From assembly GCA_958439195.1 (NCBI GenBank), contig OY288160.1:186001-250000 (forward strand): a stretch of 64,000 bases of DNA, in the 5' to 3' direction. Positions within the stretch are counted from its first letter, which is position 1. Every line of letters starts with the position of its first letter. The position numbers and the translations under genes are program-made. The notes beneath the pieces are model-generated. The model was not told the DNA's origin. It searched no databases and worked only from the letters and a program-made list of their open reading frames with translations. The DNA comes from an uncultured Paracoccaceae bacterium (GTDB lineage Bacteria > Pseudomonadota > Alphaproteobacteria > Rhodobacterales > Rhodobacteraceae). Of the stretch, positions 1 through 64,000 are shown in pieces.

Positions 1-326
1 CCGGCAGCCCGCTGGCATCGGATGATGGGGTGAACACGTCGTTCCTGTCGGCACGGCTGACGGTGACGGGGCCGGCTATTGCGCAGGTCGCCCGCAGCGT
101 CGCGCCGCGACTGGCAGCGGCGTTGGGGCAGAAGCTGGCGACACAGGCGGTGCCGGTTCTGGGCGCGGTGGCGGGGGCCACGCTGAACGCGGCTTTCCTG
201 CGCTATTACCGTGAGATGGCCGAGATCCGCTTTGCCCTGCTGCGGCTGGCGGAACAGCATGGGGCGGAACCGATCCTTGCGGCCTTTGCCGATGCTGTGA
301 CGCCACCCAAGGTGACAAAGGTCTGA
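1..326 (+). CDS. EcsC family protein, C-terminal part (5' end outside window)
   Basis: The reading frame is open from the first bases of the window, so this is the end of a gene that begins upstream. An internal GTG at 30 could be mistaken for a start but has no reason to be one. The visible 107 or so residues end in an alanine-rich helical stretch (ALPVLGAV-like, here AVPVLGAVAGATLNAAF) followed by YYREMAEIRFALLRLAEQ. This is the usual C-terminal signature of EcsC-family proteins, in which a helical segment packs near the membrane. The family's function is poorly defined. Nothing can be said about its promoter or operon. Assignment rests on the C-terminal pattern only. Confidence 0.6.
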   Translation, partial: GSPLASDDGVNTSFLSARLTVTGPAIAQVARSVAPRLAAALGQKLATQAVPVLGAVAGATLNAAFLRYYREMAEIRFALLRLAEQHGAEPILAAFADAVTPPKVTKV

Positions 327-455
327 TCTTTTTACGGGCCTGATCCCGGCAAAAGCCTGATCGTGCCGTGGATCGGGCATCGGACTTGGCAGCCGCATTC
401 TTTGGCGGGCGCATGAGGGCGGATTTTCGGGCCTGGGCGGACCGTCCCTGTTCGG

Positions 456-2699
456 TCATTCCGGCTGGTTGGACAGCCATTCCATCAGCGCGGGGCGCAC
501 GCTTTCGGCGCCGTCGGCGATGGCACGGTCGATGACCGCGCGGGCCTCGGTCAGGTCGACCCGGCGCAGCAGGGCCTTGACCGGGCCGACGGAGGCCGGG
601 CGCATGGACAGGGCGCGCAGACCCAGGGCGGCGAAGGCCAGCGCCTCGATCGGGCGGCCGGCATCTTCGCCGCAGAAGGACAGGGGCGTGCCGGTTTCCG
701 CGCAGCGGGCGATGATGTGGGACAGGAAGTGCAGGAAGGACACGTTCAGCGTGTCATACCGGCGGCGGACCCGTTCGTTTTCACGATCCGCCGCAAAGAA
801 GAACTGCTTCAGGTCATTGCCACCGATGGAGACGAAATCCGTCAATTCGAAAAACGCGCGCGGGGCGTAGGCGAGGCTGGGGGTTTCCAGCATTGCGCCC
901 ACCTCGACCCGTTCGGGGACGGTGTGGCCCAGACTGCGTTCGCGGTGCAATTCGCTGATCACCTGGGCGCGGGCGGTCTGGAATTCGGACAGTTCGGTGA
1001 TGAAGGGGAACATCACGGTCAGCGGGCGGCCTTTGGCGGCGCGGATCAGCGCCTGCAACTGCATGCGCAACACGCCGGGTTTGTCCAGCCCCACACGGAT
1101 GGCGCGCCAGCCCATCGCAGGGTTGGGTTCATCCTGCGGTTTCATGTAGGGCAGCACCTTGTCGGACCCGATGTCAAGCGTGCGGAAGGCCACGCGCTTG
1201 CCCTGCGCGGCATCCATGACGCGGGCGTAAAGTGCTGCCAGTTCGGCGCGTTGGGGCATCTTGTTGCGGACAAGGAATTGCAATTCGGTGCGGAAGAGGC
1301 CGACACCTTCGGCACCCGACCCATCCAGACTGGGCAGGTCGGCCATCAGGCCCGCGTTCATCATCAGGCTGGTGACGGTGCCGCATTTCGACAGGGCGGG
1401 CAGGCCCCGCAGGCTGCTGTAGCGTTGCTGGGCGGCGGCCTGCATGGCGATCTTGTCGCGGAAGGCGCGGGCGACGGTTTCTTCGGGGCGCAGGTGGACG
1501 ATGCCTTGATCACCATCGACAAGGATTTGGTCGCCGTTCAGCGCCTCATTGGTGATGCGGTCGGCATGGATCACCAGCGGGATGGCGAGCGCACGGGCGA
1601 CGATGGCGGCATGGCTGCCGACAGAGCCTTCCTCCAGCACCACGCCCTTGAGCTTGCGGCCATATTCCAGCAGCTCTGCCGGGCCGATATTGCGCGCCAC
1701 AAGGACCGGATTGTCGGGCATTTCGGCGCCCGTGTCCTGGCCCTGGCCGGTCAGGATGCGCAAAAGGCGGTTCGACAGATCGTCCAGATCGTGCAGGCGT
1801 TCGCGCAGATAGGCATCCGGCACCTGTTCCAGACGCGCGCGGGTGGCGGATTGTTCCTTTTCCACCGCTGCTTCGGCCGACAGACCGCGGGCGATGTCAT
1901 CCTCCATCCGGCGCAGCCAGCCGCGCGAATGGGCAAACATGCGATAGGCTTCCAGCACCGCCTTCTGATCCTTGTCGAGGCTTTCGGCTGACAGCAGGTC
2001 ATCGACCGAGACGCGCAGTTTGCCGACCGCTTCGCGGATGCGGTCAATTTCGGTCAGCGGGTCATCGGCGACGGGGTTTGTTACCACAACGCGGGGTTCG
2101 TGCAGCCAGACGCGGCCTTCGGCGGCGCCTTCCTGGCCTGTGCCGCCCCGGATCATCACCGATTGCTTGTGCAGGGCGCGCATCCCATCGACATCGCCGT
2201 TGAACACGCCGAGTTCGGTCATTTCGGCCAGAACCATGGCCACCACTTCCAGCGCGTAAATCTCATCCTCGGAGAATTCGCGCGCGGTCTTTGACTGCAC
2301 GACCAGCACGCCCAGCTTTTCGCCAACCCGCTGAATCGGCACGCCAAGGAACGAGGAATACAGTTCCTCGCCCGTTTCGGGCATGTAGCGAAACCCTTTT
2401 TCGCCGGGGGCATTGGCGCTGTTGATGGGAAGGCCGCTGCGGGCGACGCGGCCCACCAGCCCTTCGCCCAGTTTCATCCGGGTCTGGTGGACGGCTTCCT
2501 TTTTCAGCCCTTGGGTGGCGCAAAGTTCCAGCGTTTCCGGGTCGCGGAACAGGTAGATGGAACACACCTCGCTGCCCATCGAATCCGCGATAAGATGGGT
2601 GATGCGGTCAAGCCGGTCTTGGCCGTCGCCCGGAGTGGCGAGCGTGTCGCGCAACCGGCGCAGGAGCTTGCGGCTTTCGCTTTCGGTCCGTTCTGGCAT
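456..2699 (-). CDS. ptsP: Phosphoenolpyruvate-protein phosphotransferase PtsP (enzyme I-Ntr)
   Basis: First enzyme of the nitrogen phosphotransferase system. It takes phosphate from PEP and passes it to NPr (PtsO), which feeds EIIA-Ntr; the role is regulatory, not sugar uptake. The 747-residue protein has the expected order: an N-terminal GAF domain (about 15-160), the PEP-utilising mobile domain with the phosphorylated histidine in GSVGSHAAIVAR (around 360), and the PEP-binding barrel with GVGLFRTELQFL, FRTLDIGSDK and GGNDLKQFFFA. The catalytic cysteine motif appears as PLSFCGEDAGRP near the C-terminus. Length and layout are normal for alphaproteobacteria. It lies downstream of lysC on the same strand, but a strong hairpin separates them, so it probably has its own promoter. 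Confidence 0.95.
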   Translation of the reverse strand: MPERTESESRKLLRRLRDTLATPGDGQDRLDRITHLIADSMGSEVCSIYLFRDPETLELCATQGLKKEAVHQTRMKLGEGLVGRVARSGLPINSANAPGEKGFRYMPETGEELYSSFLGVPIQRVGEKLGVLVVQSKTAREFSEDEIYALEVVAMVLAEMTELGVFNGDVDGMRALHKQSVMIRGGTGQEGAAEGRVWLHEPRVVVTNPVADDPLTEIDRIREAVGKLRVSVDDLLSAESLDKDQKAVLEAYRMFAHSRGWLRRMEDDIARGLSAEAAVEKEQSATRARLEQVPDAYLRERLHDLDDLSNRLLRILTGQGQDTGAEMPDNPVLVARNIGPAELLEYGRKLKGVVLEEGSVGSHAAIVARALAIPLVIHADRITNEALNGDQILVDGDQGIVHLRPEETVARAFRDKIAMQAAAQQRYSSLRGLPALSKCGTVTSLMMNAGLMADLPSLDGSGAEGVGLFRTELQFLVRNKMPQRAELAALYARVMDAAQGKRVAFRTLDIGSDKVLPYMKPQDEPNPAMGWRAIRVGLDKPGVLRMQLQALIRAAKGRPLTVMFPFITELSEFQTARAQVISELHRERSLGHTVPERVEVGAMLETPSLAYAPRAFFELTDFVSIGGNDLKQFFFAADRENERVRRRYDTLNVSFLHFLSHIIARCAETGTPLSFCGEDAGRPIEALAFAALGLRALSMRPASVGPVKALLRRVDLTEARAVIDRAIADGAESVRPALMEWLSNQPE

Positions 2700-2751
2700 T
2701 CGCGGGGTGTTCCTCTTGCCCCTTATAGAGCACAGGGCCGGGGGAAATGAA

Positions 2752-2778
2752 AAGCCCCGGCTGTTCGGGCCGGGGCTT
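2752..2778 (-). terminator. Rho-independent terminator after lysC
   Basis: Perfect 10-bp stem (AAGCCCCGGC with its complement) around a 7-nt loop, 67 bp past the lysC stop and 52 bp before the ptsP start. On the minus strand the second arm runs into a short T tract. Confidence 0.7.
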
Positions 2779-2844
2779 GTGTCTGGTGCGCGGTGCGTTT
2801 GCCGCGGGACTGCCTGAAAAACAGGCGCAGTTTCGGGTTCGGTT

Positions 2845-4104
2845 TCAGGCCTTGTCGAGGTCGAAAACGTCGTGCAGCGCCTGCACGGCGAGTTCCATGT
2901 ATTTGCGGTCGATCAGGACAGAAATCTTGATCTCAGACGTGGAGATCACCTTGATGTTCACGTTTTCCTTTGAAAGTGCCTCGAACATCCGCGCGGCCAC
3001 GCCGGTGTGGGACCGCATGCCGATGCCGACGACCGAGACTTTGGCAACATCGGTATCGACGATCAGTTCGTCATAGTTGATCTTGCCTTCGGCCTTGGCG
3101 TCTTCCATCGCCTTGCGGGCGCGTTCGACCTGGTTGATCGGGCAGGAAAAGGTCATGTCGGTGACGGCACCGGGATGGGCATCGTCATAGTCTTTTTCGC
3201 TGATGTTCTGGACGATCATGTCCACGTTCACCCCGGCATCGGCCAGCGGGCCGAAGATGGCGCTGGCCACGCCGGGGCGGTCTTCGATGGTGAAGAGGGT
3301 GATCTTTGCCTCTTCGCGGGAAAAGGCGACGCCAGAGACGACTTTCGATTCCATGATTTCCTCCTCGTCGCAGACCAGGGTTCCCGAGGTCTCGTCGGTA
3401 TCTTCAAAGGATGACAGCACGCGCAGGCGCACCTTGTAGCGCATGGCCAGTTCGACCGACCGGGTTTGCAGAACCTTGGCCCCCAGCGAGGCGAGTTCCA
3501 GCATTTCCTCAAACGCGATCTTGTCGAGTTTGCGCGCCTTGCGCACGACGCGGGGGTCGGTGGTGTAGACGCCGTCCACATCGGTGTAGATGTCGCAGCG
3601 TTCCGCGCCAAAGGCGGCGGCGAAGGCTACGGCGGTGGTGTCGCTGCCGCCCCGACCAAGGGTGGTGATGCGGCCTTCGGGCGAAAGGCCCTGGAAGCCC
3701 GCCACCACGGCGACCTTGAAGCCTTCGGCGAATTTCGCGTCGATATTGGCACGGGGGATGTCGACGAAGCGGGCGGCACCGTGCTGGGCGGTGGTCTGGA
3801 TCGGCACCTGCCAGCCCTGCCAGGACCGCGCGGGGATGCCCATTTCCTGCAAGCGCAGGGCCATCAGGCCAGCGGTGACGTTTTCGCCCGCTGCGACAAC
3901 GGCATCGTATTCGCGGGCGTCATAGAGTTTGGACGTGCCTTCGACATAGCCGACAAGGCGGTTCGTCTCGCCCGACATGGCCGAGACGATGACGATCACG
4001 TCGTAACCGCGGGCGACCTCACGTTCGACCTTTTTCGCGGCGTTTTCGATGCGCGCGAGATCAGCCACCGAGGTGCCGCCGAATTTCATCACGAGAAGCG
4101 GCAT
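2845..4104 (-). CDS. lysC: Aspartate kinase
   Basis: Phosphorylates L-aspartate to aspartyl-4-phosphate, the first step toward lysine, threonine, methionine and diaminopimelate. The 419-residue protein starts with the kinase signature VMKFGGTSVAD (residues 4-14), has the nucleotide and aspartate site segments TTLGRGGSDTTAVAFA (about 170) and YTDVDGVYTTDPR (about 195), and ends with two ACT domains that carry allosteric feedback (VASAIFGPLADAGVNVDMI and VAARMFEALSKENVNIKVIST). The start at 4104 is preceded by a purine-rich GGGGGAA stretch. Length is typical for the monofunctional enzyme. Its neighbour upstream is the homocysteine methyltransferase gene, fitting amino-acid metabolism, but a terminator-like hairpin lies between them. 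Confidence 0.96.
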   Translation of the reverse strand: MPLLVMKFGGTSVADLARIENAAKKVEREVARGYDVIVIVSAMSGETNRLVGYVEGTSKLYDAREYDAVVAAGENVTAGLMALRLQEMGIPARSWQGWQVPIQTTAQHGAARFVDIPRANIDAKFAEGFKVAVVAGFQGLSPEGRITTLGRGGSDTTAVAFAAAFGAERCDIYTDVDGVYTTDPRVVRKARKLDKIAFEEMLELASLGAKVLQTRSVELAMRYKVRLRVLSSFEDTDETSGTLVCDEEEIMESKVVSGVAFSREEAKITLFTIEDRPGVASAIFGPLADAGVNVDMIVQNISEKDYDDAHPGAVTDMTFSCPINQVERARKAMEDAKAEGKINYDELIVDTDVAKVSVVGIGMRSHTGVAARMFEALSKENVNIKVISTSEIKISVLIDRKYMELAVQALHDVFDLDKA

Positions 4105-4193
4105 GGTTCCCCCCGCAAGCCCCGATTTCCGCGCGCTTCTTATGCGGCGGCGGGGCGGGGTGCAAGTGTTGTCGGGAAATGCAAAAGGGGGAC

Positions 4194-4218
4194 GCGGGGG
4201 GGCTGTTGCACCCCCCGC
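4194..4218 (-). terminator. Probable terminator after the homocysteine methyltransferase gene
   Basis: Stem of 8 bp (GCGGGGGG with CCCCCCGC) around an approximately 9-nt loop, directly after the methyltransferase stop. On the minus strand it is followed by CCCCCTTTTGC. Confidence 0.55.
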
Positions 4219-4226
4219 CCTTTGGA

Positions 4227-5243
4227 TCAGCCGCGCCGTCCGCCCCGGCGTTCGCGGCGGGGGGCATTGGCATCGTCGCCTGTGCCGTCGGAGGTGGAGG
4301 AAAACCCGCCCAGCTTTTCCGAAATCAGATCCAGCGTCGGGTGCGGGCCGCGCGGGCGGCTTTCCAGCGCGTTGCGCATGGCGCGCAGGTGTTCGGGCAT
4401 GGTGCCGCAGCAGCCGCCGATGATGCGCACGCCCGCATCACGCGCCAGCACGGCATATTCGGCCATCAGTTCCGGCGTGCCGTCGTAATGGATATGCCCG
4501 TCATGGTATTTCGGGATGCCGGCATTGCCCTTGGCGATCACCGGGCGTTCCGTGCCGGTTGAGGCAAAGCCAAGCACCGTGCGCATCAGATCGGATGCGC
4601 CCACGCCGCAATTGGCGCCAAAGGCAATGGGCGGGTTGGGCAGTTTTTCCACCAGTTCCGCCAGCGCGGCCGAGGTGACGCCCATCATGGTGCGACCAGC
4701 GGTGTCAAAGCTCATGGTGCCGCACCAGGGCAGACCAGCGAGTTTTGCCGCCTCGGCCGCGGCCTTGTATTCTTCGGGGGCAGAGATGGTTTCGATCCAG
4801 AGGACATCGACGCCGCCCTCTTTCATCCCCTCCATCTGTTCGTGAAACATTTCCACCGCGCTGCTGTGCGTCAGCGTGCCCATCGGTTCAAAAATCTCAC
4901 CCGTTGGCCCGACCGATCCGGCGACCACGACCTTGCGGCCAGAGGCATCCGCGATTTCGCGGCCCAGTTCCACGCCGATGCGGTTGAGTTCCCGCACCCG
5001 GCCCTGGGCGTTGTGCAGCTTCAGGCGTGAGGCGTTGCCGCCGAAGGTGTTGGTCAGAAAGATGTCGGACCCTGCCTCGACCGCGCCGCGATAGAGTTTG
5101 CGGATGTTGTCGGGTTGATCGACATTCCAGAATTCCGGCGGCTCGCCCGAGGACAGGCCCATGTTGAACAGGTTGGTTCCCGTGGCCCCATCGGCCAGAA
5201 GCCAGTCGCGGGTGGCAAGCAGGTCGGTCAGCGCGTCGGCCAT
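4227..5243 (-). CDS. bmt: Betaine-homocysteine S-methyltransferase (zinc-dependent)
   Basis: Transfers a methyl group, most likely from glycine betaine, to homocysteine to form methionine in the cytoplasm. The 338-residue protein is a homocysteine-binding barrel: it begins DWLLADGATGTNLF, and the three zinc-ligand cysteines are visible in GANCGVGASD and, near the end, GGCCGTMPEH. I place the start at the ATG at 5243; the open frame runs to 5309, but the extra 22 residues look unlike the family. The family also contains enzymes using S-methylmethionine or dimethylsulfonioacetate, so the donor is an inference from what is common in Rhodobacterales. The gene stands alone between terminator-like hairpins. 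Confidence 0.85.
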   Translation of the reverse strand: MADALTDLLATRDWLLADGATGTNLFNMGLSSGEPPEFWNVDQPDNIRKLYRGAVEAGSDIFLTNTFGGNASRLKLHNAQGRVRELNRIGVELGREIADASGRKVVVAGSVGPTGEIFEPMGTLTHSSAVEMFHEQMEGMKEGGVDVLWIETISAPEEYKAAAEAAKLAGLPWCGTMSFDTAGRTMMGVTSAALAELVEKLPNPPIAFGANCGVGASDLMRTVLGFASTGTERPVIAKGNAGIPKYHDGHIHYDGTPELMAEYAVLARDAGVRIIGGCCGTMPEHLRAMRNALESRPRGPHPTLDLISEKLGGFSSTSDGTGDDANAPRRERRGGRRG

Positions 5244-5376
5244 GAAGGGCACCTCGTTGAGTTCGTATCGGCGGGTTCTGGTCTTATGCCCCGTCTGCCA
5301 TGCGGTCATGCATGAGGCAATTCGATATTGCGCATGATGATCTTGAAGTCAGGGCCAAGATCAAGGACGGCGAAAG

Positions 5377-5404
5377 CAAAAGGCACCCCGCGGGGTGCCT
5401 TTTG
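5377..5404 (-). terminator. Rho-independent terminator after the ATPase zeta gene
   Basis: A perfect 14-bp palindrome (CAAAAGGCACCCCG and its complement) with no unpaired bases at the centre, 18 bp past the stop of the zeta subunit gene. A-tracts and T-tracts flank both arms, so it could work in either direction. Confidence 0.75.
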
Positions 5405-5422
5405 GCGTTGGCCGGGATGGGA

Positions 5423-5737
5423 TCAGATTTCTTCCATCAATTGCGCCTTGGCCACCGGCAGCAATTCAGCCATCTTCGCGCGGATGTCGTCGGCGCTGGC
5501 CTTGCCTGCCAGATCAGCGGCGACCTTGCGGACCACATCCTCGATCCCGGCTTCTTCGAAATCGGCAGAGACGACGCTCATGGCGTATTCGGCGGCTTCG
5601 GCTTCGGACTTGCCCAAGAGACCGGCGGCCCAAAGACCGACCAGCTTGTTGCGGCGGGCCTCGGCGCGGAATTGCATGTCGGCGTCATGGGCGAATTTGG
5701 TTTCGAATGCGCGTTCGCGGTCGTCGAAGCTGGTCAT
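5423..5737 (-). CDS. ATPase inhibitor subunit zeta (DUF1476 family)
   Basis: Small soluble inhibitor of the F1Fo-ATP synthase, known from Paracoccus and relatives, that blocks ATP hydrolysis by inserting its N-terminus into F1. The 104-residue protein begins MTSFDDRERAFETKFAHD and continues with the helical AEARRNKLVGLWAA segment, which is the family hallmark. The rest is a compact helical bundle rich in Ala and Glu. Size is exactly that of the family. It is monocistronic, with a strong terminator behind it, and is transcribed away from purC. In other genomes DUF1476 genes also sit close to purine genes, as here. No ATP synthase genes are in the window. Confidence 0.88.
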   Translation of the reverse strand: MTSFDDRERAFETKFAHDADMQFRAEARRNKLVGLWAAGLLGKSEAEAAEYAMSVVSADFEEAGIEDVVRKVAADLAGKASADDIRAKMAELLPVAKAQLMEEI

Positions 5738-5958
5738 GATTGGCCCCTTGATCCAGAGTTGGTTGCCCTTTCATATGCCCGCAGCCCGCTCGCGCTGCAA
5801 GGGGGAGGGGTGGGTTTGCACCCTGCGCCGAAACCGTGCCGCACCGCGCGGGACGATGCGCCCAACCTTGCAGCCGGGCACGGCTTGGCTTATAGCGCCG
5901 GGAAGCGGGCGGGGAACCATGGGGTCACCCCGCCATCTGCATTTACGGCGGAGAATTC

Positions 5959-6726
5959 ATGGCGCGTCGCAAGAAGGTTTACGAGGGCAAGGCAAAGATC
6001 CTGTATGAAGGGCCGGAGCCGGGCACTCTGATCCAGTATTTCAAGGATGACAGCGCCCCTACCGCCACCGTTCCTGCACCTGCGGCTGTCGAAGGGAAGG
6101 GCGTGCTGAATAACCGTCTTTCGGAATTCTTCATGACCGGGCTGAATTCCATCGGGGTGCCGACGCATTTCATCCGCCGCCTGAACATGCGCGAGCAGTT
6201 GGTGCGCATGGCCGAGATCATCCCTTTGGAGGTGGTCGTGCGCAACTTTGCCGCCGGGGCGCTTTCGGAACGGCTGGGCATCCCGGAAGGCACGCCGTTG
6301 CCGCGCCCGATTGTCGAGTATTATTACAAGGACGAACGGCTGGGCACGCCGATGGTGAGCGAAGAGCATATCATCGCGTTTAACTGGGCCAGCCAGCAGG
6401 ATCTGGATGACATGGTGGCGCTGGCCCTGCGGGTGAACGATTTCCTGGCCGGCGTGATGATGGGTGTGGGTATCCGGCTGGCGGATTTCCGCATCGAAGT
6501 GGGCCGGGTCTGGGAAGGTGATTATATGCGCCTGATCGTTGCCGATGAGATCAGTCCCGATTCCTGCCGTCTGTGGGATGTCCGGTCGGCGTCCGAGGCG
6601 ATGGAGCGCGAGGGGCTGGTGCGGGAACCCGGCCCGCTGGCCGATGTTTATACGGAACTGGCGCGGCGGTTGGGTGTGCTGCCATCGAATGTGACGCACA
6701 AGCCGAAGCCCACGTTGATAAACTGA
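5959..6726 (+). CDS. purC: Phosphoribosylaminoimidazole-succinocarboxamide synthase
   Basis: Joins aspartate to CAIR using ATP to give SAICAR in purine synthesis. The 255-residue protein starts [14 protein letters not shown], typical of PurC, and has the substrate-binding sections [17 protein letters not shown] and the aspartate-rich [22 protein letters not shown] ribosome-binding site lies 5 bases before the ATG. Length is normal. It is followed 151 bp later by purS on the same strand, the common alphaproteobacterial order purC-purS(-purQ-purL), although here the series stops after purS and an alcohol dehydrogenase follows instead. Confidence 0.96.
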
Positions 6727-6777
6727 TCGGGGTAAACCGATCGGGTAAGAATCGATTGGGGGATAAACTGATCGGGG
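6717..6777 (+). repeat. Four imperfect tandem copies of a 13-17 bp unit at the end of purC
   Basis: The unit TAAACTGATCGGGG occurs at 6718, as TAAACCGATCGGG at 6733, TAAGAATCGATTGGGGG at 6746 and ATAAACTGATCGGGG at 6763. The first copy contains the purC stop codon; the rest fill the purC-purS space. Each has a GATCGG or GATTGG core. Confidence 0.7.
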
Positions 6778-6877
6778 ATCAACAGGCTGGCGACCCGCCT
6801 GTTGTGCATCTGATGCCTTGCCCCGGACAAGGCGGGGCGTTAGGACACGGCCAAGGATGTATGCTCCGGGGGACGAT

Positions 6878-7117
6878 ATGAAAGCGCGCGTGACCGTCAT
6901 GCTGAAGACCGGCGTTCTGGACCCGCAGGGCGAGGCGGTGCGCCACGCGCTGGGCAGCATGGGCTTTGCCGGTGTGAACGGCGTGCGGCAGGGCAAGGTC
7001 ATCGAACTGGATCTGGCCGAGACGGACCGCAGCAAGGCCGAGGCCGAGGTCAAGGCGATGTGTGAAAAGCTGCTCGCCAATACCGTGATCGAAGGGTATC
7101 GGGTCGAGCTTCTCTGA
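6878..7117 (+). CDS. purS: Phosphoribosylformylglycinamidine synthase, PurS subunit
   Basis: Small structural subunit of the three-part FGAM synthase (PurS, PurQ, PurL), which turns FGAR and glutamine into FGAM. The 79-residue protein shows the family pattern: MLKTGVLDPQGEAVRHAL at the start, the GVRQGKVIELDL strand, and the end CEKLLANTVIEGYRVELL. I chose the ATG at 6878, preceded by GGGGGA; the frame is open from 6818 but the extra residues do not match the family. purQ and purL are not in the window downstream, so the usual gene string is interrupted at this point. Confidence 0.93.
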   Translation: MKARVTVMLKTGVLDPQGEAVRHALGSMGFAGVNGVRQGKVIELDLAETDRSKAEAEVKAMCEKLLANTVIEGYRVELL

Positions 7118-7229
7118 TCCTACCCAAGCCGTGCGGCCATTGCGGGCGGATCACGACAGCGGATGTCGGGTTCTGTATTGACCGCAGTGCAAGCCTGCCT
7201 TCCCCTTGGGTCGAAACAAGGGGACTGTG

Positions 7230-8267
7230 ATGCGCGCGGCAGTATTGAAAGCCTTTAACAGCGATCTGGTGATCGAGACGGTTGCCGATCCGGTATGTGA
7301 GCCAGATGGCGTGGTGCTGCGGGTTCTGGCCTGTGGCATCTGCCGCAGCGATTGGCATGGCTGGGTGGGCGAACATCCGAAGGTGAAGCCGGGCGCCATT
7401 CCGGGCCATGAATATTGCGGCGAGGTGATCGAGGCCGGGCCTTTGGCCCGTTGGCAGGTGGGGGACCGGGTGATCGCCCCGTTTATCCTGGCCTGTGGGG
7501 ATTGCCCTGACTGCCGATCGGGGCATTCCAACACCTGCAAGACGCAGAGGGTGCCGGGTTTTGGCGAGCCGGGGGCCTATGCCGAATATATTTCCGTGCC
7601 GCATGCCCATAACCTTGCACGGCTGCCGGAAAGCATCACTCCGGTTCTGGCGGCGGGTTTGGGGTGCCGGGTCACTACGGCGTGGCACGCGTTGACGGGC
7701 CGCGCCGACCTGCGGGCCGGGGAATGGCTGGCGGTGCATGGGACGGGCGGGATCGGATTGTCGGCGCTGATCCTGGGGCGGGCCTTGGGCGCGCGGGTGG
7801 TGGTGGTCGATGTGGTGCCGGAAAAGTTGAGCCATGCGCTGGATCTGGGGGCCGAGGCGGCGATTGATGCGCGGGGCGGTGATGTCGCCGCGCAGATCAT
7901 CGAGGTTACAGGCGGTGGCGCCCATGTGTCGATCGAGGCGCTGGGGATCGCGGCCACGGCCAATGCGTCGATCGAAGGGCTGCGCACCTTGGGGCGGCAT
8001 GTGCAGGTTGGCCTTCCTGTGGGGCATACGGCACGAATGGAGATCAACATGAATGCAGTCTATATGAAGCAGCTTGCCCTTTACGGCACACGCGGGATGC
8101 CGGCGTGGAAGTATCCGTCGCTGCTGGACATGATCACCCGCGGCGCGGTGGACATGACGCCGCTGATCGCCCGCACCGTCGCGCTTTCAGGTGCGTCGGC
8201 AGAATTGCGGGCCTTCAATGGCCCGATGCCCCCCGGCGTTGCCGTCATCGACGATTTCACGGGGTGA
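7230..8267 (+). CDS. Zinc-dependent alcohol dehydrogenase family protein
   Basis: Medium-chain NAD(P)-dependent dehydrogenase. The 345-residue protein has the catalytic zinc site (CGICRSDWHGW and GHEYCGEV), a structural zinc loop with four cysteines (CGDCPDCRSGHSNTC, residues 91-105) and a Rossmann nucleotide-binding motif (VHGTGGIGLSAL) with VVVDVVPEKL after it. Substrate cannot be read from the sequence. The ATG at 7230 follows AAGGGGACTGTG, a good ribosome-binding site; a TTG at 7206 is also in frame but lacks support. It stands alone between purS and the tRNA-Thr region and is the last chromosomal gene before the integrated elements. Confidence 0.85.
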   Translation: MRAAVLKAFNSDLVIETVADPVCEPDGVVLRVLACGICRSDWHGWVGEHPKVKPGAIPGHEYCGEVIEAGPLARWQVGDRVIAPFILACGDCPDCRSGHSNTCKTQRVPGFGEPGAYAEYISVPHAHNLARLPESITPVLAAGLGCRVTTAWHALTGRADLRAGEWLAVHGTGGIGLSALILGRALGARVVVVDVVPEKLSHALDLGAEAAIDARGGDVAAQIIEVTGGGAHVSIEALGIAATANASIEGLRTLGRHVQVGLPVGHTARMEINMNAVYMKQLALYGTRGMPAWKYPSLLDMITRGAVDMTPLIARTVALSGASAELRAFNGPMPPGVAVIDDFTG

Positions 8268-8616
8268 CATGATTTGCCGGAGCGGCGCATTTTTATGTGC
8301 AAGGGGGCTACACACCGCCACGGAGGGGTGCTAATAGCCCGCGATCAATCCGTTCCGCCCCGCGGGCCGAGCGCGTCTTTGACAAGCCGCCTGTCGCTTG
8401 TGAAAGATGTGTGAAGCCAAGGGGTTAGGCAGGGGGTTGAATTGTTGTCGGGGCCATAGTAGGGCCGTGGCAGAGAAGGATGCCGCTGTAGCTCAGCTGG
8501 TAGAGCACGTCATTCGTAAGCAGTGGGTCCGCCCACGAAAGATGTGTGAAGCCAACGGGTTAGGCAGGGGGTTGAATTGTTAGTAGGGCCATAGTAGGGC
8601 CTACGCGGAGAAGGAT
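8268..8616. other. Gene-free stretch before the intact tRNA
   Basis: No protein gene is supported here. It holds a tandem duplication of 135 bp that includes a truncated tRNA-Thr copy, described separately, and otherwise GC-rich sequence without recognised signals. Confidence 0.6.
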
Positions 8617-8654
8617 GCCGCTGTAGCTCAGCTGGTAGAGCACGTCATTCGTAA
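8402..8654 (+). repeat. Tandem duplication (135-bp offset) of the tRNA-Thr 5' half and its leader
   Basis: Bases 8402-8519 and 8537-8654 align without gaps over 118 bp with only a few substitutions (for example AAGGGG against AACGGG, and around GTTGTCGG against GTTAGTAG). A 17-bp joint at 8520-8536 with the inverted pair GTGGG/CCCAC separates the copies. The copies end at the same base of the tRNA anticodon loop. Confidence 0.85.
8482..8519 (+). pseudogene. Truncated tRNA-Thr copy (5' half only)
   Basis: The first 38 bases match the intact tRNA at 8617 from the acceptor arm through the anticodon loop, then the sequence changes to an unrelated 17-bp joint. It has no anticodon 3' stem, T arm or acceptor 3' strand, so it cannot fold as a tRNA. 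The break lies within the anticodon loop, the region where the att identity starts, so it may be scar from an earlier integration or excision. Confidence 0.75.
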
Positions 8655-8692
8655 TGATGGGGTCGGGGGTTCGAGTCCCTTCAGCGGCACCA
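8617..8692 (+). tRNA. tRNA-Thr (anticodon CGT)
   Basis: A 76-base cloverleaf with CCA encoded: acceptor GCCGCTG with CAGCGGC, D arm GCTC/GAGC, anticodon stem CGTCA/TGATG around loop TTCGTAA (anticodon at 8650-8652), T arm with loop TTCGAGT. Its 3' portion from 8647 is the attachment sequence of the element family, so integration of element 1 has rebuilt an intact tRNA here. Confidence 0.93.
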
Positions 8693-8700
8693 TCCTTCTC
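8647..8700 (+). repeat. Attachment site, left copy (attL)
   Basis: 54 bp, identical to 31435-31488 and 51033-51086. It starts in the anticodon arm (ATTCGTAATGATGGGG), runs through the T arm and CCA, and ends 8 bp past the tRNA in CATCCTTCTC-type sequence. Beyond the 54 bp the three copies diverge at once. Confidence 0.93.
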
Positions 8701-8823
8701 ATAGAAAGCCTTTGGGAACCCCGAACTTAGGCTGGCTACCGCACTTTTTCTAGAGTTTTGGCGTCATAGATCTCGCACAAGCACTCAGTTGCGCGGAACC
8801 AATACCATTTATGTCTACGCGGA

Positions 8824-9603
8824 TTAAGCCGCAAGCAGCGCCTCAATCCAAGGTTTGTCGCGGTGAGACCCAATCGCCGCCCGGAAAAACTCAGAATACT
8901 CGGCTTCCGGGGACAAATATTTCCGAAGCTCGCTAACTATCTCAGGTCTATCTCCGCCGAATCTTATGAGTAGGTCTATTCTGGCCCAGCTACTCCTCTT
9001 AAACTCAGGGGTTCCGAAAGCATTGAAGCCAAGCTGCTTTCTAGTAAAGTCTGCCCGAGCGTACTCCCAAGTTCCTTTTTCTGCATTTGGGAATACCTCG
9101 CCACTAATGGCGTGACCCAAGAGCTTGCAATCATCCGCGCAGCACGGGTCAAGGAGCCGAGGCTCTTCACTCTGCAGCAAGCCAGTCGGAACTGAACACC
9201 GTTGTGCTTCATCTTTGATCGGAAACTCATTGCGTTTTCCATAACTATCCTCCGGTCTATTACACCTTTGGCAGCTCAACCGCAAATTCCACCACTCGTA
9301 GGCAAGCCAATAGTACCCAGTATGCCCATCAAGCTCGGCACCATCGACCGTAATTCTCAGCTTTGGCCGAAAATGGTCAACATCAAAGGTCGCTCGAATG
9401 CTCTTTGCCTCACAATACCAGCACTTATCGTGGCTAAAAATTGAAAGCCAAACCTTGAGGACGGTCCAACTTTTTTTATCTCTAAGATATTTAGAACGCT
9501 GTGATTGATGCACGAGTGCCATCAGGCCACTGAACCGACCGGGATAGATCTTGATCCACCTTTTGGGAAGGTTGGGTGGCTGTGGGGAGAATATGTGCCG
9601 CAT
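8824..9603 (-). CDS. HNH endonuclease, PtuB-like (Septu / TIGR02646 type)
   Basis: Probable DNA nuclease partner of the ATPase encoded just before it. In the 259-residue protein a zinc-type HNH domain is clear: CWYC at 61-64, the catalytic DVDHFRPK at 74-81, and CQRC at 111-114, with a tryptophan-rich helix (YYWLAYEWWNLRLS) between them. This CxxC-DHFRPK-WWNL pattern is that of the PtuB/TIGR02646 group, nucleases of Septu and of retron Ec78. The start overlaps the ATPase stop (TAATG at 9601-9605), so translation is probably coupled. It is the last gene of the hsd operon-like run and the first gene inside the left att site. No reverse transcriptase is nearby, so this is not a retron. Confidence 0.8.
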   Translation of the reverse strand: MRHIFSPQPPNLPKRWIKIYPGRFSGLMALVHQSQRSKYLRDKKSWTVLKVWLSIFSHDKCWYCEAKSIRATFDVDHFRPKLRITVDGAELDGHTGYYWLAYEWWNLRLSCQRCNRPEDSYGKRNEFPIKDEAQRCSVPTGLLQSEEPRLLDPCCADDCKLLGHAISGEVFPNAEKGTWEYARADFTRKQLGFNAFGTPEFKRSSWARIDLLIRFGGDRPEIVSELRKYLSPEAEYSEFFRAAIGSHRDKPWIEALLAA

Positions 9604-11282
9604 TACGCTTGATGCTCGTCAGAAGAATTCAAAAGCCCCCTGATAAGTGCCTCAAGTGCCCGCTCCTTGTTCTCCGGTGTAACAATGGCTCCCGATGCCA
9701 CCTCATCCGATGCTAAGTCAAACCTAGCTCTCAAATATTCCTGCTCGAATCTATCACGGGCCGCAAAATTGAAATCAAGCTTGGAGAGTTTCTCGCGCAG
9801 ACTGGCCAATGAGTTACGCTCATCGTCAGTAAGCTCCTGAAGTGTAGATAGGCGGTGCAACTCGACCAAGTCTTTGTTGGTAGACGCATCCAAACTAGAC
9901 CCTAGACCAAACATATCACTGGTTACAATTCCCGAAAACCCCATACCTCTTGGGTCAATGGCAGGGTTTTCCGAATGAACTTTTCTAGCGCCGGGAGCCC
10001 GATACAATATCTGAACCTGCTCTTTGACAAGTTCAGCGATCGCTAGTGGGTTGTGAGTTGTCAACAAAATATGGCTACTTTGCGCAGCGTCATCTCCCTG
10101 TCTGGCGAAACGCTGTAGATAGGTCAAATAATCCACACACCAACGCGGGTTGAGGTGAGTGTCAGGCTCATCCAACAGAAACAGGCTTTCACTCTCAGAA
10201 GTGAATCGCAGTAGTCCCAACACGGTAAGGAGTTGCTGCTCACCTTCGCTGAGTTCTCGAAACGTTACGCTGCCATCATTCTTCTGCAAACGAATGCGTA
10301 TTCGCACTTCATCAATAAGTTGGGAAACATATGTACTTTCCAGGTCCCGAAAGAATTTCGCCGGCGATTGAGATCCAACAAGTTGCCGAAGCGCCTTTAC
10401 GTCTTTTACAAAAAGGTACTTAAACTCCAACTTCTTCGCGTTCCAAAGAGATGTGGCTACCTGGCGACTGATTTGGATCGGCGCCAGTGCAATATCGTAG
10501 AGTCTGCTCAGGTATTCTCGAACCACGCCACGCGCATACCAAAATCGAGAGTCCCCCTCCTTTGACTTCCATGGAGGCTGACGTAGGACGAAAAGAACAG
10601 ATTCGATTCCCTCATCAGGATCAATACCAAGGTGATCCAGCAAGAAGGCACGGACATCATCTGATTGTTGGATCAGAAACGCCAGTAGTACAAACTGGCT
10701 GTGAACTGGTAGAGCGTAGAACAGGCGTTTCAATCCTGGGTCTTTGCCGCTGCGCAATCGTTTGTCGAAGCGTTCCAAATATGGAAGAAAGACGTCATGC
10801 ATCCTTTGACTTTCGCCAGAGTAATAGCAGAAGACATAGCGAGGCAGATGCTTTGCATCGTCTTTCAGGAAAGCAGAAACGCTAATTCTTTTTCCGCGGC
10901 GGGCTGATACTTGAGGCTCGCCTTCAATGAACGGGGTAAGAGTTCCTACCCCATCTGCTTCATCTTGGGTGGCGGTGTGTATGATGAAGACCTCGTCCTT
11001 GCGATCTGGGTCGGCATCTACCTCAATATGGAGCGTATCTTTGCCACTTCCCATACGGTATCGTAAGACGAAGGCAAACGCGGGGGTTTTTTCCCCCATA
11101 ATGAAGTCCCGAAAAATGATTGCCAAAGCCTCAAGGACATTCGATTTACCTGTGCCGTTCCATCCGATAACCACTGTCACCCAATGCTCCTCATCGAAGT
11201 CTATCGTGACATCTTTGAGGTTCTTGAACTGATGCGACGGGCTATCTTTAGAACTGCCGATTGTTATTCTGTCCAAGCGCAT
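9603..11282 (-). CDS. Restriction-associated AAA/ABC-type ATPase, PtuA-like
   Basis: SMC/ABC-type ATPase that probably senses invading DNA or phage activity and controls the HNH nuclease next to it. The 559-residue protein has a Walker A GWNGTGKSN (40-48), an ABC signature LSEGEQQL (near 345), Walker B LFLLDEPDTHLNP (near 370) and an H-loop TTHNPLA (near 410). No TOPRIM domain follows, which argues against an OLD nuclease and for the PtuA type. It starts 7 bp after hsdS, so it probably belongs to the same transcript as the type I restriction system. AT-richer codon use than hsdRMS suggests a separate origin. Known relatives are annotated as restriction-system-associated ATPases. Confidence 0.8.
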   Translation of the reverse strand: MRLDRITIGSSKDSPSHQFKNLKDVTIDFDEEHWVTVVIGWNGTGKSNVLEALAIIFRDFIMGEKTPAFAFVLRYRMGSGKDTLHIEVDADPDRKDEVFIIHTATQDEADGVGTLTPFIEGEPQVSARRGKRISVSAFLKDDAKHLPRYVFCYYSGESQRMHDVFLPYLERFDKRLRSGKDPGLKRLFYALPVHSQFVLLAFLIQQSDDVRAFLLDHLGIDPDEGIESVLFVLRQPPWKSKEGDSRFWYARGVVREYLSRLYDIALAPIQISRQVATSLWNAKKLEFKYLFVKDVKALRQLVGSQSPAKFFRDLESTYVSQLIDEVRIRIRLQKNDGSVTFRELSEGEQQLLTVLGLLRFTSESESLFLLDEPDTHLNPRWCVDYLTYLQRFARQGDDAAQSSHILLTTHNPLAIAELVKEQVQILYRAPGARKVHSENPAIDPRGMGFSGIVTSDMFGLGSSLDASTNKDLVELHRLSTLQELTDDERNSLASLREKLSKLDFNFAARDRFEQEYLRARFDLASDEVASGAIVTPENKERALEALIRGLLNSSDEHQA

Positions 11283-11289
11283 CGGAGTA

Positions 11290-12903
11290 CTAGGCCTTGA
11301 GCTTCAGGTGATCAGATAGCTTCCTGCCTTGGTCGTCGGTTATTGACTTGACTTCGAGACGACCCGCCTTGTCCAGTATACGTAACTCCGAATACAGGTC
11401 TTCAATTGTGTTGGTATCCGCGTTTTCCGGCATTCCGCAGCGCTGAAATGCTTCTTGGGCAGGAAGCCAATCGGATGCTTCGCTCAAAACGTCTTCAAGA
11501 GTTCGCCGCATGGCAGCATGTTCCTTTCTTGCGAGCAGCTTACGTACCTGCTTCGCTTTCGGCACTATCTCGCGTGTGGCTTGGATGCGCTTGAGTAATG
11601 CGTCGGCCGGTTCGTCGATCGGATCTTGTGGGACAAGTTCGCCATGGAAGGCTTTGCCAAGGATGGCGGCATCGAGTTTGGGGATGAGTTTGGTGGCAGC
11701 TGTGTGGTCGGCTGACATACGTTCCAGCCAGGCGAAGGCGGAAGCGATGCGGCAAGTGATTTCAGTTTGTTCCTGAAGATGAAAGATCGGTATCTGGAGA
11801 TCGCCAAGTTCCTTGGCATTCACGTTATTAACGCCACTAGTTGAACGAGCGCCCTCCTCAATGACACGGCGAATTGCCGGTGCTTCAAGCATGAACGTTA
11901 GGAACTGAGGAGAGACGAGGTTCCGGTTGGGCCGAATGCGGATCAGGTAGCCCGCGTATGCCATCCCGACAGCCTCGCCTGAAACAAGGGCTGGGCGACC
12001 AACAAGGTCTACGCTTCCGTTTGACCGCACGACAAGGATATCACCGTCGCGAAGGGTGAGCTTTTCAATCTCTTTGCTGTCGAGTTCGGCGTACTTTAGA
12101 TCGTCCAGCCGGATCCGCCCGAATGCCACGTTCGGGATACGAAGCACCGCAATTCCCTTAGGCTCTTCGTAGCTCTTTTGCGCTGTCCCGTATCGTAGGC
12201 CGTCACTCAGCTTGGCGAGCGACATCGGTTTAGGATCGGGTAGGTTCCGTTCTACTCGCCAACCTGCCGTCAACTCACCCGAGAACGCGAGAGCGAGGAG
12301 GCGTTGTTTGTAGCGGGCAATGAGGGTGGGGATGCGGTCAAGGTGGGCACGGGCGCGGGCGGTGCGGGCATTCAACCCATCTACCTTTGCCACTAATCGT
12401 TCTTGTTCTGGTAGAGGAGGTACCGGTAGGCTTAGATTCTTGATCTTCCCGCCGGAAACTCGTTGCCGGGTGGTTCCACCAGCTTCGTTATGCAGAAGCG
12501 CGCGAACATAGGGACTATTAATCGTATGCATTAGCCAGCGTGGTCGTGCTCCAGCGAGGGCGTTATCTGGCCGCCAGACGAACACGTCAACTGCCGTTAC
12601 AGCTTCCTGGCCTATATCAGGGAAGATACACGCGCGGCCCAGTGGGTCGGGCATCCGAGCGATAAGGACATCACCTGGACGAAGAAAAGTACAATTGAGC
12701 CTTCGGGCCGCTTCCAAGTTCATGTAGCGATTTGACTTGTCTACGAAGTAGCCGTCCCCGATATCTGCCAGCTGGATCAGTCGAACTGAGCCAGAAGGGT
12801 CCTGGTCTTTACTTTCAACCCAATCCCCGTCGGTGACAACTCCGGTCTTCCCTGCCAACTCGAGAACAGTTGCCCGCGCCCATCCTCTTGGTAATTCGCT
12901 CAT
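11290..12903 (-). CDS. hsdS: Type I restriction-modification specificity subunit HsdS
   Basis: Gives sequence recognition to the methylase (HsdM2S) and the restriction complex (HsdR2M2S). The 537-residue protein holds two target-recognition domains (about 1-170 and 215-400), each followed by a conserved helical spacer: PLPEQERLVAKVDGLNARTARARAHLD after the first and LQEQTEITCRIASAFAWLERM after the second. A further 110 or so residues at the C-terminus (from about 430) look like an added helical or winged-helix domain and are longer than in classical HsdS. Its start overlaps the hsdM stop by 4 bases (ATGA), and the ATPase gene follows after 7 bp. The recognised DNA sequence cannot be predicted. 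Confidence 0.93.
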   Translation of the reverse strand: MSELPRGWARATVLELAGKTGVVTDGDWVESKDQDPSGSVRLIQLADIGDGYFVDKSNRYMNLEAARRLNCTFLRPGDVLIARMPDPLGRACIFPDIGQEAVTAVDVFVWRPDNALAGARPRWLMHTINSPYVRALLHNEAGGTTRQRVSGGKIKNLSLPVPPLPEQERLVAKVDGLNARTARARAHLDRIPTLIARYKQRLLALAFSGELTAGWRVERNLPDPKPMSLAKLSDGLRYGTAQKSYEEPKGIAVLRIPNVAFGRIRLDDLKYAELDSKEIEKLTLRDGDILVVRSNGSVDLVGRPALVSGEAVGMAYAGYLIRIRPNRNLVSPQFLTFMLEAPAIRRVIEEGARSTSGVNNVNAKELGDLQIPIFHLQEQTEITCRIASAFAWLERMSADHTAATKLIPKLDAAILGKAFHGELVPQDPIDEPADALLKRIQATREIVPKAKQVRKLLARKEHAAMRRTLEDVLSEASDWLPAQEAFQRCGMPENADTNTIEDLYSELRILDKAGRLEVKSITDDQGRKLSDHLKLKA

Positions 12904-14369
12904 TCTATGGCCTCAGCGGCTTCGGCTAGTTCATCAGAGACTGCTTCAATTTCCTCAAGCGCGGCGCGCAAGTGGCCCACGATGGCGGCTGCGATGTCGT
13001 CTGGCTCGGTCAGCCCCTCTTCGGCAACCTCGGTGTCATCACGCAGCCAAGTGATATCTAGGTTATCGTTGCGCTTGCCAATTTCAGCGCGGGTGAACAC
13101 CCGGAACCGCCCTCCTTCCCCCTCATCCACCCGCTTTACTGTGCCATGCGGATCGTCGCCATATGCCTCAATAAAGGGTTCAAAGTCGGCAGTGGTCAGC
13201 GTGCGGGTCTTGCCAAAGCTGGGCATCTGCGCACGCAGATCATAGAACCAAACAGCCTTGGTGGCTCCCACGCGATCCTCTGACTTCTTGGTCAGGAAAA
13301 TCACATTGGTCTTAACTCCCTGCGCATAGAAAATGCCTGTGGGCAGTCGCAGGATCGTGTGAAGGTCGCATAGGTCCATCAGCCAGTTGCGCAGATCGCG
13401 GCCCATGTTGTCTTCGAATAGAGTGTTGTCAGGCACGACAATGGCGGCCCTACCGCCCACCTTCAGTCCGCGGACAACATGCTCAACGAAGGGCAGCGGG
13501 CCTTTGGCGGCCACAGCAGTGATGACGAAGTCACTGCGTGAAACCCGCTCCGGGAACTTGTTGAAGGGTGGGTTGGTCAGGATCAGATCGGCCTTAGCGA
13601 ACTTCTCCGCGTCCGAGGTTAAAGCGTCGATGCAATCGATGGGCGTGTCGATACCATGTAGCAACAGGTTCATGGTGTTCAGCCGGTGGGTACCGGTGAT
13701 CAGCTCCGCGCCCTGATAGACGTTGTTGCGCTGGTTGTGGGCAACCTCCGGCGAAACACCGAACAGGTCATCCGTTTCGCGCATGATGGCGCGATGTGCA
13801 GCAATCAAAAAGCCACCCGTGCCGGCCGCAGGGTCCTGGATGATTTCACCGACCTTGGGTTTCATCAGGTGGATGATGGTTTCGATCAGAGGGCGCGGCG
13901 TGAAGTACTGACCTGCCTTCGACTTGCGCTCGGAAGTGGTCCTTTCGAGCAAGCCCTCGTACAGGTCACCCAGGCCGTCCTCTTCTGCGGCGTACCAGTC
14001 GACTGCGTCAATCGCGGTGATCAGCGAAGTCAGCGCAGTTGCTTTGGTGAGGGAGGTTTTCGCGTCGGTGTAGACTTGCTTGACCAGCGGGAAATCAAAC
14101 CGATCTGACGTGCCGAGTTGCAGAAGGAGTTCGCGATAGCGGATCAACCGCTGTTCGCCTTCCAACTTCTTAAGGGTATCCCAGCGGAACTCTGGTGGCA
14201 GACGTTCCTCCAGCTTGACCCCGTTGCGCTTCACCTCGGACAGCATCTTCAGGAGTAGGAGGTACGTGAGCTCGGTCACATACTCGTAGTAACTGACCCC
14301 ACCGCCCTGCAGGCTTTTCGAAGCGTTCCACAGCTTCTGGACGGTTTCTCTGGCGCGTTGTCCGTTCAT
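12900..14369 (-). CDS. hsdM: Type I restriction-modification DNA methyltransferase HsdM
   Basis: N6-adenine methyltransferase that marks host sites as self. The 489-residue protein has an N-terminal helical HsdM domain, the SAM-binding motif DPAAGTGGFLIAA (near 178) and the catalytic motif LTNPPF (near 266), preceded by the KAGQYFTPR element typical of this group. The frame is open to 14387, but I chose the ATG at 14369 because it overlaps the hsdR stop in TAATG, giving tight coupling; it then overlaps hsdS by ATGA. All three genes look intact, so the system is probably active. Confidence 0.95.
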   Translation of the reverse strand: MNGQRARETVQKLWNASKSLQGGGVSYYEYVTELTYLLLLKMLSEVKRNGVKLEERLPPEFRWDTLKKLEGEQRLIRYRELLLQLGTSDRFDFPLVKQVYTDAKTSLTKATALTSLITAIDAVDWYAAEEDGLGDLYEGLLERTTSERKSKAGQYFTPRPLIETIIHLMKPKVGEIIQDPAAGTGGFLIAAHRAIMRETDDLFGVSPEVAHNQRNNVYQGAELITGTHRLNTMNLLLHGIDTPIDCIDALTSDAEKFAKADLILTNPPFNKFPERVSRSDFVITAVAAKGPLPFVEHVVRGLKVGGRAAIVVPDNTLFEDNMGRDLRNWLMDLCDLHTILRLPTGIFYAQGVKTNVIFLTKKSEDRVGATKAVWFYDLRAQMPSFGKTRTLTTADFEPFIEAYGDDPHGTVKRVDEGEGGRFRVFTRAEIGKRNDNLDITWLRDDTEVAEEGLTEPDDIAAAIVGHLRAALEEIEAVSDELAEAAEAIE

Positions 14370-17300
14370 TACCCGGCTTCTTTCCAAATGTTTTCAGTGA
14401 TGTCGCGCATCACCTGTTCCAGCTCGCCATTAAACACCTTGTCGATACGTGACCAGCCGCCTTGGGAGGCGAAAGGCTCATCGTCGAAGGCCGCACGGTC
14501 GATGACGTCTTGTTTCTCGATCTGTTGCCCAATTCGTTCAATCCACTTCCGCTGAACATCCGTCCAAGCCCGCTTGCGCAGCAGGGCATCGACCGCGTGG
14601 CGGACGCGCAAGGAGTATGGCACCAAGGCGTCGCCCAGCGCTGCCTGACGAATGAAGCCGATGATGGATGCCGCGATGTCCTCGTTCTTGGCATCTGCCC
14701 AAGCGCGTTTGATCTTCACATCGGTGAAGCCTGCGGCGTCGAGCTCAAGGCGCAGCTGTCGCAGCTCTTCCCGGGTCAGCTCCTGGGGCCGCTGAACGAC
14801 GATCTTCAGTGCAGCGATCGTGTTGACGTTGGCCCGCACGAATTGGGCGAAGGCGTCAAGGAAGTCCTCCGGCTTGGTCCCTGTGCCGTAGCCGCGCGTT
14901 ACGGTAGTAACCTGATCGTCGTGCTCTGAAATCGGCACATAGCGCGGTGTGCCGTCTTCGGTAGTCCAATCCAAGATGGCGCCAAGACCGGGGTGGGCGG
15001 CCAACCAGGCACTAAGGCCAGTTGGTTCGCCGTTGATGAAGCGTTGAAGGCTCGCTTCCGGGGTTTCGCCTGCCTCTTTTTCGTAGCGGGCGCGGGCTTC
15101 GACCGGCAGCTTGGCCAGGCGACGGCGAAGGCGCACGATGATCTGCTCCCGGACACGCGCCTTGTGCGCATCATCGGCAGGACCCGCCATCTCAGCGAAG
15201 AGCTTTTCCAGGGTGAAGGTGGGATCGGCCGCTACTGGCCGCATGTCGGTTAGGTTTTGCAGATGGGCATACAGATCGACTGCATCGAAGATGCGGAATG
15301 CTGATTTCCCAATCTCGGGACACAAGCGCGTCGCGCGCCCCAACATCTGTTCGTATAGGATCCTGCTGTTCACCCGCCGCATGAACACAAGGTTCGTGAT
15401 GCGCGGCACGTCGATGCCGGTGGTTAACAGGTCGACGGTAACAGCAATCTTGGGCAGGGGGTCGTTGCGGTAAGACAGGATGAGCTTACCGACCTGATCA
15501 ACCTTTCCGGTGATCTTGCGAATGGTGTCGTCAGGAAGGGGACCATAAGCCTCGCGGAAAGCAATGCGCAGCTCGTTCACCAAAATGTCCGCATGCGCAT
15601 CCGATACGGCAAAGACCAATGTTTTGTCGGCTTCGCCAGGGTCGATGTATTTTGTCAATTCCTGCGCAATGACCCGGTTAAACGGGACTGTGATGACACT
15701 TTTGTTGAACTGCTCGACTTCGAAATCAACGTCGTCGGGCAAGGTGGCGCGTTCAACCTCACCGCTGGCAACATGAACAACGTCGACCTCGTCGTCCCGA
15801 TGGAAATGGATGCCCTGCTCTGACAGTAGGGTGCCAATGCGGATAGGAGGTTCATGGTCAACAAGATAGTCGTCGATCACCGCTTCTCGATAGGAATAGG
15901 TGAAGACGGGCAACCCGAAGATGTCTGTCGTATGCAGGGCTGGCGTAGCCGTCAGGCCGATCTTGACCGCATCGAAGTGCTCTAGGACGCGCCGGTACTT
16001 TGATATGTAGTCTTCCTGATTGCGGAAGGCCAAATCCCCTTCGGACATCTCGCGATCAAGCAAGTAACCACGGTGGCACTCATCGACGACCATCAGGTCA
16101 TACTGATCGATCGGCGGGGCATCTTCGGCACTTTCCGAGTACAGCACGCGCCGCACCAGGCCTTGAATGGTACAGATATGTATGCGGGTATCCTCGTCCG
16201 GTCTGACATCATCCAGGCCTTTCAGCCCGAAGATGTCCGCAAAGGTTTTCCCGCTGATGACCTTGGTTGTCGAAAACTCACGGGCGGTCTGCTCGCCCAG
16301 CGCGCTGCGGTCCACAACGAAACAGACCCGCCGAAAGCGCCGCGCGGCGATGAGACGGTACAGCATGGCAATTGCGAGCTTCGTCTTGCCGGTTCCCGTC
16401 GCCATAGCCACCAGCATAGAGCGCCGGTTTTCGCGTAGGGTCGCTTCAACGGCCTGAATTGCGCGCTGCTGATAGGGACGAAGCGGGAAACCGAAGTCAA
16501 ATGGCTGGTTGGCCATTGCCTTATGCGCGGCGTCGCGGTCGACGGTCAGGCGCTCCAATAGACCTTGTGGCGTGGGCCAGCCTGCCAGCACTTCGGCCGG
16601 GTTGTTCGGATCGCGCAAGTCGCGCCGCCATATCCCAGAAAGGGTTTCTACCTGGCGAAGGTAAGGGCGGCCATTCGTAGAGAACGCGAAAGGCGCTTGA
16701 TGTACGCCCCAAGGGGCGCCTTCCGCCCTCTCTGCCTCAACAAACCTGAAGCCGGCCGCATAGCGTTCAGCCTGGCGCAGCACGTCCATGACGTTCCGGT
16801 TCTTGCGCTTCGCCTCGACCGTGCCAACCAACGTCAGTCCACAAAACAACGCGTAGTCGGCCGGGCCGCTGTCGGTGGGCCATTCCGCAATCGCGCGGTT
16901 TCTGCCCTTGATCGGTCGCGCACCGGAAGCAAACCGAAGGGTTCGGGTGTCAGCTTCCCAGCCCGCGTCCCGCAGCTGCTGGTCGATCAGAGTGCGTGTC
17001 TCGGCTTCGTCGAGATTGATTTTTTCGGCGGCCGATCGTGCCAGTTCAAGGCGAGTGTTCCGGGTGGCGGCAGCTTCGGGTACTGTGGCCTCCGCGAATT
17101 GCCGCAGACGCTCCGCCAAAGATGCCTTGTCCCGTTCGGCCTCCTCGGCCAGCTTTTCCCAGACCTCGCGTTCTTCACGTTCTCTAGCCGCCCGTTCCTC
17201 TGCCGTCTGGTGTTGCTTCGTCACCTCGTCAGCGTTTGCACGTGCACGCTCGGCTTCCGATAGGGCCGCTGCGAGGGAGGAACGTAGGGCATCAAGTTCT

Positions 17301-17749
17301 TCGCGCAATCCAGCTTCGGCGAGGTGCGGGGCTGCGGGCGGCACGAAGGGGCCGAGCTTCAGCGCCGCATCGTGAAAGGTCCGCACGTACCATGCCGCAA
17401 GCTGGCGCGCGAGCTTGAGTGCATGAAGTGCATCACCGTACCCGTCCATGCCATCGTGCGCCGCTTGGTTGCCGACAACGCGCAAGCCATGGAAAAGGTC
17501 ACCCACTTCCCGCGGCAGCGAACATTCAAAGCGCAGGCGACGCAGCACATCGGAAAACCCGTCGGCGGGAGTGACGGTCAGGCCAAAGCGTCCCGCTGCC
17601 AGCTTGGCGGCCAGCTCGGCCAACTGTCGAAGCTTGATTAGGCAGGTGTTGGGATCGTCGCGGAAGTACTTCTCGGCGAGCATGCCGAGCCGGTAAAGCT
17701 GCCCATCGTGGGCTTCGACAAAATGAAAATTTGAATCAATTGCGGGCAT
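14369..17749 (-). CDS. hsdR: Type I restriction endonuclease subunit HsdR
   Basis: Motor and nuclease subunit: translocates DNA with ATP and cuts unmodified DNA away from the recognition site. In the 1126-residue protein a DUF4145-like N-terminal domain (about 1-120) is followed by a long coiled coil rich in Glu, Arg and Ala (about 130-225), the HsdR nuclease domain (with EAKRKNR carrying the E-x-K motif), the SF2 motor with MATGTGKTKLA (near 450) and DECHRGY (near 555), and an EcoEI-type C-terminal domain. The start is put at 17749, 5 bases after GGGAG; an upstream ATG at 17773 is in frame but less well placed. It is the first gene of the restriction run. Confidence 0.94.
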   Translation of the reverse strand: MPAIDSNFHFVEAHDGQLYRLGMLAEKYFRDDPNTCLIKLRQLAELAAKLAAGRFGLTVTPADGFSDVLRRLRFECSLPREVGDLFHGLRVVGNQAAHDGMDGYGDALHALKLARQLAAWYVRTFHDAALKLGPFVPPAAPHLAEAGLREELDALRSSLAAALSEAERARANADEVTKQHQTAEERAAREREEREVWEKLAEEAERDKASLAERLRQFAEATVPEAAATRNTRLELARSAAEKINLDEAETRTLIDQQLRDAGWEADTRTLRFASGARPIKGRNRAIAEWPTDSGPADYALFCGLTLVGTVEAKRKNRNVMDVLRQAERYAAGFRFVEAERAEGAPWGVHQAPFAFSTNGRPYLRQVETLSGIWRRDLRDPNNPAEVLAGWPTPQGLLERLTVDRDAAHKAMANQPFDFGFPLRPYQQRAIQAVEATLRENRRSMLVAMATGTGKTKLAIAMLYRLIAARRFRRVCFVVDRSALGEQTAREFSTTKVISGKTFADIFGLKGLDDVRPDEDTRIHICTIQGLVRRVLYSESAEDAPPIDQYDLMVVDECHRGYLLDREMSEGDLAFRNQEDYISKYRRVLEHFDAVKIGLTATPALHTTDIFGLPVFTYSYREAVIDDYLVDHEPPIRIGTLLSEQGIHFHRDDEVDVVHVASGEVERATLPDDVDFEVEQFNKSVITVPFNRVIAQELTKYIDPGEADKTLVFAVSDAHADILVNELRIAFREAYGPLPDDTIRKITGKVDQVGKLILSYRNDPLPKIAVTVDLLTTGIDVPRITNLVFMRRVNSRILYEQMLGRATRLCPEIGKSAFRIFDAVDLYAHLQNLTDMRPVAADPTFTLEKLFAEMAGPADDAHKARVREQIIVRLRRRLAKLPVEARARYEKEAGETPEASLQRFINGEPTGLSAWLAAHPGLGAILDWTTEDGTPRYVPISEHDDQVTTVTRGYGTGTKPEDFLDAFAQFVRANVNTIAALKIVVQRPQELTREELRQLRLELDAAGFTDVKIKRAWADAKNEDIAASIIGFIRQAALGDALVPYSLRVRHAVDALLRKRAWTDVQRKWIERIGQQIEKQDVIDRAAFDDEPFASQGGWSRIDKVFNGELEQVMRDITENIWKEAG

Positions 17750-18246
17750 ACGACTCCCGATGCACGGTACCACTGACGGCTGCCACTCGACCGGCCTGAA
17801 CTTTATGAACGGCGATGGTGCAAACCACGATGGTTAAACCCTCAAGACGAACGGGAAAACTTGGGCTGATCTAGCCCAGCCTTGCCGAAGGTTAGGCGGA
17901 CCGCCGCGTCATTTCAATCATTGCGTTTGTCGTTGCACCCTTTCCGGTATACCCGTTACGGGTCCCTTCTTGCTTGGGCGACCCACTAACTGAGTTGCCT
18001 GTCTGGCGCCATCAACGGTCCGTACAGGCGATCCGCCGGCTAACCTAGCGGGGTTGGTGCGCGCGAAGGTCAGCACCCATCCTGCGGCGGCCCTGCCGCG
18101 CACCGCAGCCACGCCGGGTTTAACCGTTTGGCAGGGCTATTGCGGCCAAGTGTGTTTGCCGCAGCCGTAGCAAACCCTGTATACCCCCAAAACCAGTGGG
18201 GCCGGCAAACGCCGACCCCACCGTTATCTTCAGCAGCCCCTGGCTA
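17750..18246. other. Gene-free stretch upstream of hsdR
   Basis: About 500 bp without a supported protein gene. The left part must hold the promoter of hsdR; the right part holds the terminator hairpin of the primase gene. GC-rich imperfect repeats are present but no feature stands out. Confidence 0.5.
18196..18221 (-). terminator. Terminator-like hairpin after the prim-pol gene
   Basis: An 11-bp stem with one wobble pair (GTGGGG.CGGC arms) around a 4-base loop, 26 bp past the stop at 18247. On the minus strand it continues TGGTTTTGGG, so the T tract is short. Confidence 0.5.
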
Positions 18247-20649
18247 TCAAAAAGGATTGTCGACTGGGGGCGGTGAATTGGCCAGCTCCACCCGGTACCT
18301 CTTGACGCCTGACGGATCGTCAATGCACCGTAGTACCCGACCGCCGACCAGGCGATCTTTGTGCCGCGCTAGATAGTGGCCGACACTACGTGGGTTGAAG
18401 ACCACCTTAGAAGTGCGCTCGGTCAGTGCCTGCTGAAGTTCGTGGATCTTTCCGCGCTGTGGTTTCATGGCTCTTTCGGCGATTTCAGAAAGGGTTACCG
18501 CTTGGCCGCCTAGGGCTTCGTGCCAGAGTTCGAGAAGTTCAACGACTTCACCCTTGCGAGGATCATCAGACATCACACGTTCCCGCGTGACGGTTGGATC
18601 GTCTTCGCCCAGCCAGACCAAGGCTTCTCGCACTAAATTCCAGTCATCGAATGAACCGATGGGCGGAATTCGGTTTGGGCGACCTGCCGCGACGTAGGCG
18701 CGCAATATCGTTAATGCCGCCACGACCAGGGCGGGACGATTGCACATAGCTTCCTCAGTTGGACTGAACCCGTGCTCCAGTTGGTCCGGTCGTTCTGCAC
18801 CTGTATCGATCCGACAGACGAGAGTTCGCCGACCTAGGTCTCCCACGACCGCAAGGTTGTTTCCTGTTGCCATGACGAGCGCGTTTGTTGGCATCCGCTT
18901 CACTTCAGATTTGCCAAGGACGCGCGACGCAATGATCTCCTGGGTCAGCATCGAGCAAAGGGTGTCGCCGCCCAATGGGCGATCGCAGTTGTCGATAACC
19001 AAGACGGCATCCCCGGCCATCAAGATACTTGCCAGCCGTTTTTCGTCTTCTTCCGGCGTCTTGCCTTGCGAAATGATCGTCGGCTTATAGCCAGAGGCGA
19101 TGATGCCAATGGTCTCGCAGAGTAGGCTTTTGCCAGACCCAGCGGTCGGCGCGTCCACCGCGAAGAGGGGCGCCGCCGGTAGGATGCGTCGGATGACTGC
19201 CGTCAAACACGCCGCCAGCATCACCGCACGGTCACCTTTGGTAGCAAAGCGATACTCGCGAAAAGGTGTTGCCAAAACCTCTAGCGCGGTCGCCGCTTCC
19301 TCCTTCGTCGGGCTTTCTGGAACTGCCGGAAAAACAGTTGAACCAGGATCATAGAGCAGACCAGATGCACGGTCATATCCCGGTGTCTGCAGAACTGACC
19401 CGTCCCTGCGCATGGTCGGACACGAAATCACCCCTACTAGGACTGGAGCCTTCCATTCCCCCACACGCGCGAGCAAGGCCATAGCGTGACTGATCGGCGG
19501 GTTGATCGGGATGTCGGCCCCACGTCCAGGCTTCAGCCATACCGCTGAAATGGCAAATTTCTCTCTCAGCCAGGTTGGGGTAACGGTAAGCGTCAGCAGA
19601 GCTCCGCTCGGGCGTCGCACACCGTCATCAGCCTCGCTCTCGGCTAAGCGTGCCACACGAACAAGATTTTCGCTGCGCTGGTAAACGCCAAGATTCGCTT
19701 TCAGCAAAGCTTCTTCTGCCTGGTCCACTTCCGCTGATAGCTGCCCGCCACGAGTGGAGATCGCGGGCCGGCCGCTCGCCTTTGGGCCGGCAACAGGGTC
19801 CCTTTGTCTCAGCCAATCGCGAAACGTCTTTTCCATATCTTCCAGCTTGAGGCGTTCGCACAGTTGCGGGAGGCCCCAGACCGGTTCATTCGCCTCAATT
19901 TTTGCGCGGGTCGCTTCAGACTTGCCGGTGCGCTTTGAAGCTTCCTCGTCGCCCGCCAGCGTTGCCACCATTTCCGTAAGGGTATTGATGGTCTCATCGT
20001 CCAGCCCGGCCCTAACTAGCACGCCCGCCAGCATCATGCAGATTTCATCGCGCTGTCCGGCACCCTGGGGGTAGAAGGCGACCACAGTGGAAAGTAAGGC
20101 GATTAGCCCGCACACATGTTCCAACTCGTCGGCATCTACCGTAGGGACGGCTCCGGGGTCGTCACTCCATTGCACCTTTTCGCCAGACGGGTGAATTGAG
20201 GGTGGGACCATGGTCTGATGCCCGTTCGCCCGTAATTCTAAAACTACTGATCGTGCTAAAGGCGAACGTTTGGCAACTGCATCCGGAAGCTGATAGACAT
20301 GCCGGTTTTTGCGCAAAGTACAGACTGCAACCCGATGACTGTCGGGTGAACCTTGCCTGCCGAACGCTGGTAACTGTGGAAGAAGTAGTCTGCCAAATGC
20401 TGCAGCCTCTGAGCAGTCAAAGTCTATGTCAATCAGGCCGCCAGAACGCTCGCCCAAGGCGATGCCAATGTTTGCGTTACCGGAAAAGGCATTGTCGATT
20501 TCCGCGCTGCTCCACTTTCGCGGCTTCTTCCATGGAACCTTCGGACGCTTTTCGCCAAATGGGAGAAGAAGCACCTCCCACCCTCTGTCAAGATACTCTT
20601 GCGCCGCCTGGGCGACATCCCCTTGCTGGACTATAGGCCGGTCAGACAT
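18247..20649 (-). CDS. Bifunctional primase/polymerase with AAA helicase domain
   Basis: Probable replication initiator of element 1. In the 800-residue protein the N-terminus is an archaeo-eukaryotic primase-polymerase domain with the metal-binding strand GLIDIDFD (near 74) and AYRIA/GHQTMVPPSIHPSGE-type segments; the C-terminal half is an AAA helicase with Walker A APTAGSGKSLL (near 505) and Walker B VLVIDNCD (near 552). I chose the ATG at 20649, preceded by AAGGGGGC; it overlaps the upstream small gene by 8 bases. Prim-pol plus helicase downstream of AlpA-like genes is the replication layout of P4-like satellites and related islands. The counterpart in element 2 is unrelated in its primase part. 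Confidence 0.8.
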   Translation of the reverse strand: MSDRPIVQQGDVAQAAQEYLDRGWEVLLLPFGEKRPKVPWKKPRKWSSAEIDNAFSGNANIGIALGERSGGLIDIDFDCSEAAAFGRLLLPQLPAFGRQGSPDSHRVAVCTLRKNRHVYQLPDAVAKRSPLARSVVLELRANGHQTMVPPSIHPSGEKVQWSDDPGAVPTVDADELEHVCGLIALLSTVVAFYPQGAGQRDEICMMLAGVLVRAGLDDETINTLTEMVATLAGDEEASKRTGKSEATRAKIEANEPVWGLPQLCERLKLEDMEKTFRDWLRQRDPVAGPKASGRPAISTRGGQLSAEVDQAEEALLKANLGVYQRSENLVRVARLAESEADDGVRRPSGALLTLTVTPTWLREKFAISAVWLKPGRGADIPINPPISHAMALLARVGEWKAPVLVGVISCPTMRRDGSVLQTPGYDRASGLLYDPGSTVFPAVPESPTKEEAATALEVLATPFREYRFATKGDRAVMLAACLTAVIRRILPAAPLFAVDAPTAGSGKSLLCETIGIIASGYKPTIISQGKTPEEDEKRLASILMAGDAVLVIDNCDRPLGGDTLCSMLTQEIIASRVLGKSEVKRMPTNALVMATGNNLAVVGDLGRRTLVCRIDTGAERPDQLEHGFSPTEEAMCNRPALVVAALTILRAYVAAGRPNRIPPIGSFDDWNLVREALVWLGEDDPTVTRERVMSDDPRKGEVVELLELWHEALGGQAVTLSEIAERAMKPQRGKIHELQQALTERTSKVVFNPRSVGHYLARHKDRLVGGRVLRCIDDPSGVKRYRVELANSPPPVDNPF

Positions 20650-20905
20650 GATCAGCCCCCTTCTCGGCATGAACCACAAGGCCAAGCCAGTCTTGCAAGT
20701 CAGACAGCACATACCAAATGTACCCCTGCTCTTCGTGGAACCGAGGACCGATACCCTTGCTGCGCAGCCTTCTCCAGTATCCCTTGCTGGTCCCTGTGAG
20801 TTTAGCAACGGCGCCTGGATTCAGGATTGTGGTCTTGCGGATTGGATGCGCCATATAGCTGACAAAAAGCAGATCGGCCGTAATGCGCGGGCGCTCAATG
20901 GTCAT
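20642..20905 (-). CDS. Small helix-turn-helix DNA-binding protein (AlpA/excisionase-like)
   Basis: An 87-residue protein with a MerR-like helix-turn-helix core: LNPGAVAKLTGTSKGYWRRLR followed by the wing GIGPRFHEEQGYIWYVLSDLQDWL. This resembles AlpA or excisionase proteins, which act in recombination directionality or activate integrase and replication genes. The start at 20905 overlaps the gene before it by 11 bases, and its stop overlaps the primase start by 8 bases, so the three form one translationally coupled unit. The open frame extends to 21016, but that part overlaps the upstream gene. Whether it regulates or excises cannot be told from the sequence. Confidence 0.65.
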   Translation of the reverse strand: MTIERPRITADLLFVSYMAHPIRKTTILNPGAVAKLTGTSKGYWRRLRSKGIGPRFHEEQGYIWYVLSDLQDWLGLVVHAEKGADHV

Positions 20906-21107
20906 GGCGTGCCCCCATCGTGTTGCTAGCGCCCTGTTCCGCGAAGTTCTCCAGGTCGGAACGATGGTACCGAATGGCCTTGCTGCCGAGGCGGCGTGCC
21001 TTTGGGCCGCCACCATACACTCGCCATTTTTCCAGCGTTGACGGGTGAAGATTTAGGTAGGCAGCGGCCTGCTTGGTGTTGAGTAGGTGTGAATTGTTTC
21101 TAGACAT
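20895..21107 (-). CDS. AlpA-family helix-turn-helix protein
   Basis: A 70-residue MerR/AlpA-like protein. The core LLNTKQAAAYLNLHPSTLEKW is a textbook helix-turn-helix of this group, followed by a wing with VYGGGPKARRLGSKAIRY and a last helix DLENFAEQG. In P4-like satellites AlpA activates integrase or excision functions. The start at 21107 has GGAGAC 4 bases upstream; an in-frame ATG at 21119 lies inside that site. It begins the three-gene set with the second HTH gene and the primase-helicase. Confidence 0.72.
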   Translation of the reverse strand: MSRNNSHLLNTKQAAAYLNLHPSTLEKWRVYGGGPKARRLGSKAIRYHRSDLENFAEQGASNTMGARHDH

Positions 21108-21168
21108 TCTAGTCTCCATGAAAAAGGAGACTCCCCAATAGTCACAGAAACGCGGCCTGGCGAATGAT

Positions 21169-21780
21169 CTAAAATAGCTGTTTTAAATCTCGCACAGGGT
21201 CTTCTGGTGCGGCAATTGGGATCATGAACGGCCCGAACAGAAGTCGGACCTTCTCGTGCCACTCGTGCATGATCGCAACTTCGATGCCCTCATTCGTTAT
21301 CTCCTGCAGCACCAGGTCATCTTTGTCTGTTTTGAATTTTCTGGCGAGCCTGGACTCAATGCTCTCGTCTGTTGCGATGTCGTTGAACTTGCTCCCCTGT
21401 TCCCGGAACTTTGAAATCACGTGCCGGGCAAGTTCCTTGATCCCGCGCGGCGGCGAGCGTGTTGGTTGTCCCCACTCTATCGTACCAGAAACCAATCTGC
21501 CGCCTCCTCGGTCAGCAACATACTCTTTTGCCATCTGAGCAAGCATTGGGAAGTCCCGACTGACTTTCATGTCGTCGCGAGGCTTGATGCCGAAAACGGC
21601 TTCCTTTGCATCACGAAGGCGCTCCAGTTCGGTCCGCTTGCCCCCAGACTGAGGAGGGTGGGCGCGAATGAGCGACAAAAGTAACTGATCGATGAAGGCG
21701 TTGGCGAGTGGGCTGCTTTTGCGCCAGTCATCGTTTTCAATGGTGAGGCCGTGCCAGATTTCCTCGCCCTTTTCTTGCAT
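21169..21780 (-). CDS. Hypothetical protein of element 1
   Basis: I do not recognise this 203-residue protein. It is charged and mostly helical by composition, with a Lys/Arg-rich centre (RTELERLRDAKEAVFG) and no clear catalytic motif, signal peptide or membrane segment. It lies between the integrase stop side and the AlpA-like genes, on the same strand, 18 bp downstream of the integrase stop, so it is probably cotranscribed with the integrase. Element 2 keeps only a 30-codon remnant of its start at the same position, showing that the gene belonged to the ancestral core. Its position next to integrase and AlpA would fit a regulatory or recombination role, but that is inference. Confidence 0.6.
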   Translation of the reverse strand: MQEKGEEIWHGLTIENDDWRKSSPLANAFIDQLLLSLIRAHPPQSGGKRTELERLRDAKEAVFGIKPRDDMKVSRDFPMLAQMAKEYVADRGGGRLVSGTIEWGQPTRSPPRGIKELARHVISKFREQGSKFNDIATDESIESRLARKFKTDKDDLVLQEITNEGIEVAIMHEWHEKVRLLFGPFMIPIAAPEDPVRDLKQLF

Positions 21781-21798
21781 AGTCGCCTCCCCGTTGCG

Positions 21799-22959
21799 CT
21801 AGCTGGTAGCGAGCTGAAGTATCTTGCTCGCCACGAGAGACACCGGCCCTCGCAGGCGCTCGATGTCGCTGACAATATACCCCGCCGTCACGTCTCCGGA
21901 AATCTTGTGGTTCAGCATGCGCTTGAGGGCGTAGTGCGAGATGTCCAGGCTTTCGGCGATGGTGATGAAGGTGCGCCGCAGATCGTGCAGTGTGAACTCA
22001 ACCCCGCTGCGCTCGGTGACCCTTTCAGTGAACTTCTTGGTTTCCACGATGTGACCACACTCGCTCGAACTAGGAAAAACCCATGGGGACTTTCCGGCCT
22101 CTGTTTTGCGTTCGGTCAGCAAGTCAACGAGGTACCCCGACAGAGGCAGGTCGAGGGGGTCACCGTTCTTGGTCTGGGGCAAATGAAGTGTCCGATTTCT
22201 CAGATCGATGTTTTCCCATCGCAAACGGGCAATTTCGTTGCGCCGCATGCCAGTGAACAGCGCGATTAGAAGGAAGTCCCGCGCATATTCGGGTTCCTCC
22301 ATCACAGCGACCCACCAAGCCGGTAAGTCGGATGGCGTGATAAGGGTGCGGCGCCGACGTTCGGGAAACCAAGCGCGGGCCTGGGTCAAGATGTTCACCG
22401 GGTTGGGAGGGAAGACGTCATGCCCTGCGGCAGTCACGTTGTAGACTGACCGGAAATGGCGCATCACGTTGTTGGCTGTGACCTCGCCGTTTTCCTTGGC
22501 GATCTTTTGGTGGCGCTTCAACACGGCCTGCCGGGATATCGTGGTGATGGACGTTTTGGCCCAATCCTTGAGGTAGAGGTTGATCGTGCGACTGTAAGCG
22601 TCCACGGTTCCTGCCGCGAGATTTTGGCGCGTCTCAAAGAAGCCTTTGAAAGCGTCGGCGACGGTGATTGCTTCGAGCGCCTTCTTCCGCTTCTCCTCGT
22701 TGGGGTCCAGGCCCAAAGCCATTTCGGTGAGGATATGCATTGCCCGTTTGCGGGCGGTATCGACAGACATGATGTCCGCCCGGCCGATCGTGACGCGCCG
22801 GGTCCTGCCCGCAACTTGTCCTTCGACAACAAAGACCTTGGCGCTGGATCCAACCCTCAGGCCGAAGCCCCGGAGCAACTTGTCCCGGTACAAAACCTGA
22901 CCGGCCTTGGGGTTACTGATTGCGTCGATTTTCTGCTTGGTGAACTGAAGTGTAGGCAT
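21799..22959 (-). CDS. int: P4-type tyrosine integrase (element 1)
   Basis: Site-specific recombinase that inserts the element into the tRNA-Thr gene. The 386-residue protein has an N-terminal arm-binding domain (DUF4102-like, GFGLRVGSSAKVFVVEGQ, to about 90), a core-binding domain (about 95-190) and a catalytic domain with the active-site residues in TGMRRNEIARLRW (near 240), HDLRRTF (near 328), MLNHKISGD (near 350) and the nucleophile in TAGYI (near 362). The start at 22959 follows AAGGAGGT. It is nearly identical to the integrase of element 2 (36819-37979), in line with the identical att sites. It lies about 14 kb and 8.5 kb from the two att sites, not beside one. Confidence 0.94.
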   Translation of the reverse strand: MPTLQFTKQKIDAISNPKAGQVLYRDKLLRGFGLRVGSSAKVFVVEGQVAGRTRRVTIGRADIMSVDTARKRAMHILTEMALGLDPNEEKRKKALEAITVADAFKGFFETRQNLAAGTVDAYSRTINLYLKDWAKTSITTISRQAVLKRHQKIAKENGEVTANNVMRHFRSVYNVTAAGHDVFPPNPVNILTQARAWFPERRRRTLITPSDLPAWWVAVMEEPEYARDFLLIALFTGMRRNEIARLRWENIDLRNRTLHLPQTKNGDPLDLPLSGYLVDLLTERKTEAGKSPWVFPSSSECGHIVETKKFTERVTERSGVEFTLHDLRRTFITIAESLDISHYALKRMLNHKISGDVTAGYIVSDIERLRGPVSLVASKILQLATS

Positions 22960-23258
22960 GGAGACCTCCTTTTGGCCTCACCTCATTGTCTCTCACGTGG
23001 TATAAAAATACAATAAAAATCAGATGTTTATCCGCATTTTGCAGAGTTTTCCACCGTCGTCCAACGTGGTCATGCGTGCGCGCACGAAGGCCGTTCCCCT
23101 GGATCTCCTGCTAAAGAGATAGAAGGGTTGGCGCTGGCCGATCACGCAGCGGCGCTAGCACCCAGATGCCCGCTCGGACCGCCTTCATTTGGCATCCCTG
23201 ATTGACGCACGTAGACACTGGCGGCCATCATGGATGAGTTTTCCATGGGGGCTTTGGC
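22960..23258. promoter_or_regulatory. Divergent control region between integrase and EVE-HNH gene (copy 1)
   Basis: 299 bp between two divergent genes, conserved at 37980-38279 in element 2. Next to the integrase lies a perfect AAGGAGGT ribosome-binding site and an AT-rich box (TATAAAAATACAATAAAAATC) on the plus strand; the EVE-HNH side has GGGGGCT before its GTG. It must hold both promoters. Confidence 0.55.
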
Positions 23259-25109
23259 GTGGCAGTAATTGACCAACAGACGATTATTGATCGGATCCGG
23301 AAGACTCCATCCTACGACAAACTGAGGATCATCGAGGCCAACATCACGAAACAAGATGCCATGACGCCGGCCGTCGAGGTTGCGATCAAGGAACATTACG
23401 GCGCCCTGGCGCGGCAGGTCGTAGCGGAAAAGGCCGGAATCAAACTCGAAAACCTTACGCCAGCCGAAGAGAAGATCGTGCTCGCCGTCGCTGAGTACGT
23501 TGGCTTGATGAAGCGTGACCGTAAGACCGCTTCCCGCACATTTCAGCAGTTGAAAAACCGCGGTCTAATTGGAGCGGCAGAAGCCGCGGTGTCGAGGGCC
23601 AAGCCGACACAGGGCTTTACCATGTTGAATGAAGCGGATCGGGCCGATTTATCCTATGAGCAAATTATTCTCGACCATCCTGACGAGTTCTCAGAACGTG
23701 CCCTTTGGTTTGCACGTCGCGCTTTGGGCCTCGACAACGCCACGGCGAAACCACCAGCAGAGGGCGACGCATCAACACAAGCCCGAACGGAACTACTCCT
23801 GAACTGGCTGAAGTCGCGGCGCGCAAATGAGCCTGGTCAAATCGCACCATACACAAACGCCGATGCTGCCCAGGCGATGGAAATCGGCGACATGGCGAAG
23901 TACGGGCGCACGCAAGGAAACATCCAATCACGTCTTGACTTTGCTTGCTACAAGCTGGGCCTGCCGCCCTTGGGCATGACAGCGAAAGAGTGGTTCTCTC
24001 GTGCCTGGAATTGGGGTGATCCAAGCTGGGTGTATCCTAGAGCTTCAATGCAGAAGGCGGCACAAGACCATGCGTGGTCGATCGCCGATTTTGATCAGGT
24101 CCTGCAGATGACACGTGCTCTGCCAGGAGGTGCTTCCAAACTTTGGCAAGACGAGGCGGCGGAACGTCCTGATGCGATCAAGGCGTGGGCCATAGCACTC
24201 GGCGCTGAGAAGGAAGGGCCCTACTGGGTGCTCGTCTGCAATCCCCAGAAATGGGCAATCGACGAATTCCTGGCGCGCGGCATCGAAGTCGACTCGTGGG
24301 GTGTGCGCCCCTCAGACAAGGAACGTTTCAAACCAGGCCAACTGGCGATAATTCGCGTTGGGCAAGATCGTCGGAGCAAGTCTGAACGAGAGGGGCGCCC
24401 GCCACTTGATTCCGGAATCTATGCGCTTTGTCAGGTTCTTACGGAGCCGTACCCGGCGACAGGGGCAAGCGATGAATTCTGGTCACCTGGGAGCGAGCGA
24501 GAGCCAGGTTGGCCGACGGTTGATATTCGATACCTGCGCACGTTTCTGGACAAACCGCTGCCGATCGAAACTCTGAAGGCGCAGTTGCCGAATATCACAG
24601 GGCAGTTGCTTGACGGCTTTCAAGCTTCGACTTTTCCGATTTCTGGAGAGGACTTTCGGGCCGTGACAGCACTACTCGGGGTGTCAGTGGATGACCTTCC
24701 GGATGCCGCGGACGTGCCAGGTTTGGCCAAATCACTGGCAGACATTGAGGACAAGTACAGGGATGCGTCACCTGAAGTGAAGGAGCGCCAAAGCCGGTAC
24801 ATCGAGCGGGGGCCGGTAGGAGCTAAGGTCAAGAAACTGAATGGTTTCAAGTGCCAAATCTGCGACGCCCTGGGGCACCATCCACACGCGTTCCTGAAGC
24901 CAAACGGCGACCCCTATGTGGAGGCCCACCATGTCATGCCCGTGTCGAAGCTGGAAAAGGGCTCACTTCACGCTGCCAACATTATGACTCTCTGCGCCAA
25001 CCATCACCGCCAGCTTCATTTCGGAGGCGTTGAGGTCGAAATCACCGATACGCATTTCACATTGGAGCTCGGGGGCGTGCTGATCAGCATACCGCGCCCA
25101 GCTGTGTGA
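23259..25109 (+). CDS. EVE-HNH endonuclease, probable modification-dependent restriction enzyme (copy 1)
   Basis: Probable type IV restriction enzyme that cuts DNA with modified bases. In the 616-residue protein an uncharacterised N-terminal part (1-300, largely helical) precedes an EVE (PUA-like) domain at about 320-455, seen in GPYWVLVCNPQKWAID, the SWGVRPSD loop and GIYALCQVLTEPYP. EVE domains flip out and bind modified bases. The C-terminus is an HNH nuclease with CQICDALG (about 532), EAHHVMPVSK (about 554) and CANHHRQLHFG (about 577). The start is GTG with GGGGGCT upstream. It is divergent from the integrase, and the pair is conserved in element 2. The substrate modification is not predictable. 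Confidence 0.8.
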   Translation: MAVIDQQTIIDRIRKTPSYDKLRIIEANITKQDAMTPAVEVAIKEHYGALARQVVAEKAGIKLENLTPAEEKIVLAVAEYVGLMKRDRKTASRTFQQLKNRGLIGAAEAAVSRAKPTQGFTMLNEADRADLSYEQIILDHPDEFSERALWFARRALGLDNATAKPPAEGDASTQARTELLLNWLKSRRANEPGQIAPYTNADAAQAMEIGDMAKYGRTQGNIQSRLDFACYKLGLPPLGMTAKEWFSRAWNWGDPSWVYPRASMQKAAQDHAWSIADFDQVLQMTRALPGGASKLWQDEAAERPDAIKAWAIALGAEKEGPYWVLVCNPQKWAIDEFLARGIEVDSWGVRPSDKERFKPGQLAIIRVGQDRRSKSEREGRPPLDSGIYALCQVLTEPYPATGASDEFWSPGSEREPGWPTVDIRYLRTFLDKPLPIETLKAQLPNITGQLLDGFQASTFPISGEDFRAVTALLGVSVDDLPDAADVPGLAKSLADIEDKYRDASPEVKERQSRYIERGPVGAKVKKLNGFKCQICDALGHHPHAFLKPNGDPYVEAHHVMPVSKLEKGSLHAANIMTLCANHHRQLHFGGVEVEITDTHFTLELGGVLISIPRPAV

Positions 25110-25386
25110 GTTCAGCAGCTGATCGTTTCGTCGAGAGTCCCCTTGCGTTCAAACCGGGTCCGGTGGAGGGCGCACCCTGGGGTTGTGGCGTCGAAACCCG
25201 TGCCTGGGGTGGGGTGTACCCCCTACCGCAGCCACCAGCAGTCCAAAGTGCTGAAAGGTTCCGAACCAGCTAGGCCAATGCCATCAAGGTAACGCCAGAG
25301 AATATGTTACATGGCCTCTTGAGTTATTCAGAGAGTATGTTACATGGATGCTGCGGCCCGCGGTGGGTTGGATGGAGAGGAACATG
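25110..25386. other. Intergenic region after EVE-HNH, with operator-like direct repeats
   Basis: The first 150 bp are also present after the second EVE-HNH gene (40131-40260) and mark the end of the shared block. The rest is specific to element 1 and carries the two repeats described next. Confidence 0.6.
25298..25347 (+). promoter_or_regulatory. Two operator-like direct repeats upstream of the 189-codon gene
   Basis: GAGAATATGTTACATGG at 25298 and GAGAGTATGTTACATGG at 25331 differ by one base and are 33 bp apart, about three helical turns. Each contains the short inverted pair ATGT-T-ACAT. The second ends 40 bp before the chosen start, so a repressor or activator site is likely. Confidence 0.55.
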
Positions 25387-25953
25387 ATGCCTGTTGTAAG
25401 ACTGAACGACGCGACCTTCGCCGATCTGAAGACCTTGGCGACATGGCTCGGAACCGATACCCCCTCGCAGACGATTGACGCGATCGTCGCCCAGACCATG
25501 AACAAGCTCGACCTTGAGCGTGATGTTGAGGACAGCGCGGCTGTACCTGGGGCCGCCGATGTCCTTCAGTTCAAGGCAACACCGGGCCTCGCATTCACTC
25601 GTATATTGTCCGCATCGGTGGAGGGGCAGCCCCTGCCGAAAGCTAACTGGGCGTCGCTGCTGCTGTCGGTGATAGCCGCAGTCAAGAAGAAGGGGCTGAA
25701 CGCCGAAGAGCTGGTTAAGGTTCTGGACGTTCCGGCCAGCCGCTCAAAGCTGGACACTCAGGGCTACACCTTCCACCAGAATCTTGGGATTTCGATCCAA
25801 GGGCAGTCAGCCCAAGACGCATGGAAGGAAGCGGAGCGTCTGGCGAATAAGTTCCACGTGCCGGTTGAAGTGAGCTTTCAGTGGCGCGACAATCCCAAGG
25901 CTCAACACCCTGGCCGTGAAGGGTCACTGCGTGCGGGGCAGGGCGCGGTGTAG
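25387..25953 (+). CDS. Hypothetical protein, possible DNA-binding regulator
   Basis: A 188-residue protein I do not recognise. The N-terminus (VRLNDATFADLKTLATWLG) looks like a small helical DNA-binding or ribbon-helix-helix-like module; the C-terminal part ends in a compact alpha-beta unit (GYTFHQNLGISIQGQS, AWKEAERLANKFHVPVEV, FQWRDNPKAQHPG) of a kind found at the end of some restriction-associated proteins. The start was set at 25387 after GAGAGG; ATGs at 25348, 25372 and 25384 are alternatives. Twin direct repeats lie just upstream. It follows the EVE-HNH gene on the same strand and converges on the HigA-like gene. Role unknown. Confidence 0.55.
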   Translation: MPVVRLNDATFADLKTLATWLGTDTPSQTIDAIVAQTMNKLDLERDVEDSAAVPGAADVLQFKATPGLAFTRILSASVEGQPLPKANWASLLLSVIAAVKKKGLNAEELVKVLDVPASRSKLDTQGYTFHQNLGISIQGQSAQDAWKEAERLANKFHVPVEVSFQWRDNPKAQHPGREGSLRAGQGAV

Positions 25954-25974
25954 CGCCCTTCCTACTGAAAGCAC

Positions 25975-27075
25975 TCATTTCGCCGGTTTTGCCCATTCGA
26001 AGCGAACCTTCAGTCCGTTCAAGTGGGTGTAAGGAAGGATGCCACGATGCTGGAGCATGCCGACAATAATCCCAGGATGTAGGCCCACCTCATATGCAAA
26101 GGCACGTACGGCAGCCTCTGACCGCGGCACTGTCCTGCAGAACTGTGCGAAGCGTTCACTTCCAACCAACTGATCCTCTGCCCAAGCATCGGCTTCATCT
26201 TCTGCACCATCGCCAACGCCCCCCTGATCGTCAGCAAAGGTACGGCCTCTATGGAGCATGACGTGGCCAGCTTCGTGGAAGAAAGTCCACCAGAAGTGAT
26301 CGTTGGCCTTCATGCGGAGCGACATCTGAATGATAGCTCGATTGCCGTCCATCCAACGCGCCGAACCGAACAGCTTGGTGCTGGGGAGGGAGGGCTCGAA
26401 AACTACGGCAACGCCGGACCGCGCGCAAATATCAACCATCCGTGGCGCAAAGACTTCCACGCGTTCGCAAGTCATGCCGCGCACTTCAGCCACTGCGCTC
26501 GCAAACCGACCTTCATCAAATGCAGGCAGGTTCATTCTCCGAGCTCTTCGTTCGCCAAGCATCAGCCATGCGGCGACGTGGTTCTCGTCGGACTCATAGG
26601 TTTTCGAATGCCGGTGCTGCACGGCGAGGTTACGAAGTCTGGCTTCATACGCACCTGGTGTCCCGATACCCAGCAGTGTCAGAAGCCCCTCACACATGGC
26701 CTCAGTACTGGCGCCACGCTGCAGGACATTCCGCGCGATAAGTTCCCTGACAGGGAACTTGGCGAGGAAAGCCCTGCTTTCATCAGCGTTCTGCTGACGG
26801 GCTTTCCGAGCTTCATGGAGGTCCCAGTCGGCCTGTAGCCCAGTCCAGATATCAGCCTTCATCCCAAGAACGTGCTCAAGCTTCAGCGCCGTTTCGGCTG
26901 AAACTGGGTTCGTTCCGTTGATGATCGTACTAACAAGCTTTGGCGTAAGCCCCGCCAGCCGCGCAAACTCAGCCTGTGACCAACCCTTGTTCTCTATGTA
27001 TTCGGCAAGGTGCTCACCTGGATGTACCGCCCAGTCTGGAGACCATGCCTCAGCTTCTTCCACTCCACCGCTCAT
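25975..27075 (-). CDS. HigA-like antitoxin fused to an ImmA/IrrE zinc peptidase
   Basis: Probable antitoxin and repressor of the toxin gene before it. In the 366-residue protein the N-terminus has a HigA-type helix-turn-helix (HPGEHLAEYIENKGWSQAEF, then RLAGLTPKLVSTIINGTNPV, about 18-60) and the C-terminal part an ImmA/IrrE metallopeptidase domain with the zinc motif FHEAGHVMLH (near 270) and a glutamate in EDEADAWAEDQL. Such fusions are common as HigA variants and may sense stress by cleavage. It lies 18 bp after the HigB-like toxin gene, the reverse of the classical antitoxin-first order but standard for HigBA. Confidence 0.83.
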   Translation of the reverse strand: MSGGVEEAEAWSPDWAVHPGEHLAEYIENKGWSQAEFARLAGLTPKLVSTIINGTNPVSAETALKLEHVLGMKADIWTGLQADWDLHEARKARQQNADESRAFLAKFPVRELIARNVLQRGASTEAMCEGLLTLLGIGTPGAYEARLRNLAVQHRHSKTYESDENHVAAWLMLGERRARRMNLPAFDEGRFASAVAEVRGMTCERVEVFAPRMVDICARSGVAVVFEPSLPSTKLFGSARWMDGNRAIIQMSLRMKANDHFWWTFFHEAGHVMLHRGRTFADDQGGVGDGAEDEADAWAEDQLVGSERFAQFCRTVPRSEAAVRAFAYEVGLHPGIIVGMLQHRGILPYTHLNGLKVRFEWAKPAK

Positions 27076-27093
27076 GCGAACTTCTCTCCCACG

Positions 27094-27432
27094 TCATCGA
27101 TGGTAATCCACCACCTCGATGATCCGAATTGCTGTAACTTTTCTAAGGTCGCCTTCCTCACGAGCCAGCTCGTCGTCAGGAGGCCACAAAGGTTCGAACA
27201 CAAGCCGCCAGTTTCCAGTCACATCGACGGCGAAATGCCCCGCGTCCTTTCCCGTCAAAGGGTGACACCGTGGGGGCGGTTCACTGGGTACGTCCGCCAG
27301 AGTATGGGCATTCTTCAGCACCCCAAGCCTCATCTTCAGGCGCTTGGCCCTATCGCCATAGGCCTTGACCATCTCTGCGTCAGACTCCAGCTGCTTTCGC
27401 AGCTTCCTGGTTGCGTACTCAAAGTGCATCAC
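27094..27432 (-). CDS. HigB/RelE-family toxin
   Basis: Probable ribosome-dependent mRNA nuclease of a type II toxin-antitoxin system. The 112-residue protein has the RelE-like pattern: an N-terminal strand and helices (RKLRKQLESDAEMVKAYG), the segment CHPLTGKDAGHFAVDVTGNWRLVF typical of HigB, where Arg and neighbouring residues form the active site, and a last strand AIRIIEVVDYH. The start can be the GTG at 27432 or the ATG at 27429. Palindromes lie directly upstream and probably bind the antitoxin. The pair would stabilise the element in its host. Confidence 0.82.
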   Translation of the reverse strand: MMHFEYATRKLRKQLESDAEMVKAYGDRAKRLKMRLGVLKNAHTLADVPSEPPPRCHPLTGKDAGHFAVDVTGNWRLVFEPLWPPDDELAREEGDLRKVTAIRIIEVVDYHR

Positions 27433-27442
27433 GGCGCCTGCG

Positions 27443-27487
27443 TTACCTGCCAGGTAATACCTTATGAATCGTTACGCAACGGGTAAC
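27443..27487 (-). promoter_or_regulatory. Palindromic operator of the HigBA-type operon
   Basis: TTACCTG-C-CAGGTAA at 27443-27457 is a perfect palindrome 11 bases before the toxin start, and a second inverted pair GTTAC-N7-GTAAC lies at 27471-27487. HigA-type antitoxins repress their own promoter through such sites. Confidence 0.65.
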
Positions 27488-27895
27488 ACGCAGGCGCGAC
27501 CTTGGGAAGCGTACAACTTCCGCAACCGTTGCCTTGGGGATTCAGCTCGGCCCGTGCACGCAGTGGGCCTGCGCCTGCATGATGCAGTTGCCGCGCATGG
27601 GGGCTGCCGCGCCGAAAGGCCTAAATGACGCCCGGACGCTGGTCGTGGCTGGACGAAAGATCCGCGGCAGCTCACTGCAAAATCTGGACATGAGAGCCGG
27701 ATAGATTCATCCTCGATCCGATCCACCGGATGCCCTCACTGAACACCTAGGCAATCCCGTCAAATGGTAAAGATGGACGGCTCAAAAATTACGATTAACC
27801 ACGTGATCGTACACCATTCGATGGTCGCAAGCCATCGCTTCGCCCAGTCGTTTATGGTGGTTAGTGCCCAACCCTGCTTCAATTAGGAAACGTTT
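27488..27895. other. Gene-free stretch before the glycosyltransferase gene
   Basis: About 400 bp between two divergent units. No protein gene with a credible start and composition is seen. It should contain the promoter of the glycosyltransferase/helicase pair; AT-richer sequence from about 27760 to 27895 would fit. Confidence 0.5.
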
Positions 27896-29725
27896 GTGCT
27901 CATAGTTCTGATAGCGACTGAATGGGGGCCGGCAGAGGGAGGGATCAACGCCTTCAATCAGTCCCTTGCCATAGGGTTGGCCAAGGTGGGCGCGCCGTCT
28001 GTCAAGGTCGCCTGTGCAATCACCGGCTGGTCCCATGATGCCAAACTCAACGCCGAAAAGGACGGCGTGATGCTCCTGCCCGTTAAGGGCGGACACGATG
28101 GGCGACCGATTGAGCCTTGCGCCGGTGAGATCGTGGCCTTGCTCAAGAACCACGGTGTTCACGAGCCCGTGGACCTTTGGGTCGGACATGACGTGATCAC
28201 GGGTGGAGCGGCCGTCAGCGCAGCGGAGCACTGCGGACGCGTCGCGCTCATCCATCACATGGACTATCATGACTATCAGAATCTCGTTCCTGGTAACGGT
28301 GATAGGACGAGTGGGAACCATAAGCTCCAGACGAAAATCTTCTCAACCAAAGGAGCGCTGCTCTTCGGCGTTGGGAGCGAATTGGCGGAGACCGCTTCGC
28401 GGCTCTCGCTAAGCGACCGCAAGGCAGGTGTTCTTGTTCCGGGCTTCCCATCATCTTTTAGTAGGAACACCTCTGGGGACAGGACCGTTAGGGCGTTTGC
28501 ATCAGGGCGCTTCGAGATAAGTTCTGAACCGCTCAAACAGAGCCGATTAGCCGCTGCGGCATTAGGGTTGGCCATCAAGAACAGCAATGATCTGGTCGAC
28601 GCACTGAGAGCTGCATCACTTTCCATCCTGGGCGTTGAGGAGGCTAGGATAAAGGTTGGTGAGCTCGAGGAACTTGCCATCAGGGAAGCGGGGCGACATG
28701 TGAACGTCGTACCGGGCGGGTTTGACAACGATTCGACAGCCGTTGTGGATCAGTTGGTTCAGTCGAATCTTGCCATCATGCCCTCCTATCGCGAGGGCTT
28801 CGGGCTTGCCGGATGGGAAGCTATAGGCTGTGAGGTCCCGCTAATTCTTGGGCGCGAAACCGGCCTCTTTAAGCTCATCGAGAAGACCTTGGGTGGGGCC
28901 GGAACCGGGTGCCTCGCAGGAATCGATCTCAAGGGCGGCGACCTCAATGCCGACGACAAAAAGAACGTTGCCGAAGCAATCATCAAGATCGCGAAGAATC
29001 TGGCGAAGGCAAAGGCGGACGCAGTGGCGTTGAAGAGGCAGCTCATCGCCGTGCATGGATGCACCTGGGCTAACACCGCCGATCAGTTCTACGCGCATCT
29101 CAAGGCAGAGAATTTAGTGTTCGTTCATAGCAGTACGGTACATTCCGACGGTCCCGAGCGACCCAACGATAGGGACGCCTTCAAGTATTCGCACGCGAAT
29201 CACTTCATCGAATGCGCCGAACTTCAGGTAACGACAGGACAAGGCGGTCAGCCGACCGACTTCGAGATCATCGCAGAGCTCCGTTTTGGAACCACTCCGA
29301 TTCAGGCGCACAACGTCAGCGTTGATGTCTTCCTTAAGCGGGCCCGCCTCCAAGTTGTACCGCGTGAAGGGAGGATACGTGGCAACCGTTTAGGCGATCC
29401 ACCAAATCTACTTAACGGCATTGAGTCGCGTGCCGGAGGCGTTTGGGCACTAGAGGACCCGCTGGGTTCGGATGCGCTTCATGGAAAGGTGTTGGGTGAC
29501 GAGACTCTCTGTCGCATCCAGGCACCAGCGAACACTCCCTCGGGTGCGACCTTGGAATTGACTGCCGCCCGTCAGGACATAGGCTGCGTGTTCAAGTCTC
29601 CCCTTGGGAACAAGAGTCCTGAGAAGGCAACCGAGAAGGTGATGCAGATTTTCCTTCAGAACTGTATCGTGAAGGAGAAGAGCGGTTACATCGTTCTGAG
29701 TGAGGCAACCATAGATGGCCAATAG
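27896..29725 (+). CDS. GT4-family glycosyltransferase with extra C-terminal domain
   Basis: The 609-residue protein begins like a GT-B glycosyltransferase (IVLIATEWGPAEGGINAFNQ, residues 3-22) and carries the GT4 signature MPSYREGFGLAGWEAIG near 300, with the two glutamates spaced as E-x7-E that bind the nucleotide sugar. Residues 60-200 hold the acceptor-side domain (VGHDVITGGAAV, LIHHMDYHDYQN). From about 400 to the end there is a region of different character, beta-rich by composition, that I do not recognise. GTG start after AGGAAA. No membrane segment and no sugar-pathway neighbours. It overlaps the next gene by 11 bases, so the two are coupled. In this setting the enzyme may modify a macromolecule or nucleotide in defence; that is inference. 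Confidence 0.75.
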   Translation: MLIVLIATEWGPAEGGINAFNQSLAIGLAKVGAPSVKVACAITGWSHDAKLNAEKDGVMLLPVKGGHDGRPIEPCAGEIVALLKNHGVHEPVDLWVGHDVITGGAAVSAAEHCGRVALIHHMDYHDYQNLVPGNGDRTSGNHKLQTKIFSTKGALLFGVGSELAETASRLSLSDRKAGVLVPGFPSSFSRNTSGDRTVRAFASGRFEISSEPLKQSRLAAAALGLAIKNSNDLVDALRAASLSILGVEEARIKVGELEELAIREAGRHVNVVPGGFDNDSTAVVDQLVQSNLAIMPSYREGFGLAGWEAIGCEVPLILGRETGLFKLIEKTLGGAGTGCLAGIDLKGGDLNADDKKNVAEAIIKIAKNLAKAKADAVALKRQLIAVHGCTWANTADQFYAHLKAENLVFVHSSTVHSDGPERPNDRDAFKYSHANHFIECAELQVTTGQGGQPTDFEIIAELRFGTTPIQAHNVSVDVFLKRARLQVVPREGRIRGNRLGDPPNLLNGIESRAGGVWALEDPLGSDALHGKVLGDETLCRIQAPANTPSGATLELTAARQDIGCVFKSPLGNKSPEKATEKVMQIFLQNCIVKEKSGYIVLSEATIDGQ

Positions 29726-31112
29726 TCTTGGGTTAAATGATGATCAGGAACGCGTACTTGCCGAGATTATCAAGGCCGATGGTGCAGATTTTTCTGTCCT
29801 CGTCAGCGTCGCCGGATTGGACCCCTCGGTCGACTTTAGGGCCGCCGACCTTCGCGGTGTAGACTTTGGCCACAGCGACCTCGATGGATTCGACTTCTCC
29901 GACGCTGACCTCAGCGGCTGCCGGTTCGACAGAGCGAGCCTCAAGGGCGCGATCTTCATGAACAACCGGGACGAGGGCACCGTCTGGCCGAGGCCTCCTT
30001 CCGAACGGCGACTATCTCGTGCCGTTCTGCGCGCGACCACGGATTCCGAGCTGCATTCGTTTCAACGTGAGGCATTGTCGAAAATCGTCGCGGCGCTAGT
30101 AAAAGGAATTGAGCGTCCCGTAGTCCTTATGCCGCCCGGGACCGGCCGGACGAGTTTGCTTGAGGCACTGCTGTCGGAACTGGATAATCGCGACATGCTC
30201 GGTGTCGCGCTTGTTTATGCACCCACGCAGAGCTCTGTCGAGCAATTGCGACACCGCTTCTCTTACAGGTTTGGCTCCGATGCAGTGGCTCGTTCGAACT
30301 TCAAGGATACGGAAGCTCCATTCGATGCAAGAGTGATCGTGGCGGGGATTTCTTCTCTGCGCACGGAAACATCGCAGTACTCTCCTACTCCAACTTTCGG
30401 TGATGTTACCCACATCTTCATTTTCGATTCTGTGCCGACTTCTTCTCGTTTGCACTATCTTACTTCTCGGTACCCGGGAGTGCAGATCGTTAGTTTCACT
30501 GGTTCACGCCTGACTGCAGAAGTGCACCGCGCCCCACTTATCCAGGGCGGCGAGATCGTCTTCGACCTCTCATACGGGCAAGCTGTGAGAGCAGAACTGC
30601 TAACGCCTGCAGAAATTCACGGCTATCCATCACTAGGCAGCGTGGAGCATGCTGAAGACGAGGAAATGCGACTGATCGTGTCCGAAGTGCTCGAGGTGTT
30701 GCGGCGCATGCCCATCGATGCCGTCGGGGGCATCGTCTGCCGAAACACAGCCAGCGTGCGAAAGCTGGCGCATGCGCTTCATGACGGCATCGGCAATCAC
30801 CCTCGGAGCCGTTCAGGAATCCAACGGGTCGTGCAGCACACCTCTCCGAGCGCTGATGAAAGCTTGGTGCGAGCCGCATTGGACCTACCCGGAACCGTGC
30901 TCCTTATGAACGATGTCGTTGCATCCAACTTCGATTGGGCAGTGCTCGACTATGCAATCGTTTTGGACCGTCTTAGGTCCCCCGAGCATCTTGCATTTGT
31001 CCGGCGCAGACCAGGTCGCAAACAGGGGCTGCAGGTCATCGATTACATGCAGAATTTCGATTGGATAGGTCCAGGGAGGGGGTGGATCGGGAGCGTGCCT
31101 ACGCCTGGTTGA
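29715..31112 (+). CDS. Pentapeptide-repeat protein fused to a degenerate SF2 helicase
   Basis: The 465-residue protein has a short run of pentapeptide repeats at about 38-78 (DFRAADLRGVDFGHSDLDGF), then a two-lobed SF2 helicase-like part. The motor motifs are damaged: Walker A reads MPPGTGRTSL with Arg for the usual Lys, and the Walker B position reads FIFDSVPTSS, with no DEAD/DEAH box. A motif VI-like FVRRRPGRKQG remains near 435. ATP hydrolysis is therefore doubtful; it may be a sensor or scaffold. Translation is coupled to the glycosyltransferase. The last 12 codons lie within the 412-bp terminal repeat of the element, so the original C-terminus may be missing. Confidence 0.7.
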   Translation: MANSLGLNDDQERVLAEIIKADGADFSVLVSVAGLDPSVDFRAADLRGVDFGHSDLDGFDFSDADLSGCRFDRASLKGAIFMNNRDEGTVWPRPPSERRLSRAVLRATTDSELHSFQREALSKIVAALVKGIERPVVLMPPGTGRTSLLEALLSELDNRDMLGVALVYAPTQSSVEQLRHRFSYRFGSDAVARSNFKDTEAPFDARVIVAGISSLRTETSQYSPTPTFGDVTHIFIFDSVPTSSRLHYLTSRYPGVQIVSFTGSRLTAEVHRAPLIQGGEIVFDLSYGQAVRAELLTPAEIHGYPSLGSVEHAEDEEMRLIVSEVLEVLRRMPIDAVGGIVCRNTASVRKLAHALHDGIGNHPRSRSGIQRVVQHTSPSADESLVRAALDLPGTVLLMNDVVASNFDWAVLDYAIVLDRLRSPEHLAFVRRRPGRKQGLQVIDYMQNFDWIGPGRGWIGSVPTPG

Positions 31113-31488
31113 TGCAGTAGCCGTGCTTGGGGTGGGTTGGCCCAGGGTTTGACCTGTTTGCAGGGTTTGCCAGCGCTGCTGCTAGCCTACTAGCGGCGTA
31201 GGGCGGGTGCCCAAGTGGGCTGGCCACCAACCCGTGCGCGAGCCGCCAGATGTCTGGCGCTTGCTCAAGGTGGTGGTCCCTACTAGTAGGGGATTAGTAG
31301 GGTTTGTTCCTCTAAGGTTCTCTAGTGGTGTCTGAGGTGGTCCAAAGGTGAGACTGAAAACTTTTGTTTTGAAGCAGAGTGTTAGCGTGCTCTAGGAAGC
31401 TTGCGCTAACCCCGTCCAACGACCCTTGCGCAAAATTCGTAATGATGGGGTCGGGGGTTCGAGTCCCTTCAGCGGCACCATCCTTCTC
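31077..31488 (+). repeat. Right-end terminal repeat of element 1 (412 bp)
   Basis: Aligns without net gaps to 50675-51086 at the right end of element 2. Apart from the att core it contains the palindrome CTACTAGTAG with GGATTAGTAGGG beside it (about 31279-31300) and CCTACTAGCGG about 90 bp upstream, which look like protein-binding repeats. It has no gene, except the last codons of the helicase gene. Confidence 0.85.
31435..31488 (+). repeat. Attachment site, middle copy
   Basis: 54 bp identical to the tRNA-Thr 3' part at 8647-8700. It lacks the 5' half of the tRNA: upstream sequence is AAATGCGCAAG-like element end, so this is a right att site for element 1 and a left one for element 2. Confidence 0.93.
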
Positions 31489-31716
31489 TCAGACGGAGAC
31501 CTATAGTGCCATTTAGTGTTCGCAAACACTAGCACTGGTCTTTCCCAAATCAGTTAGCACCAGGCGAGTGCTTTTGCACTGTGGGACGCTTTCGAGAACC
31601 ATAGCTATGCTTGCAGATCGCCTTCTCGACAAGCGAAGGACATGGCATAAGCATAGACAGCCAGTAGCTGTGAAAGTAGCGTTTCGATCATTAGAACAGG
31701 TTTTCTGGACGCGCTT
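31489..31716. other. Left end of element 2 before the first gene
   Basis: 228 bp with a hairpin TAGTGTT-CGCA-AACACTA at 31514-31531, extended by AGTGC/GCACT outside a small bulge. It does not match the left end of element 1. It should carry the promoter of the first gene. Confidence 0.5.
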
Positions 31717-32391
31717 ATGGACCTGACTGATCGTTTCAAAGACCAGTTCATCAAGATGGTGCGCGAATATGCCGTCGCCATCGGCCGGGATTACGACCAG
31801 TATTACGAACCCAACTTCAACAACCTTGCGAAGCTTTCTGAATCTGACCTCGCGCAGTTCTTCCGTTCTATTGATAATCAATGTGTCGCTGTGCCGGGGG
31901 ATGGGCATCTCTACGTCGGAGGCACCCGAGAGCGGATATTCGACCATGGTGTAAAGACTAGGAAACCACGGTATGCTAAGGTTTGCATTGAGCCAGTTCT
32001 CTCTCAGGGCGCAATCGCTAGGCTGATGTTGGATTACGGTTGGCCGAGGGACGCTGTCAGAACACAATGGGGCGGGGGTAAGTTTGACTTGAGCGTATTC
32101 CGTAACGGGTCCTTAGAAATTCAGTGTGAGATTAAGGCCTCCGCAACCGAAGTTGTTGGTCTTGCCCAATTCCTAGTTCAGCGCAGCCGTGGTGCCGACT
32201 GCTTCCCTGATAGCCCCCAGAAACTGCACAACTGGTCGCGAAAGTTTGACGACCTTGCCCGAAACAAGCCAAAGCTGATCTGGGTCTTGGGGCCAGGTGG
32301 AGCAGAGCGCGTGTTGAGATTCTTGCCGAGCGATGCGTCAGAAGTTCTTGATTACGGAAACGCCGATCATTTGCACTTTGATAAGTCATGA
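31717..32391 (+). CDS. Hypothetical protein with a PD-(D/E)XK-like motif
   Basis: I do not recognise this 224-residue protein as a named family. Residues 120-145 read GGGKFDLSVFRNGSLEIQCEIKAS, here noted only by its parts: an Asp in KFDLSVF, then a beta strand ending in E-x-K (CEIKAS). This is the active-site arrangement of PD-(D/E)XK nucleases. The N-terminal 80 residues are helical and charged. The start is the ATG at 31717 without a strong ribosome-binding site. It is the first gene of element 2, facing away from the att site and followed by an IS insertion, so it may have lost a partner. A nuclease function is inference. Confidence 0.55.
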   Translation: MDLTDRFKDQFIKMVREYAVAIGRDYDQYYEPNFNNLAKLSESDLAQFFRSIDNQCVAVPGDGHLYVGGTRERIFDHGVKTRKPRYAKVCIEPVLSQGAIARLMLDYGWPRDAVRTQWGGGKFDLSVFRNGSLEIQCEIKASATEVVGLAQFLVQRSRGADCFPDSPQKLHNWSRKFDDLARNKPKLIWVLGPGGAERVLRFLPSDASEVLDYGNADHLHFDKS

Positions 32392-32708
32392 ATCAGTCCT
32401 GTTGCTGATCTGACACGAAAGTGCGCCTTTGTTTTGTCTAGAATGCGCGCAAGGGATTTTGTCCGTTGCAGGCGGAGATCGAAGTGAAGCGCCGCAGGAA
32501 CGCCACCAAGACCAGTACACTCGAGGGAAGAACCCGGAATCTCCCAAGAAGAGGCGGATGGTGGACGCTGGAATTTAAGGTTGAAGGCTAGCCTTGCCGG
32601 TTGCATCCACCTAAGGCGCCCGCAGCGGCCCGTACAGGGCGTTAAGGGCTGGTGGGCACCAAATGGCTTAGGCGTGCCCCGCACATGCCCTATGGGCGCG
32701 GCTGGTGC
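32392..32708. other. Gene-free stretch between the first gene of element 2 and the IS
   Basis: 317 bp without a supported gene. No clear signals. It may be the remains of sequence displaced when the insertion sequence arrived. Confidence 0.5.
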
Positions 32709-33577
32709 TTAGGGTCAGGACCCATTAAACGGCTTGAGGCTGCCCTTCCTGCGTGATTCAAGCTCCCGAACTGACGGGGGTGAAGATGAGCAACCTTTTC
32801 TGGCTGACCGACGAGCAGATGGAGCGGTTGACGCCGTTCTTTCCGAAGAGCCATGGCAAGCCGCGATTGGATGATCGGCGTGTGTTGAGCGGGATAATCT
32901 TCATCAATCGCAATGGCTTGCGGTGGTGTGATGCTCCGCGTGAGTATGGCCCGCCGAAGACGCTCTACAACCGTTGGAAGCGGTGGGGTGACATGGGGGT
33001 CTTCGCCCGGATGATGGAGGGACTGGCCTCCGAGAGCGGCGACCGGAAGACGATCATGATCGACGCGACCTACCTGAAGGCGCACCGCACGGCTTCGAGC
33101 CTGCGGGCGAAAAAGGGGGCCTGACGACCAGCGCGGGCGTCTGATCGGGCGGACGAAGGGCGGGCTGAACACCAAGCTGCATGCCGTCACCGACGCCAAG
33201 GGACGGCCCCTGAAGTTCTTCATGACCGCAGGCCAGGTCAGTGACTATACCGGAGCCGCCGCCCTGCTGGGATGTCTGCCCGCCGCCGAGTGGATGATCG
33301 CGGATCGCGGTTATGACGCAGACTGGTTCCGAGAAGCGTTGAAAGACAAGGGGATACGTCCATGCATTCCCGGTCGGAAGTCGCGCGGCAAAGCTGTCCG
33401 CTACGACAAGCGCCGCTATCGCTGCCGCAACCGCATCGAGATCATGTTCGGTCGCCTGAAAGACTGGCGCAGGGTCGCAACCCGCTATGACAGATGCGCC
33501 AAAACCTTTCTCTCCGCCGTCGCTCTCGCGGCCACCGTCATGTTCTGGCTGTGAAAATCAATGAGTCTGGAGCCTAA
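32709..33577 (+). mobile_element. IS5-family insertion sequence (IS427-like)
   Basis: About 869 bp with imperfect inverted ends: TTAGGGTCAGGACCCATTAA at 32709 and the complement of TTAGGCTCCAGACTCATTGA ending at 33577 (16 of 20 match). It encodes one DDE transposase in two frames. A 3-4 bp target duplication is likely but cannot be fixed exactly because T/A bases flank both ends. Confidence 0.8.
32786..33554 (+). pseudogene. IS5-family transposase split over two frames
   Basis: The first part (ATG at 32786, stop at 33124) has FWLTDEQMERLTPFFP and the first catalytic Asp in IMIDATYLKAH; the second part continues in another frame from about 33120 to 33554 with PDDQRGRLIGRTKGG, the second Asp in MIADRGYDADW and the Glu in RIEIMFGRLKDWRR. 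The change lies at AAAAAGGGGG (33110-33119) and equals a +1 shift or the loss of one base. Many IS427-group elements make transposase by programmed frameshift at such a tract, so the enzyme may still be produced; a sequencing slip or decay is also possible. Confidence 0.78.
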
Positions 33578-33653
33578 CAGCGGGTTCCGGTTTAACCATA
33601 TGATTTTGAACACTTTGTACCTTGTAACCGTAACTTAGCGCGGAAAGGTTCAG

Positions 33654-33687
33654 AAATAAAAATGGCGGGGCGCCACAGCGCCCCGCC
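33654..33687 (-). terminator. Rho-independent terminator after the VapE gene
   Basis: A perfect 10-bp stem GGCGGGGCGC/GCGCCCCGCC around a 4-base loop, followed on the minus strand by ATTTTTATTT. It lies 55 bp past the stop of the primase-VapE gene. Confidence 0.85.
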
Positions 33688-33742
33688 GGGTAGTGCAGGC
33701 TAGTTTGGGCCTTATGTTACGTTACATGTTACTCCCGGCAGG

Positions 33743-36040
33743 TCAAAACGGATGCGGCTCGTCGCGGTTCCCGTCGAGGCGTTCGATGACGACGATTCCA
33801 CCCTCGATCCGTCGGGCAATATACTCGACCTTTCGCTCCTCTGCGTCGCCACGCGCGAACCCTTTACGCAGGGCTTTATTGCGGCGCCCGAGGTCGTGCA
33901 GGCGATGGGTGGCATAATCCCACCCTAGCCGGACCATAGCTGCCATTACTCGCCGCGCTTCCGTTGGTGACATGCGCGCCGTGTCCAGGCCGAGCAGCAG
34001 CTTAATGCTATCCATGGACACCCGCCCGGTCAGTTCACCGAAAGCATCTTCCAGCACGTCAGCATACGGATCCTCCACCATGCGCTGGACCTGCACTTTC
34101 TCCGCTTCATCCCAGAGGTGCTCCGACAGAGTGATTCCCTCACCTGTCGCCTCTCGTAACACCGCTTCGGCCCAAAGCTGGTGAACATCTGCTCCGAACC
34201 TATCTAGGTCGATACGCCTAACCACGACCGGCCAGAAGCGCCGGTTGCCTGTCGGGTCGCGCAAATACGCCCCTTCATTGGTGGTCCCAAGGATGATGCA
34301 GTGCCGCCGGTATTCGCCTGCATCACGCGCATATGCCCGTCGGAAAGAATCGATGGCAGTGCTAAGGAACCGCTTCAGGTTCTGACTTGTGGCCTTGTTG
34401 AGACCGTCCAGCTCCTGACATTCCACGATCCACGCCCGCGCCAGCAACTCGGCCTTGGTCTTGTCGTCGCTCTTGAGGTCAAGACTGCCGCAGAACCACT
34501 CATCCCGCACCGCCAACAGTTGCGCCAGCCGTGATTTACCTGCCCCTTGCGCACCTTCTAGGACCAGCATGGTGTCGAACTTGCACCCCGGACGCCGAAT
34601 CCGGCGAACCCCTGCGATCAGCAGTTTGCTGCCGAATTCGCGATTCAGTTCGCTGTCCTCGGTGCCGCAGTAGTCGGCCAACCACGTGTCAATTCGCGGC
34701 TTTCCATCCCACACGAGGCTGTCGAGATAGTCTTCCACCGGGTGGTACTGCTGCTCATGCGCAATCGCCAACAACTCGCGCTTAATGGCAGCGGGCGTAG
34801 CGGCGAAGTCCACTTCTCTCGCGAAAGCGCTGGCTAGGATTTCCGCGATGTCGTTAAGGTCGCGTCCGTCCAGCCCATATCCGCGGAACTCATCCGCTTG
34901 GGTGAAGGTGTTGCGCTGGGCATCAACCCCAAGAAGCGCCAGCGCATAGCGCACATTCTTCGCAGCGTTCTTGACCGGACGCCCGTCGCTGTCCCGGATC
35001 GGCCACCCCCCGGAGCGGATGGCAATGGCGGACAAGGCCCGCTCAATCTGGCGGCGGGAATAGGCAGCCGGATTGGGGTTCTCTAACACATGGGCGCTGA
35101 TCCCGAGGTCCCTCGACAAGATAATCGACATCACATGCCCCGGTTCCACGCCACGCGCCAGCATCCAAAGGACGCAGGCAAAGACCAACTCAGACCGGGA
35201 CGCGTAAGCCTTGCCCGGCGGGTTGTTCCCTGTGACGATGGCCTCCACCCAGTCAGGTTCGGACGGCAGGATTTCGGAGAGGTCGGCGGGCAGAGGCACC
35301 GGGTCGATCTGCATAGGCGACGCAGGATTGTCGGGCTGTTGCGCAGCCATCGCGCCCGACGCCTTAGGCAGCTTCAGCTGGAACGCCTCGACCGGGTAAG
35401 TGCGCGGGGGCTGATCGAACGTCATGGGCTCGAAATGGAACGCGAGCGTGGGCTCGCGCCCCGCTGCGCGCTTCTTGTCGTTGAGCCAGTTCATGGTCGA
35501 CGGCAGGCGCAACAACCGGTCAGCGTTGTGGGTCCCAGGCCCGCCTTGCAGGGCGAGCAGAAGTGCCTTGTTCAGTTCCTCAGCCCGTTCGATATCGAGG
35601 GGACTATCGAGACGCCACACCGCCTGACAGCCGCCACCCGTGAACCAGATCGCCGTAGGTTCTGGCACGCCCTTCGGGCGCACCTTCTTGTCGCACAGGA
35701 GGGCCATAACGCGGTCCTCCTGTGCCTTCAGATCACCGGGGTAGTCCTTGTAGTCCAGATCGACATGCAGAAAGCGAACGGCGGAAAGGTTTGCTTTCTT
35801 CCGCTCGCCTTCCAAAAACTCAGCGTTCGGCACGAAGTACATGTTGCGCTGGACGTCATCACCGTTGCCGGATGCGACAAACTCGGACGCATCCGCCCTG
35901 GCCTCAGGCGAGAACCGCTTCGCGATCGGCTTGACGTTGTCCCGGTTCGCCATGGACTCAAGATAGATCGGCGCGTCGGGGTTCAGCCAGTGCAGGAACT
36001 CGATGGCGCGCGCGGGGTTGGGTTTCTGTTTACCGGCCAT
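33743..36040 (-). CDS. RepB-like primase fused to VapE-type helicase (element 2)
   Basis: Probable replication protein of element 2. In the 765-residue protein the N-terminal part is a RepB/prim-pol-type primase with the metal strand FLHVDLDYKDY (near 93) and FTGGGCQAVWRLD and DRLLRLPSTMNW motifs; from about 430 there is a virulence-associated E (VapE) ATPase domain with EGAQGAGKSRLAQL (near 500), ECQELDGLNKA and LGTTNEGAYLRDPTGNRRFW. VapE-type ATPases are found in satellites and islands that replicate autonomously. Start at the ATG at 36040, overlapping the AlpA-like gene by 11 bases; the frame is open to 36157. Element 1 has an unrelated primase at the same position. Confidence 0.83.
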   Translation of the reverse strand: MAGKQKPNPARAIEFLHWLNPDAPIYLESMANRDNVKPIAKRFSPEARADASEFVASGNGDDVQRNMYFVPNAEFLEGERKKANLSAVRFLHVDLDYKDYPGDLKAQEDRVMALLCDKKVRPKGVPEPTAIWFTGGGCQAVWRLDSPLDIERAEELNKALLLALQGGPGTHNADRLLRLPSTMNWLNDKKRAAGREPTLAFHFEPMTFDQPPRTYPVEAFQLKLPKASGAMAAQQPDNPASPMQIDPVPLPADLSEILPSEPDWVEAIVTGNNPPGKAYASRSELVFACVLWMLARGVEPGHVMSIILSRDLGISAHVLENPNPAAYSRRQIERALSAIAIRSGGWPIRDSDGRPVKNAAKNVRYALALLGVDAQRNTFTQADEFRGYGLDGRDLNDIAEILASAFAREVDFAATPAAIKRELLAIAHEQQYHPVEDYLDSLVWDGKPRIDTWLADYCGTEDSELNREFGSKLLIAGVRRIRRPGCKFDTMLVLEGAQGAGKSRLAQLLAVRDEWFCGSLDLKSDDKTKAELLARAWIVECQELDGLNKATSQNLKRFLSTAIDSFRRAYARDAGEYRRHCIILGTTNEGAYLRDPTGNRRFWPVVVRRIDLDRFGADVHQLWAEAVLREATGEGITLSEHLWDEAEKVQVQRMVEDPYADVLEDAFGELTGRVSMDSIKLLLGLDTARMSPTEARRVMAAMVRLGWDYATHRLHDLGRRNKALRKGFARGDAEERKVEYIARRIEGGIVVIERLDGNRDEPHPF

Positions 36041-36311
36041 AGTTGCGGGCCTCCGGATCACATTCCTGGGCAGCAAGCCAATTCTCCACCGCAACACGGC
36101 GATAAAGGATCTTGCCAGTCTTGCCGGTGGACTGAACACGAAGGAACTTCGGTCCATAGCCGTAGATGCGGGCCTTCTCGAAGTAGGACGCGCTGAACCC
36201 AGTAAGGGTGGCGACTTCTTTCGTAGTCAGAAGCTCCTTAGTGGTAGACTTAGTCGATACGTTCTGTGCGGGGCGTGCCTTGTCGGCACATTGATGCTCG
36301 GCATCAAACAT
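36030..36311 (-). CDS. AlpA-like helix-turn-helix protein (element 2)
   Basis: A 93-residue DNA-binding protein: a flexible N-terminus, then LLTTKEVATLTGFSASYFEKAR, a MerR/AlpA-type helix-turn-helix, then the wing IYGYGPKFLRVQSTGKTGKILYRR and the helix VENWLAAQE. It plays the part of the two small proteins in element 1. The start at 36311 has AAGGGA about 10 bases upstream; the frame is open to 36368. It overlaps the primase-VapE gene by 11 bases and is translated with it. Confidence 0.72.
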   Translation of the reverse strand: MFDAEHQCADKARPAQNVSTKSTTKELLTTKEVATLTGFSASYFEKARIYGYGPKFLRVQSTGKTGKILYRRVAVENWLAAQECDPEARNYGR

Positions 36312-36707
36312 GGCGGAAATTCCCTTCTGCGGGGTCGAGGTAAATTTGGTGGTTTCGCCGAGAAGCAAGCGCCCGTGACGCTGTTTCTCTTTTGGCCCTG
36401 GACCTCGGACGGGACTACCCGCTTATGACGGCCACTTTCGTGGATTATCGTCATCCGTTTCGTGCGGACTCGCACCGCCGCGTGCGGGCGTCACCCACGC
36501 CTCGCGGTTCTCTTCACCCACAAACTGCCTATCGCGCTACTTGCCTGTCAAGCAATTCTCATCTGGAATTCAGGCGGTCCAAAACTGTCTAACTGGCGCA
36601 CGCGCGCGAAAGCCGAAACAACAGGATCACTCGATAAAGAGGTAAACCACGCAGCGAACCGAGGCCGGGCATTCTTCACCACAAATGCGACCTGTCACTG
36701 ACACCAC
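36312..36707. other. Gene-free stretch upstream of the AlpA-VapE genes
   Basis: About 400 bp without a supported gene, GC-rich in the middle. It separates the replication genes from the decayed copy of the 203-codon gene and should hold the promoter of the AlpA-VapE unit. Confidence 0.5.
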
Positions 36708-36800
36708 TTACGGTATGTAGGCCAAAAGGTAGCTGCCTTCGCGCCAGTCATAGTTCTTAATGATGAGGCCGTGCGAGATTTCCTCGCATTTCTCGTGCAT
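36708..36800 (-). pseudogene. Remnant of the 203-codon gene found downstream of integrase in element 1
   Basis: Thirty codons starting at the ATG at 36800 read MHEKCEEISHGLIIKNYDW, against MQEKGEEIWHGLTIENDDW at the start of the gene at 21780 in element 1. The two then diverge and a stop follows. The rest of the gene is missing, and the loss coincides with the border of the block shared by the two elements. Confidence 0.75.
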
Positions 36801-36818
36801 AGTCTCCTCCCCGTTTCG

Positions 36819-37979
36819 CTAGCCGGTAGCGAGCTGAAGTATCTTGCTCGCCACGAGAGACACCGGCCCCCGCAGACGCTCAATGTCGCTGACAATATAC
36901 CCCGCTGTCACGTCTCCGGAAATCTTGTGGTTCAGCATCCGCTTGAGCGCGTAGTGCGAGATGTCCAGGCTTTCGGCGATGGTGATAAAGGTGCGCCGCA
37001 GATCGTGCAGCGTGAAATCAACCCCGCTGCGCGCTGTGACCCTTTCAGTGAACTTCTTGGTTTCCACAATGTGACCGCATTCGCTCGAGCTCGGGAAAAC
37101 CCACGGGGACTTTCCGGCCGCTGCTTTGCGGTTAGTAAGCAAGTCCACGAGATACCCGGACAGCGGCAGGTCGAGCGGGTCTCCGTTCTTTGTCCTAGGG
37201 AGGTGCAGGGTCCGGTTCTTCAGATCGATGTTTTCCCAGCGCAGGCGTGCGATTTCGTTACGCCGCATGCCAGTGAAAAGCGCAACCAAAAGGAAGTCCC
37301 GGGCGTACTCCGGCTCGTCCATTACTGCGACCCACCATGCTGGCAAATCAGATGGTGTGATAAGGGTGCGACGCCTGCGCTCTGGGTACCAAGCACGCGC
37401 CTGGGTCAGTATATTCACCGGGTTGGGCGGGAAGACGTCATGACCCGCGGCCGTCACGTTGTAGACTGACCGGAAGTGGCGCATTACGTTGTTGGCGGTG
37501 ACCTCACCATGTTCCTTGGCGATCTTCTGGTGGCGCTTTAGCACGGCCTGCCGAGATACCGTCGTGATGGACGTTTTTGCCCAATCCTTGAGGTAGAGGT
37601 TGATCGTGCGCTGGTAGGCGTCCACTGTGCCCGGTGCCAGGCCAGTACGGGTTTCAAAGAAATTTTTGAAAGCGTCCGAGACGGTGATTGCCTCGAGCGC
37701 CTTCTTTCGCTTCTCCTGGTTGGGGTCCAGGCCCAGGGCCATTTCAGTGAGGATTTGCATGGCCCGCTTGCGGGCAGTGTCGACAGACATGATGTCCGCC
37801 CGTCCGATCGTGACGCGGCGGGTCCTGCCGGCAACTTGTCCCTCGACAACATAGACTTTGGTGCTGGACCCTACCCTCAGGCCGAAGCCCCTGAGCAGTT
37901 TGTCCCGGTACAAAACCTGGCCTGCCTTGGGGTTGCTGATCGCGTCGATTTTCTGCTTGGTGAACTGAAGTGTAGGCAT
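36819..37979 (-). CDS. int: P4-type tyrosine integrase (element 2)
   Basis: Recombinase for the same tRNA-Thr site. The 386 residues match the integrase of element 1 nearly throughout, with scattered substitutions such as ASETVIASSAF-type synonymous and conservative changes; all catalytic residues are kept (TGMRRNEIARL, HDLRRTF, LNHKISGD, TAGYI). It is likewise placed inside the element, with the decayed gene downstream and the EVE-HNH gene divergent. With two functional integrases and three identical att sites, either element or both together could be excised. Confidence 0.94.
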   Translation of the reverse strand: MPTLQFTKQKIDAISNPKAGQVLYRDKLLRGFGLRVGSSTKVYVVEGQVAGRTRRVTIGRADIMSVDTARKRAMQILTEMALGLDPNQEKRKKALEAITVSDAFKNFFETRTGLAPGTVDAYQRTINLYLKDWAKTSITTVSRQAVLKRHQKIAKEHGEVTANNVMRHFRSVYNVTAAGHDVFPPNPVNILTQARAWYPERRRRTLITPSDLPAWWVAVMDEPEYARDFLLVALFTGMRRNEIARLRWENIDLKNRTLHLPRTKNGDPLDLPLSGYLVDLLTNRKAAAGKSPWVFPSSSECGHIVETKKFTERVTARSGVDFTLHDLRRTFITIAESLDISHYALKRMLNHKISGDVTAGYIVSDIERLRGPVSLVASKILQLATG

Positions 37980-38279
37980 TGAGACCTCCTTTGGGCCTCA
38001 CCTCATTGTCTCTCATGAAGTAATAAAATACAATAAAAATCAGATACTTATCTGTATGTTGCGAGGTTTTCCAGCGTCGTCCAACGTGGTCATACGTGCG
38101 CGCGCGAGAGCCGATCCCTTGGATCTCCCCTTAAAGAGATAGAAGGGGGGTGATGCTGGCCGATCACGCCGCGGCGCAGGCACCCAGGTCACTGCCTGGA
38201 CCGCTTTCACCTGGCATCCTTGATTGACGCACGGACACACCAGCAGCCATCATGAGCCGGTTTTCCAGGGGAGCTTGGC
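37980..38279. promoter_or_regulatory. Divergent control region between integrase and EVE-HNH gene (copy 2)
   Basis: About 300 bp, closely similar to 22960-23258, with the same AAGGAGGT before the integrase and AT-rich box (AATAAAATACAATAAAAATC). Changes are concentrated near the middle. Confidence 0.55.
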
Positions 38280-40130
38280 GTGCAAGAGATTGACCAACAG
38301 ACGATTATTGACCGTATCTGGAAGACCCCATCCTACGACAAGCTGAGGATTATCGAGGCCAACATCACAAAGCAAGGCGCCATGACGCCGGCCGTCGAGG
38401 CCGCGATCAAGGAACATTACGGCGCCCTCGCTCGGCAGATCGTAGCGGAAAAGGCCGCCATCAAGCTCGAAAACCTTACGCCAGCCGAAAAGAAAATCGT
38501 CCTCGCCGTCGCTGAGTACGTTGGCTTGATGAAGCGTGACCGGAAAACTGCCTCTCGCACAATCCTGCAGTTGAAAAACCGCGGTCTCATCGGAGCGGCG
38601 GAAGCCGCGGTGTCGAGGGCCAAGCCGACCCAAGGCTTCACCATGCTGAATGAAGCGGATCGGGCCGATCTGTCCTATGAGCAGATCATTCTCGACCATC
38701 CTGACGAGTTCTCGGAACGTGCCCTTTGGTTTGCACGTCGCGCTTTGGGCCTCGACAACGCCACGGCGAAACCACCAGCAGAGGGCGACGCATCAACACA
38801 AGCCCGTACGGAACTGCTCCTGGACTGGCTGAAGTCGCGACGGGCAGATGAGCCTGGTCAGATAGCGCCATACACAAACGCCGATGCTGCCCAGGCGATG
38901 GGAATCGGCGACATGGCGAAGTACGGGCGCACGCAAGGAAACATCCAATCGCGTCTGGACTTTGCCTGCTACAAGCTGGGCCTACCGCCACTGGGCATGA
39001 CAGCGAAAGAGTGGTTCTCTCGTGCCTGGAATTGGGGCGATCCAAGCTGGGAATATCCTAGGGCTTCGATGCAGAAGGCGGCGCAAGATCATGCATGGTC
39101 GAACGCCGAAATTTTTCAGGTCCTGCAAACGACACGTACTTTGCCGGGAGGCGCTGCCAAACTCTGGAAAGACGAGGCGGCGGAACATCCTGGTGCGATC
39201 AGGGCGTGGGCCGAAGCACTCGGTGCCGAGAAGGAAGGGCCCTACTGGGTGCTCGTCTGCAATCCCCAGAAATGGGCAATCGACGAATTCCTAGCTCGCG
39301 GTATCGAAGTCGACTCGTGGGGTGTGCGCCCCTCAGACCAGAATCGCTTCAAGCCAGGCCAGCTGGCAATGATTCGCGTTGGACAAGATCGCCGCAGTAA
39401 GGCCGAGAGAGAGGGGCGGCCGCCGCTTGAACCTGGAATCTATGCGCTTTGTCAGGTTCTTACAGAGCCGTACCCGGCGACAGGGGCGAGTGATGAATTC
39501 TGGTCACCTGGCAGCGAGCGGGAGCCGGGTTGGCCGACGGTTGGTATTCGATACCTCCACACGTTCCTGGAAAAACCGCTGCCAATCGAAACTCTGAAGG
39601 CACAAGTGCCGCATGTCACAAGGCAGTTGCTTGACGGATTTCAAGCTTCAACGTTTCCGATTTCCGTCGAGGACTTTCGGGCCGTGACAGCACTACTCGG
39701 GGTGTCAGAGGATGACCTTCCGGATGCCGCGAACGTGCCAGGTTTGGCCAAATCACTGGCGGACATCGAGGACAAGTACAGGGATGCGTCACCTGAAGTG
39801 AAGGAACGCCAAAGCCGTTACATCGAGCGGGGGCCTGTCGGGGCAAAGGTCAAGAAACTGAATGGTTTCAAGTGCCAAATCTGCGACGCCCTGGGGCACC
39901 CTCCACATGCGTTCCTGAAGCCAAACGGCGAACCCTATGTGGAGGCCCACCACGTCATGCCCGTGTCGAAGCTGGAAAAGGGCTCACTTCACGCTGCCAA
40001 CATCATGACCCTCTGCGCCAACCATCACCGCCAGCTTCATTTCGGAGGCGTCGAGGTCGAGATTACAGAGACGCATTTCACATTGGAGGTCGGGGGCGTG
40101 CCGATCAGCATACCGCGCCCAGCTGTGTGA
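38280..40130 (+). CDS. EVE-HNH endonuclease, probable modification-dependent restriction enzyme (copy 2)
   Basis: Second copy of the 616-residue protein at 23259, same length and same domain order: helical N-terminal region, EVE domain at about 320-455 (GPYWVLVCNPQKWAID, GIYALCQVLTEPYP) and C-terminal HNH domain (CQICDALG, EAHHVMPVSK, CANHHRQLHFG). Start is GTG at 38280 after GGGAGCT. Differences from copy 1 are scattered and include several in the helical region and around the EVE domain (for example KERFKPGQLAI against QNRFKPGQLAM), so the two may differ in the modification they recognise. Both copies look intact. Confidence 0.8.
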   Translation: MQEIDQQTIIDRIWKTPSYDKLRIIEANITKQGAMTPAVEAAIKEHYGALARQIVAEKAAIKLENLTPAEKKIVLAVAEYVGLMKRDRKTASRTILQLKNRGLIGAAEAAVSRAKPTQGFTMLNEADRADLSYEQIILDHPDEFSERALWFARRALGLDNATAKPPAEGDASTQARTELLLDWLKSRRADEPGQIAPYTNADAAQAMGIGDMAKYGRTQGNIQSRLDFACYKLGLPPLGMTAKEWFSRAWNWGDPSWEYPRASMQKAAQDHAWSNAEIFQVLQTTRTLPGGAAKLWKDEAAEHPGAIRAWAEALGAEKEGPYWVLVCNPQKWAIDEFLARGIEVDSWGVRPSDQNRFKPGQLAMIRVGQDRRSKAEREGRPPLEPGIYALCQVLTEPYPATGASDEFWSPGSEREPGWPTVGIRYLHTFLEKPLPIETLKAQVPHVTRQLLDGFQASTFPISVEDFRAVTALLGVSEDDLPDAANVPGLAKSLADIEDKYRDASPEVKERQSRYIERGPVGAKVKKLNGFKCQICDALGHPPHAFLKPNGEPYVEAHHVMPVSKLEKGSLHAANIMTLCANHHRQLHFGGVEVEITETHFTLEVGGVPISIPRPAV

Positions 40131-40241
40131 GTTCGGCAGCTGATCGTTTCGTCGAGAGCCCCTTGCGTTCAAACCGGGTCCAGTGGAGGGCGTACCCTGG
40201 GGTTGTAGCGCGCGGACCCGTGCCTGGGGTGGGGTGTAGCC

Positions 40242-40916
40242 CTACCAAAGCCACCAGCAGTACGAAGGGTATTCACCGGGGAAGGGCCCGGCCTCCGCGA
40301 CCGCCGCGGCGTACTTTCGCAATGGATCATGCCGTGCGCACCGACTACATGCCCCGCCTTCGATCATCACCTCACCGAGGTCGCGCCCGTCACCCAAATG
40401 GCAGCGGCCAACTTCGCGGTCGAAGGTCCGGTCGCCATTCAGCGTGCAGCTAACAGCCTGACTGGCTGCCAGGGTTTGCATCACACGCTTGGCTTGGTCG
40501 CCAAGAGGCGTACCGAGTTCATCACAGTTCAGGCCGTTCAGCCTTACGGGCGTGCCGGCAACTTCAATTGTGTCACCATCGCGCACGTGTGTGACGGCGC
40601 CCGAGAGGGGGATGTTCGTGCCGAATAACTCCAGCTGGAGCTTGAAGCCGATGGACAGGCCAATGGCCAAGACGACAAGCCACAGCGGGCTCCCGAGCCA
40701 TGCCCTGGGCGATGCTATCGGTGTTGGGTTTCGCTGGCGCTTATGGGTTGGTCGGATGGTCCTTCCATCCTGCACCATCTGAAACTTGCGCCGGCGACTT
40801 GTCACCCGAAAGCGCCTAGCCATCCGGGGTAGAACGACACCCAGGACGATGACCGCAACGACAAACGCGCCTGCCAGAAGCTCAGAGTTCTTGGGCGAGG
40901 CGAGAAGCGTTTCCAT
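40242..40916 (-). CDS. Membrane-anchored thermonuclease-like (SNase) protein
   Basis: The 224-residue protein begins with a hydrophobic segment (LLAGAFVVAVIVLGVVLP, about 13-30), has a basic linker, a second hydrophobic segment (PLWLVVLAIGLSIGFKLQL, about 72-90) and a C-terminal staphylococcal-nuclease domain with HVRDGDTIEV, PVRLNGLNCDE and FDREVGRCHLGDGRDLG; the Arg and Glu pair and the second Arg of the family are present. It would place a sugar-nonspecific nuclease at the membrane. The start at 40916 lies 5 bases after the helicase stop, so the two are one unit. The last 30 residues are not recognised. Confidence 0.68.
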   Translation of the reverse strand: METLLASPKNSELLAGAFVVAVIVLGVVLPRMARRFRVTSRRRKFQMVQDGRTIRPTHKRQRNPTPIASPRAWLGSPLWLVVLAIGLSIGFKLQLELFGTNIPLSGAVTHVRDGDTIEVAGTPVRLNGLNCDELGTPLGDQAKRVMQTLAASQAVSCTLNGDRTFDREVGRCHLGDGRDLGEVMIEGGACSRCARHDPLRKYAAAVAEAGPFPGEYPSYCWWLW

Positions 40917-40921
40917 GGTCG

Positions 40922-42928
40922 TCACTTCGCGGCGCGGCTGCTTGACTGCCCATCCATGACGGCTAGTGAGCCTGGCTGGGTGGACAATCCGCAACTCCGC
41001 AGGAAGTCAAACGTACCATCGTAATATCGGCGCGGCCGGGTTGGGTCGTTGTCGTCGCCATGGGGTACAAAAATGACCAGCCCTTGCCGCGCCCTGGTTA
41101 GCAATACGCGATACGCATTGACCAGGTACAACTGCCGCTCCGATGCATTTACCGACTGCCAAACCGTGCCCCGGAAGGCATGGCACTCCCAGCCGCGTCT
41201 TCCATATCGAAGGTTCGCGTCCCAACAGACGCCGGCCCAGTCCAGCTCAAGCCCTTGCACGTCGAACTCTGTGGCGACTTCCTCGAGATAGAAGGCAGAC
41301 CGAACATCCTCGCGGTCGTTCAGGAACCAGGTTGGAGGATCGATGGCAGCTTTGATGTGGATGCCCTCCGGCCGCAGTCTGTGTGCACCAGATGACGCCA
41401 CGAGGCCAAAACGCTCTGACCCGCGCGCAATGCTGCGCAGCCATGCCTTTGCTTGCGACAGATCGCGGGTAAGCCAAATCGGGTAGCGCTGCTTAACCCG
41501 CCCGAGCAGTGTCGATGCGGCCGTCGCGTCACCGGCAAGGACCGCTCCGACGAAGCCGGAAAGGACTTCAGCCCGGAACGATCGCATCGACACAGAAAGG
41601 TGTAGATCGGGGTGCTTGTGAACGCTCGGTGACTGCAGGCGGCGCTTGGCATCTTGATCGACCGTGTAGTGCGGATCCTCCAGGAGGGCAGATGCGTGCA
41701 AATCCCAGTGCGGGAAACGGGTTTGCAGCGCCTTCAGCCACTCGGCGATGCCAGCTTCGCCAGTGTTGATTTCTTGTCCACCGCCGATCAGGCAAACAAC
41801 TGTGCACCAATCGGCATGACGATCCATAACGCTTACCAAGAACTCGGGCTCTGACTGGTCAAAACCGTCCTGGCCCCGCTTGCGCTGCATGAAGTTTGAC
41901 GCTTGCTCCTGCGTCCAGGCGCGCTGGGCCTCATCAAAAACCACCACCTTTTCGGCCGGCGCCGAGGTGTCACGAAGGTACTCGTCGCGGAAGTGGTGGA
42001 TATTCTGGACGAAGCTGCGCACCTTCCGCTGCGCATCAGATTTTTTGATACATTCGCGCTCAGCTTGATCACGCGCCAGAGCTTCACGCAGGACATCGAC
42101 GAGGGGTCCATTGCCGGACAGGAAGACGGCATGCTCGTCCGTGTGTTCCATCGCGCGCAGGGTGGCAATGTTCAGACCGGCCAACGTCTTTCCGGCGCCA
42201 GGCACCCCAGTGATGAAGCAGATGGACTTTCGTCCGGCCGCTTTTGACTGCTCGATGATGTCGGCGATCCGGCCGCTGGTCGCTTGGAGGTTCTTCGCAC
42301 CAGCATCCGAACGGGAAATCTCTAGCACATTGTGGTTCTGGTAGAGTGCCTGGGCGGCTTCGATGATCGTCGGCGTTGGCTGATAGCCGCTGGCCTCCCA
42401 CGCGGCTGGATCGATGGCGAGCGCAGCGAGGCCATCGTGACCTGTTGAAATCACCTGTGCGAGGCCTGTGGGGCCAAGGCATATTGGTGCGGCGACAAGA
42501 TCGGCCGCGAAGGTCACCGGCGCTGGCTGTGAGACCGCAGCGGTCGCGATAAGCACGGGCACAATCGGCGCGGCATGACTGCCCCGATGGAAGTTCTTTA
42601 GGTCGAGGGCGTAGTCATGCACCTGGTCAATCGCGTGGCGATCGAAGCTCTGTGAGCCAACCTTGAACTCAACGACGGTGATGGTCCCGCCGATCAGCAA
42701 AACGCAGTCTGCGCGCTTGCCCATGCGGGGGATGCTGAACTCGAAATAGATACTGCCGGCCGACAGCCCCCCCAGCTCCGACTTCAGGAGCCTAATCTGC
42801 GCAATCCAGGCACGCTTTTGCTCTTGCTCTAAGTCGTGCCGGTGGTTGCGTGACAGCTTGCCTAGGATCGAGTCTTCCGGCTCGCGGAGGAAGGAGGGCA
42901 GGGGCGCCATGTAGTAAGCAATGGACAT
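40922..42928 (-). CDS. DUF2075 helicase with N-terminal PD-(D/E)XK-like nuclease domain
   Basis: The 668-residue protein has two parts. Residues 60-110 hold a nuclease-like strand set, KRADCVLLIGGTITVVEFKVG, with Asp and E-x-K in the order of PD-(D/E)XK enzymes. From about 235 there is an SF1-like helicase/ATPase of the DUF2075 (Schlafen-type) group with TGVPGAGKTLAGL (near 244), VVVFDEAQRAWTQ, CLIGGGQEINTGEAG and a final YRVLLTRARQGLVIFVP. Such nuclease-helicase fusions often act in phage defence. The chosen start at 42928 follows AGGAAATTC. The thermonuclease-like gene is directly downstream. Confidence 0.75.
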   Translation of the reverse strand: MSIAYYMAPLPSFLREPEDSILGKLSRNHRHDLEQEQKRAWIAQIRLLKSELGGLSAGSIYFEFSIPRMGKRADCVLLIGGTITVVEFKVGSQSFDRHAIDQVHDYALDLKNFHRGSHAAPIVPVLIATAAVSQPAPVTFAADLVAAPICLGPTGLAQVISTGHDGLAALAIDPAAWEASGYQPTPTIIEAAQALYQNHNVLEISRSDAGAKNLQATSGRIADIIEQSKAAGRKSICFITGVPGAGKTLAGLNIATLRAMEHTDEHAVFLSGNGPLVDVLREALARDQAERECIKKSDAQRKVRSFVQNIHHFRDEYLRDTSAPAEKVVVFDEAQRAWTQEQASNFMQRKRGQDGFDQSEPEFLVSVMDRHADWCTVVCLIGGGQEINTGEAGIAEWLKALQTRFPHWDLHASALLEDPHYTVDQDAKRRLQSPSVHKHPDLHLSVSMRSFRAEVLSGFVGAVLAGDATAASTLLGRVKQRYPIWLTRDLSQAKAWLRSIARGSERFGLVASSGAHRLRPEGIHIKAAIDPPTWFLNDREDVRSAFYLEEVATEFDVQGLELDWAGVCWDANLRYGRRGWECHAFRGTVWQSVNASERQLYLVNAYRVLLTRARQGLVIFVPHGDDNDPTRPRRYYDGTFDFLRSCGLSTQPGSLAVMDGQSSSRAAK

Positions 42929-43316
42929 GTATGAATTTCCTGGCTCCGGATACTGCCCAGACAACTGCACCTATCGTTGTGTTGCAACCGGCATCGACCG
43001 GCGACCATTTCCCAAAAGTAAGAAGCAGTTAGAACAATAAGCATCGTTCTTGAGGTAGGTGCCAGCATGTACCCTGCCGATCGAGCCCGGCGGCCGAGCC
43101 AGCGAAGAAAGCCGGGAGCCGTTAGAGTCGCGCGGACCTTCGCCATAGCCGTTACGCGGACGTTCGGCTGATCGGCTGCCCATTCGTGGCGACTATCGAG
43201 CTTGAAAGGGTGGTCACTCCATACTTGAGACACACTGTGGTCTAGTTTCGAGCGCTTTCTGTTTCCAAACTATGGACTCATTCTTCTGCACCAACTTCCG
43301 CGAGCTTTGTTCAAAT
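42929..43316. other. Gene-free stretch between divergent units
   Basis: About 390 bp between the DUF2075 gene and the membrane protein gene. No supported gene. An alternative ATG for the next gene lies at 43272. GC content falls toward the right, where the AT-rich cargo block begins. Confidence 0.5.
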
Positions 43317-44591
43317 ATGGAAATCGTAGCCGTTCTTGCATCCTTGGCATTCGTAGTGGCACTTGCAGCGGTTATCTACCCCTTCAGGCCATTCGGTAAG
43401 CGTCGCAACGCAATATTTACCGCTATCGGGAGCTTCCTCGCCGTCGGCATTGCAGCACCGCCTTCAGACTCCGAAAGTGCAGTGGCCGCGGTTTCTGTGC
43501 AAGAAAGCCAAGCACTAGTCGTTCCTAGCGACTCAAATGCTAAGTATTACGTTAGGGGGATCGTGAGGCGCAGCGATGGCTTGATCGAAATCGACACCCG
43601 CAGGGAAGGCCCGTCTGGAACGTCATTCGCCGTGCGTCTTGTGCAATGTGAACCTTTGCTGTCTGGGTATATTGCCGAGGCGGACACAGAAGCCGATCTT
43701 GTTCGGAATCCAGCGCCGGAACTTTCGGTATTAGTAGCCGACTCCATTTCCGATGTGATCGCCAAACATGCCTGCACGAATACGGACGCACCCATGTCCA
43801 CTATCGTGACAAAGCAACCGGTTGAAGCGACGGAAGACCAAGAAGCACAGAAACGTGCAAAGATGGAAGCTGATGTTCGCAGGGGAGTTGATGCGCTGCG
43901 CTGGTCGGACGCCCGCGTTCGATATCAGATGCTTTCGAATGCTGGCCTAGTCACGGATGAATTCAAGAACGAAATCGAATCTCAGATGATCGAATTAGTT
44001 AGACCGCTTCCAGCAAGTGAACGAGAGGCAAATCTTGAGGGTTATCAGTTTCTGGCTGCCGTTCGTCCAGAGAACTCAGACTATGCGGCAAAGATTGAAA
44101 GCTATGAGCAGGCTATCGCAGCTGAGCGGATGCAGGCCGTTTCTATACTTCGCAAAAAGGAAGATCGAATCGAAGGGATAACTTGGTATCAGCATCCAAA
44201 CCAACCGAAGTACCTCAACAGTCGTTCAACAGCATTCTTGTACATTGGAAGACAAGGCGACTTGGGCCGCCCTTGGCTTCGCCTCAAGGTGCAGTATACT
44301 TCTTCCGACTGGCTTTTTGTGGAGCGGGTGACTGCATGGCACGACGGAGTGAAGGAACCACTGATCTCCGGTAGTTTCGAGCGGGATAACAATAGCACGA
44401 TATGGGAGTGGATGGACGTCGCGCCTGATGAATATCAGGTTGAAGTTCTCAGATCCTTAGCGCACGCGGAAGATGCTATACTTCGCTTTGAAGGGGATCA
44501 ATACCATCGCGATGTAACGCTTTCTTCGAGCGACAAGAAGGCACTTCGTGACGTCCTAGTTGCCTTCGAAGTAATGAAGAGTGGTTCATGA
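43317..44591 (+). CDS. Membrane-anchored hypothetical protein
   Basis: I do not recognise this 424-residue protein. It starts with a membrane segment (IVAVLASLAFVVALAAVIY, residues 2-20), then a second hydrophobic stretch (FTAIGSFLAVGIAAPP), then a large soluble part of about 370 residues with a central charged coiled coil (around 140-270) and a beta-rich C-terminal domain. The soluble part would be outside the cytoplasm if the first segment is a signal anchor. The start was set at 43317; 43272 is in frame and would add 15 residues. The next gene overlaps its stop (ATGATGA), and both lie in the AT-rich cargo block. Confidence 0.6.
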   Translation: MEIVAVLASLAFVVALAAVIYPFRPFGKRRNAIFTAIGSFLAVGIAAPPSDSESAVAAVSVQESQALVVPSDSNAKYYVRGIVRRSDGLIEIDTRREGPSGTSFAVRLVQCEPLLSGYIAEADTEADLVRNPAPELSVLVADSISDVIAKHACTNTDAPMSTIVTKQPVEATEDQEAQKRAKMEADVRRGVDALRWSDARVRYQMLSNAGLVTDEFKNEIESQMIELVRPLPASEREANLEGYQFLAAVRPENSDYAAKIESYEQAIAAERMQAVSILRKKEDRIEGITWYQHPNQPKYLNSRSTAFLYIGRQGDLGRPWLRLKVQYTSSDWLFVERVTAWHDGVKEPLISGSFERDNNSTIWEWMDVAPDEYQVEVLRSLAHAEDAILRFEGDQYHRDVTLSSSDKKALRDVLVAFEVMKSGS

Positions 44592-44926
44592 TGAGAATCT
44601 GTTTTGTGATTGCCGTTTGCTTAGCTGCGACACAGCTTGCTGCCTCAGAAAATTGGTCAAAGCGCGAAATCTGTCGAGCGGCCACCAAAGTCTACTTCTT
44701 CCTTTCCGATCTTCCAAAGGATGCCGCAGACAAGAGTTTTTTTATGGGCTTTCTGAGTTCAACAGGAAACTACTACTTCTGTCGCCTGGATGGACTGAAG
44801 GCTGAGTTCATGTGGCGCGATGCTAGTGGCGAGGAGAAATCCAGTAGCGTGACTACATTCGAAGTCTCTGGCTCAGCACTGATGATCAAATCCGATCTTC
44901 AATCTGAGACCTTTCAGAGTGAGTAA
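44588..44926 (+). CDS. Small secreted hypothetical protein
   Basis: A 112-residue protein with a clear signal peptide (RICFVIAVCLAATQLAAS, cleavage probably after residue 19 or 20). The mature part is short, with two cysteines and beta-rich composition (YFFLSDLPKD, STGNYYFCRLDG). It starts inside the end of the previous gene, in ATGATGA, so the two are coupled and may act together at or beyond the membrane. No known family. Confidence 0.6.
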   Translation: MMRICFVIAVCLAATQLAASENWSKREICRAATKVYFFLSDLPKDAADKSFFMGFLSSTGNYYFCRLDGLKAEFMWRDASGEEKSSSVTTFEVSGSALMIKSDLQSETFQSE

Positions 44927-45002
44927 GTATCTGGTTTTGGAACAGCATTTACCACAACAGTTGGGGGCTTTGCGTACAGCCCTCTATGCAGCACGCGCAT
45001 TA

Positions 45003-45018
45003 CATAAGGGCGCTTATG
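45003..45018. terminator. Weak hairpin between convergent genes
   Basis: CATAAG-GGCG-CTTATG, 6 bp, between the secreted-protein gene and the end of the protease gene. No clear T tract next to it, so termination is uncertain. Confidence 0.3.
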
Positions 45019-45035
45019 CGCTGTACTTCTAAAAT

Positions 45036-45833
45036 CTAAAGAAGCCCGCTCTCACGTAAGTGCGCCATTATGGTGGAGAGCCGAATTCCCAGAATAACCT
45101 TTTCCTTAGAGTGAGCTTCAATAAGAACCGCAATCAGCTTTGGCGTAGCTGGTTCACTCAGTGTTCTGAGTGAAATTTCACCACAGTCCACTATAGCGCC
45201 GCCACTACAACCATTTAGAGCGACCATATTTACCCTGTTTCCGTTCTCGTCATGGCCATATTTCTTACTGTAGTCGACAAGCGTATGGTCTGCCGCCGAG
45301 GCAATGTTTGGCAACTGGGATGCAGGTCGTCCGGTGCTTGTATACGGAAAAATAACTGGTGTGATCGAGCTGCCCTTGTAGGTATTGACCTTATTTTTAG
45401 AGTTCGGAAAACCAAGACAAGTGTAAATCCGTCCCTCACTAGGAGTTTTCGAAAATTCAATCTCATCTTCATTAATGAATTTCGCGCCGGAGAGCTTCGA
45501 GGTTATCTTGTCGCTCAGCTTTGCAATTGCAAAATCGACGTGATCAGAATCTCTGTCCTTGTTTGGTGCTGCTGTAATAAGAGTATTAAGGTTCAGCGCA
45601 ATCATGCCGCCGTGTCCTATATACAACGTCGTTTCTTTGTTCCAGTCGATGACATGTGCTGCAGTCAGTAAGAAGCGACCCTCAGGCAAAGAAAGTAGAA
45701 GCGCTGAGCCGATGTGTTCAGGAGTGCCATCCTCTTTGGCGCCATAGATGGGTTTAACAGCTTCTCTGAATGTGCTTTTTGCAGTTTCAGTACAGCTGTT
45801 CAGCATTTCCGTAATTTGCGATTTTTGTATCAA
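45036..45833 (-). CDS. Trypsin-like serine protease
   Basis: Probable intracellular protease of the chymotrypsin fold. In the 265-residue protein all three catalytic residues can be placed: His in FLLTAAHVIDW (about 58), Asp in DSDHVDFAIAKL (about 100) and Ser in ALNGCSGGAIVDCG (about 208). No signal peptide or membrane segment is seen, and there is no separate sensor domain, so a partner may be needed. Trypsin-like proteases of this kind are frequent in bacterial conflict and defence modules. It converges on the membrane/secreted pair and lies divergent from nothing else nearby; the next gene left of it in the AT-rich block is on the same strand. Start at 45833. Confidence 0.78.
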   Translation of the reverse strand: MIQKSQITEMLNSCTETAKSTFREAVKPIYGAKEDGTPEHIGSALLLSLPEGRFLLTAAHVIDWNKETTLYIGHGGMIALNLNTLITAAPNKDRDSDHVDFAIAKLSDKITSKLSGAKFINEDEIEFSKTPSEGRIYTCLGFPNSKNKVNTYKGSSITPVIFPYTSTGRPASQLPNIASAADHTLVDYSKKYGHDENGNRVNMVALNGCSGGAIVDCGEISLRTLSEPATPKLIAVLIEAHSKEKVILGIRLSTIMAHLRESGLL

Positions 45834-46065
45834 GGTGAGCTTCCCGTACTTGGTGTGAGGTGTGCTTGGCGAACTGAGCCAGCCGTCTTTGATCTCTCAT
45901 CACGATCAAACCAAATCATAGCAGAACGCCAATCCAAATACCTATGGAAATAGGATTGCCGCACTAGACCGACAAACAGTGCTGGAAAGCGTGAATTCAA
46001 TTAGGAATTTCTTTACGTCTAGATTTATCATAATGGATTTTATGGGTTCAGTAACTTACGTCAAG
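45834..46065. other. Intergenic stretch upstream of the protease gene
   Basis: 232 bp of AT-rich sequence without a supported gene. It holds the protease promoter. Confidence 0.4.
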
Positions 46066-47040
46066 TCAGCTCCAAGACGTCAAAAAGAGGGTCTGTATCC
46101 CCATTCCAAACGCTTCCATGGCAACGGCACCTGCGTAGGCATCTTCTTCCGTTCGTGCTCGCTCACGAAGTTGGGAATACCGATGTCCTCTCTCCTCTTT
46201 TGTAATAGTCCTTTTACCTTCGCCGACTTGTCCAAGGATTAGTCGTAGATCGTCGCCAAAGCGCTCAAGATCATATGAGGTGTTTGTGAGGAGAACCTCC
46301 CTACCATCTGTTAGATTGAAGGTCGTGGTGCCATCCCCGTTATCTATACTGGAGGAAAAAAAAAGCTCCTCGCGTCTCCGAATGGCAGACCGTTCTTCAA
46401 ACCCAGAATAGACCTGCTTCAATACTTCACCGAGGGAATTCTCTTGTCGTATAATGTTGTCATGAATTGATTTTTGAAGCTCTTCAATTTTTACTTCACG
46501 CAACTCCACTGGTTGAGAACAGACGTATGCCGAAAAGGCGTCATAAGCGACTCTGTGGATACCATCTGGTTCGCCCTTGGAGTCGAGTGCGTGCCTTATC
46601 CAGGATGGTTTCGAAAGTATCGAATTCTGCAAAACCTGTCCGTCTGAAAAATGATTGGAATACTCTCTCCATTCACTGAATCTTGGCGCAACATAGTAGA
46701 CCTCCGCCCCGTCCACCTCGGACTTCAGGAGCATTTCGAACTGCCCATCTGGCTCAGCAGTATCGACGTTAAATCTATGGAACGGGCGATCCAACCTTGG
46801 AGCTGGACCGCGCAGATCGCGACGCACAAAACGGCTAAGCACTTGCCCAAGCTTGAATTGCAGAAAGAGGGGTCTACCCGGTCTCTCGAACGCGACATCA
46901 AAACCAAGCGTCTTTTCGTGGATCAGACTGGGGAGAAACGGGGTTACCTTTATGCCGACAGATGACAAGAGATTTTCGACTTCCTTTGTCGCTCCATATC
47001 CATAGGAGAACTCAGACAGGCGCTCGCTTAAATTAATCAT
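46066..47040 (-). CDS. Hypothetical protein with possible nuclease-like N-terminal motif
   Basis: I do not recognise this 324-residue protein. Residues 44-72 contain TLGFDVAFERPGRPLFLQFKLGQ, an Asp followed by a strand ending in Q-x-K, a variant of the PD-(D/E)XK arrangement seen in several restriction-like enzymes. The middle is a helical and charged region (around 180-230) and the end has ERGHRYSQLRERARTEED with basic residues. It is AT-rich, lies between the protease and the PLD-helicase on the same strand, and could work with either. The start at 47040 is the only good candidate. Function is inference only. Confidence 0.5.
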   Translation of the reverse strand: MINLSERLSEFSYGYGATKEVENLLSSVGIKVTPFLPSLIHEKTLGFDVAFERPGRPLFLQFKLGQVLSRFVRRDLRGPAPRLDRPFHRFNVDTAEPDGQFEMLLKSEVDGAEVYYVAPRFSEWREYSNHFSDGQVLQNSILSKPSWIRHALDSKGEPDGIHRVAYDAFSAYVCSQPVELREVKIEELQKSIHDNIIRQENSLGEVLKQVYSGFEERSAIRRREELFFSSSIDNGDGTTTFNLTDGREVLLTNTSYDLERFGDDLRLILGQVGEGKRTITKEERGHRYSQLRERARTEEDAYAGAVAMEAFGMGIQTLFLTSWS

Positions 47041-47170
47041 TTCTAAACTCTATGATCTCAAGAGGGTCATGTGACTAAGTTCAAACCTATTATGCTTTAC
47101 TTTTCATTGCAGATGATGAGGCACGTTTCCAAACACTTCAACATATTTGAACATGGAGAAAACGCGTCGA

Positions 47171-50100
47171 TCAGTGTTCGCCAGCTCCACCGGAGAAGAA
47201 CACGACCGAAACCCGACGCCCAATCTCCGGCACATGATCCCGCGACAAGAGCTCGGCATCCGCGATGACCTGGCCCATCAGGTCGTGAATTTGCTCTGAT
47301 CGAGCGCGGTCGTCTTCGAGCTTTTGCAAGATGGCCTGGATGGCGATGTAGCCCTTTGGAAGGTCTTCATAAGCAAAGCTATCCCGTACCTCCTGCTTGG
47401 CCTGCTCCCAGAAGGGATCGAGTAACCTGCTCCATGCTTCGCAGATCATTTCAACGGCGGGTAGAGACAGGTACCCGAACATCTGTTGGTCGTCCTGCGC
47501 ATTGCCTGCCCGTCGACTGACAAACTCAGCGCAGGCCTTCAATAGGCTTTCGACGCGTGCGGGACGCAGGTCCCACTCAGTCAATTGGCCAAGCTGAGCG
47601 GAGACAGTTTCAAGTGCCGTAGCGAGTTCCCCATCGGTCATCCTGCTGTTGGCCATGCCAAGGCGAAGGGTCCGGTCGTACGCAGCTTCAAGCACATTTG
47701 CACATGTCAGCTGGCTTCGCTCCACGACAAGGCCTTCCCCAGTAGGGCGTAGCATCAATAAGCGAGGAGGGAAGAAACTGGTGGGCTTTTCGACACCCTT
47801 AATATGCAGAGCCGTGAACCGCTCTCTGGACGACAGCAGGGCCAGCTCGGCGCCCCAAGTTCCATCTATCCTTGCCTTTCGGATGAGGTCGTATCGGTCC
47901 GGCGAAATTCGTTGCCTCGTTCGTGCCAAGACATCGTGAACGTTGTTGTCCCGCAAGCGCCTGGTCGACGCAAGGTACCGCGTGACGCTTTCCAGGATCA
48001 CTTCGGTGTCGTCTGAGCCATCCTCCTGAACTGCGTCAATCAGTTCTTCGCCCGCGAGTGTTCGGTAGTTCTCGATGCGGTTTGCTACCTTTTCATCAGA
48101 CGCAAACTGGCCGACAGGCACATCGACCAGATGGTAGTTCACAATCCCGAACTGGCTGTCGATGCGGTCAATGCGGCCCAAGCCTTGGATGAGCTCCTTC
48201 AGGTTAGAAGTCACCCCAAGCAGAAGCAACGTGTCTGCGGACTGGAGATTGATGCCTTCTGCCATCTTGTATGTCAGGAACACCGATGCCGGGCCATCGG
48301 GCGCGTTCCTGCCGCCAGGTCGGAAGTAGGACTCGACGCTCTTGCCGTCCTTAATCCGCCGGAAACCATCCGGCCCGCCGCCGAAGATAGCCTTGACCGC
48401 TCTATCGTCGCCCTTCGTCTGAGTTCCGACGACGAAGTTGGTATGTTGACCACGCCGAGAAAGCGCCTCAGCGAAGATCTCAAGCGTATCCGTGCGTTCC
48501 GCAAGAAAGACCACGCGGTCCTTCGCCTGCTGGATGCGGAGGCAGGCATCGTAGCGTTTTTCGTCTAGGTCTCGGAGTGGTTGGGAGTTCAGCTTTCGCG
48601 CTAGGGCTTCACATTTCTCGGCTACGGCCACTAAGTCCAAACCGAGCATCGCAAACATGTCGGCCTGATCAGGGTGGGGCGCTTTGCGACCGCGTTTTGA
48701 GCCTTGCTCAAACTCGCGCAGCCATTTTCCGATCACGCCATGGGACATTTCCCAGGCTGCCTGTGCCGAGCTTACCCTTAGAATGTTCAGCAGGTTTCTG
48801 ATGTGCAGCTGATCTTGTGTGCTTTGCTGGGTCTTGACGTGGCCGAAGCGGCTTTTCTCGACGGCCGTGACCTTTCCACCCGGCGCGAGTTCATTGCAGA
48901 GCGCCAGAATCTCATCGAGCCGAGCCTTCTGCGGCTTCGTGAGTTCCAGCGTTCTTGAACGACCGTGGTTCGCAAGCTTTGGGTAGCTGTGCTGGGTCCG
49001 ATCCTCGCTCTCGCCGATGCACCGCCGCTGTCGTCGGGTCAGGAAAGGCGACAGCAATCCTGAAAGTTCGGTGCGAGCCTGGCGAGACAGTGCTGTGTCT
49101 GGTTCCGCGAGTACCGCAAGTGGCGCCTTGTGGTCGTAGATATCGGGTGACCGCTTCATTTCGCGGTCGAAGAGTTCACCCATGGCCTGGATGTAATCTG
49201 GCGTCATGAAGATCGACGCACGTTTCTCCTGCATGTGGGCAAGCCAGTCGACGTCCCGATTGCCGAGGAGGGTCGCGGACAGACAGACATTCCAACTGGG
49301 AGGTGCAAGCTCGATGGCGGCTGCCATCTGTGAGGCATGTTCGAAGCCCGGTGTGACCGTGTGGCTTTCGTCGATGATCAGTACACCGTACTGATCCAGC
49401 CGGAGGCCAGCTGTCTTGTCGTCACCGGCCCCGCGCAGGTGGTTCTTTGCGAGACTGGTGTTCGCGATCGCAACCAAAGAGTTCGTGGAGTGCTTTTCCC
49501 AGCTGCGAATGACCTTGGGTGGCGCAACAACTGCCGCGTTCTTGCGGGCGACGCCGTGAATCGGCGACCTCGGGACTACGCGCGAAAAGGTCTCGGAGAG
49601 CGCTTCGGCAAGGTGGCAGCCGATCTCTGTCTTCCCAGAACCCGTGGGGGCTTCGACAAAGGCGATGCCGTGATCGTAGGTGATGGAGCACGCTTCGTAG
49701 ACCAGTTCCTGTTGATACTCGTACAGCGTGTGACCGGTGATGTCGTGGCGACTTCCCGTCAGCCAAGGCCCAAAGCCTTTCTGTTCGGCAATCATGCGCG
49801 CCACAGCATCTTCGGCTGTCGTAGGCTTGATGAGCCTGTTCAGTATCTCCAGCGCTTCGGCGGTCCAGTCGGTCGAAACCTCCCAGATTTGTTCGGCCGC
49901 GCGGCGCCGCTCTTCCTGTAGCTCATGCGAGCCAACATCCAGGCCGTCGGCATATTCAATGTTGCTGTAGAGGCCAGATCGGGAGAAGTTCGCTGAACCC
50001 GCCACCGCGCCGACGCGGGAGCTAACGATTTTCGAGTGCATCCGGCGATCTCCAGAGATCCCCAGGCGGGACTGCGCCAGTATAGGGTCAAAGACGCGGA

Positions 50101-50539
50101 GCTCGATCTTTCGCATCTCGATGGCGCGCTTCGCCAGCACTGCCAAGAGGTCGTCGTCGTCTTCGACCTGCAGTCCCGACTTCTCGAGCCAGTAGAGTTT
50201 CATCTCCTCGGTGACGGGGCGCGGCTTGGTTAGGCGACGAGAGTTTCCTGTATCGATGCCGAAGGAAATTCGAATGTGAACCTCTGGGTTCGCGTCGGGG
50301 TCCCGTAGCTCTTTGACCTCCCGCATCAGCACCGCCAACGACGACAAGAAGTCTTGATAGCCCGTCACGATCAGGCAGTCGCCCGAGGAGATGTGCGGCC
50401 TGTAGAGCTCAATGACCGGACGATCGATGTTCGTTCCGACCTTTGGCTTTTCAGCGAGGTCAGCCTCAGCCAACGGCGTGGCTTCAGTTCGGCGAGTGCT
50501 CTGCGGCTTCGAACGGAGCCAATTCGGAAGCGAAAACAA
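47171..50539 (-). CDS. Phospholipase D-like and SNF2-like helicase fusion
   Basis: A 1122-residue single-gene candidate defence protein. The N-terminal 200 residues resemble one half of a phospholipase D-type nuclease, with RMHSKIVSSRVGAVAGSANFS (HxK plus GS-N, near 173-190). From about 280 it has an SF2/SNF2-like motor: APTGSGKTEIG (near 300), LLIIDESHTV (near 389), and near 770-800 a second lobe with YKMAEGINLQSADTLLLLG and LIQGLGRIDRIDSQFG. The C-terminal 250 residues are not recognised. Start is TTG at 50539, directly after a stop and without a clear ribosome-binding site. It is the cargo gene next to the right end of element 2. DISARM has PLD and helicase in separate genes; its methylase and other genes are missing here. 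Confidence 0.75.
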   Translation of the reverse strand: MFSLPNWLRSKPQSTRRTEATPLAEADLAEKPKVGTNIDRPVIELYRPHISSGDCLIVTGYQDFLSSLAVLMREVKELRDPDANPEVHIRISFGIDTGNSRRLTKPRPVTEEMKLYWLEKSGLQVEDDDDLLAVLAKRAIEMRKIELRVFDPILAQSRLGISGDRRMHSKIVSSRVGAVAGSANFSRSGLYSNIEYADGLDVGSHELQEERRRAAEQIWEVSTDWTAEALEILNRLIKPTTAEDAVARMIAEQKGFGPWLTGSRHDITGHTLYEYQQELVYEACSITYDHGIAFVEAPTGSGKTEIGCHLAEALSETFSRVVPRSPIHGVARKNAAVVAPPKVIRSWEKHSTNSLVAIANTSLAKNHLRGAGDDKTAGLRLDQYGVLIIDESHTVTPGFEHASQMAAAIELAPPSWNVCLSATLLGNRDVDWLAHMQEKRASIFMTPDYIQAMGELFDREMKRSPDIYDHKAPLAVLAEPDTALSRQARTELSGLLSPFLTRRQRRCIGESEDRTQHSYPKLANHGRSRTLELTKPQKARLDEILALCNELAPGGKVTAVEKSRFGHVKTQQSTQDQLHIRNLLNILRVSSAQAAWEMSHGVIGKWLREFEQGSKRGRKAPHPDQADMFAMLGLDLVAVAEKCEALARKLNSQPLRDLDEKRYDACLRIQQAKDRVVFLAERTDTLEIFAEALSRRGQHTNFVVGTQTKGDDRAVKAIFGGGPDGFRRIKDGKSVESYFRPGGRNAPDGPASVFLTYKMAEGINLQSADTLLLLGVTSNLKELIQGLGRIDRIDSQFGIVNYHLVDVPVGQFASDEKVANRIENYRTLAGEELIDAVQEDGSDDTEVILESVTRYLASTRRLRDNNVHDVLARTRQRISPDRYDLIRKARIDGTWGAELALLSSRERFTALHIKGVEKPTSFFPPRLLMLRPTGEGLVVERSQLTCANVLEAAYDRTLRLGMANSRMTDGELATALETVSAQLGQLTEWDLRPARVESLLKACAEFVSRRAGNAQDDQQMFGYLSLPAVEMICEAWSRLLDPFWEQAKQEVRDSFAYEDLPKGYIAIQAILQKLEDDRARSEQIHDLMGQVIADAELLSRDHVPEIGRRVSVVFFSGGAGEH

Positions 50540-51032
50540 TGGCTAATACCGTGCTTGGAATTCTGTCGAGTATGCTGGCGGATCGTCCCTCTGGGCAACG
50601 ACTCTTTTTCATCAGCATCGTGCCTAAACTAAGGCTGCATTGGTCTCTCCCGAGGGCGCAAAATAGCTCCAGACAGGGGGTGGACCGGGAGCGGGCCTGC
50701 GCCTGGTCGCTGCAGTAGCCGTGCTTGGGGTGGGGTGGCCCTGGGTTTGACCTGTTTGCAGGGTTTGCCAGCGCTGCTGCTTGCCTATTAGCGGGGCAGG
50801 GCGGGCCCACAACTTGCCTGGCCACCAAGCCGTGCGCGGGCTGCCAGATGTCTGGTGCTTGCTCAAGGTGGCGGTCCCTACTAGTAGGGGATTAGTAGGG
50901 TTTGTTCCTCTAAGGTTCTCTAGTGCCGTCTGACGTGGTCCAAAGGCGAGACTGAAAACTTTTCTTTTCAAGCAAGGTGTTAGCGTGCTCTAGGAAGCGT
51001 GCGCTAGCGCCGTCCAACGACGCTTGCGCAAA
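50540..51032. other. Gene-free right end of element 2
   Basis: The promoter side of the PLD-helicase gene and then the 412-bp terminal repeat. No protein gene. Confidence 0.6.
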
Positions 51033-51086
51033 ATTCGTAATGATGGGGTCGGGGGTTCGAGTCCCTTCAGCGGCACCATCCTTCTC
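50675..51086 (+). repeat. Right-end terminal repeat of element 2 (412 bp)
   Basis: Same length as 31077-31488 and similar throughout, including CCCTACTAGTAGGGG with GATTAGTAGGG behind it at about 50877-50898, and the att core. Differences are scattered single bases, so both copies are under similar constraint or have diverged little. Confidence 0.86.
51033..51086 (+). repeat. Attachment site, right copy (attR)
   Basis: 54 bp identical to 8647-8700 and 31435-31488. Beyond it the chromosome resumes with AGTTTCACCACAACGC, which should be the original sequence downstream of tRNA-Thr. Confidence 0.93.
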
Positions 51087-51308
51087 AGTTTCACCACAAC
51101 GCTTCGGTTTTGTCGTCGGCTAGGGCGTGTTGCGAGGTGGGTGAAGGCGGATTTATACCCCGCGGACTTACGCGGGACGTGTTCCGAATGACCTTTGGAA
51201 TGTCTGTAGCCTTTCGAAAATCTAAAAATCCTTGCGAAGATGGCTGCTTTGTCGTCGGCGGCGCAGGCGTTTTTGTGCCTTGCCGGGCGAGTTGGTTTGC
51301 GTGACGCG
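51087..51308. other. Chromosomal sequence after attR
   Basis: About 220 bp to the nsrR-like gene. No supported gene. It was the 3' flank of the tRNA-Thr gene before integration. Confidence 0.5.
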
Positions 51309-51722
51309 TCAAAAGGATCTTGCCGGATAAAGGCACTCTGCCAGCGTCGTTCTGTTGAGGTCGTTGTGGAAAGCCTGCGCGGCACGGGTGAGCCGTGCCC
51401 TTAATCGGCAGTCTGGCATCATTGTGCATTGGCTTTCGCCCGGGGCGAAGCATTCCACCAGCGCCTGGTCTGCCTCGAGCCGGGCCACGACATCACCCAG
51501 TCGGATATCGGATGCGGGACGTGCCAGCCGGGCGCCGCCTGCACCACCACGCCGGGTTTCAAGATAGCCTGCCCCTGCAAGGGCCGAGATGACCTTGGCC
51601 AGGTGGTTGCGCGACACGCGGAATTCGTCGGCCAGTTCGGCGGTGGTGAAGGCGCGGTCGGGTTCACCCGCAAGGCGCATTAGCACGCGCAGGCCGAAAT
51701 CGGTGAAAGAGGTGAGGCGCAA
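51309..51722 (-). CDS. nsrR: Rrf2-family regulator, NsrR-like (nitric oxide sensing)
   Basis: Iron-sulphur repressor that is released from DNA when nitric oxide attacks its cluster. The 137-residue protein has the Rrf2 winged helix at the start (TDFGLRVLMRLAGEPDRAFT, FRVSRNHLAKVISALAGAGY, ETRRGGAGGARLA) and the three cluster cysteines in ECFAPGESQCTMMPDCRL (about 91-108), the spacing of NsrR. It is divergent from the hemerythrin gene, with a 23-bp palindrome between them. The neighbouring nitrogen-oxide genes support the NsrR call over IscR or RirA. Confidence 0.85.
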   Translation of the reverse strand: MRLTSFTDFGLRVLMRLAGEPDRAFTTAELADEFRVSRNHLAKVISALAGAGYLETRRGGAGGARLARPASDIRLGDVVARLEADQALVECFAPGESQCTMMPDCRLRARLTRAAQAFHNDLNRTTLAECLYPARSF

Positions 51723-51769
51723 GGTCGCGTTTCCTGATTTGGTATTTGCAATGCGTATTACAGGGGCGT

Positions 51770-51792
51770 AATTGGTAAATCAAATGCCAATT
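51770..51792. promoter_or_regulatory. Palindrome, probable NsrR site
   Basis: A 23-bp 11-1-11 palindrome with outer arms AATTGG and CCAATT and inner half-site AAATGCCAATT, the length and layout of known NsrR sites. It lies 39 bp before the hemerythrin start, in the divergent promoter region. Confidence 0.6.
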
Positions 51793-51830
51793 CGTTGAGT
51801 CGGGGCTTTCTGCCCCCCGAAGGTTCCACC

Positions 51831-52316
51831 ATGACAGACGATGCCCGCCCCGCTGTGCCGCAGGAAACCGATGCGCTGATCGATCATATCCTGCACTGTT
51901 TTCACGCAATGCACCGGGCGGATTTTGCCTCGCTCATTCCTTTGGCCGAGCGGGTGGAGCGGGTGCATCATGGCGACCCTGACGCGCCGCGCGGGTTGGC
52001 CGACGCGCTGGTTGCGCTGGCGCGAGACATGGAGCAGCACATGGTGAAAGAAGAGATGATCCTGTTTCCGGCCACGCGGGCGGGCGGGGGAGGCGGCATC
52101 CTGCATCCGATTGCGGTGATGCGCGCCGACCATGACGACCATGCCACAAACATCGCCCTGATCCGGCGGTTGACGCATGATCTGATCCCGCCAGAGCACG
52201 CCTGTGGGTCGTGGCGGTCGCTTTACGGCGGGGCGGCGGCGCTGCTGGATGATCTGGCGGCGCATATCGCGCTGGAGAATGACGTGCTGTTCCCGCGGTT
52301 CGAGTCTGCGGCATGA
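51831..52316 (+). CDS. Hemerythrin-domain protein, RIC/YtfE-like
   Basis: Diiron protein probably active in NO handling or repair of nitrosylated iron-sulphur clusters. The 161-residue protein shows the hemerythrin ligands: His in LIDHILHCFHAMH (about 16-28), HMVKEEMILFP (about 80), HDDHATNIALI (about 105) and HIALENDVLFPRFE at the end. The N-terminal ScdA domain of full-length RIC is absent. The ATG at 51831 was preferred to the upstream TTG/GTG frame opening because of GAAGG before it. It begins a coupled series: its stop overlaps the next start (ATGA). Confidence 0.8.
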   Translation: MTDDARPAVPQETDALIDHILHCFHAMHRADFASLIPLAERVERVHHGDPDAPRGLADALVALARDMEQHMVKEEMILFPATRAGGGGGILHPIAVMRADHDDHATNIALIRRLTHDLIPPEHACGSWRSLYGGAAALLDDLAAHIALENDVLFPRFESAA

Positions 52317-52996
52317 GCGACCGGGGCAGATATGCATCGCCGCCCTGCATGGCGGGCGAGATTGCCCCGGATTACTTTGATCCGCTGGCGACCGACCCGC
52401 AGCAGGCGGTGGACGTTGCCCGTTGGCGCAAGGCCGAGCGGGTGCGGTTGGGCGCGCTGCGTGATGGTCTGGGGCAGGCCGGGCGGGCCGAAGTGTCAGC
52501 GCGGATAAAGGGGCATATGGCGCAACTGTTGCCGAGCCTGGGTCTGCGGTCGGGAACCGTGCTGTCTGGCTATTGGCCGATCAAGGGGGAACCGGATATG
52601 CGCCCCCTGTTGACGGAGTTGCACCAGGCGGGTGTGATCATCGCCTTGCCGATCGTCGAAACCCGTGCGGCACCGCTTACCTTTCGGCGCTGGACACCGC
52701 AGACGCGGATGGTGCGGGGCGATTGGAACATCCCCGTTCCCCCGCCGGACGCGCAGATGTTGACCCCGGATATTGCCCTTGCGCCCTGCCTTGGGTGGGA
52801 TGATGCCTGTTTCCGTCTGGGCTGGGGCGGGGGCTATTTTGACCGGACATTGGCCGCATTGGCGCCCCGCCCGATGACCATCGGCGTCGCGCTGATGGCG
52901 GCGCGGTTGGCAACGATCTTTCCCCAACCCCATGACATCCCGCTGGACCATATCCTGACCGAGGATGGCCCGGCCGCGACAAGGACACCGACATGA
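52313..52996 (+). CDS. 5-Formyltetrahydrofolate cyclo-ligase family protein
   Basis: Converts 5-formyl-THF to 5,10-methenyl-THF with ATP. The 227-residue protein has the family patterns: VLSGYWPIKGEPDMRPL in the middle (about 83-100), LTPDIALAPCLGWDDACFRLGWGGGYFDRTL (around 150-180; GWGGGYFD is the ATP-site motif) and IPLDHILTEDG near the end. A proline-rich first 30 residues are unusual. It overlaps both neighbours by 4 bases, inside a nitric-oxide-type gene string, which is an unexpected place for a folate enzyme. Confidence 0.85.
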   Translation: MSDRGRYASPPCMAGEIAPDYFDPLATDPQQAVDVARWRKAERVRLGALRDGLGQAGRAEVSARIKGHMAQLLPSLGLRSGTVLSGYWPIKGEPDMRPLLTELHQAGVIIALPIVETRAAPLTFRRWTPQTRMVRGDWNIPVPPPDAQMLTPDIALAPCLGWDDACFRLGWGGGYFDRTLAALAPRPMTIGVALMAARLATIFPQPHDIPLDHILTEDGPAATRTPT

Positions 52997-54198
52997 CCAC
53001 CACCGCCGAACAGATGCGCGCCTGGACCGGCCCTGCGATCCTGAGCTATGGCTTTCGTCCGTTTTTCTTTGGTGCGGCGGTTTGGGCGGCGTTTGCTATG
53101 GCGCTGTGGGTGACGATGCTGTCGGGGCAGGTTGCGCTTTCATCTGCCTTTGACCCGGTCAGTTGGCATGCGCATGAATTCCTGTTCGGCTATCTTGGTG
53201 CGGTGATTGCGGGGTTCCTGTTGACGGCTGTGCCCAACTGGACAGGGCGGTTGCCCATTGTGGGCTGGTGGCTGGGGGGGCTTTTCCTGCTTTGGCTGGC
53301 TGGACGCGGGGCCGTGGCGCTATCGGGCCATTTGCCCGCGGGGCTGGCGGCGACGGTCGATCTGGCATTTCCGCTGATCCTTGCTGCCGTTATCGGCCGT
53401 GAGATCGTGGCGGGCCGCAATTGGCGCAACCTGATCGTGCTGGCGATGCTGGCGGTCTTTGCGGTTGGCAATGGCATCTATCATTGGGAAGCGGCGCAGG
53501 GGCGCTATGCGGCGCAGGGCTATGGCCTGCGGCTGGGGCTGGCGGCGGGCGTGATGATGATCGCGGTGATCGGTGGGCGGATCGTGCCGTCCTTTACCCG
53601 CAACTGGCTGGTCCGGCGCGGGCCGGGGGTGCTGCCTGTTGCGCCGATGCAGAGGTTCGACAAGGTGGTGCTGCTGGTTCTGATGATTGCGCTGGTGCTG
53701 TGGGTTGCCCTGCCGTTTTGGCAGGGGACGGGGGTCATGCTTGGATTGGCGGGGCTGCTGCATGCCATCCGCCTTGCGCGGTGGGCCGGTCACCGAACGG
53801 CGGCGGAACCGCTTATTCTGGTGCTGCATGCGGGTTATGCTTTCCTGCCGCTTGGGGCTTTGGCGCTGTCGGCAGAGATCGTGATGCCAGGGGTGTTCGG
53901 GATGGCTGCGGCGCAGCATCTGTGGATGGGTGGCGCGGTCGGGTTGATGACGCTGGCGGTCATGACGCGGGCAACCTTGGGCCATACGGGGCAGGATCTG
54001 CACGCTGGCCCCGCAACGGTCGCCGTCTATCTGGCGCTGGTTGTCGCGGTTCTGGCGCGGGTTGCGGTGGGTTTCTGGCCTGCCGAGGCGACGCTGTTGC
54101 ACAACCTTGCCGGATTGGCGTGGATTGGGGCCTTTGGCGGCTATGCCATCATCTATGGTCAGCTTTTGCTGCGCCGTCCGCCCGCCAAACGGATCTGA
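52993..54198 (+). CDS. nnrS: NnrS family heme-copper membrane protein
   Basis: Membrane protein found in denitrifiers and protective under nitrosative stress. The 401 residues form about 12 hydrophobic segments with the family start AILSYGFRPFFFGAAVW, the histidine segment SWHAHEFLFGYLGAVIAGFLL and a late AAQHLWMGGAVGLMTLAVM. It overlaps the cyclo-ligase gene by 4 bases (ATGA) and is followed by nnrU. Probably controlled with the other NO genes. Confidence 0.9.
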   Translation: MTTTAEQMRAWTGPAILSYGFRPFFFGAAVWAAFAMALWVTMLSGQVALSSAFDPVSWHAHEFLFGYLGAVIAGFLLTAVPNWTGRLPIVGWWLGGLFLLWLAGRGAVALSGHLPAGLAATVDLAFPLILAAVIGREIVAGRNWRNLIVLAMLAVFAVGNGIYHWEAAQGRYAAQGYGLRLGLAAGVMMIAVIGGRIVPSFTRNWLVRRGPGVLPVAPMQRFDKVVLLVLMIALVLWVALPFWQGTGVMLGLAGLLHAIRLARWAGHRTAAEPLILVLHAGYAFLPLGALALSAEIVMPGVFGMAAAQHLWMGGAVGLMTLAVMTRATLGHTGQDLHAGPATVAVYLALVVAVLARVAVGFWPAEATLLHNLAGLAWIGAFGGYAIIYGQLLLRRPPAKRI

Positions 54199-54211
54199 CG
54201 GGATAGCGGAT

Positions 54212-54892
54212 ATGGGCTGGATACCGAGCGGGGGGTGGGGCGAATACCTTTTGGCCTTTGCCACGTTCTTTGTGACACATTCCCTACCGATCCGACCGCC
54301 GCTGCGGCCCTGGGCTGTGGCGCGGTTGGGGCGGGCGGGCTTTGGTCTTGTGTATTCGGCGCTTTCGTTGGCGGTGATGATCTGGTTGATCGGGTCTGCT
54401 GGCCGGGCGCCCTTTGTGCCGCTTTGGGACTGGGCGCCGTGGCAGAACCATGTGGTGCTGGCGATCATGCTGCCGGTCTGCCTGATGCTGGCGCTGGCTA
54501 TTGCGCGACCCAATCCCTTTTCCTTTGGGGGCGCGCGGAACGAAAGGTTTGACCCACGGCAGCCCGGTGTCATCCGTTACACGCGGCATCCGTTGCTTTT
54601 GGCGCTGGCGCTGTGGTCGGCGGCGCATATCCTGCCGAATGGCGATCTGGCGCATGTGATCCTGTTTGGCGTTTTCGCCGGTTTCGCGTTCCTGGGCGGC
54701 CGTCTTGTCGATCGGCGTCGCCGCCGCGAGATGGGGCAACTGTGGCATGACCTGCGCGTGGCGATGGCCGAAAGCCCTGCCATGTCATCCGTTACTGGCG
54801 ATACCCTGCTGCGTCTGTTTGTCGGGGCGTTGCTTTATGCCACTCTGCTTTGGCTGCATCCCTTGATCATCGGGGTTGATCCCCTGATCTGA
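54212..54892 (+). CDS. nnrU: NnrU family membrane protein
   Basis: Six-segment membrane protein of the isoprenylcysteine-methyltransferase-like NnrU family, found next to nnrS and nitrate or nitric oxide reductase genes. The 226 residues contain YLLAFATFFVTHSLPIRPPLR near the start and the conserved VIRYTRHPLLLALALW in the centre (about 120-135). Start at the ATG at 54212, 13 bases after the nnrS stop, with a GGGATAGCGGA sequence before it. The exact function is unknown; a role in nitrogen-oxide respiration follows from location. Confidence 0.86.
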   Translation: MGWIPSGGWGEYLLAFATFFVTHSLPIRPPLRPWAVARLGRAGFGLVYSALSLAVMIWLIGSAGRAPFVPLWDWAPWQNHVVLAIMLPVCLMLALAIARPNPFSFGGARNERFDPRQPGVIRYTRHPLLLALALWSAAHILPNGDLAHVILFGVFAGFAFLGGRLVDRRRRREMGQLWHDLRVAMAESPAMSSVTGDTLLRLFVGALLYATLLWLHPLIIGVDPLI

Positions 54893-54896
54893 TGGC

Positions 54897-55595
54897 TTAG
54901 GCGGACGCGTCGTCGATCAGAGGGTTCGGTTTGGCAAAGCGTTCAAATTCGGCCTGATCGGTGATGGTGACGCGGGTTCCTTCGATTTGCAGACCAAATG
55001 GTTCCAGCCCCTTGAAGGCGCGGCTCAGGTTTTCGGGTGTCATTCCCAGCACCGAGGCGAGGCGGCGCTTTTCGTAATCAAGGCTGAACGCGGCCGTGCC
55101 GCCGGTGCGCCGCTGCTGGCGCAGAAGATAGTTCGCCAGCCGCTCCAGCGATGTGCGCAGCTTCAGTTCTTTCTGCGCCTTGATGACCGAACGATAGCAT
55201 TGAGCAAGTTCCGTCACGATGGCGCGGGCGAAGCTGCCGTCGATGTCGAAGACGGCGCGCACATCCTGGCTTGGGATCAAGGCGATCCGGCTTTTTTCCA
55301 ATGTGCGCGCTGACATGAGGTAGGGCGCATCCTTGATTGTGGCGGCAAGGATGAAGGTCGAAATGGGCCGGACGGTTGCAAGGCTGGTCTCGCGGCCATT
55401 CCATGATGAAAAGAGGTCAACCGAGCCGGACAGGACGACATGCAGGAAATCGCTGGGGTCGCCCTCTGTGATCAGTTCGATCTGTGCAGGAAAGTTTTGA
55501 ACATAGGCACCGCGCATGAGGGCGGAGAAAGTGTCATCCGCCATTTGCGAAAACAGCGCGAGATGCCGAATCTCTTTGAACGCTGAATCGGGCAT
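54897..55595 (-). CDS. narR: CRP/FNR-family regulator, NarR/Dnr-like
   Basis: Transcription activator for nitrate respiration genes. The 232-residue protein has a cAMP-receptor-type sensor domain (VVLSGSVDLFSSW, SLATVRPISTF) and a winged helix with the recognition helix LASVLGMTPENLSRAFKGL (about 180-198). There is no N-terminal cysteine cluster, so it is not an oxygen-sensing FNR; NarR of Paracoccus, a nitrate/nitrite-dependent activator encoded upstream of and divergent from narK, matches in type and position. Ribosome-binding site AAAGGAT precedes the ATG at 55595. Dnr/NnrR is the main alternative. Confidence 0.75.
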   Translation of the reverse strand: MPDSAFKEIRHLALFSQMADDTFSALMRGAYVQNFPAQIELITEGDPSDFLHVVLSGSVDLFSSWNGRETSLATVRPISTFILAATIKDAPYLMSARTLEKSRIALIPSQDVRAVFDIDGSFARAIVTELAQCYRSVIKAQKELKLRTSLERLANYLLRQQRRTGGTAAFSLDYEKRRLASVLGMTPENLSRAFKGLEPFGLQIEGTRVTITDQAEFERFAKPNPLIDDASA

Positions 55596-55639
55596 GGTGC
55601 CATCCTTTCAATGTCTGCTGCCGAGGGGGTTCACTATGA

Positions 55640-55653
55640 TTGACAATTATCAA
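55640..55653. promoter_or_regulatory. FNR-type box upstream of the NarR-like gene
   Basis: TTGACAATTATCAA, matching the palindrome TTGAT-N4-ATCAA except one base. Its centre lies about 50 bp before the regulator start, so it may be used by FNR or by the regulator itself. Confidence 0.65.
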
Positions 55654-55752
55654 GATCGCAATTGATGAGCGCGGAATTTGCGTTGATGGGGCGCTGTGGC
55701 GCGCATGACAATTTTTTGTAACCCATTTATTTCAATAAGAATTTTGTGACAG

Positions 55753-55766
55753 ATGATCTAGATCAA
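55753..55766. promoter_or_regulatory. FNR/NarR-type box upstream of narK
   Basis: ATGATCTAGATCAA, one base off a perfect TTGATCTAGATCAA palindrome, about 80 bp before narK. It fits anaerobic or nitrate control of the nar operon. Confidence 0.7.
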
Positions 55767-55845
55767 CATCTTCGGCGCGCATGGGACGCAGGACTGGCAT
55801 CAGCCCCACTGGGCAAGACTGCCTATTGTTGCCGGAGTTTCCGCC

Positions 55846-58563
55846 ATGCAGACCGCCTTACCAGCCTCACGCGCTGACCAGACCCGCGCCTTGACGCTGA
55901 GCACGATTGCCTTCACCGCCTGTTTTGCCGTCTGGACGATCTTTTCGATCATCGGGGTCGCCATCAAGGGTGAGTTGGGCCTTAACGACACCCAGTTCGG
56001 GCTGCTTGTGGCCACACCGATCCTGACCGGTTCCCTGACACGCATTTTTCTGGGCGTCTGGACCGAGAAATACGGTGGGCGGCTGGTTTTTTCCGCCCAG
56101 ATGCTGCTGGCGGCGCTGGCGACATGGGCGCTGACCTTTGCCGACAGCTATCCGATGTATCTGCTGGCCGCGCTGGGCGTGGGTCTTGCGGGTGGATCGT
56201 TCATCATCGGCGTGGCCTATGTCAGCCGCTGGTATGATGCAGGCCATCAAGGGACCGCGCTTGGCATCTTTGGTGCGGGCAATATCGGGGCGGCGGTGAC
56301 AAAGTTCGTCGCACCTTTCGTGATGGTGGGCTTTGGCTGGCAGGGGGTGGCGAATGTCTGGGCTGCGGCCCTGGCGCTGATGGCGGTGATCTTCTTCATC
56401 TTCGCCAAGGATGATCCGTCCTTGGTTGAACGCCGCCGCACCGGAGCGAAACCCCCGAGTTTTGCCCAGCAGTTCGCGCCCCTGAAGAACCTGCAGGTCT
56501 GGCGCTTTTCGCTTTATTACTTCTTTGTCTTTGGCGCTTTCGTGGCGCTTGCGCTGTGGTTGCCGCACTATCTGATTGATGTCTATGCGGTCGATGTGCG
56601 CACCGCGGGCATGGCGGCGGCGTCCTTCAGCCTTTCGGCATCGCTTTTCCGGGCCTATGGCGGGCATCTGTCCGACAAGTTCGGCGCACGGTCCGTGATG
56701 TATTGGACCTTCGGCTTTTCGATGCTGTTCCTGTTCATGCTGTCCTATCCGCCGACGGACTATGTCATTCAGGGCAAGGATAGCGTGATCGCGTTTTCCA
56801 CCAGCATGGGGCTTTTGCCCTTTATTGCGACGCTTTTCGCGCTGGGCTTTTTCATGAGCCTTGGCAAGGCGGCGGTGTTCAAGCACATCCCCGTCTACTA
56901 CCCCAACAATGTGGGCGCAGTCGGTGGCCTTGTCGGCATGATCGGTGGGCTTGGCGGGTTCGTCCTGCCCATCGCCTTTGGCGCGCTGCTGGACCTTACG
57001 GGGATCTACACATCCTGCTTTGCGCTGCTGTTCGTGCTGGTTGGGATTGCGTTGACCTGGATGCACCTGTCCATCCGGGCGATGGAACGGGCGGCGCATG
57101 GCGAGGCGTTGGATCGCCTGCCGCAACTGCCCGAAATGCAGGCGATCCACCACCCCGAGCGCACCGCGATGCCGCGCGTGCTGGAGGATTGGCGTCCCGA
57201 AGACCCGGCCTTTTGGGCCGAGAAGGGCCGTGCCGTCGCCCGCCGGAACCTGTGGCTGTCGGTTCCTGCGCTTCTTCTGGCCTTTTCGGTCTGGATGGTC
57301 TGGTCGATGGTGGTGGCCAAGTTGCCCCTGATCGGCTTTGCCTTCACGCCCGAGCAATTGTTCTGGCTGGCGGCGTTGCCTGCGCTTTCCGGGGCGACGC
57401 TGCGTATCTTCTATGGCTTCATGGTGCCGATCTTTGGCGGGCGGCTGTGGACGACCCTTTCGACGGCCTCTCTGATGCTGCCGGCCATCGGCATCGGCTA
57501 TGCGGTGCAGAACCCGGATACGCCCTATTTCATCTTTCTTGTGCTGGCGCTTCTGTGCGGGCTTGGCGGGGCCAATTTCGCCTCCAGCATGGCCAATATC
57601 GGCTATTTCTTTCCCAAGGCGGAAAAGGGCAACGCACTGGCGCTGAACGCGGGTCTTGGCAACCTTGGTGTCAGCGTCATGCAGTTTCTTGTGCCGCTGG
57701 TGATCACGCTGGGTGTCTTTGGCGCAATGGGCGGGGCCCCGCAAACGCTGGCTGATGGCGGCACGCTGTGGTTGCAGAATGCGGGCTTCATCTGGGTGCC
57801 GTTCATCCTGGCCTCGACCATCGCGGCATGGGTGGGCATGAACGACATCGCCGATGCGAAGGCCAGTTTTGCGCAACAATCAGTGATCTTCGGGCGGGCG
57901 CATAACTGGCTGATGTGCGTTCTTTACATTGGCACTTTCGGCAGTTTCATCGGCTATTCGGCGGGCTTTCCGCTTCTGTCCAAGATCGCCTTCCCGGATG
58001 TGAACGCGCTGCAATACGTCTTTCTTGGGCCGCTGGTCGGGGCGCTTTCCCGTGCCGGCACCGGATGGGTCGCGGATCGGTTCGGTGGTGGGCGCGTCAC
58101 CTTTTGGGTCTTTGCCGGGATGATCGCATCGGTTCTGGCGGTGATCTTCTCGCTGCAGGCCGGCAGTTTCGCCGGGTTCTTCGCGGGCTTCATGGCGTTG
58201 TTCTTTTTCACCGGGGTTGGCAATGCGTCGACCTTCCAGATGATCCCCGTGATCATGGGCCGCGAGGTTCCGCGCCTGATGCCGCAGTTGATCGGGGCCG
58301 ACCGTGCCCGCCAGATCGCCATGGAAAGCAGCGGTATTGTCGCCTTTACCAGCGCCATCGGTGCCTATGGCGGGTTCTTCATCCCCAAAGCCTATGGATC
58401 GTCGATCGCCATGACCGGCAGCCCAATCGGCGCGCTGTGGCTGTTTCTGGCCTTTTACGTGATCTGCCTTGTCCTGACCTGGGTCGTCTATACGCGCCCC
58501 GGCGGGCTTCTTCATGACATCGAGCGTGGCCGTGCCTTTGCCGCCGCGCACCCTGCCGAATAA
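55846..58563 (+). CDS. narK: Fused NarK1-NarK2 nitrate/nitrite transporter
   Basis: Two major-facilitator transporters in one 905-residue chain. The first half (1 to about 410) begins with ALTLSTIAFTACFAVWTIFS and contains GVGLAGGSFIIGVAYVSRW; a hydrophilic linker follows (about 415-475), then a second 12-segment unit (from LWLSVPALLLAFSVWMVW) with LCGLGGANFASSMANIGYFFPK. In Paracoccus the NarK1-type half works as a nitrate/proton symporter and the NarK2-type half as a nitrate/nitrite exchanger. GGAG ribosome-binding site. narG follows after 15 bases, so the transporter is the first gene of the nar operon. Confidence 0.93.
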   Translation: MQTALPASRADQTRALTLSTIAFTACFAVWTIFSIIGVAIKGELGLNDTQFGLLVATPILTGSLTRIFLGVWTEKYGGRLVFSAQMLLAALATWALTFADSYPMYLLAALGVGLAGGSFIIGVAYVSRWYDAGHQGTALGIFGAGNIGAAVTKFVAPFVMVGFGWQGVANVWAAALALMAVIFFIFAKDDPSLVERRRTGAKPPSFAQQFAPLKNLQVWRFSLYYFFVFGAFVALALWLPHYLIDVYAVDVRTAGMAAASFSLSASLFRAYGGHLSDKFGARSVMYWTFGFSMLFLFMLSYPPTDYVIQGKDSVIAFSTSMGLLPFIATLFALGFFMSLGKAAVFKHIPVYYPNNVGAVGGLVGMIGGLGGFVLPIAFGALLDLTGIYTSCFALLFVLVGIALTWMHLSIRAMERAAHGEALDRLPQLPEMQAIHHPERTAMPRVLEDWRPEDPAFWAEKGRAVARRNLWLSVPALLLAFSVWMVWSMVVAKLPLIGFAFTPEQLFWLAALPALSGATLRIFYGFMVPIFGGRLWTTLSTASLMLPAIGIGYAVQNPDTPYFIFLVLALLCGLGGANFASSMANIGYFFPKAEKGNALALNAGLGNLGVSVMQFLVPLVITLGVFGAMGGAPQTLADGGTLWLQNAGFIWVPFILASTIAAWVGMNDIADAKASFAQQSVIFGRAHNWLMCVLYIGTFGSFIGYSAGFPLLSKIAFPDVNALQYVFLGPLVGALSRAGTGWVADRFGGGRVTFWVFAGMIASVLAVIFSLQAGSFAGFFAGFMALFFFTGVGNASTFQMIPVIMGREVPRLMPQLIGADRARQIAMESSGIVAFTSAIGAYGGFFIPKAYGSSIAMTGSPIGALWLFLAFYVICLVLTWVVYTRPGGLLHDIERGRAFAAAHPAE

Positions 58564-58578
58564 CGAAAGGACGCCCAA

Positions 58579-61500
58579 ATGAGCCACCTTCTCGACAGAT
58601 TGAACTTTTTCCAGAAGACGACGCTGGAAACCTTTTCGGACGGCTGGGGCGAAACCACGCGCGAGGATCGGGGCTGGGAGGAAACCTACAGGAACCGCTG
58701 GCGGCATGACAAGATCGTGCGGTCGACCCACGGGGTGAACTGCACCGGTTCCTGTTCGTGGAAGATCTATGTCAAGTCCGGCATCGTGACATGGGAAACC
58801 CAGCAGACCGATTATCCGCGCACGCGGGCGGGGCTGCCCAACCATGAGCCGCGCGGTTGTGCGCGGGGGGCATCCTATAGCTGGTATCTCTATTCTGCGA
58901 ACCGGGTGAAGAACCCGCTGATCCGGGGCAGCCTGATGCGGGCGTGGCGCAAGCTGCGTGCAACGATGCCGCCCGTGGCGGCATGGGCCGCGATCCAGAA
59001 CGATCCGGCGTTGCGTGCGAGCTATACGAAAACGCGCGGCAAGGGCGGCTTTGTCCGTGCCACATGGGATGAGGCCACCGAGATTGTCGCCGCCGCCAAC
59101 GCCTATACGGCGAAAACCTATGGGCCGGACCGGGTGTTCGGCTTTTCGCCCATTCCGGCGATGTCGATGGTCAGCTATGCGGCGGGGTCACGCTATCTGT
59201 CGCTGCTGGGTGGCACCTGCATGTCGTTCTACGATTGGTATTGCGACCTGCCGCCTGCATCCCCCCAGACCTGGGGCGAACAGACCGACGTGCCGGAATC
59301 TGCGGATTGGTACAATGCGGGCTTCATCATGCTGTGGGGGTCGAACGTGCCGCAGACGCGGACGCCGGACGCCCATTTCTATACCGAAGTGCGCTATCGC
59401 GGCACAAAGTCCGCTGTGATCAGCCCCGACTATTCCGAAGCCGCCAAGTTCGGCGACATCTGGTTGAACCCGCAGGCCGGCACCGATGCGGCGCTGGCGC
59501 TGGCGATGGGGCATGTGATCCTGCGGGAATACCATCTGGATCGGCAGGCCGAGTATTTCGAGGACTATGCCCGCAAATACACCGACATGCCCATGCTGGT
59601 GGTGCTGGACGATCAGGAGGGCCGTCTGGTGCCCGGCCGGATGCTGCGCGCCGATGATTTCGACGGCAAGCTGGGTGAGGCGAACAATCCCGACTGGAAA
59701 ACGGTGGCCTATGATGAGGCGACGGGCCGGTTTGTCGCCCCGAACGGTTCGATCGGCTTTCGCTGGGGCGAGGAAGGCAAGTGGAACCTGGTGGAAGAAG
59801 CCGCCGGTGCCGAGACGCGGCTGCGCCTGAGCCAGATCCTTGACGGGCAGCATGACAGCGTTGTGGGCGTGGATTTCCCCTATTTCGGAGGCGCGGCGAC
59901 GGGCGATTTCGTGAAATGTGCGGCGCCTGACGTGCTGACCCGCAACATCCCCGCGCGGAAGGTGAAACTGGCCGATGGGCGCGAGGTGCTGGTCGCCACG
60001 GTGTTCGACCTGTTCTGTGCCAATTACGGCCTGGATCGGGGTCTTGGTGGCGACTGGGTGTCGAAGGATTTCAACGACGACATGCCCTACACCCCCGCAT
60101 GGGCCGAAAAGATCACGGGTGTGGCGCGGGAAAAGATCATCGCCGTTGCACGGGAATTCGCGGGCAATGCCGAAAAGACCCGCGGCAAGAGCATGGTCAT
60201 CCTGGGGGCCGGTCTGAACCACTGGTACCACATGGATATGAACTATCGCGGCATTATCAACATGTTGGTGATGTGCGGCTGCATCGGGCAGGAAGGGGGC
60301 GGCTGGTCGCATTATGTGGGGCAGGAGAAGTTGCGCCCGCAGACCGGTTGGGCACCGCTGGCCTTTGCGCTGGATTGGAACCGCCCGCCGCGGCAGATGA
60401 ATTCCACCTCTGCCTGGTATGCCCATACCGATCAGTGGCGGTATGAGACGCTGCGAGCGGGCGAAATCCTGTCGCCCACGGCGCCCAAGGGCGATTGGGA
60501 TGTGTCGCTGATCGACTATAACATCCGGGCGGAACGGATGGGCTGGCTGCCGTCGGCACCGCAGCTCAAGACCAACCCGCTGGAGGTGTCGAAGGCGGCA
60601 AAGGCGGCGGGCAAGGCGATCCCGGCCTATGTGGCCGAACAGTTGAAATCCGGTCAGTTGCAGATGTCCTGCGAAGACCCTGACGCGCCCGAGAACTGGC
60701 CACGCAACCTGTTTGTCTGGCGGTCAAACCTTCTTGGTTCGTCAGGCAAGGGGCATGAGTATTTCCTCAAGCATCTGCTTGGCACTGATCATGGCGTGAT
60801 GGGCAAGGATCTGGGCGAGGAGGGCCACGCCAAGCCTGTCGAGGCCATCTGGCATGATGCGGCGCCCAAGGGAAAACTGGACCTTCTGGTTTGCATCGAT
60901 TTTCGGATGTCGACGACGGCGGTCTATTCCGACATCGTGCTGCCAACGGCGTCGTGGTACGAGAAGGACGACCTGAACACGTCCGACATGCATCCCTTCA
61001 TTCATCCGCTTCAGGCGGCTGTGGACCCGGCTTATGAATCGAAGTCGGACTGGGACATATTCAAATCCATCGCAAAGAAATTCAGCGAGGTCGCGCCAGA
61101 AGTTCTGGGGGTAGAGACGGACATCGTCCAACTGCCGCTGCTGCATGACACCGCGGCCGAGTTGGCGCAGGCGCATGTCCGGGACTGGAAAAAAGGGGAA
61201 TGTGACCTGATCCCCGGCAAGACAGCGCCCAACTACATTGCGGTGGAGCGGGATTATCCCAACCTTTACAAGAAGTTCACCTCTGTTGGACCGCTGTTGG
61301 AAAAGCTGGGCAATGGCGGCAAGGGGATCAACTGGGATACCAAGGTTGAGGTGGGCCATCTGCGCGACCTGAATGGTGTCGTGCTGGAGGAAGGCGTGTC
61401 CAAGGGCCTTGCCAGGCTGGATACCGCAATCAACGCCGCCGAAATGATCCTGATGCTGGCGCCGGAAACCAACGGGGAAGTGGCGGTCAAGGCGTGGGAG

Positions 61501-62325
61501 GAACTGGAAAAACCCACGGGCCAGCACCACACCCATCTGGCCGAAGGCGCGCATCATACCAAGATCCGCTTCCGCGACATCGCCGCGCAACCGCGCAAGA
61601 TCATTTCCAGCCCCACATGGTCGGGGATCGAGAGCGAAACGGTCTGCTACAACGCCGGATATACCAACGTGCATGAGTTGATCCCGTGGCGCACGCTGAC
61701 CGGGCGGCAGCAACTGTATCAGGATCATCTCTGGATGCGGGCTTTCGGCGAAGGGTTCGTGAGCTATCGCCCGCCTGTGGACCTTAAGACCATCACGGCT
61801 GCGGTGAACAATGACGCCGCCGAAGGCAACCCCCATGTCGTGCTGAACTTCATCACGCCGCACCAGAAATGGGGCATCCATTCGACCTATACCGACAATC
61901 TTCTGATGCTGACGCTTAATCGCGGCGGGCCTGTGGTCTGGATGTCCGAGGTGGATGCCGCGAAGGCCGGGCTTGTCGATAACGACTGGGTGGAAGCCTA
62001 CAACGTGAATGGCGCGCTGACGGCGCGGGTGGTGGTGTCGCAGCGGATCAAGCAGGGCACGCTGTTCATGTATCACGCGCAGGAAAAGATCGTGAACACG
62101 CCCGGATCGGAAAAAACCGGCAATCGGGGCGGCATCCACAACTCTGTCACGCGTGCCACCCTGAAGCCCACCCACATGATCGGTGGCTATGCGCAGCTTT
62201 CCTACGGGTTCAACTATTACGGCACCGTTGGCAGCAACCGGGACGAATTCGTGATCGTCCGCAAGATGAAGAAGATCGACTGGCTGGACCAGCCCGCAAC
62301 CCGCAAGGTGGAGGCCGCGGAATGA
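58579..62325 (+). CDS. narG: Respiratory nitrate reductase alpha subunit
   Basis: Molybdenum subunit that reduces nitrate to nitrite on the cytoplasmic side of the membrane. The 1248-residue protein has the N-terminal FS0 iron-sulphur ligands (HGVNCTGSCSWK with a later RGCARG), and the Mo-ligand Asp region in CMSFYDWYCDLPPASP (around 215). No Tat signal is seen, as usual for NarG, although the N-terminus has DRLNFFQKTTLETFSDGWG typical of the membrane-bound type. Good AAAGGA before the ATG. The stop overlaps narH by 4 bases (ATGA). Confidence 0.97.
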   Translation: MSHLLDRLNFFQKTTLETFSDGWGETTREDRGWEETYRNRWRHDKIVRSTHGVNCTGSCSWKIYVKSGIVTWETQQTDYPRTRAGLPNHEPRGCARGASYSWYLYSANRVKNPLIRGSLMRAWRKLRATMPPVAAWAAIQNDPALRASYTKTRGKGGFVRATWDEATEIVAAANAYTAKTYGPDRVFGFSPIPAMSMVSYAAGSRYLSLLGGTCMSFYDWYCDLPPASPQTWGEQTDVPESADWYNAGFIMLWGSNVPQTRTPDAHFYTEVRYRGTKSAVISPDYSEAAKFGDIWLNPQAGTDAALALAMGHVILREYHLDRQAEYFEDYARKYTDMPMLVVLDDQEGRLVPGRMLRADDFDGKLGEANNPDWKTVAYDEATGRFVAPNGSIGFRWGEEGKWNLVEEAAGAETRLRLSQILDGQHDSVVGVDFPYFGGAATGDFVKCAAPDVLTRNIPARKVKLADGREVLVATVFDLFCANYGLDRGLGGDWVSKDFNDDMPYTPAWAEKITGVAREKIIAVAREFAGNAEKTRGKSMVILGAGLNHWYHMDMNYRGIINMLVMCGCIGQEGGGWSHYVGQEKLRPQTGWAPLAFALDWNRPPRQMNSTSAWYAHTDQWRYETLRAGEILSPTAPKGDWDVSLIDYNIRAERMGWLPSAPQLKTNPLEVSKAAKAAGKAIPAYVAEQLKSGQLQMSCEDPDAPENWPRNLFVWRSNLLGSSGKGHEYFLKHLLGTDHGVMGKDLGEEGHAKPVEAIWHDAAPKGKLDLLVCIDFRMSTTAVYSDIVLPTASWYEKDDLNTSDMHPFIHPLQAAVDPAYESKSDWDIFKSIAKKFSEVAPEVLGVETDIVQLPLLHDTAAELAQAHVRDWKKGECDLIPGKTAPNYIAVERDYPNLYKKFTSVGPLLEKLGNGGKGINWDTKVEVGHLRDLNGVVLEEGVSKGLARLDTAINAAEMILMLAPETNGEVAVKAWEELEKPTGQHHTHLAEGAHHTKIRFRDIAAQPRKIISSPTWSGIESETVCYNAGYTNVHELIPWRTLTGRQQLYQDHLWMRAFGEGFVSYRPPVDLKTITAAVNNDAAEGNPHVVLNFITPHQKWGIHSTYTDNLLMLTLNRGGPVVWMSEVDAAKAGLVDNDWVEAYNVNGALTARVVVSQRIKQGTLFMYHAQEKIVNTPGSEKTGNRGGIHNSVTRATLKPTHMIGGYAQLSYGFNYYGTVGSNRDEFVIVRKMKKIDWLDQPATRKVEAAE

Positions 62326-63848
62326 AAGTTCGTGCGCAAATCGGCAAAGTTCTGAACCTGGACAAGTGTATCGGCTGTCATACCTGCTCGGTCACGTGCA
62401 AAAACGTCTGGACCACGCGGGAAGGTGTTGAATACGCGTGGTTCAACAATGTCGAAACGAAACCCGGCACCGGCTATCCCACCGACTGGGAGAACCAGAA
62501 ACGCTGGAATGGCGGCTGGGTTCGGTCCGCATCTGGCAAGCTGCACCCTAAGCAGGGGGCAAAATGGCGCATCCTGGCAAACATCTTTGCCAACCCGTCG
62601 ATGCCCGAGATCGACGATTATTATGAGCCGTTTGATTTCGACTATGACCACCTGAAATCCGCGCCCGACATGCAGGCTTTTCCCACCGCGCGGCCCAGGT
62701 CGAAGATCACTGGCGAGCGGATGGAAAAGATCGAGAAGGGCCCGAACTGGGAGGAGATTCTGGGCGGCGAATTCGCCAAGCGGTCGGCGGATTACAACTT
62801 TGACAAGGTGCAGAAGGACATCTACGGGGAATATGAAAACACCTTCATGATGTATCTGCCAAGGCTTTGTGAACATTGCCTTAATCCAACCTGTTCCGCG
62901 TCTTGCCCGTCGGGCGCGATCTACAAGCGGGAAGAGGATGGCATCGTCCTGATCGACCAGGAAAAATGCCGGGGCTGGCGGATGTGCATCTCTGGCTGCC
63001 CCTACAAGAAGGTGTATTACAACTGGGATACCGGCAAGTCCGAGAAATGCACCTTCTGCTATCCGCGGATCGAGAGCGGCCAGCCGACGGTCTGTTCGGA
63101 AACCTGCGTGGGCCGCATCCGCTATTTGGGTGTGATCCTTTATGACGCCGATAAGATCGAGGCGGCGGCGAGCGCGGAACGCGAGACCGACCTTTACGGC
63201 GCGCAACTGGATGTGTTCCTGGACCCGAACGACCCTGACGTGATCGCTGCCGCCCGCCGCGACGGCGTGCCGGAGGACTGGATCGAGGCGGCCAAGATCA
63301 GCCCGGTCTGGAAGATGGCGATGGACTGGAAGGTGGCTTTCCCGCTGCACCCGGAATACCGCACCCTGCCGATGGTATGGTATATCCCGCCGCTGTCGCC
63401 GATCCAGAACGCTGCGCAGGCGGGCCAGATCGCCATGAGCGACCAGATGCCCGATGTGCGGTCGTTGCGCATTCCGGTGCAGTATCTGGCCAATATGCTG
63501 ACCGCGGGGGATGAAGAACCCATCGTTCACGCGCTGGAGCGGATGTCGGCCATGCGCCTTTATATGCGCGCGCTGACGGTGGACGGGGTGCGGGATGAGG
63601 GGATTGCTGCCCGTGTCGGCATGTCGGGCCGGATGATCGAGGACATGTACAAGATCATGGCGATTGCGGATTACGAGGACCGTTTCGCCATCCCCACCGC
63701 GCATCGTGAGCAGAACGAGGCAGGTGCCGATATTCGTGGCGGCTGCGGCTTCACCGATGGCAATGGCTGTTCGGATGGCGAGAGCGGCAAGACCGGCCTG
63801 TTCGGCGGCAAGAAGAAATCTTTTGCCCTTCCGCTGGAGTCCTTCTGA
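62322..63848 (+). CDS. narH: Respiratory nitrate reductase beta subunit
   Basis: Electron-transfer subunit with one [3Fe-4S] and three [4Fe-4S] clusters linking NarI to NarG. The 508-residue protein has four cysteine sets: CIGCHTCSVTC (about 16-26), CEHCLNPTCSASCP (about 184-197), CRGWRMCISGCP (about 217-228; the Trp marks the 3Fe-4S cluster) and CTFCYPRIESG with CSETC. Length is typical. It overlaps narG and narJ by a few bases, giving one tightly coupled unit. Confidence 0.97.
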   Translation: MKVRAQIGKVLNLDKCIGCHTCSVTCKNVWTTREGVEYAWFNNVETKPGTGYPTDWENQKRWNGGWVRSASGKLHPKQGAKWRILANIFANPSMPEIDDYYEPFDFDYDHLKSAPDMQAFPTARPRSKITGERMEKIEKGPNWEEILGGEFAKRSADYNFDKVQKDIYGEYENTFMMYLPRLCEHCLNPTCSASCPSGAIYKREEDGIVLIDQEKCRGWRMCISGCPYKKVYYNWDTGKSEKCTFCYPRIESGQPTVCSETCVGRIRYLGVILYDADKIEAAASAERETDLYGAQLDVFLDPNDPDVIAAARRDGVPEDWIEAAKISPVWKMAMDWKVAFPLHPEYRTLPMVWYIPPLSPIQNAAQAGQIAMSDQMPDVRSLRIPVQYLANMLTAGDEEPIVHALERMSAMRLYMRALTVDGVRDEGIAARVGMSGRMIEDMYKIMAIADYEDRFAIPTAHREQNEAGADIRGGCGFTDGNGCSDGESGKTGLFGGKKKSFALPLESF

Positions 63849-64000
63849 TGGATCGCATGTTGAAAGCCTTATCGTTGGTCCTGAGCTATCCGACGGCGGA
63901 ATTGCAGCGGGCCATGCCGGAGATCGGGGATGTCCTGGTTGGTGATGCGCGGTTGGAACCATCGATCCGGGCCGCGCTGGGAATGCTGGCCGCAGGGTTG
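63848..64000 (+). CDS. narJ: Nitrate reductase assembly chaperone NarJ (3' end outside window)
   Basis: The ATG at 63848 shares a base with the narH stop (TGATG). The visible 51 residues, MLKALSLVLSYPTAELQRAMPE onward, are the standard NarJ start. The chaperone helps insert the molybdenum cofactor into NarG. The rest of the gene and narI lie beyond the window. Confidence 0.9.
   Translation, partial: MDRMLKALSLVLSYPTAELQRAMPEIGDVLVGDARLEPSIRAALGMLAAGL

Follow-up and report, generated by a model that had tools for sequence, protein, structure and literature searches.

Phage satellites of the P4-like and PICI-like kinds carry an integrase, an AlpA- or excisionase-like regulator, a primase or VapE-type gene, and variable anti-phage cargo. 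A different kind of element is known from temperate phages of Actinobacteria, in which tRNA-dependent lysogeny has been proven experimentally and is reported to have evolved more than once, its prevalence outside these phages being named in the same article as a matter that needs study (Guerrero-Bustamante and Hatfull 2024, mBio, PMC10865867). Prophages and genomic islands of Sinorhizobium meliloti also inactivate a tRNA and bring an isoacceptor, tRNA-Thr(GGU) being among the island ones, and according to that study there is no evidence for carried tRNA genes as new integration sites (PMC11476347, 2024). The ssrA islands of Dehalococcoides are arranged in tandem, flanked by 20-bp repeats of the 3' end of ssrA, and depend on a serine recombinase (PMC3146451).

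Here we analyse a locus in a 64,000-nucleotide stretch of DNA from an uncultured Paracoccaceae bacterium (the window). A preliminary description had presented it as two related islands in tandem at one tRNA-Thr gene, the middle and right tRNA copies being 3' fragments. Two such islands and the two 3' fragments are in fact there, but the sequence is in our opinion very probably best explained by tRNA-replacing islands nested in each other's carried tRNA-Thr.

Junctions of the array

Identical 54-55 bp copies of a tRNA-Thr segment were found at 8647, 31435 and 51033, as had been described, and no fourth 3' half was detected when the entire draft genome, 96% complete, was scanned for the pattern. 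The first copy belongs to an intact tRNA-Thr(CGT), recognised by ARAGORN as one gene (Table 1), and this is the only CGT threonine tRNA that the pattern search found in the draft genome. The remaining Thr tRNAs examined have TGT and GGT anticodons; a TGT tRNA-Thr could decode ACG by wobble. The intact gene had been regarded as rebuilt at the left, with the border of the island at 8647. Instead, a separate, cut 5' half is found 97 bp left of the gene, and the junction falls at 8513-8519, the TTCGTAA anticodon loop. At the level of sequence, island A splits one tRNA and brings a whole replacement; no 3' fragment rebuilds the gene. This core measures 7-8 bp at both junctions (the right one at 31436-31442), and the tRNA 3' half is not adjacent to the cut 5' half. 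A scan of 8340-8800 detected no promoter-like site that could serve the carried tRNA.

Table 1. Features of the array, with positions in the window
Feature	Position	Strand	Basis or remark
Left-end sequence of resident (older) island, outer side truncated	8402-8481	+	Repeat identity
tRNA-Thr 5' half of resident island, cut after the anticodon loop; left junction of island A	8482-8519	+	
Left end (LE) of island A	8520-8616	+	97 bp, between cut 5' half and complete tRNA
Complete tRNA-Thr(CGT), cargo of island A	8617-8692	+	ARAGORN; pattern search of own genome
Septu-like pair, PtuB and PtuA	8824-9603, 9603-11282	-	PADLOC E 3.9e-52 and 4.3e-253
Type I restriction-modification HsdS, HsdM, HsdR	11290-17773	-	Pfam; PADLOC for HsdR
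Prim-Pol replication protein, island A	18247-20808	-	PF09250 E 1.1e-19; PHROG 29234
Small HTH/AlpA-like ORF, island A	20642-21016	-	Weak: PHROG 66 E 0.004, HTH_17 E 0.017
Tyrosine integrase, island A, interior of island	21799-22959	-	Arm-DNA-bind_3 + Phage_integrase
EVE + HNH protein beside integrase, island A	23259-25109	+	Pfam EVE E 2.4e-11; PADLOC mREase_IV E 2.8e-8
HTH protein similar to PD-Lambda-2_B	25975-27075	-	PADLOC E 6.5e-33
GT4-conflict glycosyltransferase-like; pentapeptide/ResIII helicase-like	27896-29725; 29715-31112	+	Pfam
Right end (RE) of island A	31065-31434	+	AGTAGGG at 31285 and 31296
Right junction of island A and 3' half of resident tRNA, read as island B's	31435-31480	+	
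First ORF of island B after tRNA 3' half	31717-32391	+	
Split transposase-like ORFs (insertion-sequence-like), island B	32753-33554 (32753-33124, 33222-33554)	+	Named by eye
VapE-like replication protein, island B	33743-36157	-	PF05272 E 4.2e-70
AlpA/excisionase-like HTH ORF, island B	36030-36368	-	PHROG 66 E 1.1e-6
Tyrosine integrase, island B	36819-37979	-	94% aa identical to island A's
EVE + HNH protein, island B	38280-40130	+	
Schlafen group 3 helicase-like, candidate defence PDC-S41	40922-42970	-	PADLOC E 4.2e-291
Large ResIII/DEAD helicase-like protein, island B	47171-50539	-	
Right end of island B	50663-51032	+	AGTAGGG at 50883 and 50894
Right junction of island B and 3' half of third tRNA	51033-51087	+	Island-type flank CATCCTTCTC

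The left end of island A contains two putative arm-type sites, AGTAGGG, at 8582 and 8593. There are three such pairs in the window, one at each complete end, against none in 200 first-order Markov windows, and the paired motifs at both ends are probably the arm-type sites of the integrase. The sequence upstream of the cut 5' half is of island type and not native, with one remaining AGTAGGG at 8458. Moreover, the 5' half together with its upstream sequence (8402-8519) repeats 8537-8654 head-to-tail, with 92.4% identity and an offset of 135 bp, and over the 97-bp stretch compared the resident left end is 83.5% identical to that of island A and 82.5% to that of the same-genus genome G011. Head-to-tail copies at this offset could also come from a local tandem duplication of the region upstream of the tRNA, unrelated to any island insertion. 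We rejected this origin for the 135-bp repeat because in G011 and several other genera the outer flank is either native or bears no relation to the stretch from the cut to the tRNA, and because our family survey sought the cut 5' half without demanding a complete tRNA after it; its probability is close to nil.

The right ends of both islands have 424 bp in common (31065-31488 and 50663-51086, 91.3% identity), and at 31435 and 51033 the tRNA 3' half comes directly after the right end, with no left end between them. These junctions bear on tandem accretion, in which tRNA-carrying islands would be joined end to end at an existing attachment site and not into a carried tRNA, a process known for other islands as site-specific accretion (a term used in PMC3146451). 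It would account for a single extra left end, but a complete left attachment end is expected after each right end and was found at neither position, and where the first right end should be followed by a left end and a complete tRNA, the tRNA 3' half stands directly at 31435. Accretion at a right junction was rejected on this ground. Furthermore, the island-type flank upstream of 8482-8519 is what a tRNA carried by a resident island would have, and we regard accretion as quite unlikely. The window contains three 3' halves (one of them within the intact tRNA) but only two 5' halves, a count that speaks against nesting unless one left end is assumed to have been lost.

The right copy had been considered a clean border between island and chromosome. 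However, it is followed by CATCCTTCTC, a flank of island type, as are the tRNAs inside the islands of this genus, and it does not have the CACTTCC present after the right-hand copies in the same-genus G011 and G004. We read the third tRNA 3' half as the start of a third island or of a relic of one. In G018, a same-genus empty site with a native upstream flank, the tRNA is followed by CATTCTTCTC, so that flank alone is no proof of an island. Among the sequences fetched for comparison, 51088-51330 had no match beyond the window's own copies, and the flank of island B matches G011 and G004 only from about 1 kb inward. Beyond the right copy there is a nitrate-reductase block, which in the relative G018 sits on a 120-kb contig. 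The DNA immediately downstream of the empty site in G012, another genome of the genus, was not found in the window's genome (40 of 234 first-look candidates scored), and a piece of G012 that lies 7-11 kb past the site on the downstream side has its counterpart about 58 kb left of the array, within the array's own contig, which indicates that the right side is rearranged.

The middle repeat appears genuine, as had been assumed. An assembly artefact could be suspected in a draft genome of 44 contigs, but the two island bodies share no exact stretch longer than 92 bp, the repeat measures 54-55 bp, and each island has independent relatives built on the same plan, all of which makes an artefact extremely unlikely.

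Gene content of the two islands

Each interval has its own integrase and its own replication gene, in agreement with the preliminary description, the latter being a Prim-Pol in island A and VapE-like in island B. Both integrases contain PF00589 and PF13356 and are part of a 3.5-kb integrase and EVE-HNH module present in both islands (21712-25248 and 36732-40267, 88.9% identity). The AlpA-like gene that had been proposed for each interval holds in so far as both islands have a match to PHROG 66, annotated as 'excisionase and transcriptional regulator', but both matches are weak, above all that of island A (Table 1). The VapE-like protein of island B is 87% identical in amino acids to that of G011. 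In another genome, G383, we found a copy of the large helicase-like protein (83% aa identity over 1122 aa) and, beside the right end, a match to ORF 32753-33124. The ORF at 31717-32391 had no match in Pfam or PHROGs. Virion genes, whose absence had been reported, did not appear when the main ORFs were compared with Pfam and 10 of them with PHROGs, and no packaging, terminase or capsid-remodelling genes were recognised in the ORFs scanned (PHROGs on 10 proteins).

The cargo had been described as almost wholly devoted to defence. This is fair for island A (Septu, Type I restriction-modification, EVE-HNH, PD-Lambda-2-like) and holds in part for island B, in which several genes have no assignment. 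The EVE-HNH protein of island A, whose HNH match is just below the cut-off (E 3.4e-4), is possibly a Type IV, modification-dependent nuclease.

Crossover and split junctions in related genomes

The empty site of G012 and the occupied site of G011, with an island of 15.5 kb, have a native upstream flank in common. In G011 the 5' half is followed by the left end, the complete tRNA, the body of the island, the right end and then the 3' half, after which 1,500 bp are 98% identical to G012. The crossover defined by the two genomes is the 7-8 bp anticodon loop, and this comparison with an empty site in effect refutes the 54-bp repeats as the island borders. A split junction of the kind seen in the window is present in G011, in G004 and in 17 further genomes. 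The integrase, VapE, Prim-Pol and AlpA genes had no match in nine fetched single-copy sites.

The pattern used for the family survey required the cut 5' half, and not the complete tRNA after it. It was applied to 394 genomes drawn evenly from the family, nearly one per genus, and revealed a split junction in 18 of them, each in another genus, with none for the reversed-pattern control. In 17 of the 18 junctions a complete tRNA-Thr starts 88-110 bp past the cut, always with the anticodon of the cut tRNA (15 CGT and 2 GGT); in the other one the contig ends 87 bp past the cut. The pattern misses drifted junctions such as that of G283, with one inserted base, and G011, G004 and L067 were found by other routes. 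Among 385 genomes of the class it gave four matches, namely the window's own genome and three ordinary complete tRNA-Thr(GGT) genes, so that this sample gave no junction beyond the family.

A close integrase was detected in 14 genomes, including 11 of the 18 with a junction (in G129, junction and integrase are on different contigs). As for the other three, the junction of G283 was recognised by eye, the contig of G359 is without the left side, and G383 is without the left end. The remaining seven junction genomes had no integrase match at E 1e-110; in G088 there was none among 9 ORFs by Pfam nor by tblastn, and in G259, G037 and G148 none in the fetched stretches by tblastn. The islands measured have 9.6-23.9 kb.

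One alternative is a classical tandem array, in which the tRNA 3' half would be the attachment core and a host 5' half plus an island 3' half would rebuild the gene at the left. The three identical 54-55 bp copies are in line with it, as is G383, which has native-looking sequence upstream and no left end and so resembles the classical rebuilt state. However, it leaves unexplained the cut 5' half and the island end of about 100 bp before an intact tRNA in 17 of 18 junctions, and it is disfavoured by the comparison of G011 with G012. It also conflicts with base pairing: the acceptor stem of the carried tRNA self-pairs in 12 of 12 loci (stems typed by hand), and in all six of these that are testable at least one base pair fails when the outer half is joined to the carried half. 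The host tRNA of G060 (GCCTCAA/TTGAGGC) is clearly a different gene from the carried one, and 3 positions of the acceptor stem would be broken if its 5' half were joined to the 3' half of the island. Neither the junctions nor the pairing reveal a long attP/attB identity that restores the tRNA, and a classical array is very unlikely.

Relatives and an excised form were also sought elsewhere. PLSDB plasmids had no close relative of the tRNA region. In IMG/VR there was no match to the exact attP-type pattern of an excised circle (which would miss the window's variant left end), to the left-end motif or to the integrase; two exact patterns and one integrase search gave no island relatives in these viral contigs. 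A looser attP pattern had no match in 23 genomes.

Nesting in carried tRNAs and comparison with known systems

If islands insert into tRNAs carried by other islands, the DNA past a split tRNA may itself be the start of an island. We tested 16 outer 3' flanks, and in only two of them, G359 and G088, was an island start matched from the first base. In G359 the DNA past the split tRNA matches island starts just after the carried tRNA (79% over 229 bp for G391 and 82% over 193 for G354), and in G088 it matches that of G129 (89% over 126). On sequence grounds, islands in these two other genera have inserted into a tRNA borne by another island. We read the window in the same way, with island A (22.9 kb) inside the tRNA of island B, which in turn abuts a third island or relic, so that the arrangement would be nested and not tandem.

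In the mechanism that we propose, the tyrosine integrase would cut within the 7-bp anticodon loop TTCGTAA of tRNA-Thr(CGT). As attP and attB would have in common only this loop and at most one flanking base, integration would destroy the target tRNA, and the complete tRNA-Thr with the same anticodon, about 97 bp inside the left end, would replace the broken one by complementation. The carried tRNA would be an intact attB, and therefore the next island could insert there. Island A would thus extend over 8520-31435, flanked by the two parts of island B's tRNA (8482-8519 and 31436-31480), and the right end of island B would adjoin the split tRNA of the third island or relic, C. The missing left end and 5' half were probably lost by recombination between near-identical left ends, and chimeric islands suggest that homologous recombination between stacked islands could reshuffle modules.

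It seems to us somewhat more probable than not that such a site is a self-renewing landing pad, where an incoming island destroys the tRNA of the resident, brings one of its own and leaves the resident buried. In that case the only tRNA-Thr(CGT) of the host would be mobile DNA passed between islands, and the shared integrase and end modules would recombine, mixing defence genes. If this is true, a host that lost the newest island without precise excision would lose that tRNA. Nested islands give testable predictions on circles and on the need for the carried tRNA: circles of about 22.9 and 42.5 kb remain plausible, while one of 19.6 kb, also predicted in the preliminary description, would take recombination of one right-end site with the other, which we do not expect. 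They would also give a simple rule for the pile-up of defence islands at one tRNA. Moreover, searching for islands by a rebuilt tRNA and a 3' fragment would misplace the left border, as happened in the preliminary description, and may lead to mobile tRNAs being listed among the genes of the host.

The replacement of the tRNA is already known from tRNA-dependent lysogeny, and what is added here seems to be the use of the carried tRNA as a new landing site, for which the array of the window, G359 and G088 are evidence. In the literature searched by title and abstract start, with subscription journals mostly outside its scope, we found no description of nesting in carried tRNAs. The same trick now appears in islands without recognised virion genes, with a split junction in 18 of 394 genomes and in 18 genera. 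Like the phages described in PMC10865867, the islands have a tyrosine integrase with an arm-binding domain, paired putative arm sites that flank the core, and a short core (8-17 bp in the phages) without reconstruction of the tRNA, except for G383, in which the left end is absent. As no virion gene was recognised in the ORFs scanned, they work like tRNA-dependent lysogeny and are not prophages using it. Unlike those phages, they are Rhodobacterales islands, the tRNA lies just inside the left end by the arm sites, and the targets are tRNA-Thr CGT and GGT; furthermore, one island appears to be inserted into the tRNA of another, a nesting that the excerpts of PMC10865867 used here do not describe. 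In contrast to the elements of S. meliloti (PMC11476347), the carried tRNAs of the window appear to be used as integration sites.

With P4-like and PICI-like satellites both islands share the integrase, the AlpA-like regulator (weak in island A), the replication module and variable anti-phage cargo, but their integrase is interior, away from the attachment site, and the tRNA is replaced and not rebuilt. Finally, the array resembles the ssrA islands of Dehalococcoides, as outlined in PMC3146451, in the serial insertion at one RNA gene and in being parted by gene fragments, and differs from them in that the landing pad would be a gene inside the resident island and the insertions nested.

Crossover site and the intact tRNA-Thr gene

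Nine fetched loci of the window's genus contained a single tRNA-Thr copy and, in the stretches downstream (4 to 15.6 kb), no match to an integrase, VapE, Prim-Pol or AlpA, and one island each was found in G011 (15.5 kb) and G004 (12.9 kb), two genomes of the same genus. On the left of the G011 island the native upstream flank, as in the congener G012, leads to a tRNA 5' half with terminal ATTCGTAA, followed by ~100 bp with AGTAGGGCCATAGTAGGGCC, a complete tRNA-Thr and the island. The right end has further GTAGGG motifs and passes into ATTCGTAA with the remaining tRNA 3' half, beyond which 1,500 bp are 98% identical to G012. This layout, when compared to G012, places the crossover in the 7-bp anticodon loop and assigns the intact tRNA to the island. 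At the right junction of G060, another sampled genome, the base before TTCGTAA is unlike the host's, and that base is therefore placed in the island.

The source genome of the window is a draft (4.23 Mb, 44 contigs), in which a whole-genome pattern search recovered three copies of the tRNA 3' side and no others. These are the three copies that the preliminary description had reported, but it had overlooked the repeat with an extra 5' half directly left of the intact tRNA, separated from it by 97 bp of other sequence (see table). What it observed is thus confirmed in part. Its interpretation, two tandem satellite-like islands with the tRNA rebuilt at the left, is likewise supported only in part, as the G011/G012 comparison assigns the intact tRNA to the island; the reading as corrected is of greater interest. 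An inverted repeat around this carried tRNA lengthens its acceptor stem, and several other islands have comparable flanks. A promoter scan of 8340-8800 recognised none for the carried tRNA.

Features of the window (A and B, the two islands) and their predicted assignment
Position	Feature	Predicted assignment
8402-8519	Repeat of 8537-8654, 92.4% identity	Truncated left end of an island and 5' half of its carried tRNA
8482-8519	Second tRNA 5' half, ending after TTCGTAA (anticodon loop)	
8520-8616		Left end of A
8582/8593, 31285/31296, 50883/50894	Paired AGTAGGG motifs, offset 11 bp, one pair at each of three complete ends	Arm-type integrase sites
8607-8616, 8692-8701	Inverted repeat, GAGAAGGAT ... 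ATCCTTCTC	
8617-8692	Intact tRNA-Thr(CGT)	tRNA of A, which extends to 31434/31435
23259-25109, 38280-40130	EVE + HNH genes, 616 aa	
31435, 51033	Exact repeats of the tRNA 3' side, 54-55 bp	
31436-31480		3' half of resident tRNA, then body of B up to 51032/51033
33578-36664	VapE, AlpA-like genes	First part of B
51034-51078		3' half of yet another tRNA
51323-64000, on to ~69000	Nitrate-respiration block	

Acceptor stems, typed by hand, were compared in 12 loci. The carried tRNA paired with itself in all 12, and the outer halves paired together in 10; the single mismatches in the other two (L067 and G088) are as expected from decay of the outer halves. The two tRNAs differ enough to be tested in six loci, and in all six mixing outer and carried sides breaks at least one pair, most clearly in G060 (host GCCTCAA...TTGAGGC versus carried GCCGCTG...CAGCGGC). 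The remaining six, including the window, are uninformative for such mixing.

AGTAGGG pairs appeared in 0 of 200 simulated windows, and each of 13 right ends of other islands has at least one AGTAGGG in its last 180 bases. Given the Arm-DNA-bind_3 domain of the integrase, these motifs are most naturally read as putative arm-type binding sites. The integrase gene itself is interior, between the tRNA-proximal replication block and the cargo block. No excised form was found with an exact attP-type pattern in IMG/VR (which would miss the window's variant left end) or with a looser one in 23 genomes.

Order of the islands and the missing left end

In our reading A lies inside the tRNA of B, and B is adjacent to the tRNA of a third island or its relic, because the first part of B shows 85.5% DNA identity to the stretch after G011's carried tRNA and because the flank after the rightmost 3' half is CATCCTTCTC, as after carried tRNAs in this genus. 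The first kilobase of B matched no other island start in the fetched sequences, nor did the rightmost flank match any sequence fetched from elsewhere. Since a comparable flank, CATTCTTCTC, accompanies native upstream sequence at the empty site of G018, this third component could be an old scar and not an island. Nesting as such seems not to be peculiar to the window's genome, since the DNA behind the split tRNA matches the island starts of G391 and G354 from the first base in G359, and the start of G129's island in G088; of 16 outer flanks tested, 14 did not match any island start from the first base.

The window has three 3' halves but only two 5' halves, so that one left end with its 5' half must have gone, a likely route being recombination between near-identical left ends. 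The left end of A is closest to that of G011 (89.7%) whereas its right end is 57.5% identical to G011 and 68.5% to G110, which may be the trace of a left end swapped with that of a resident. In Flavimaricola marinus (G383:C16; L127/L128, L068) the left end is absent and the tRNA lies directly behind other, native-looking sequence.

The nitrate-respiration block right of the array (NnrS, Crp-type regulator, MFS transporter, nitrate reductase alpha and beta) is on a 120-kb contig in G018, with 88% identity across 8 kb. The search of the window's genome did not recover the ancestral right flank of the tRNA.

Distribution of the split junction

Of 394 family genomes sampled, 14 have a close integrase (E at most 1e-110) and 18 a tRNA 5' half that breaks off behind the anticodon loop (reversed control, 0). 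According to ARAGORN, with all 18 junctions read, a complete tRNA-Thr begins 88-110 bp past the cut in 17; in the other (G336) the contig runs out after 87 bp. The cut and carried anticodon was CGT in 15 and GGT in two (G031 and G037), and in G283 (L133/L134) a GGT and a CGT left end, both with a carried tRNA of their own, are separated by ~3 kb. Because the GGT cases cut and carry GGT, and G031 and G283 have integrases in a clade of their own (100/100), the carried tRNA follows the integrase's target. Most of the named contigs with the closest integrases belong to Rhodobacterales (Ruegeria, Roseovarius, Flavimaricola and others), and in a class-wide sample of 385 genomes the sole real case was the window's own genome; three other pattern matches were rejected as ordinary GGT tRNAs.

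The congener G002 has a 25-kb element (L083:1199-19901 and L084) at the same tRNA-Thr, with a 5' half at L083:1199, a different integrase-like gene (L083:1335-2642; weak match, E 5e-4, below the Pfam cut-off) and a clearly different complete tRNA-Thr(CGT) at L083:2722, adjoined by an AbiJ-like gene. It seems to be an unrelated element in which the same strategy arose a second time. The ~9.6 kb island of G088 (L172) has both ends and a carried tRNA, and cargo resembling Type I RM fragments, a transporter and regulators; no integrase was found among the nine ORFs scanned, and it is possibly non-autonomous.

Cargo, module exchange and known tRNA-replacing systems

The defence-like cargo of A comprises Septu PtuAB, Type I RM, EVE-HNH and a PD-Lambda-2_B-like protein, besides Prim-Pol, a GT4-conflict protein and a pentapeptide/helicase protein, and B encodes VapE, EVE-HNH, a Schlafen-helicase candidate defence protein (PDC-S41), a large helicase and several proteins without assignment. 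Both have the integrase-EVE-HNH module (88.9%), with different replication genes. As B combines this A-like module with a G011-like replication block, whereas its integrase is ~61% identical to that of G011, it looks like a chimera. Furthermore, a single Flavimaricola marinus island (G383/L068) has HsdR (55%) and Prim-Pol (65% aa) genes related to those in the left block of A, together with Schlafen-type (72%) and helicase (83%) genes related to those in the right block of B. Module exchange between such islands is thus well supported by sequence comparison, and we infer that stacking drives it. The EVE + HNH gene adjoins the integrase in A, B and G110, with part of it in G157; its product may be a modification-dependent nuclease that moves together with the integrase.

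Replacement of a tRNA on integration has been proved experimentally in the tRNA-dependent lysogeny of Actinobacteria phages, with a core of 8-17 bp and a cognate phage tRNA (PMC10865867). The islands described here would use the same principle, but they show no virion genes among the ORFs scanned. Prophages and islands of S. meliloti also replace the tRNA, and that study reports no evidence of carried tRNA genes turning into new integration sites (PMC11476347). Here, in contrast, the next island appears to land in the carried tRNA.
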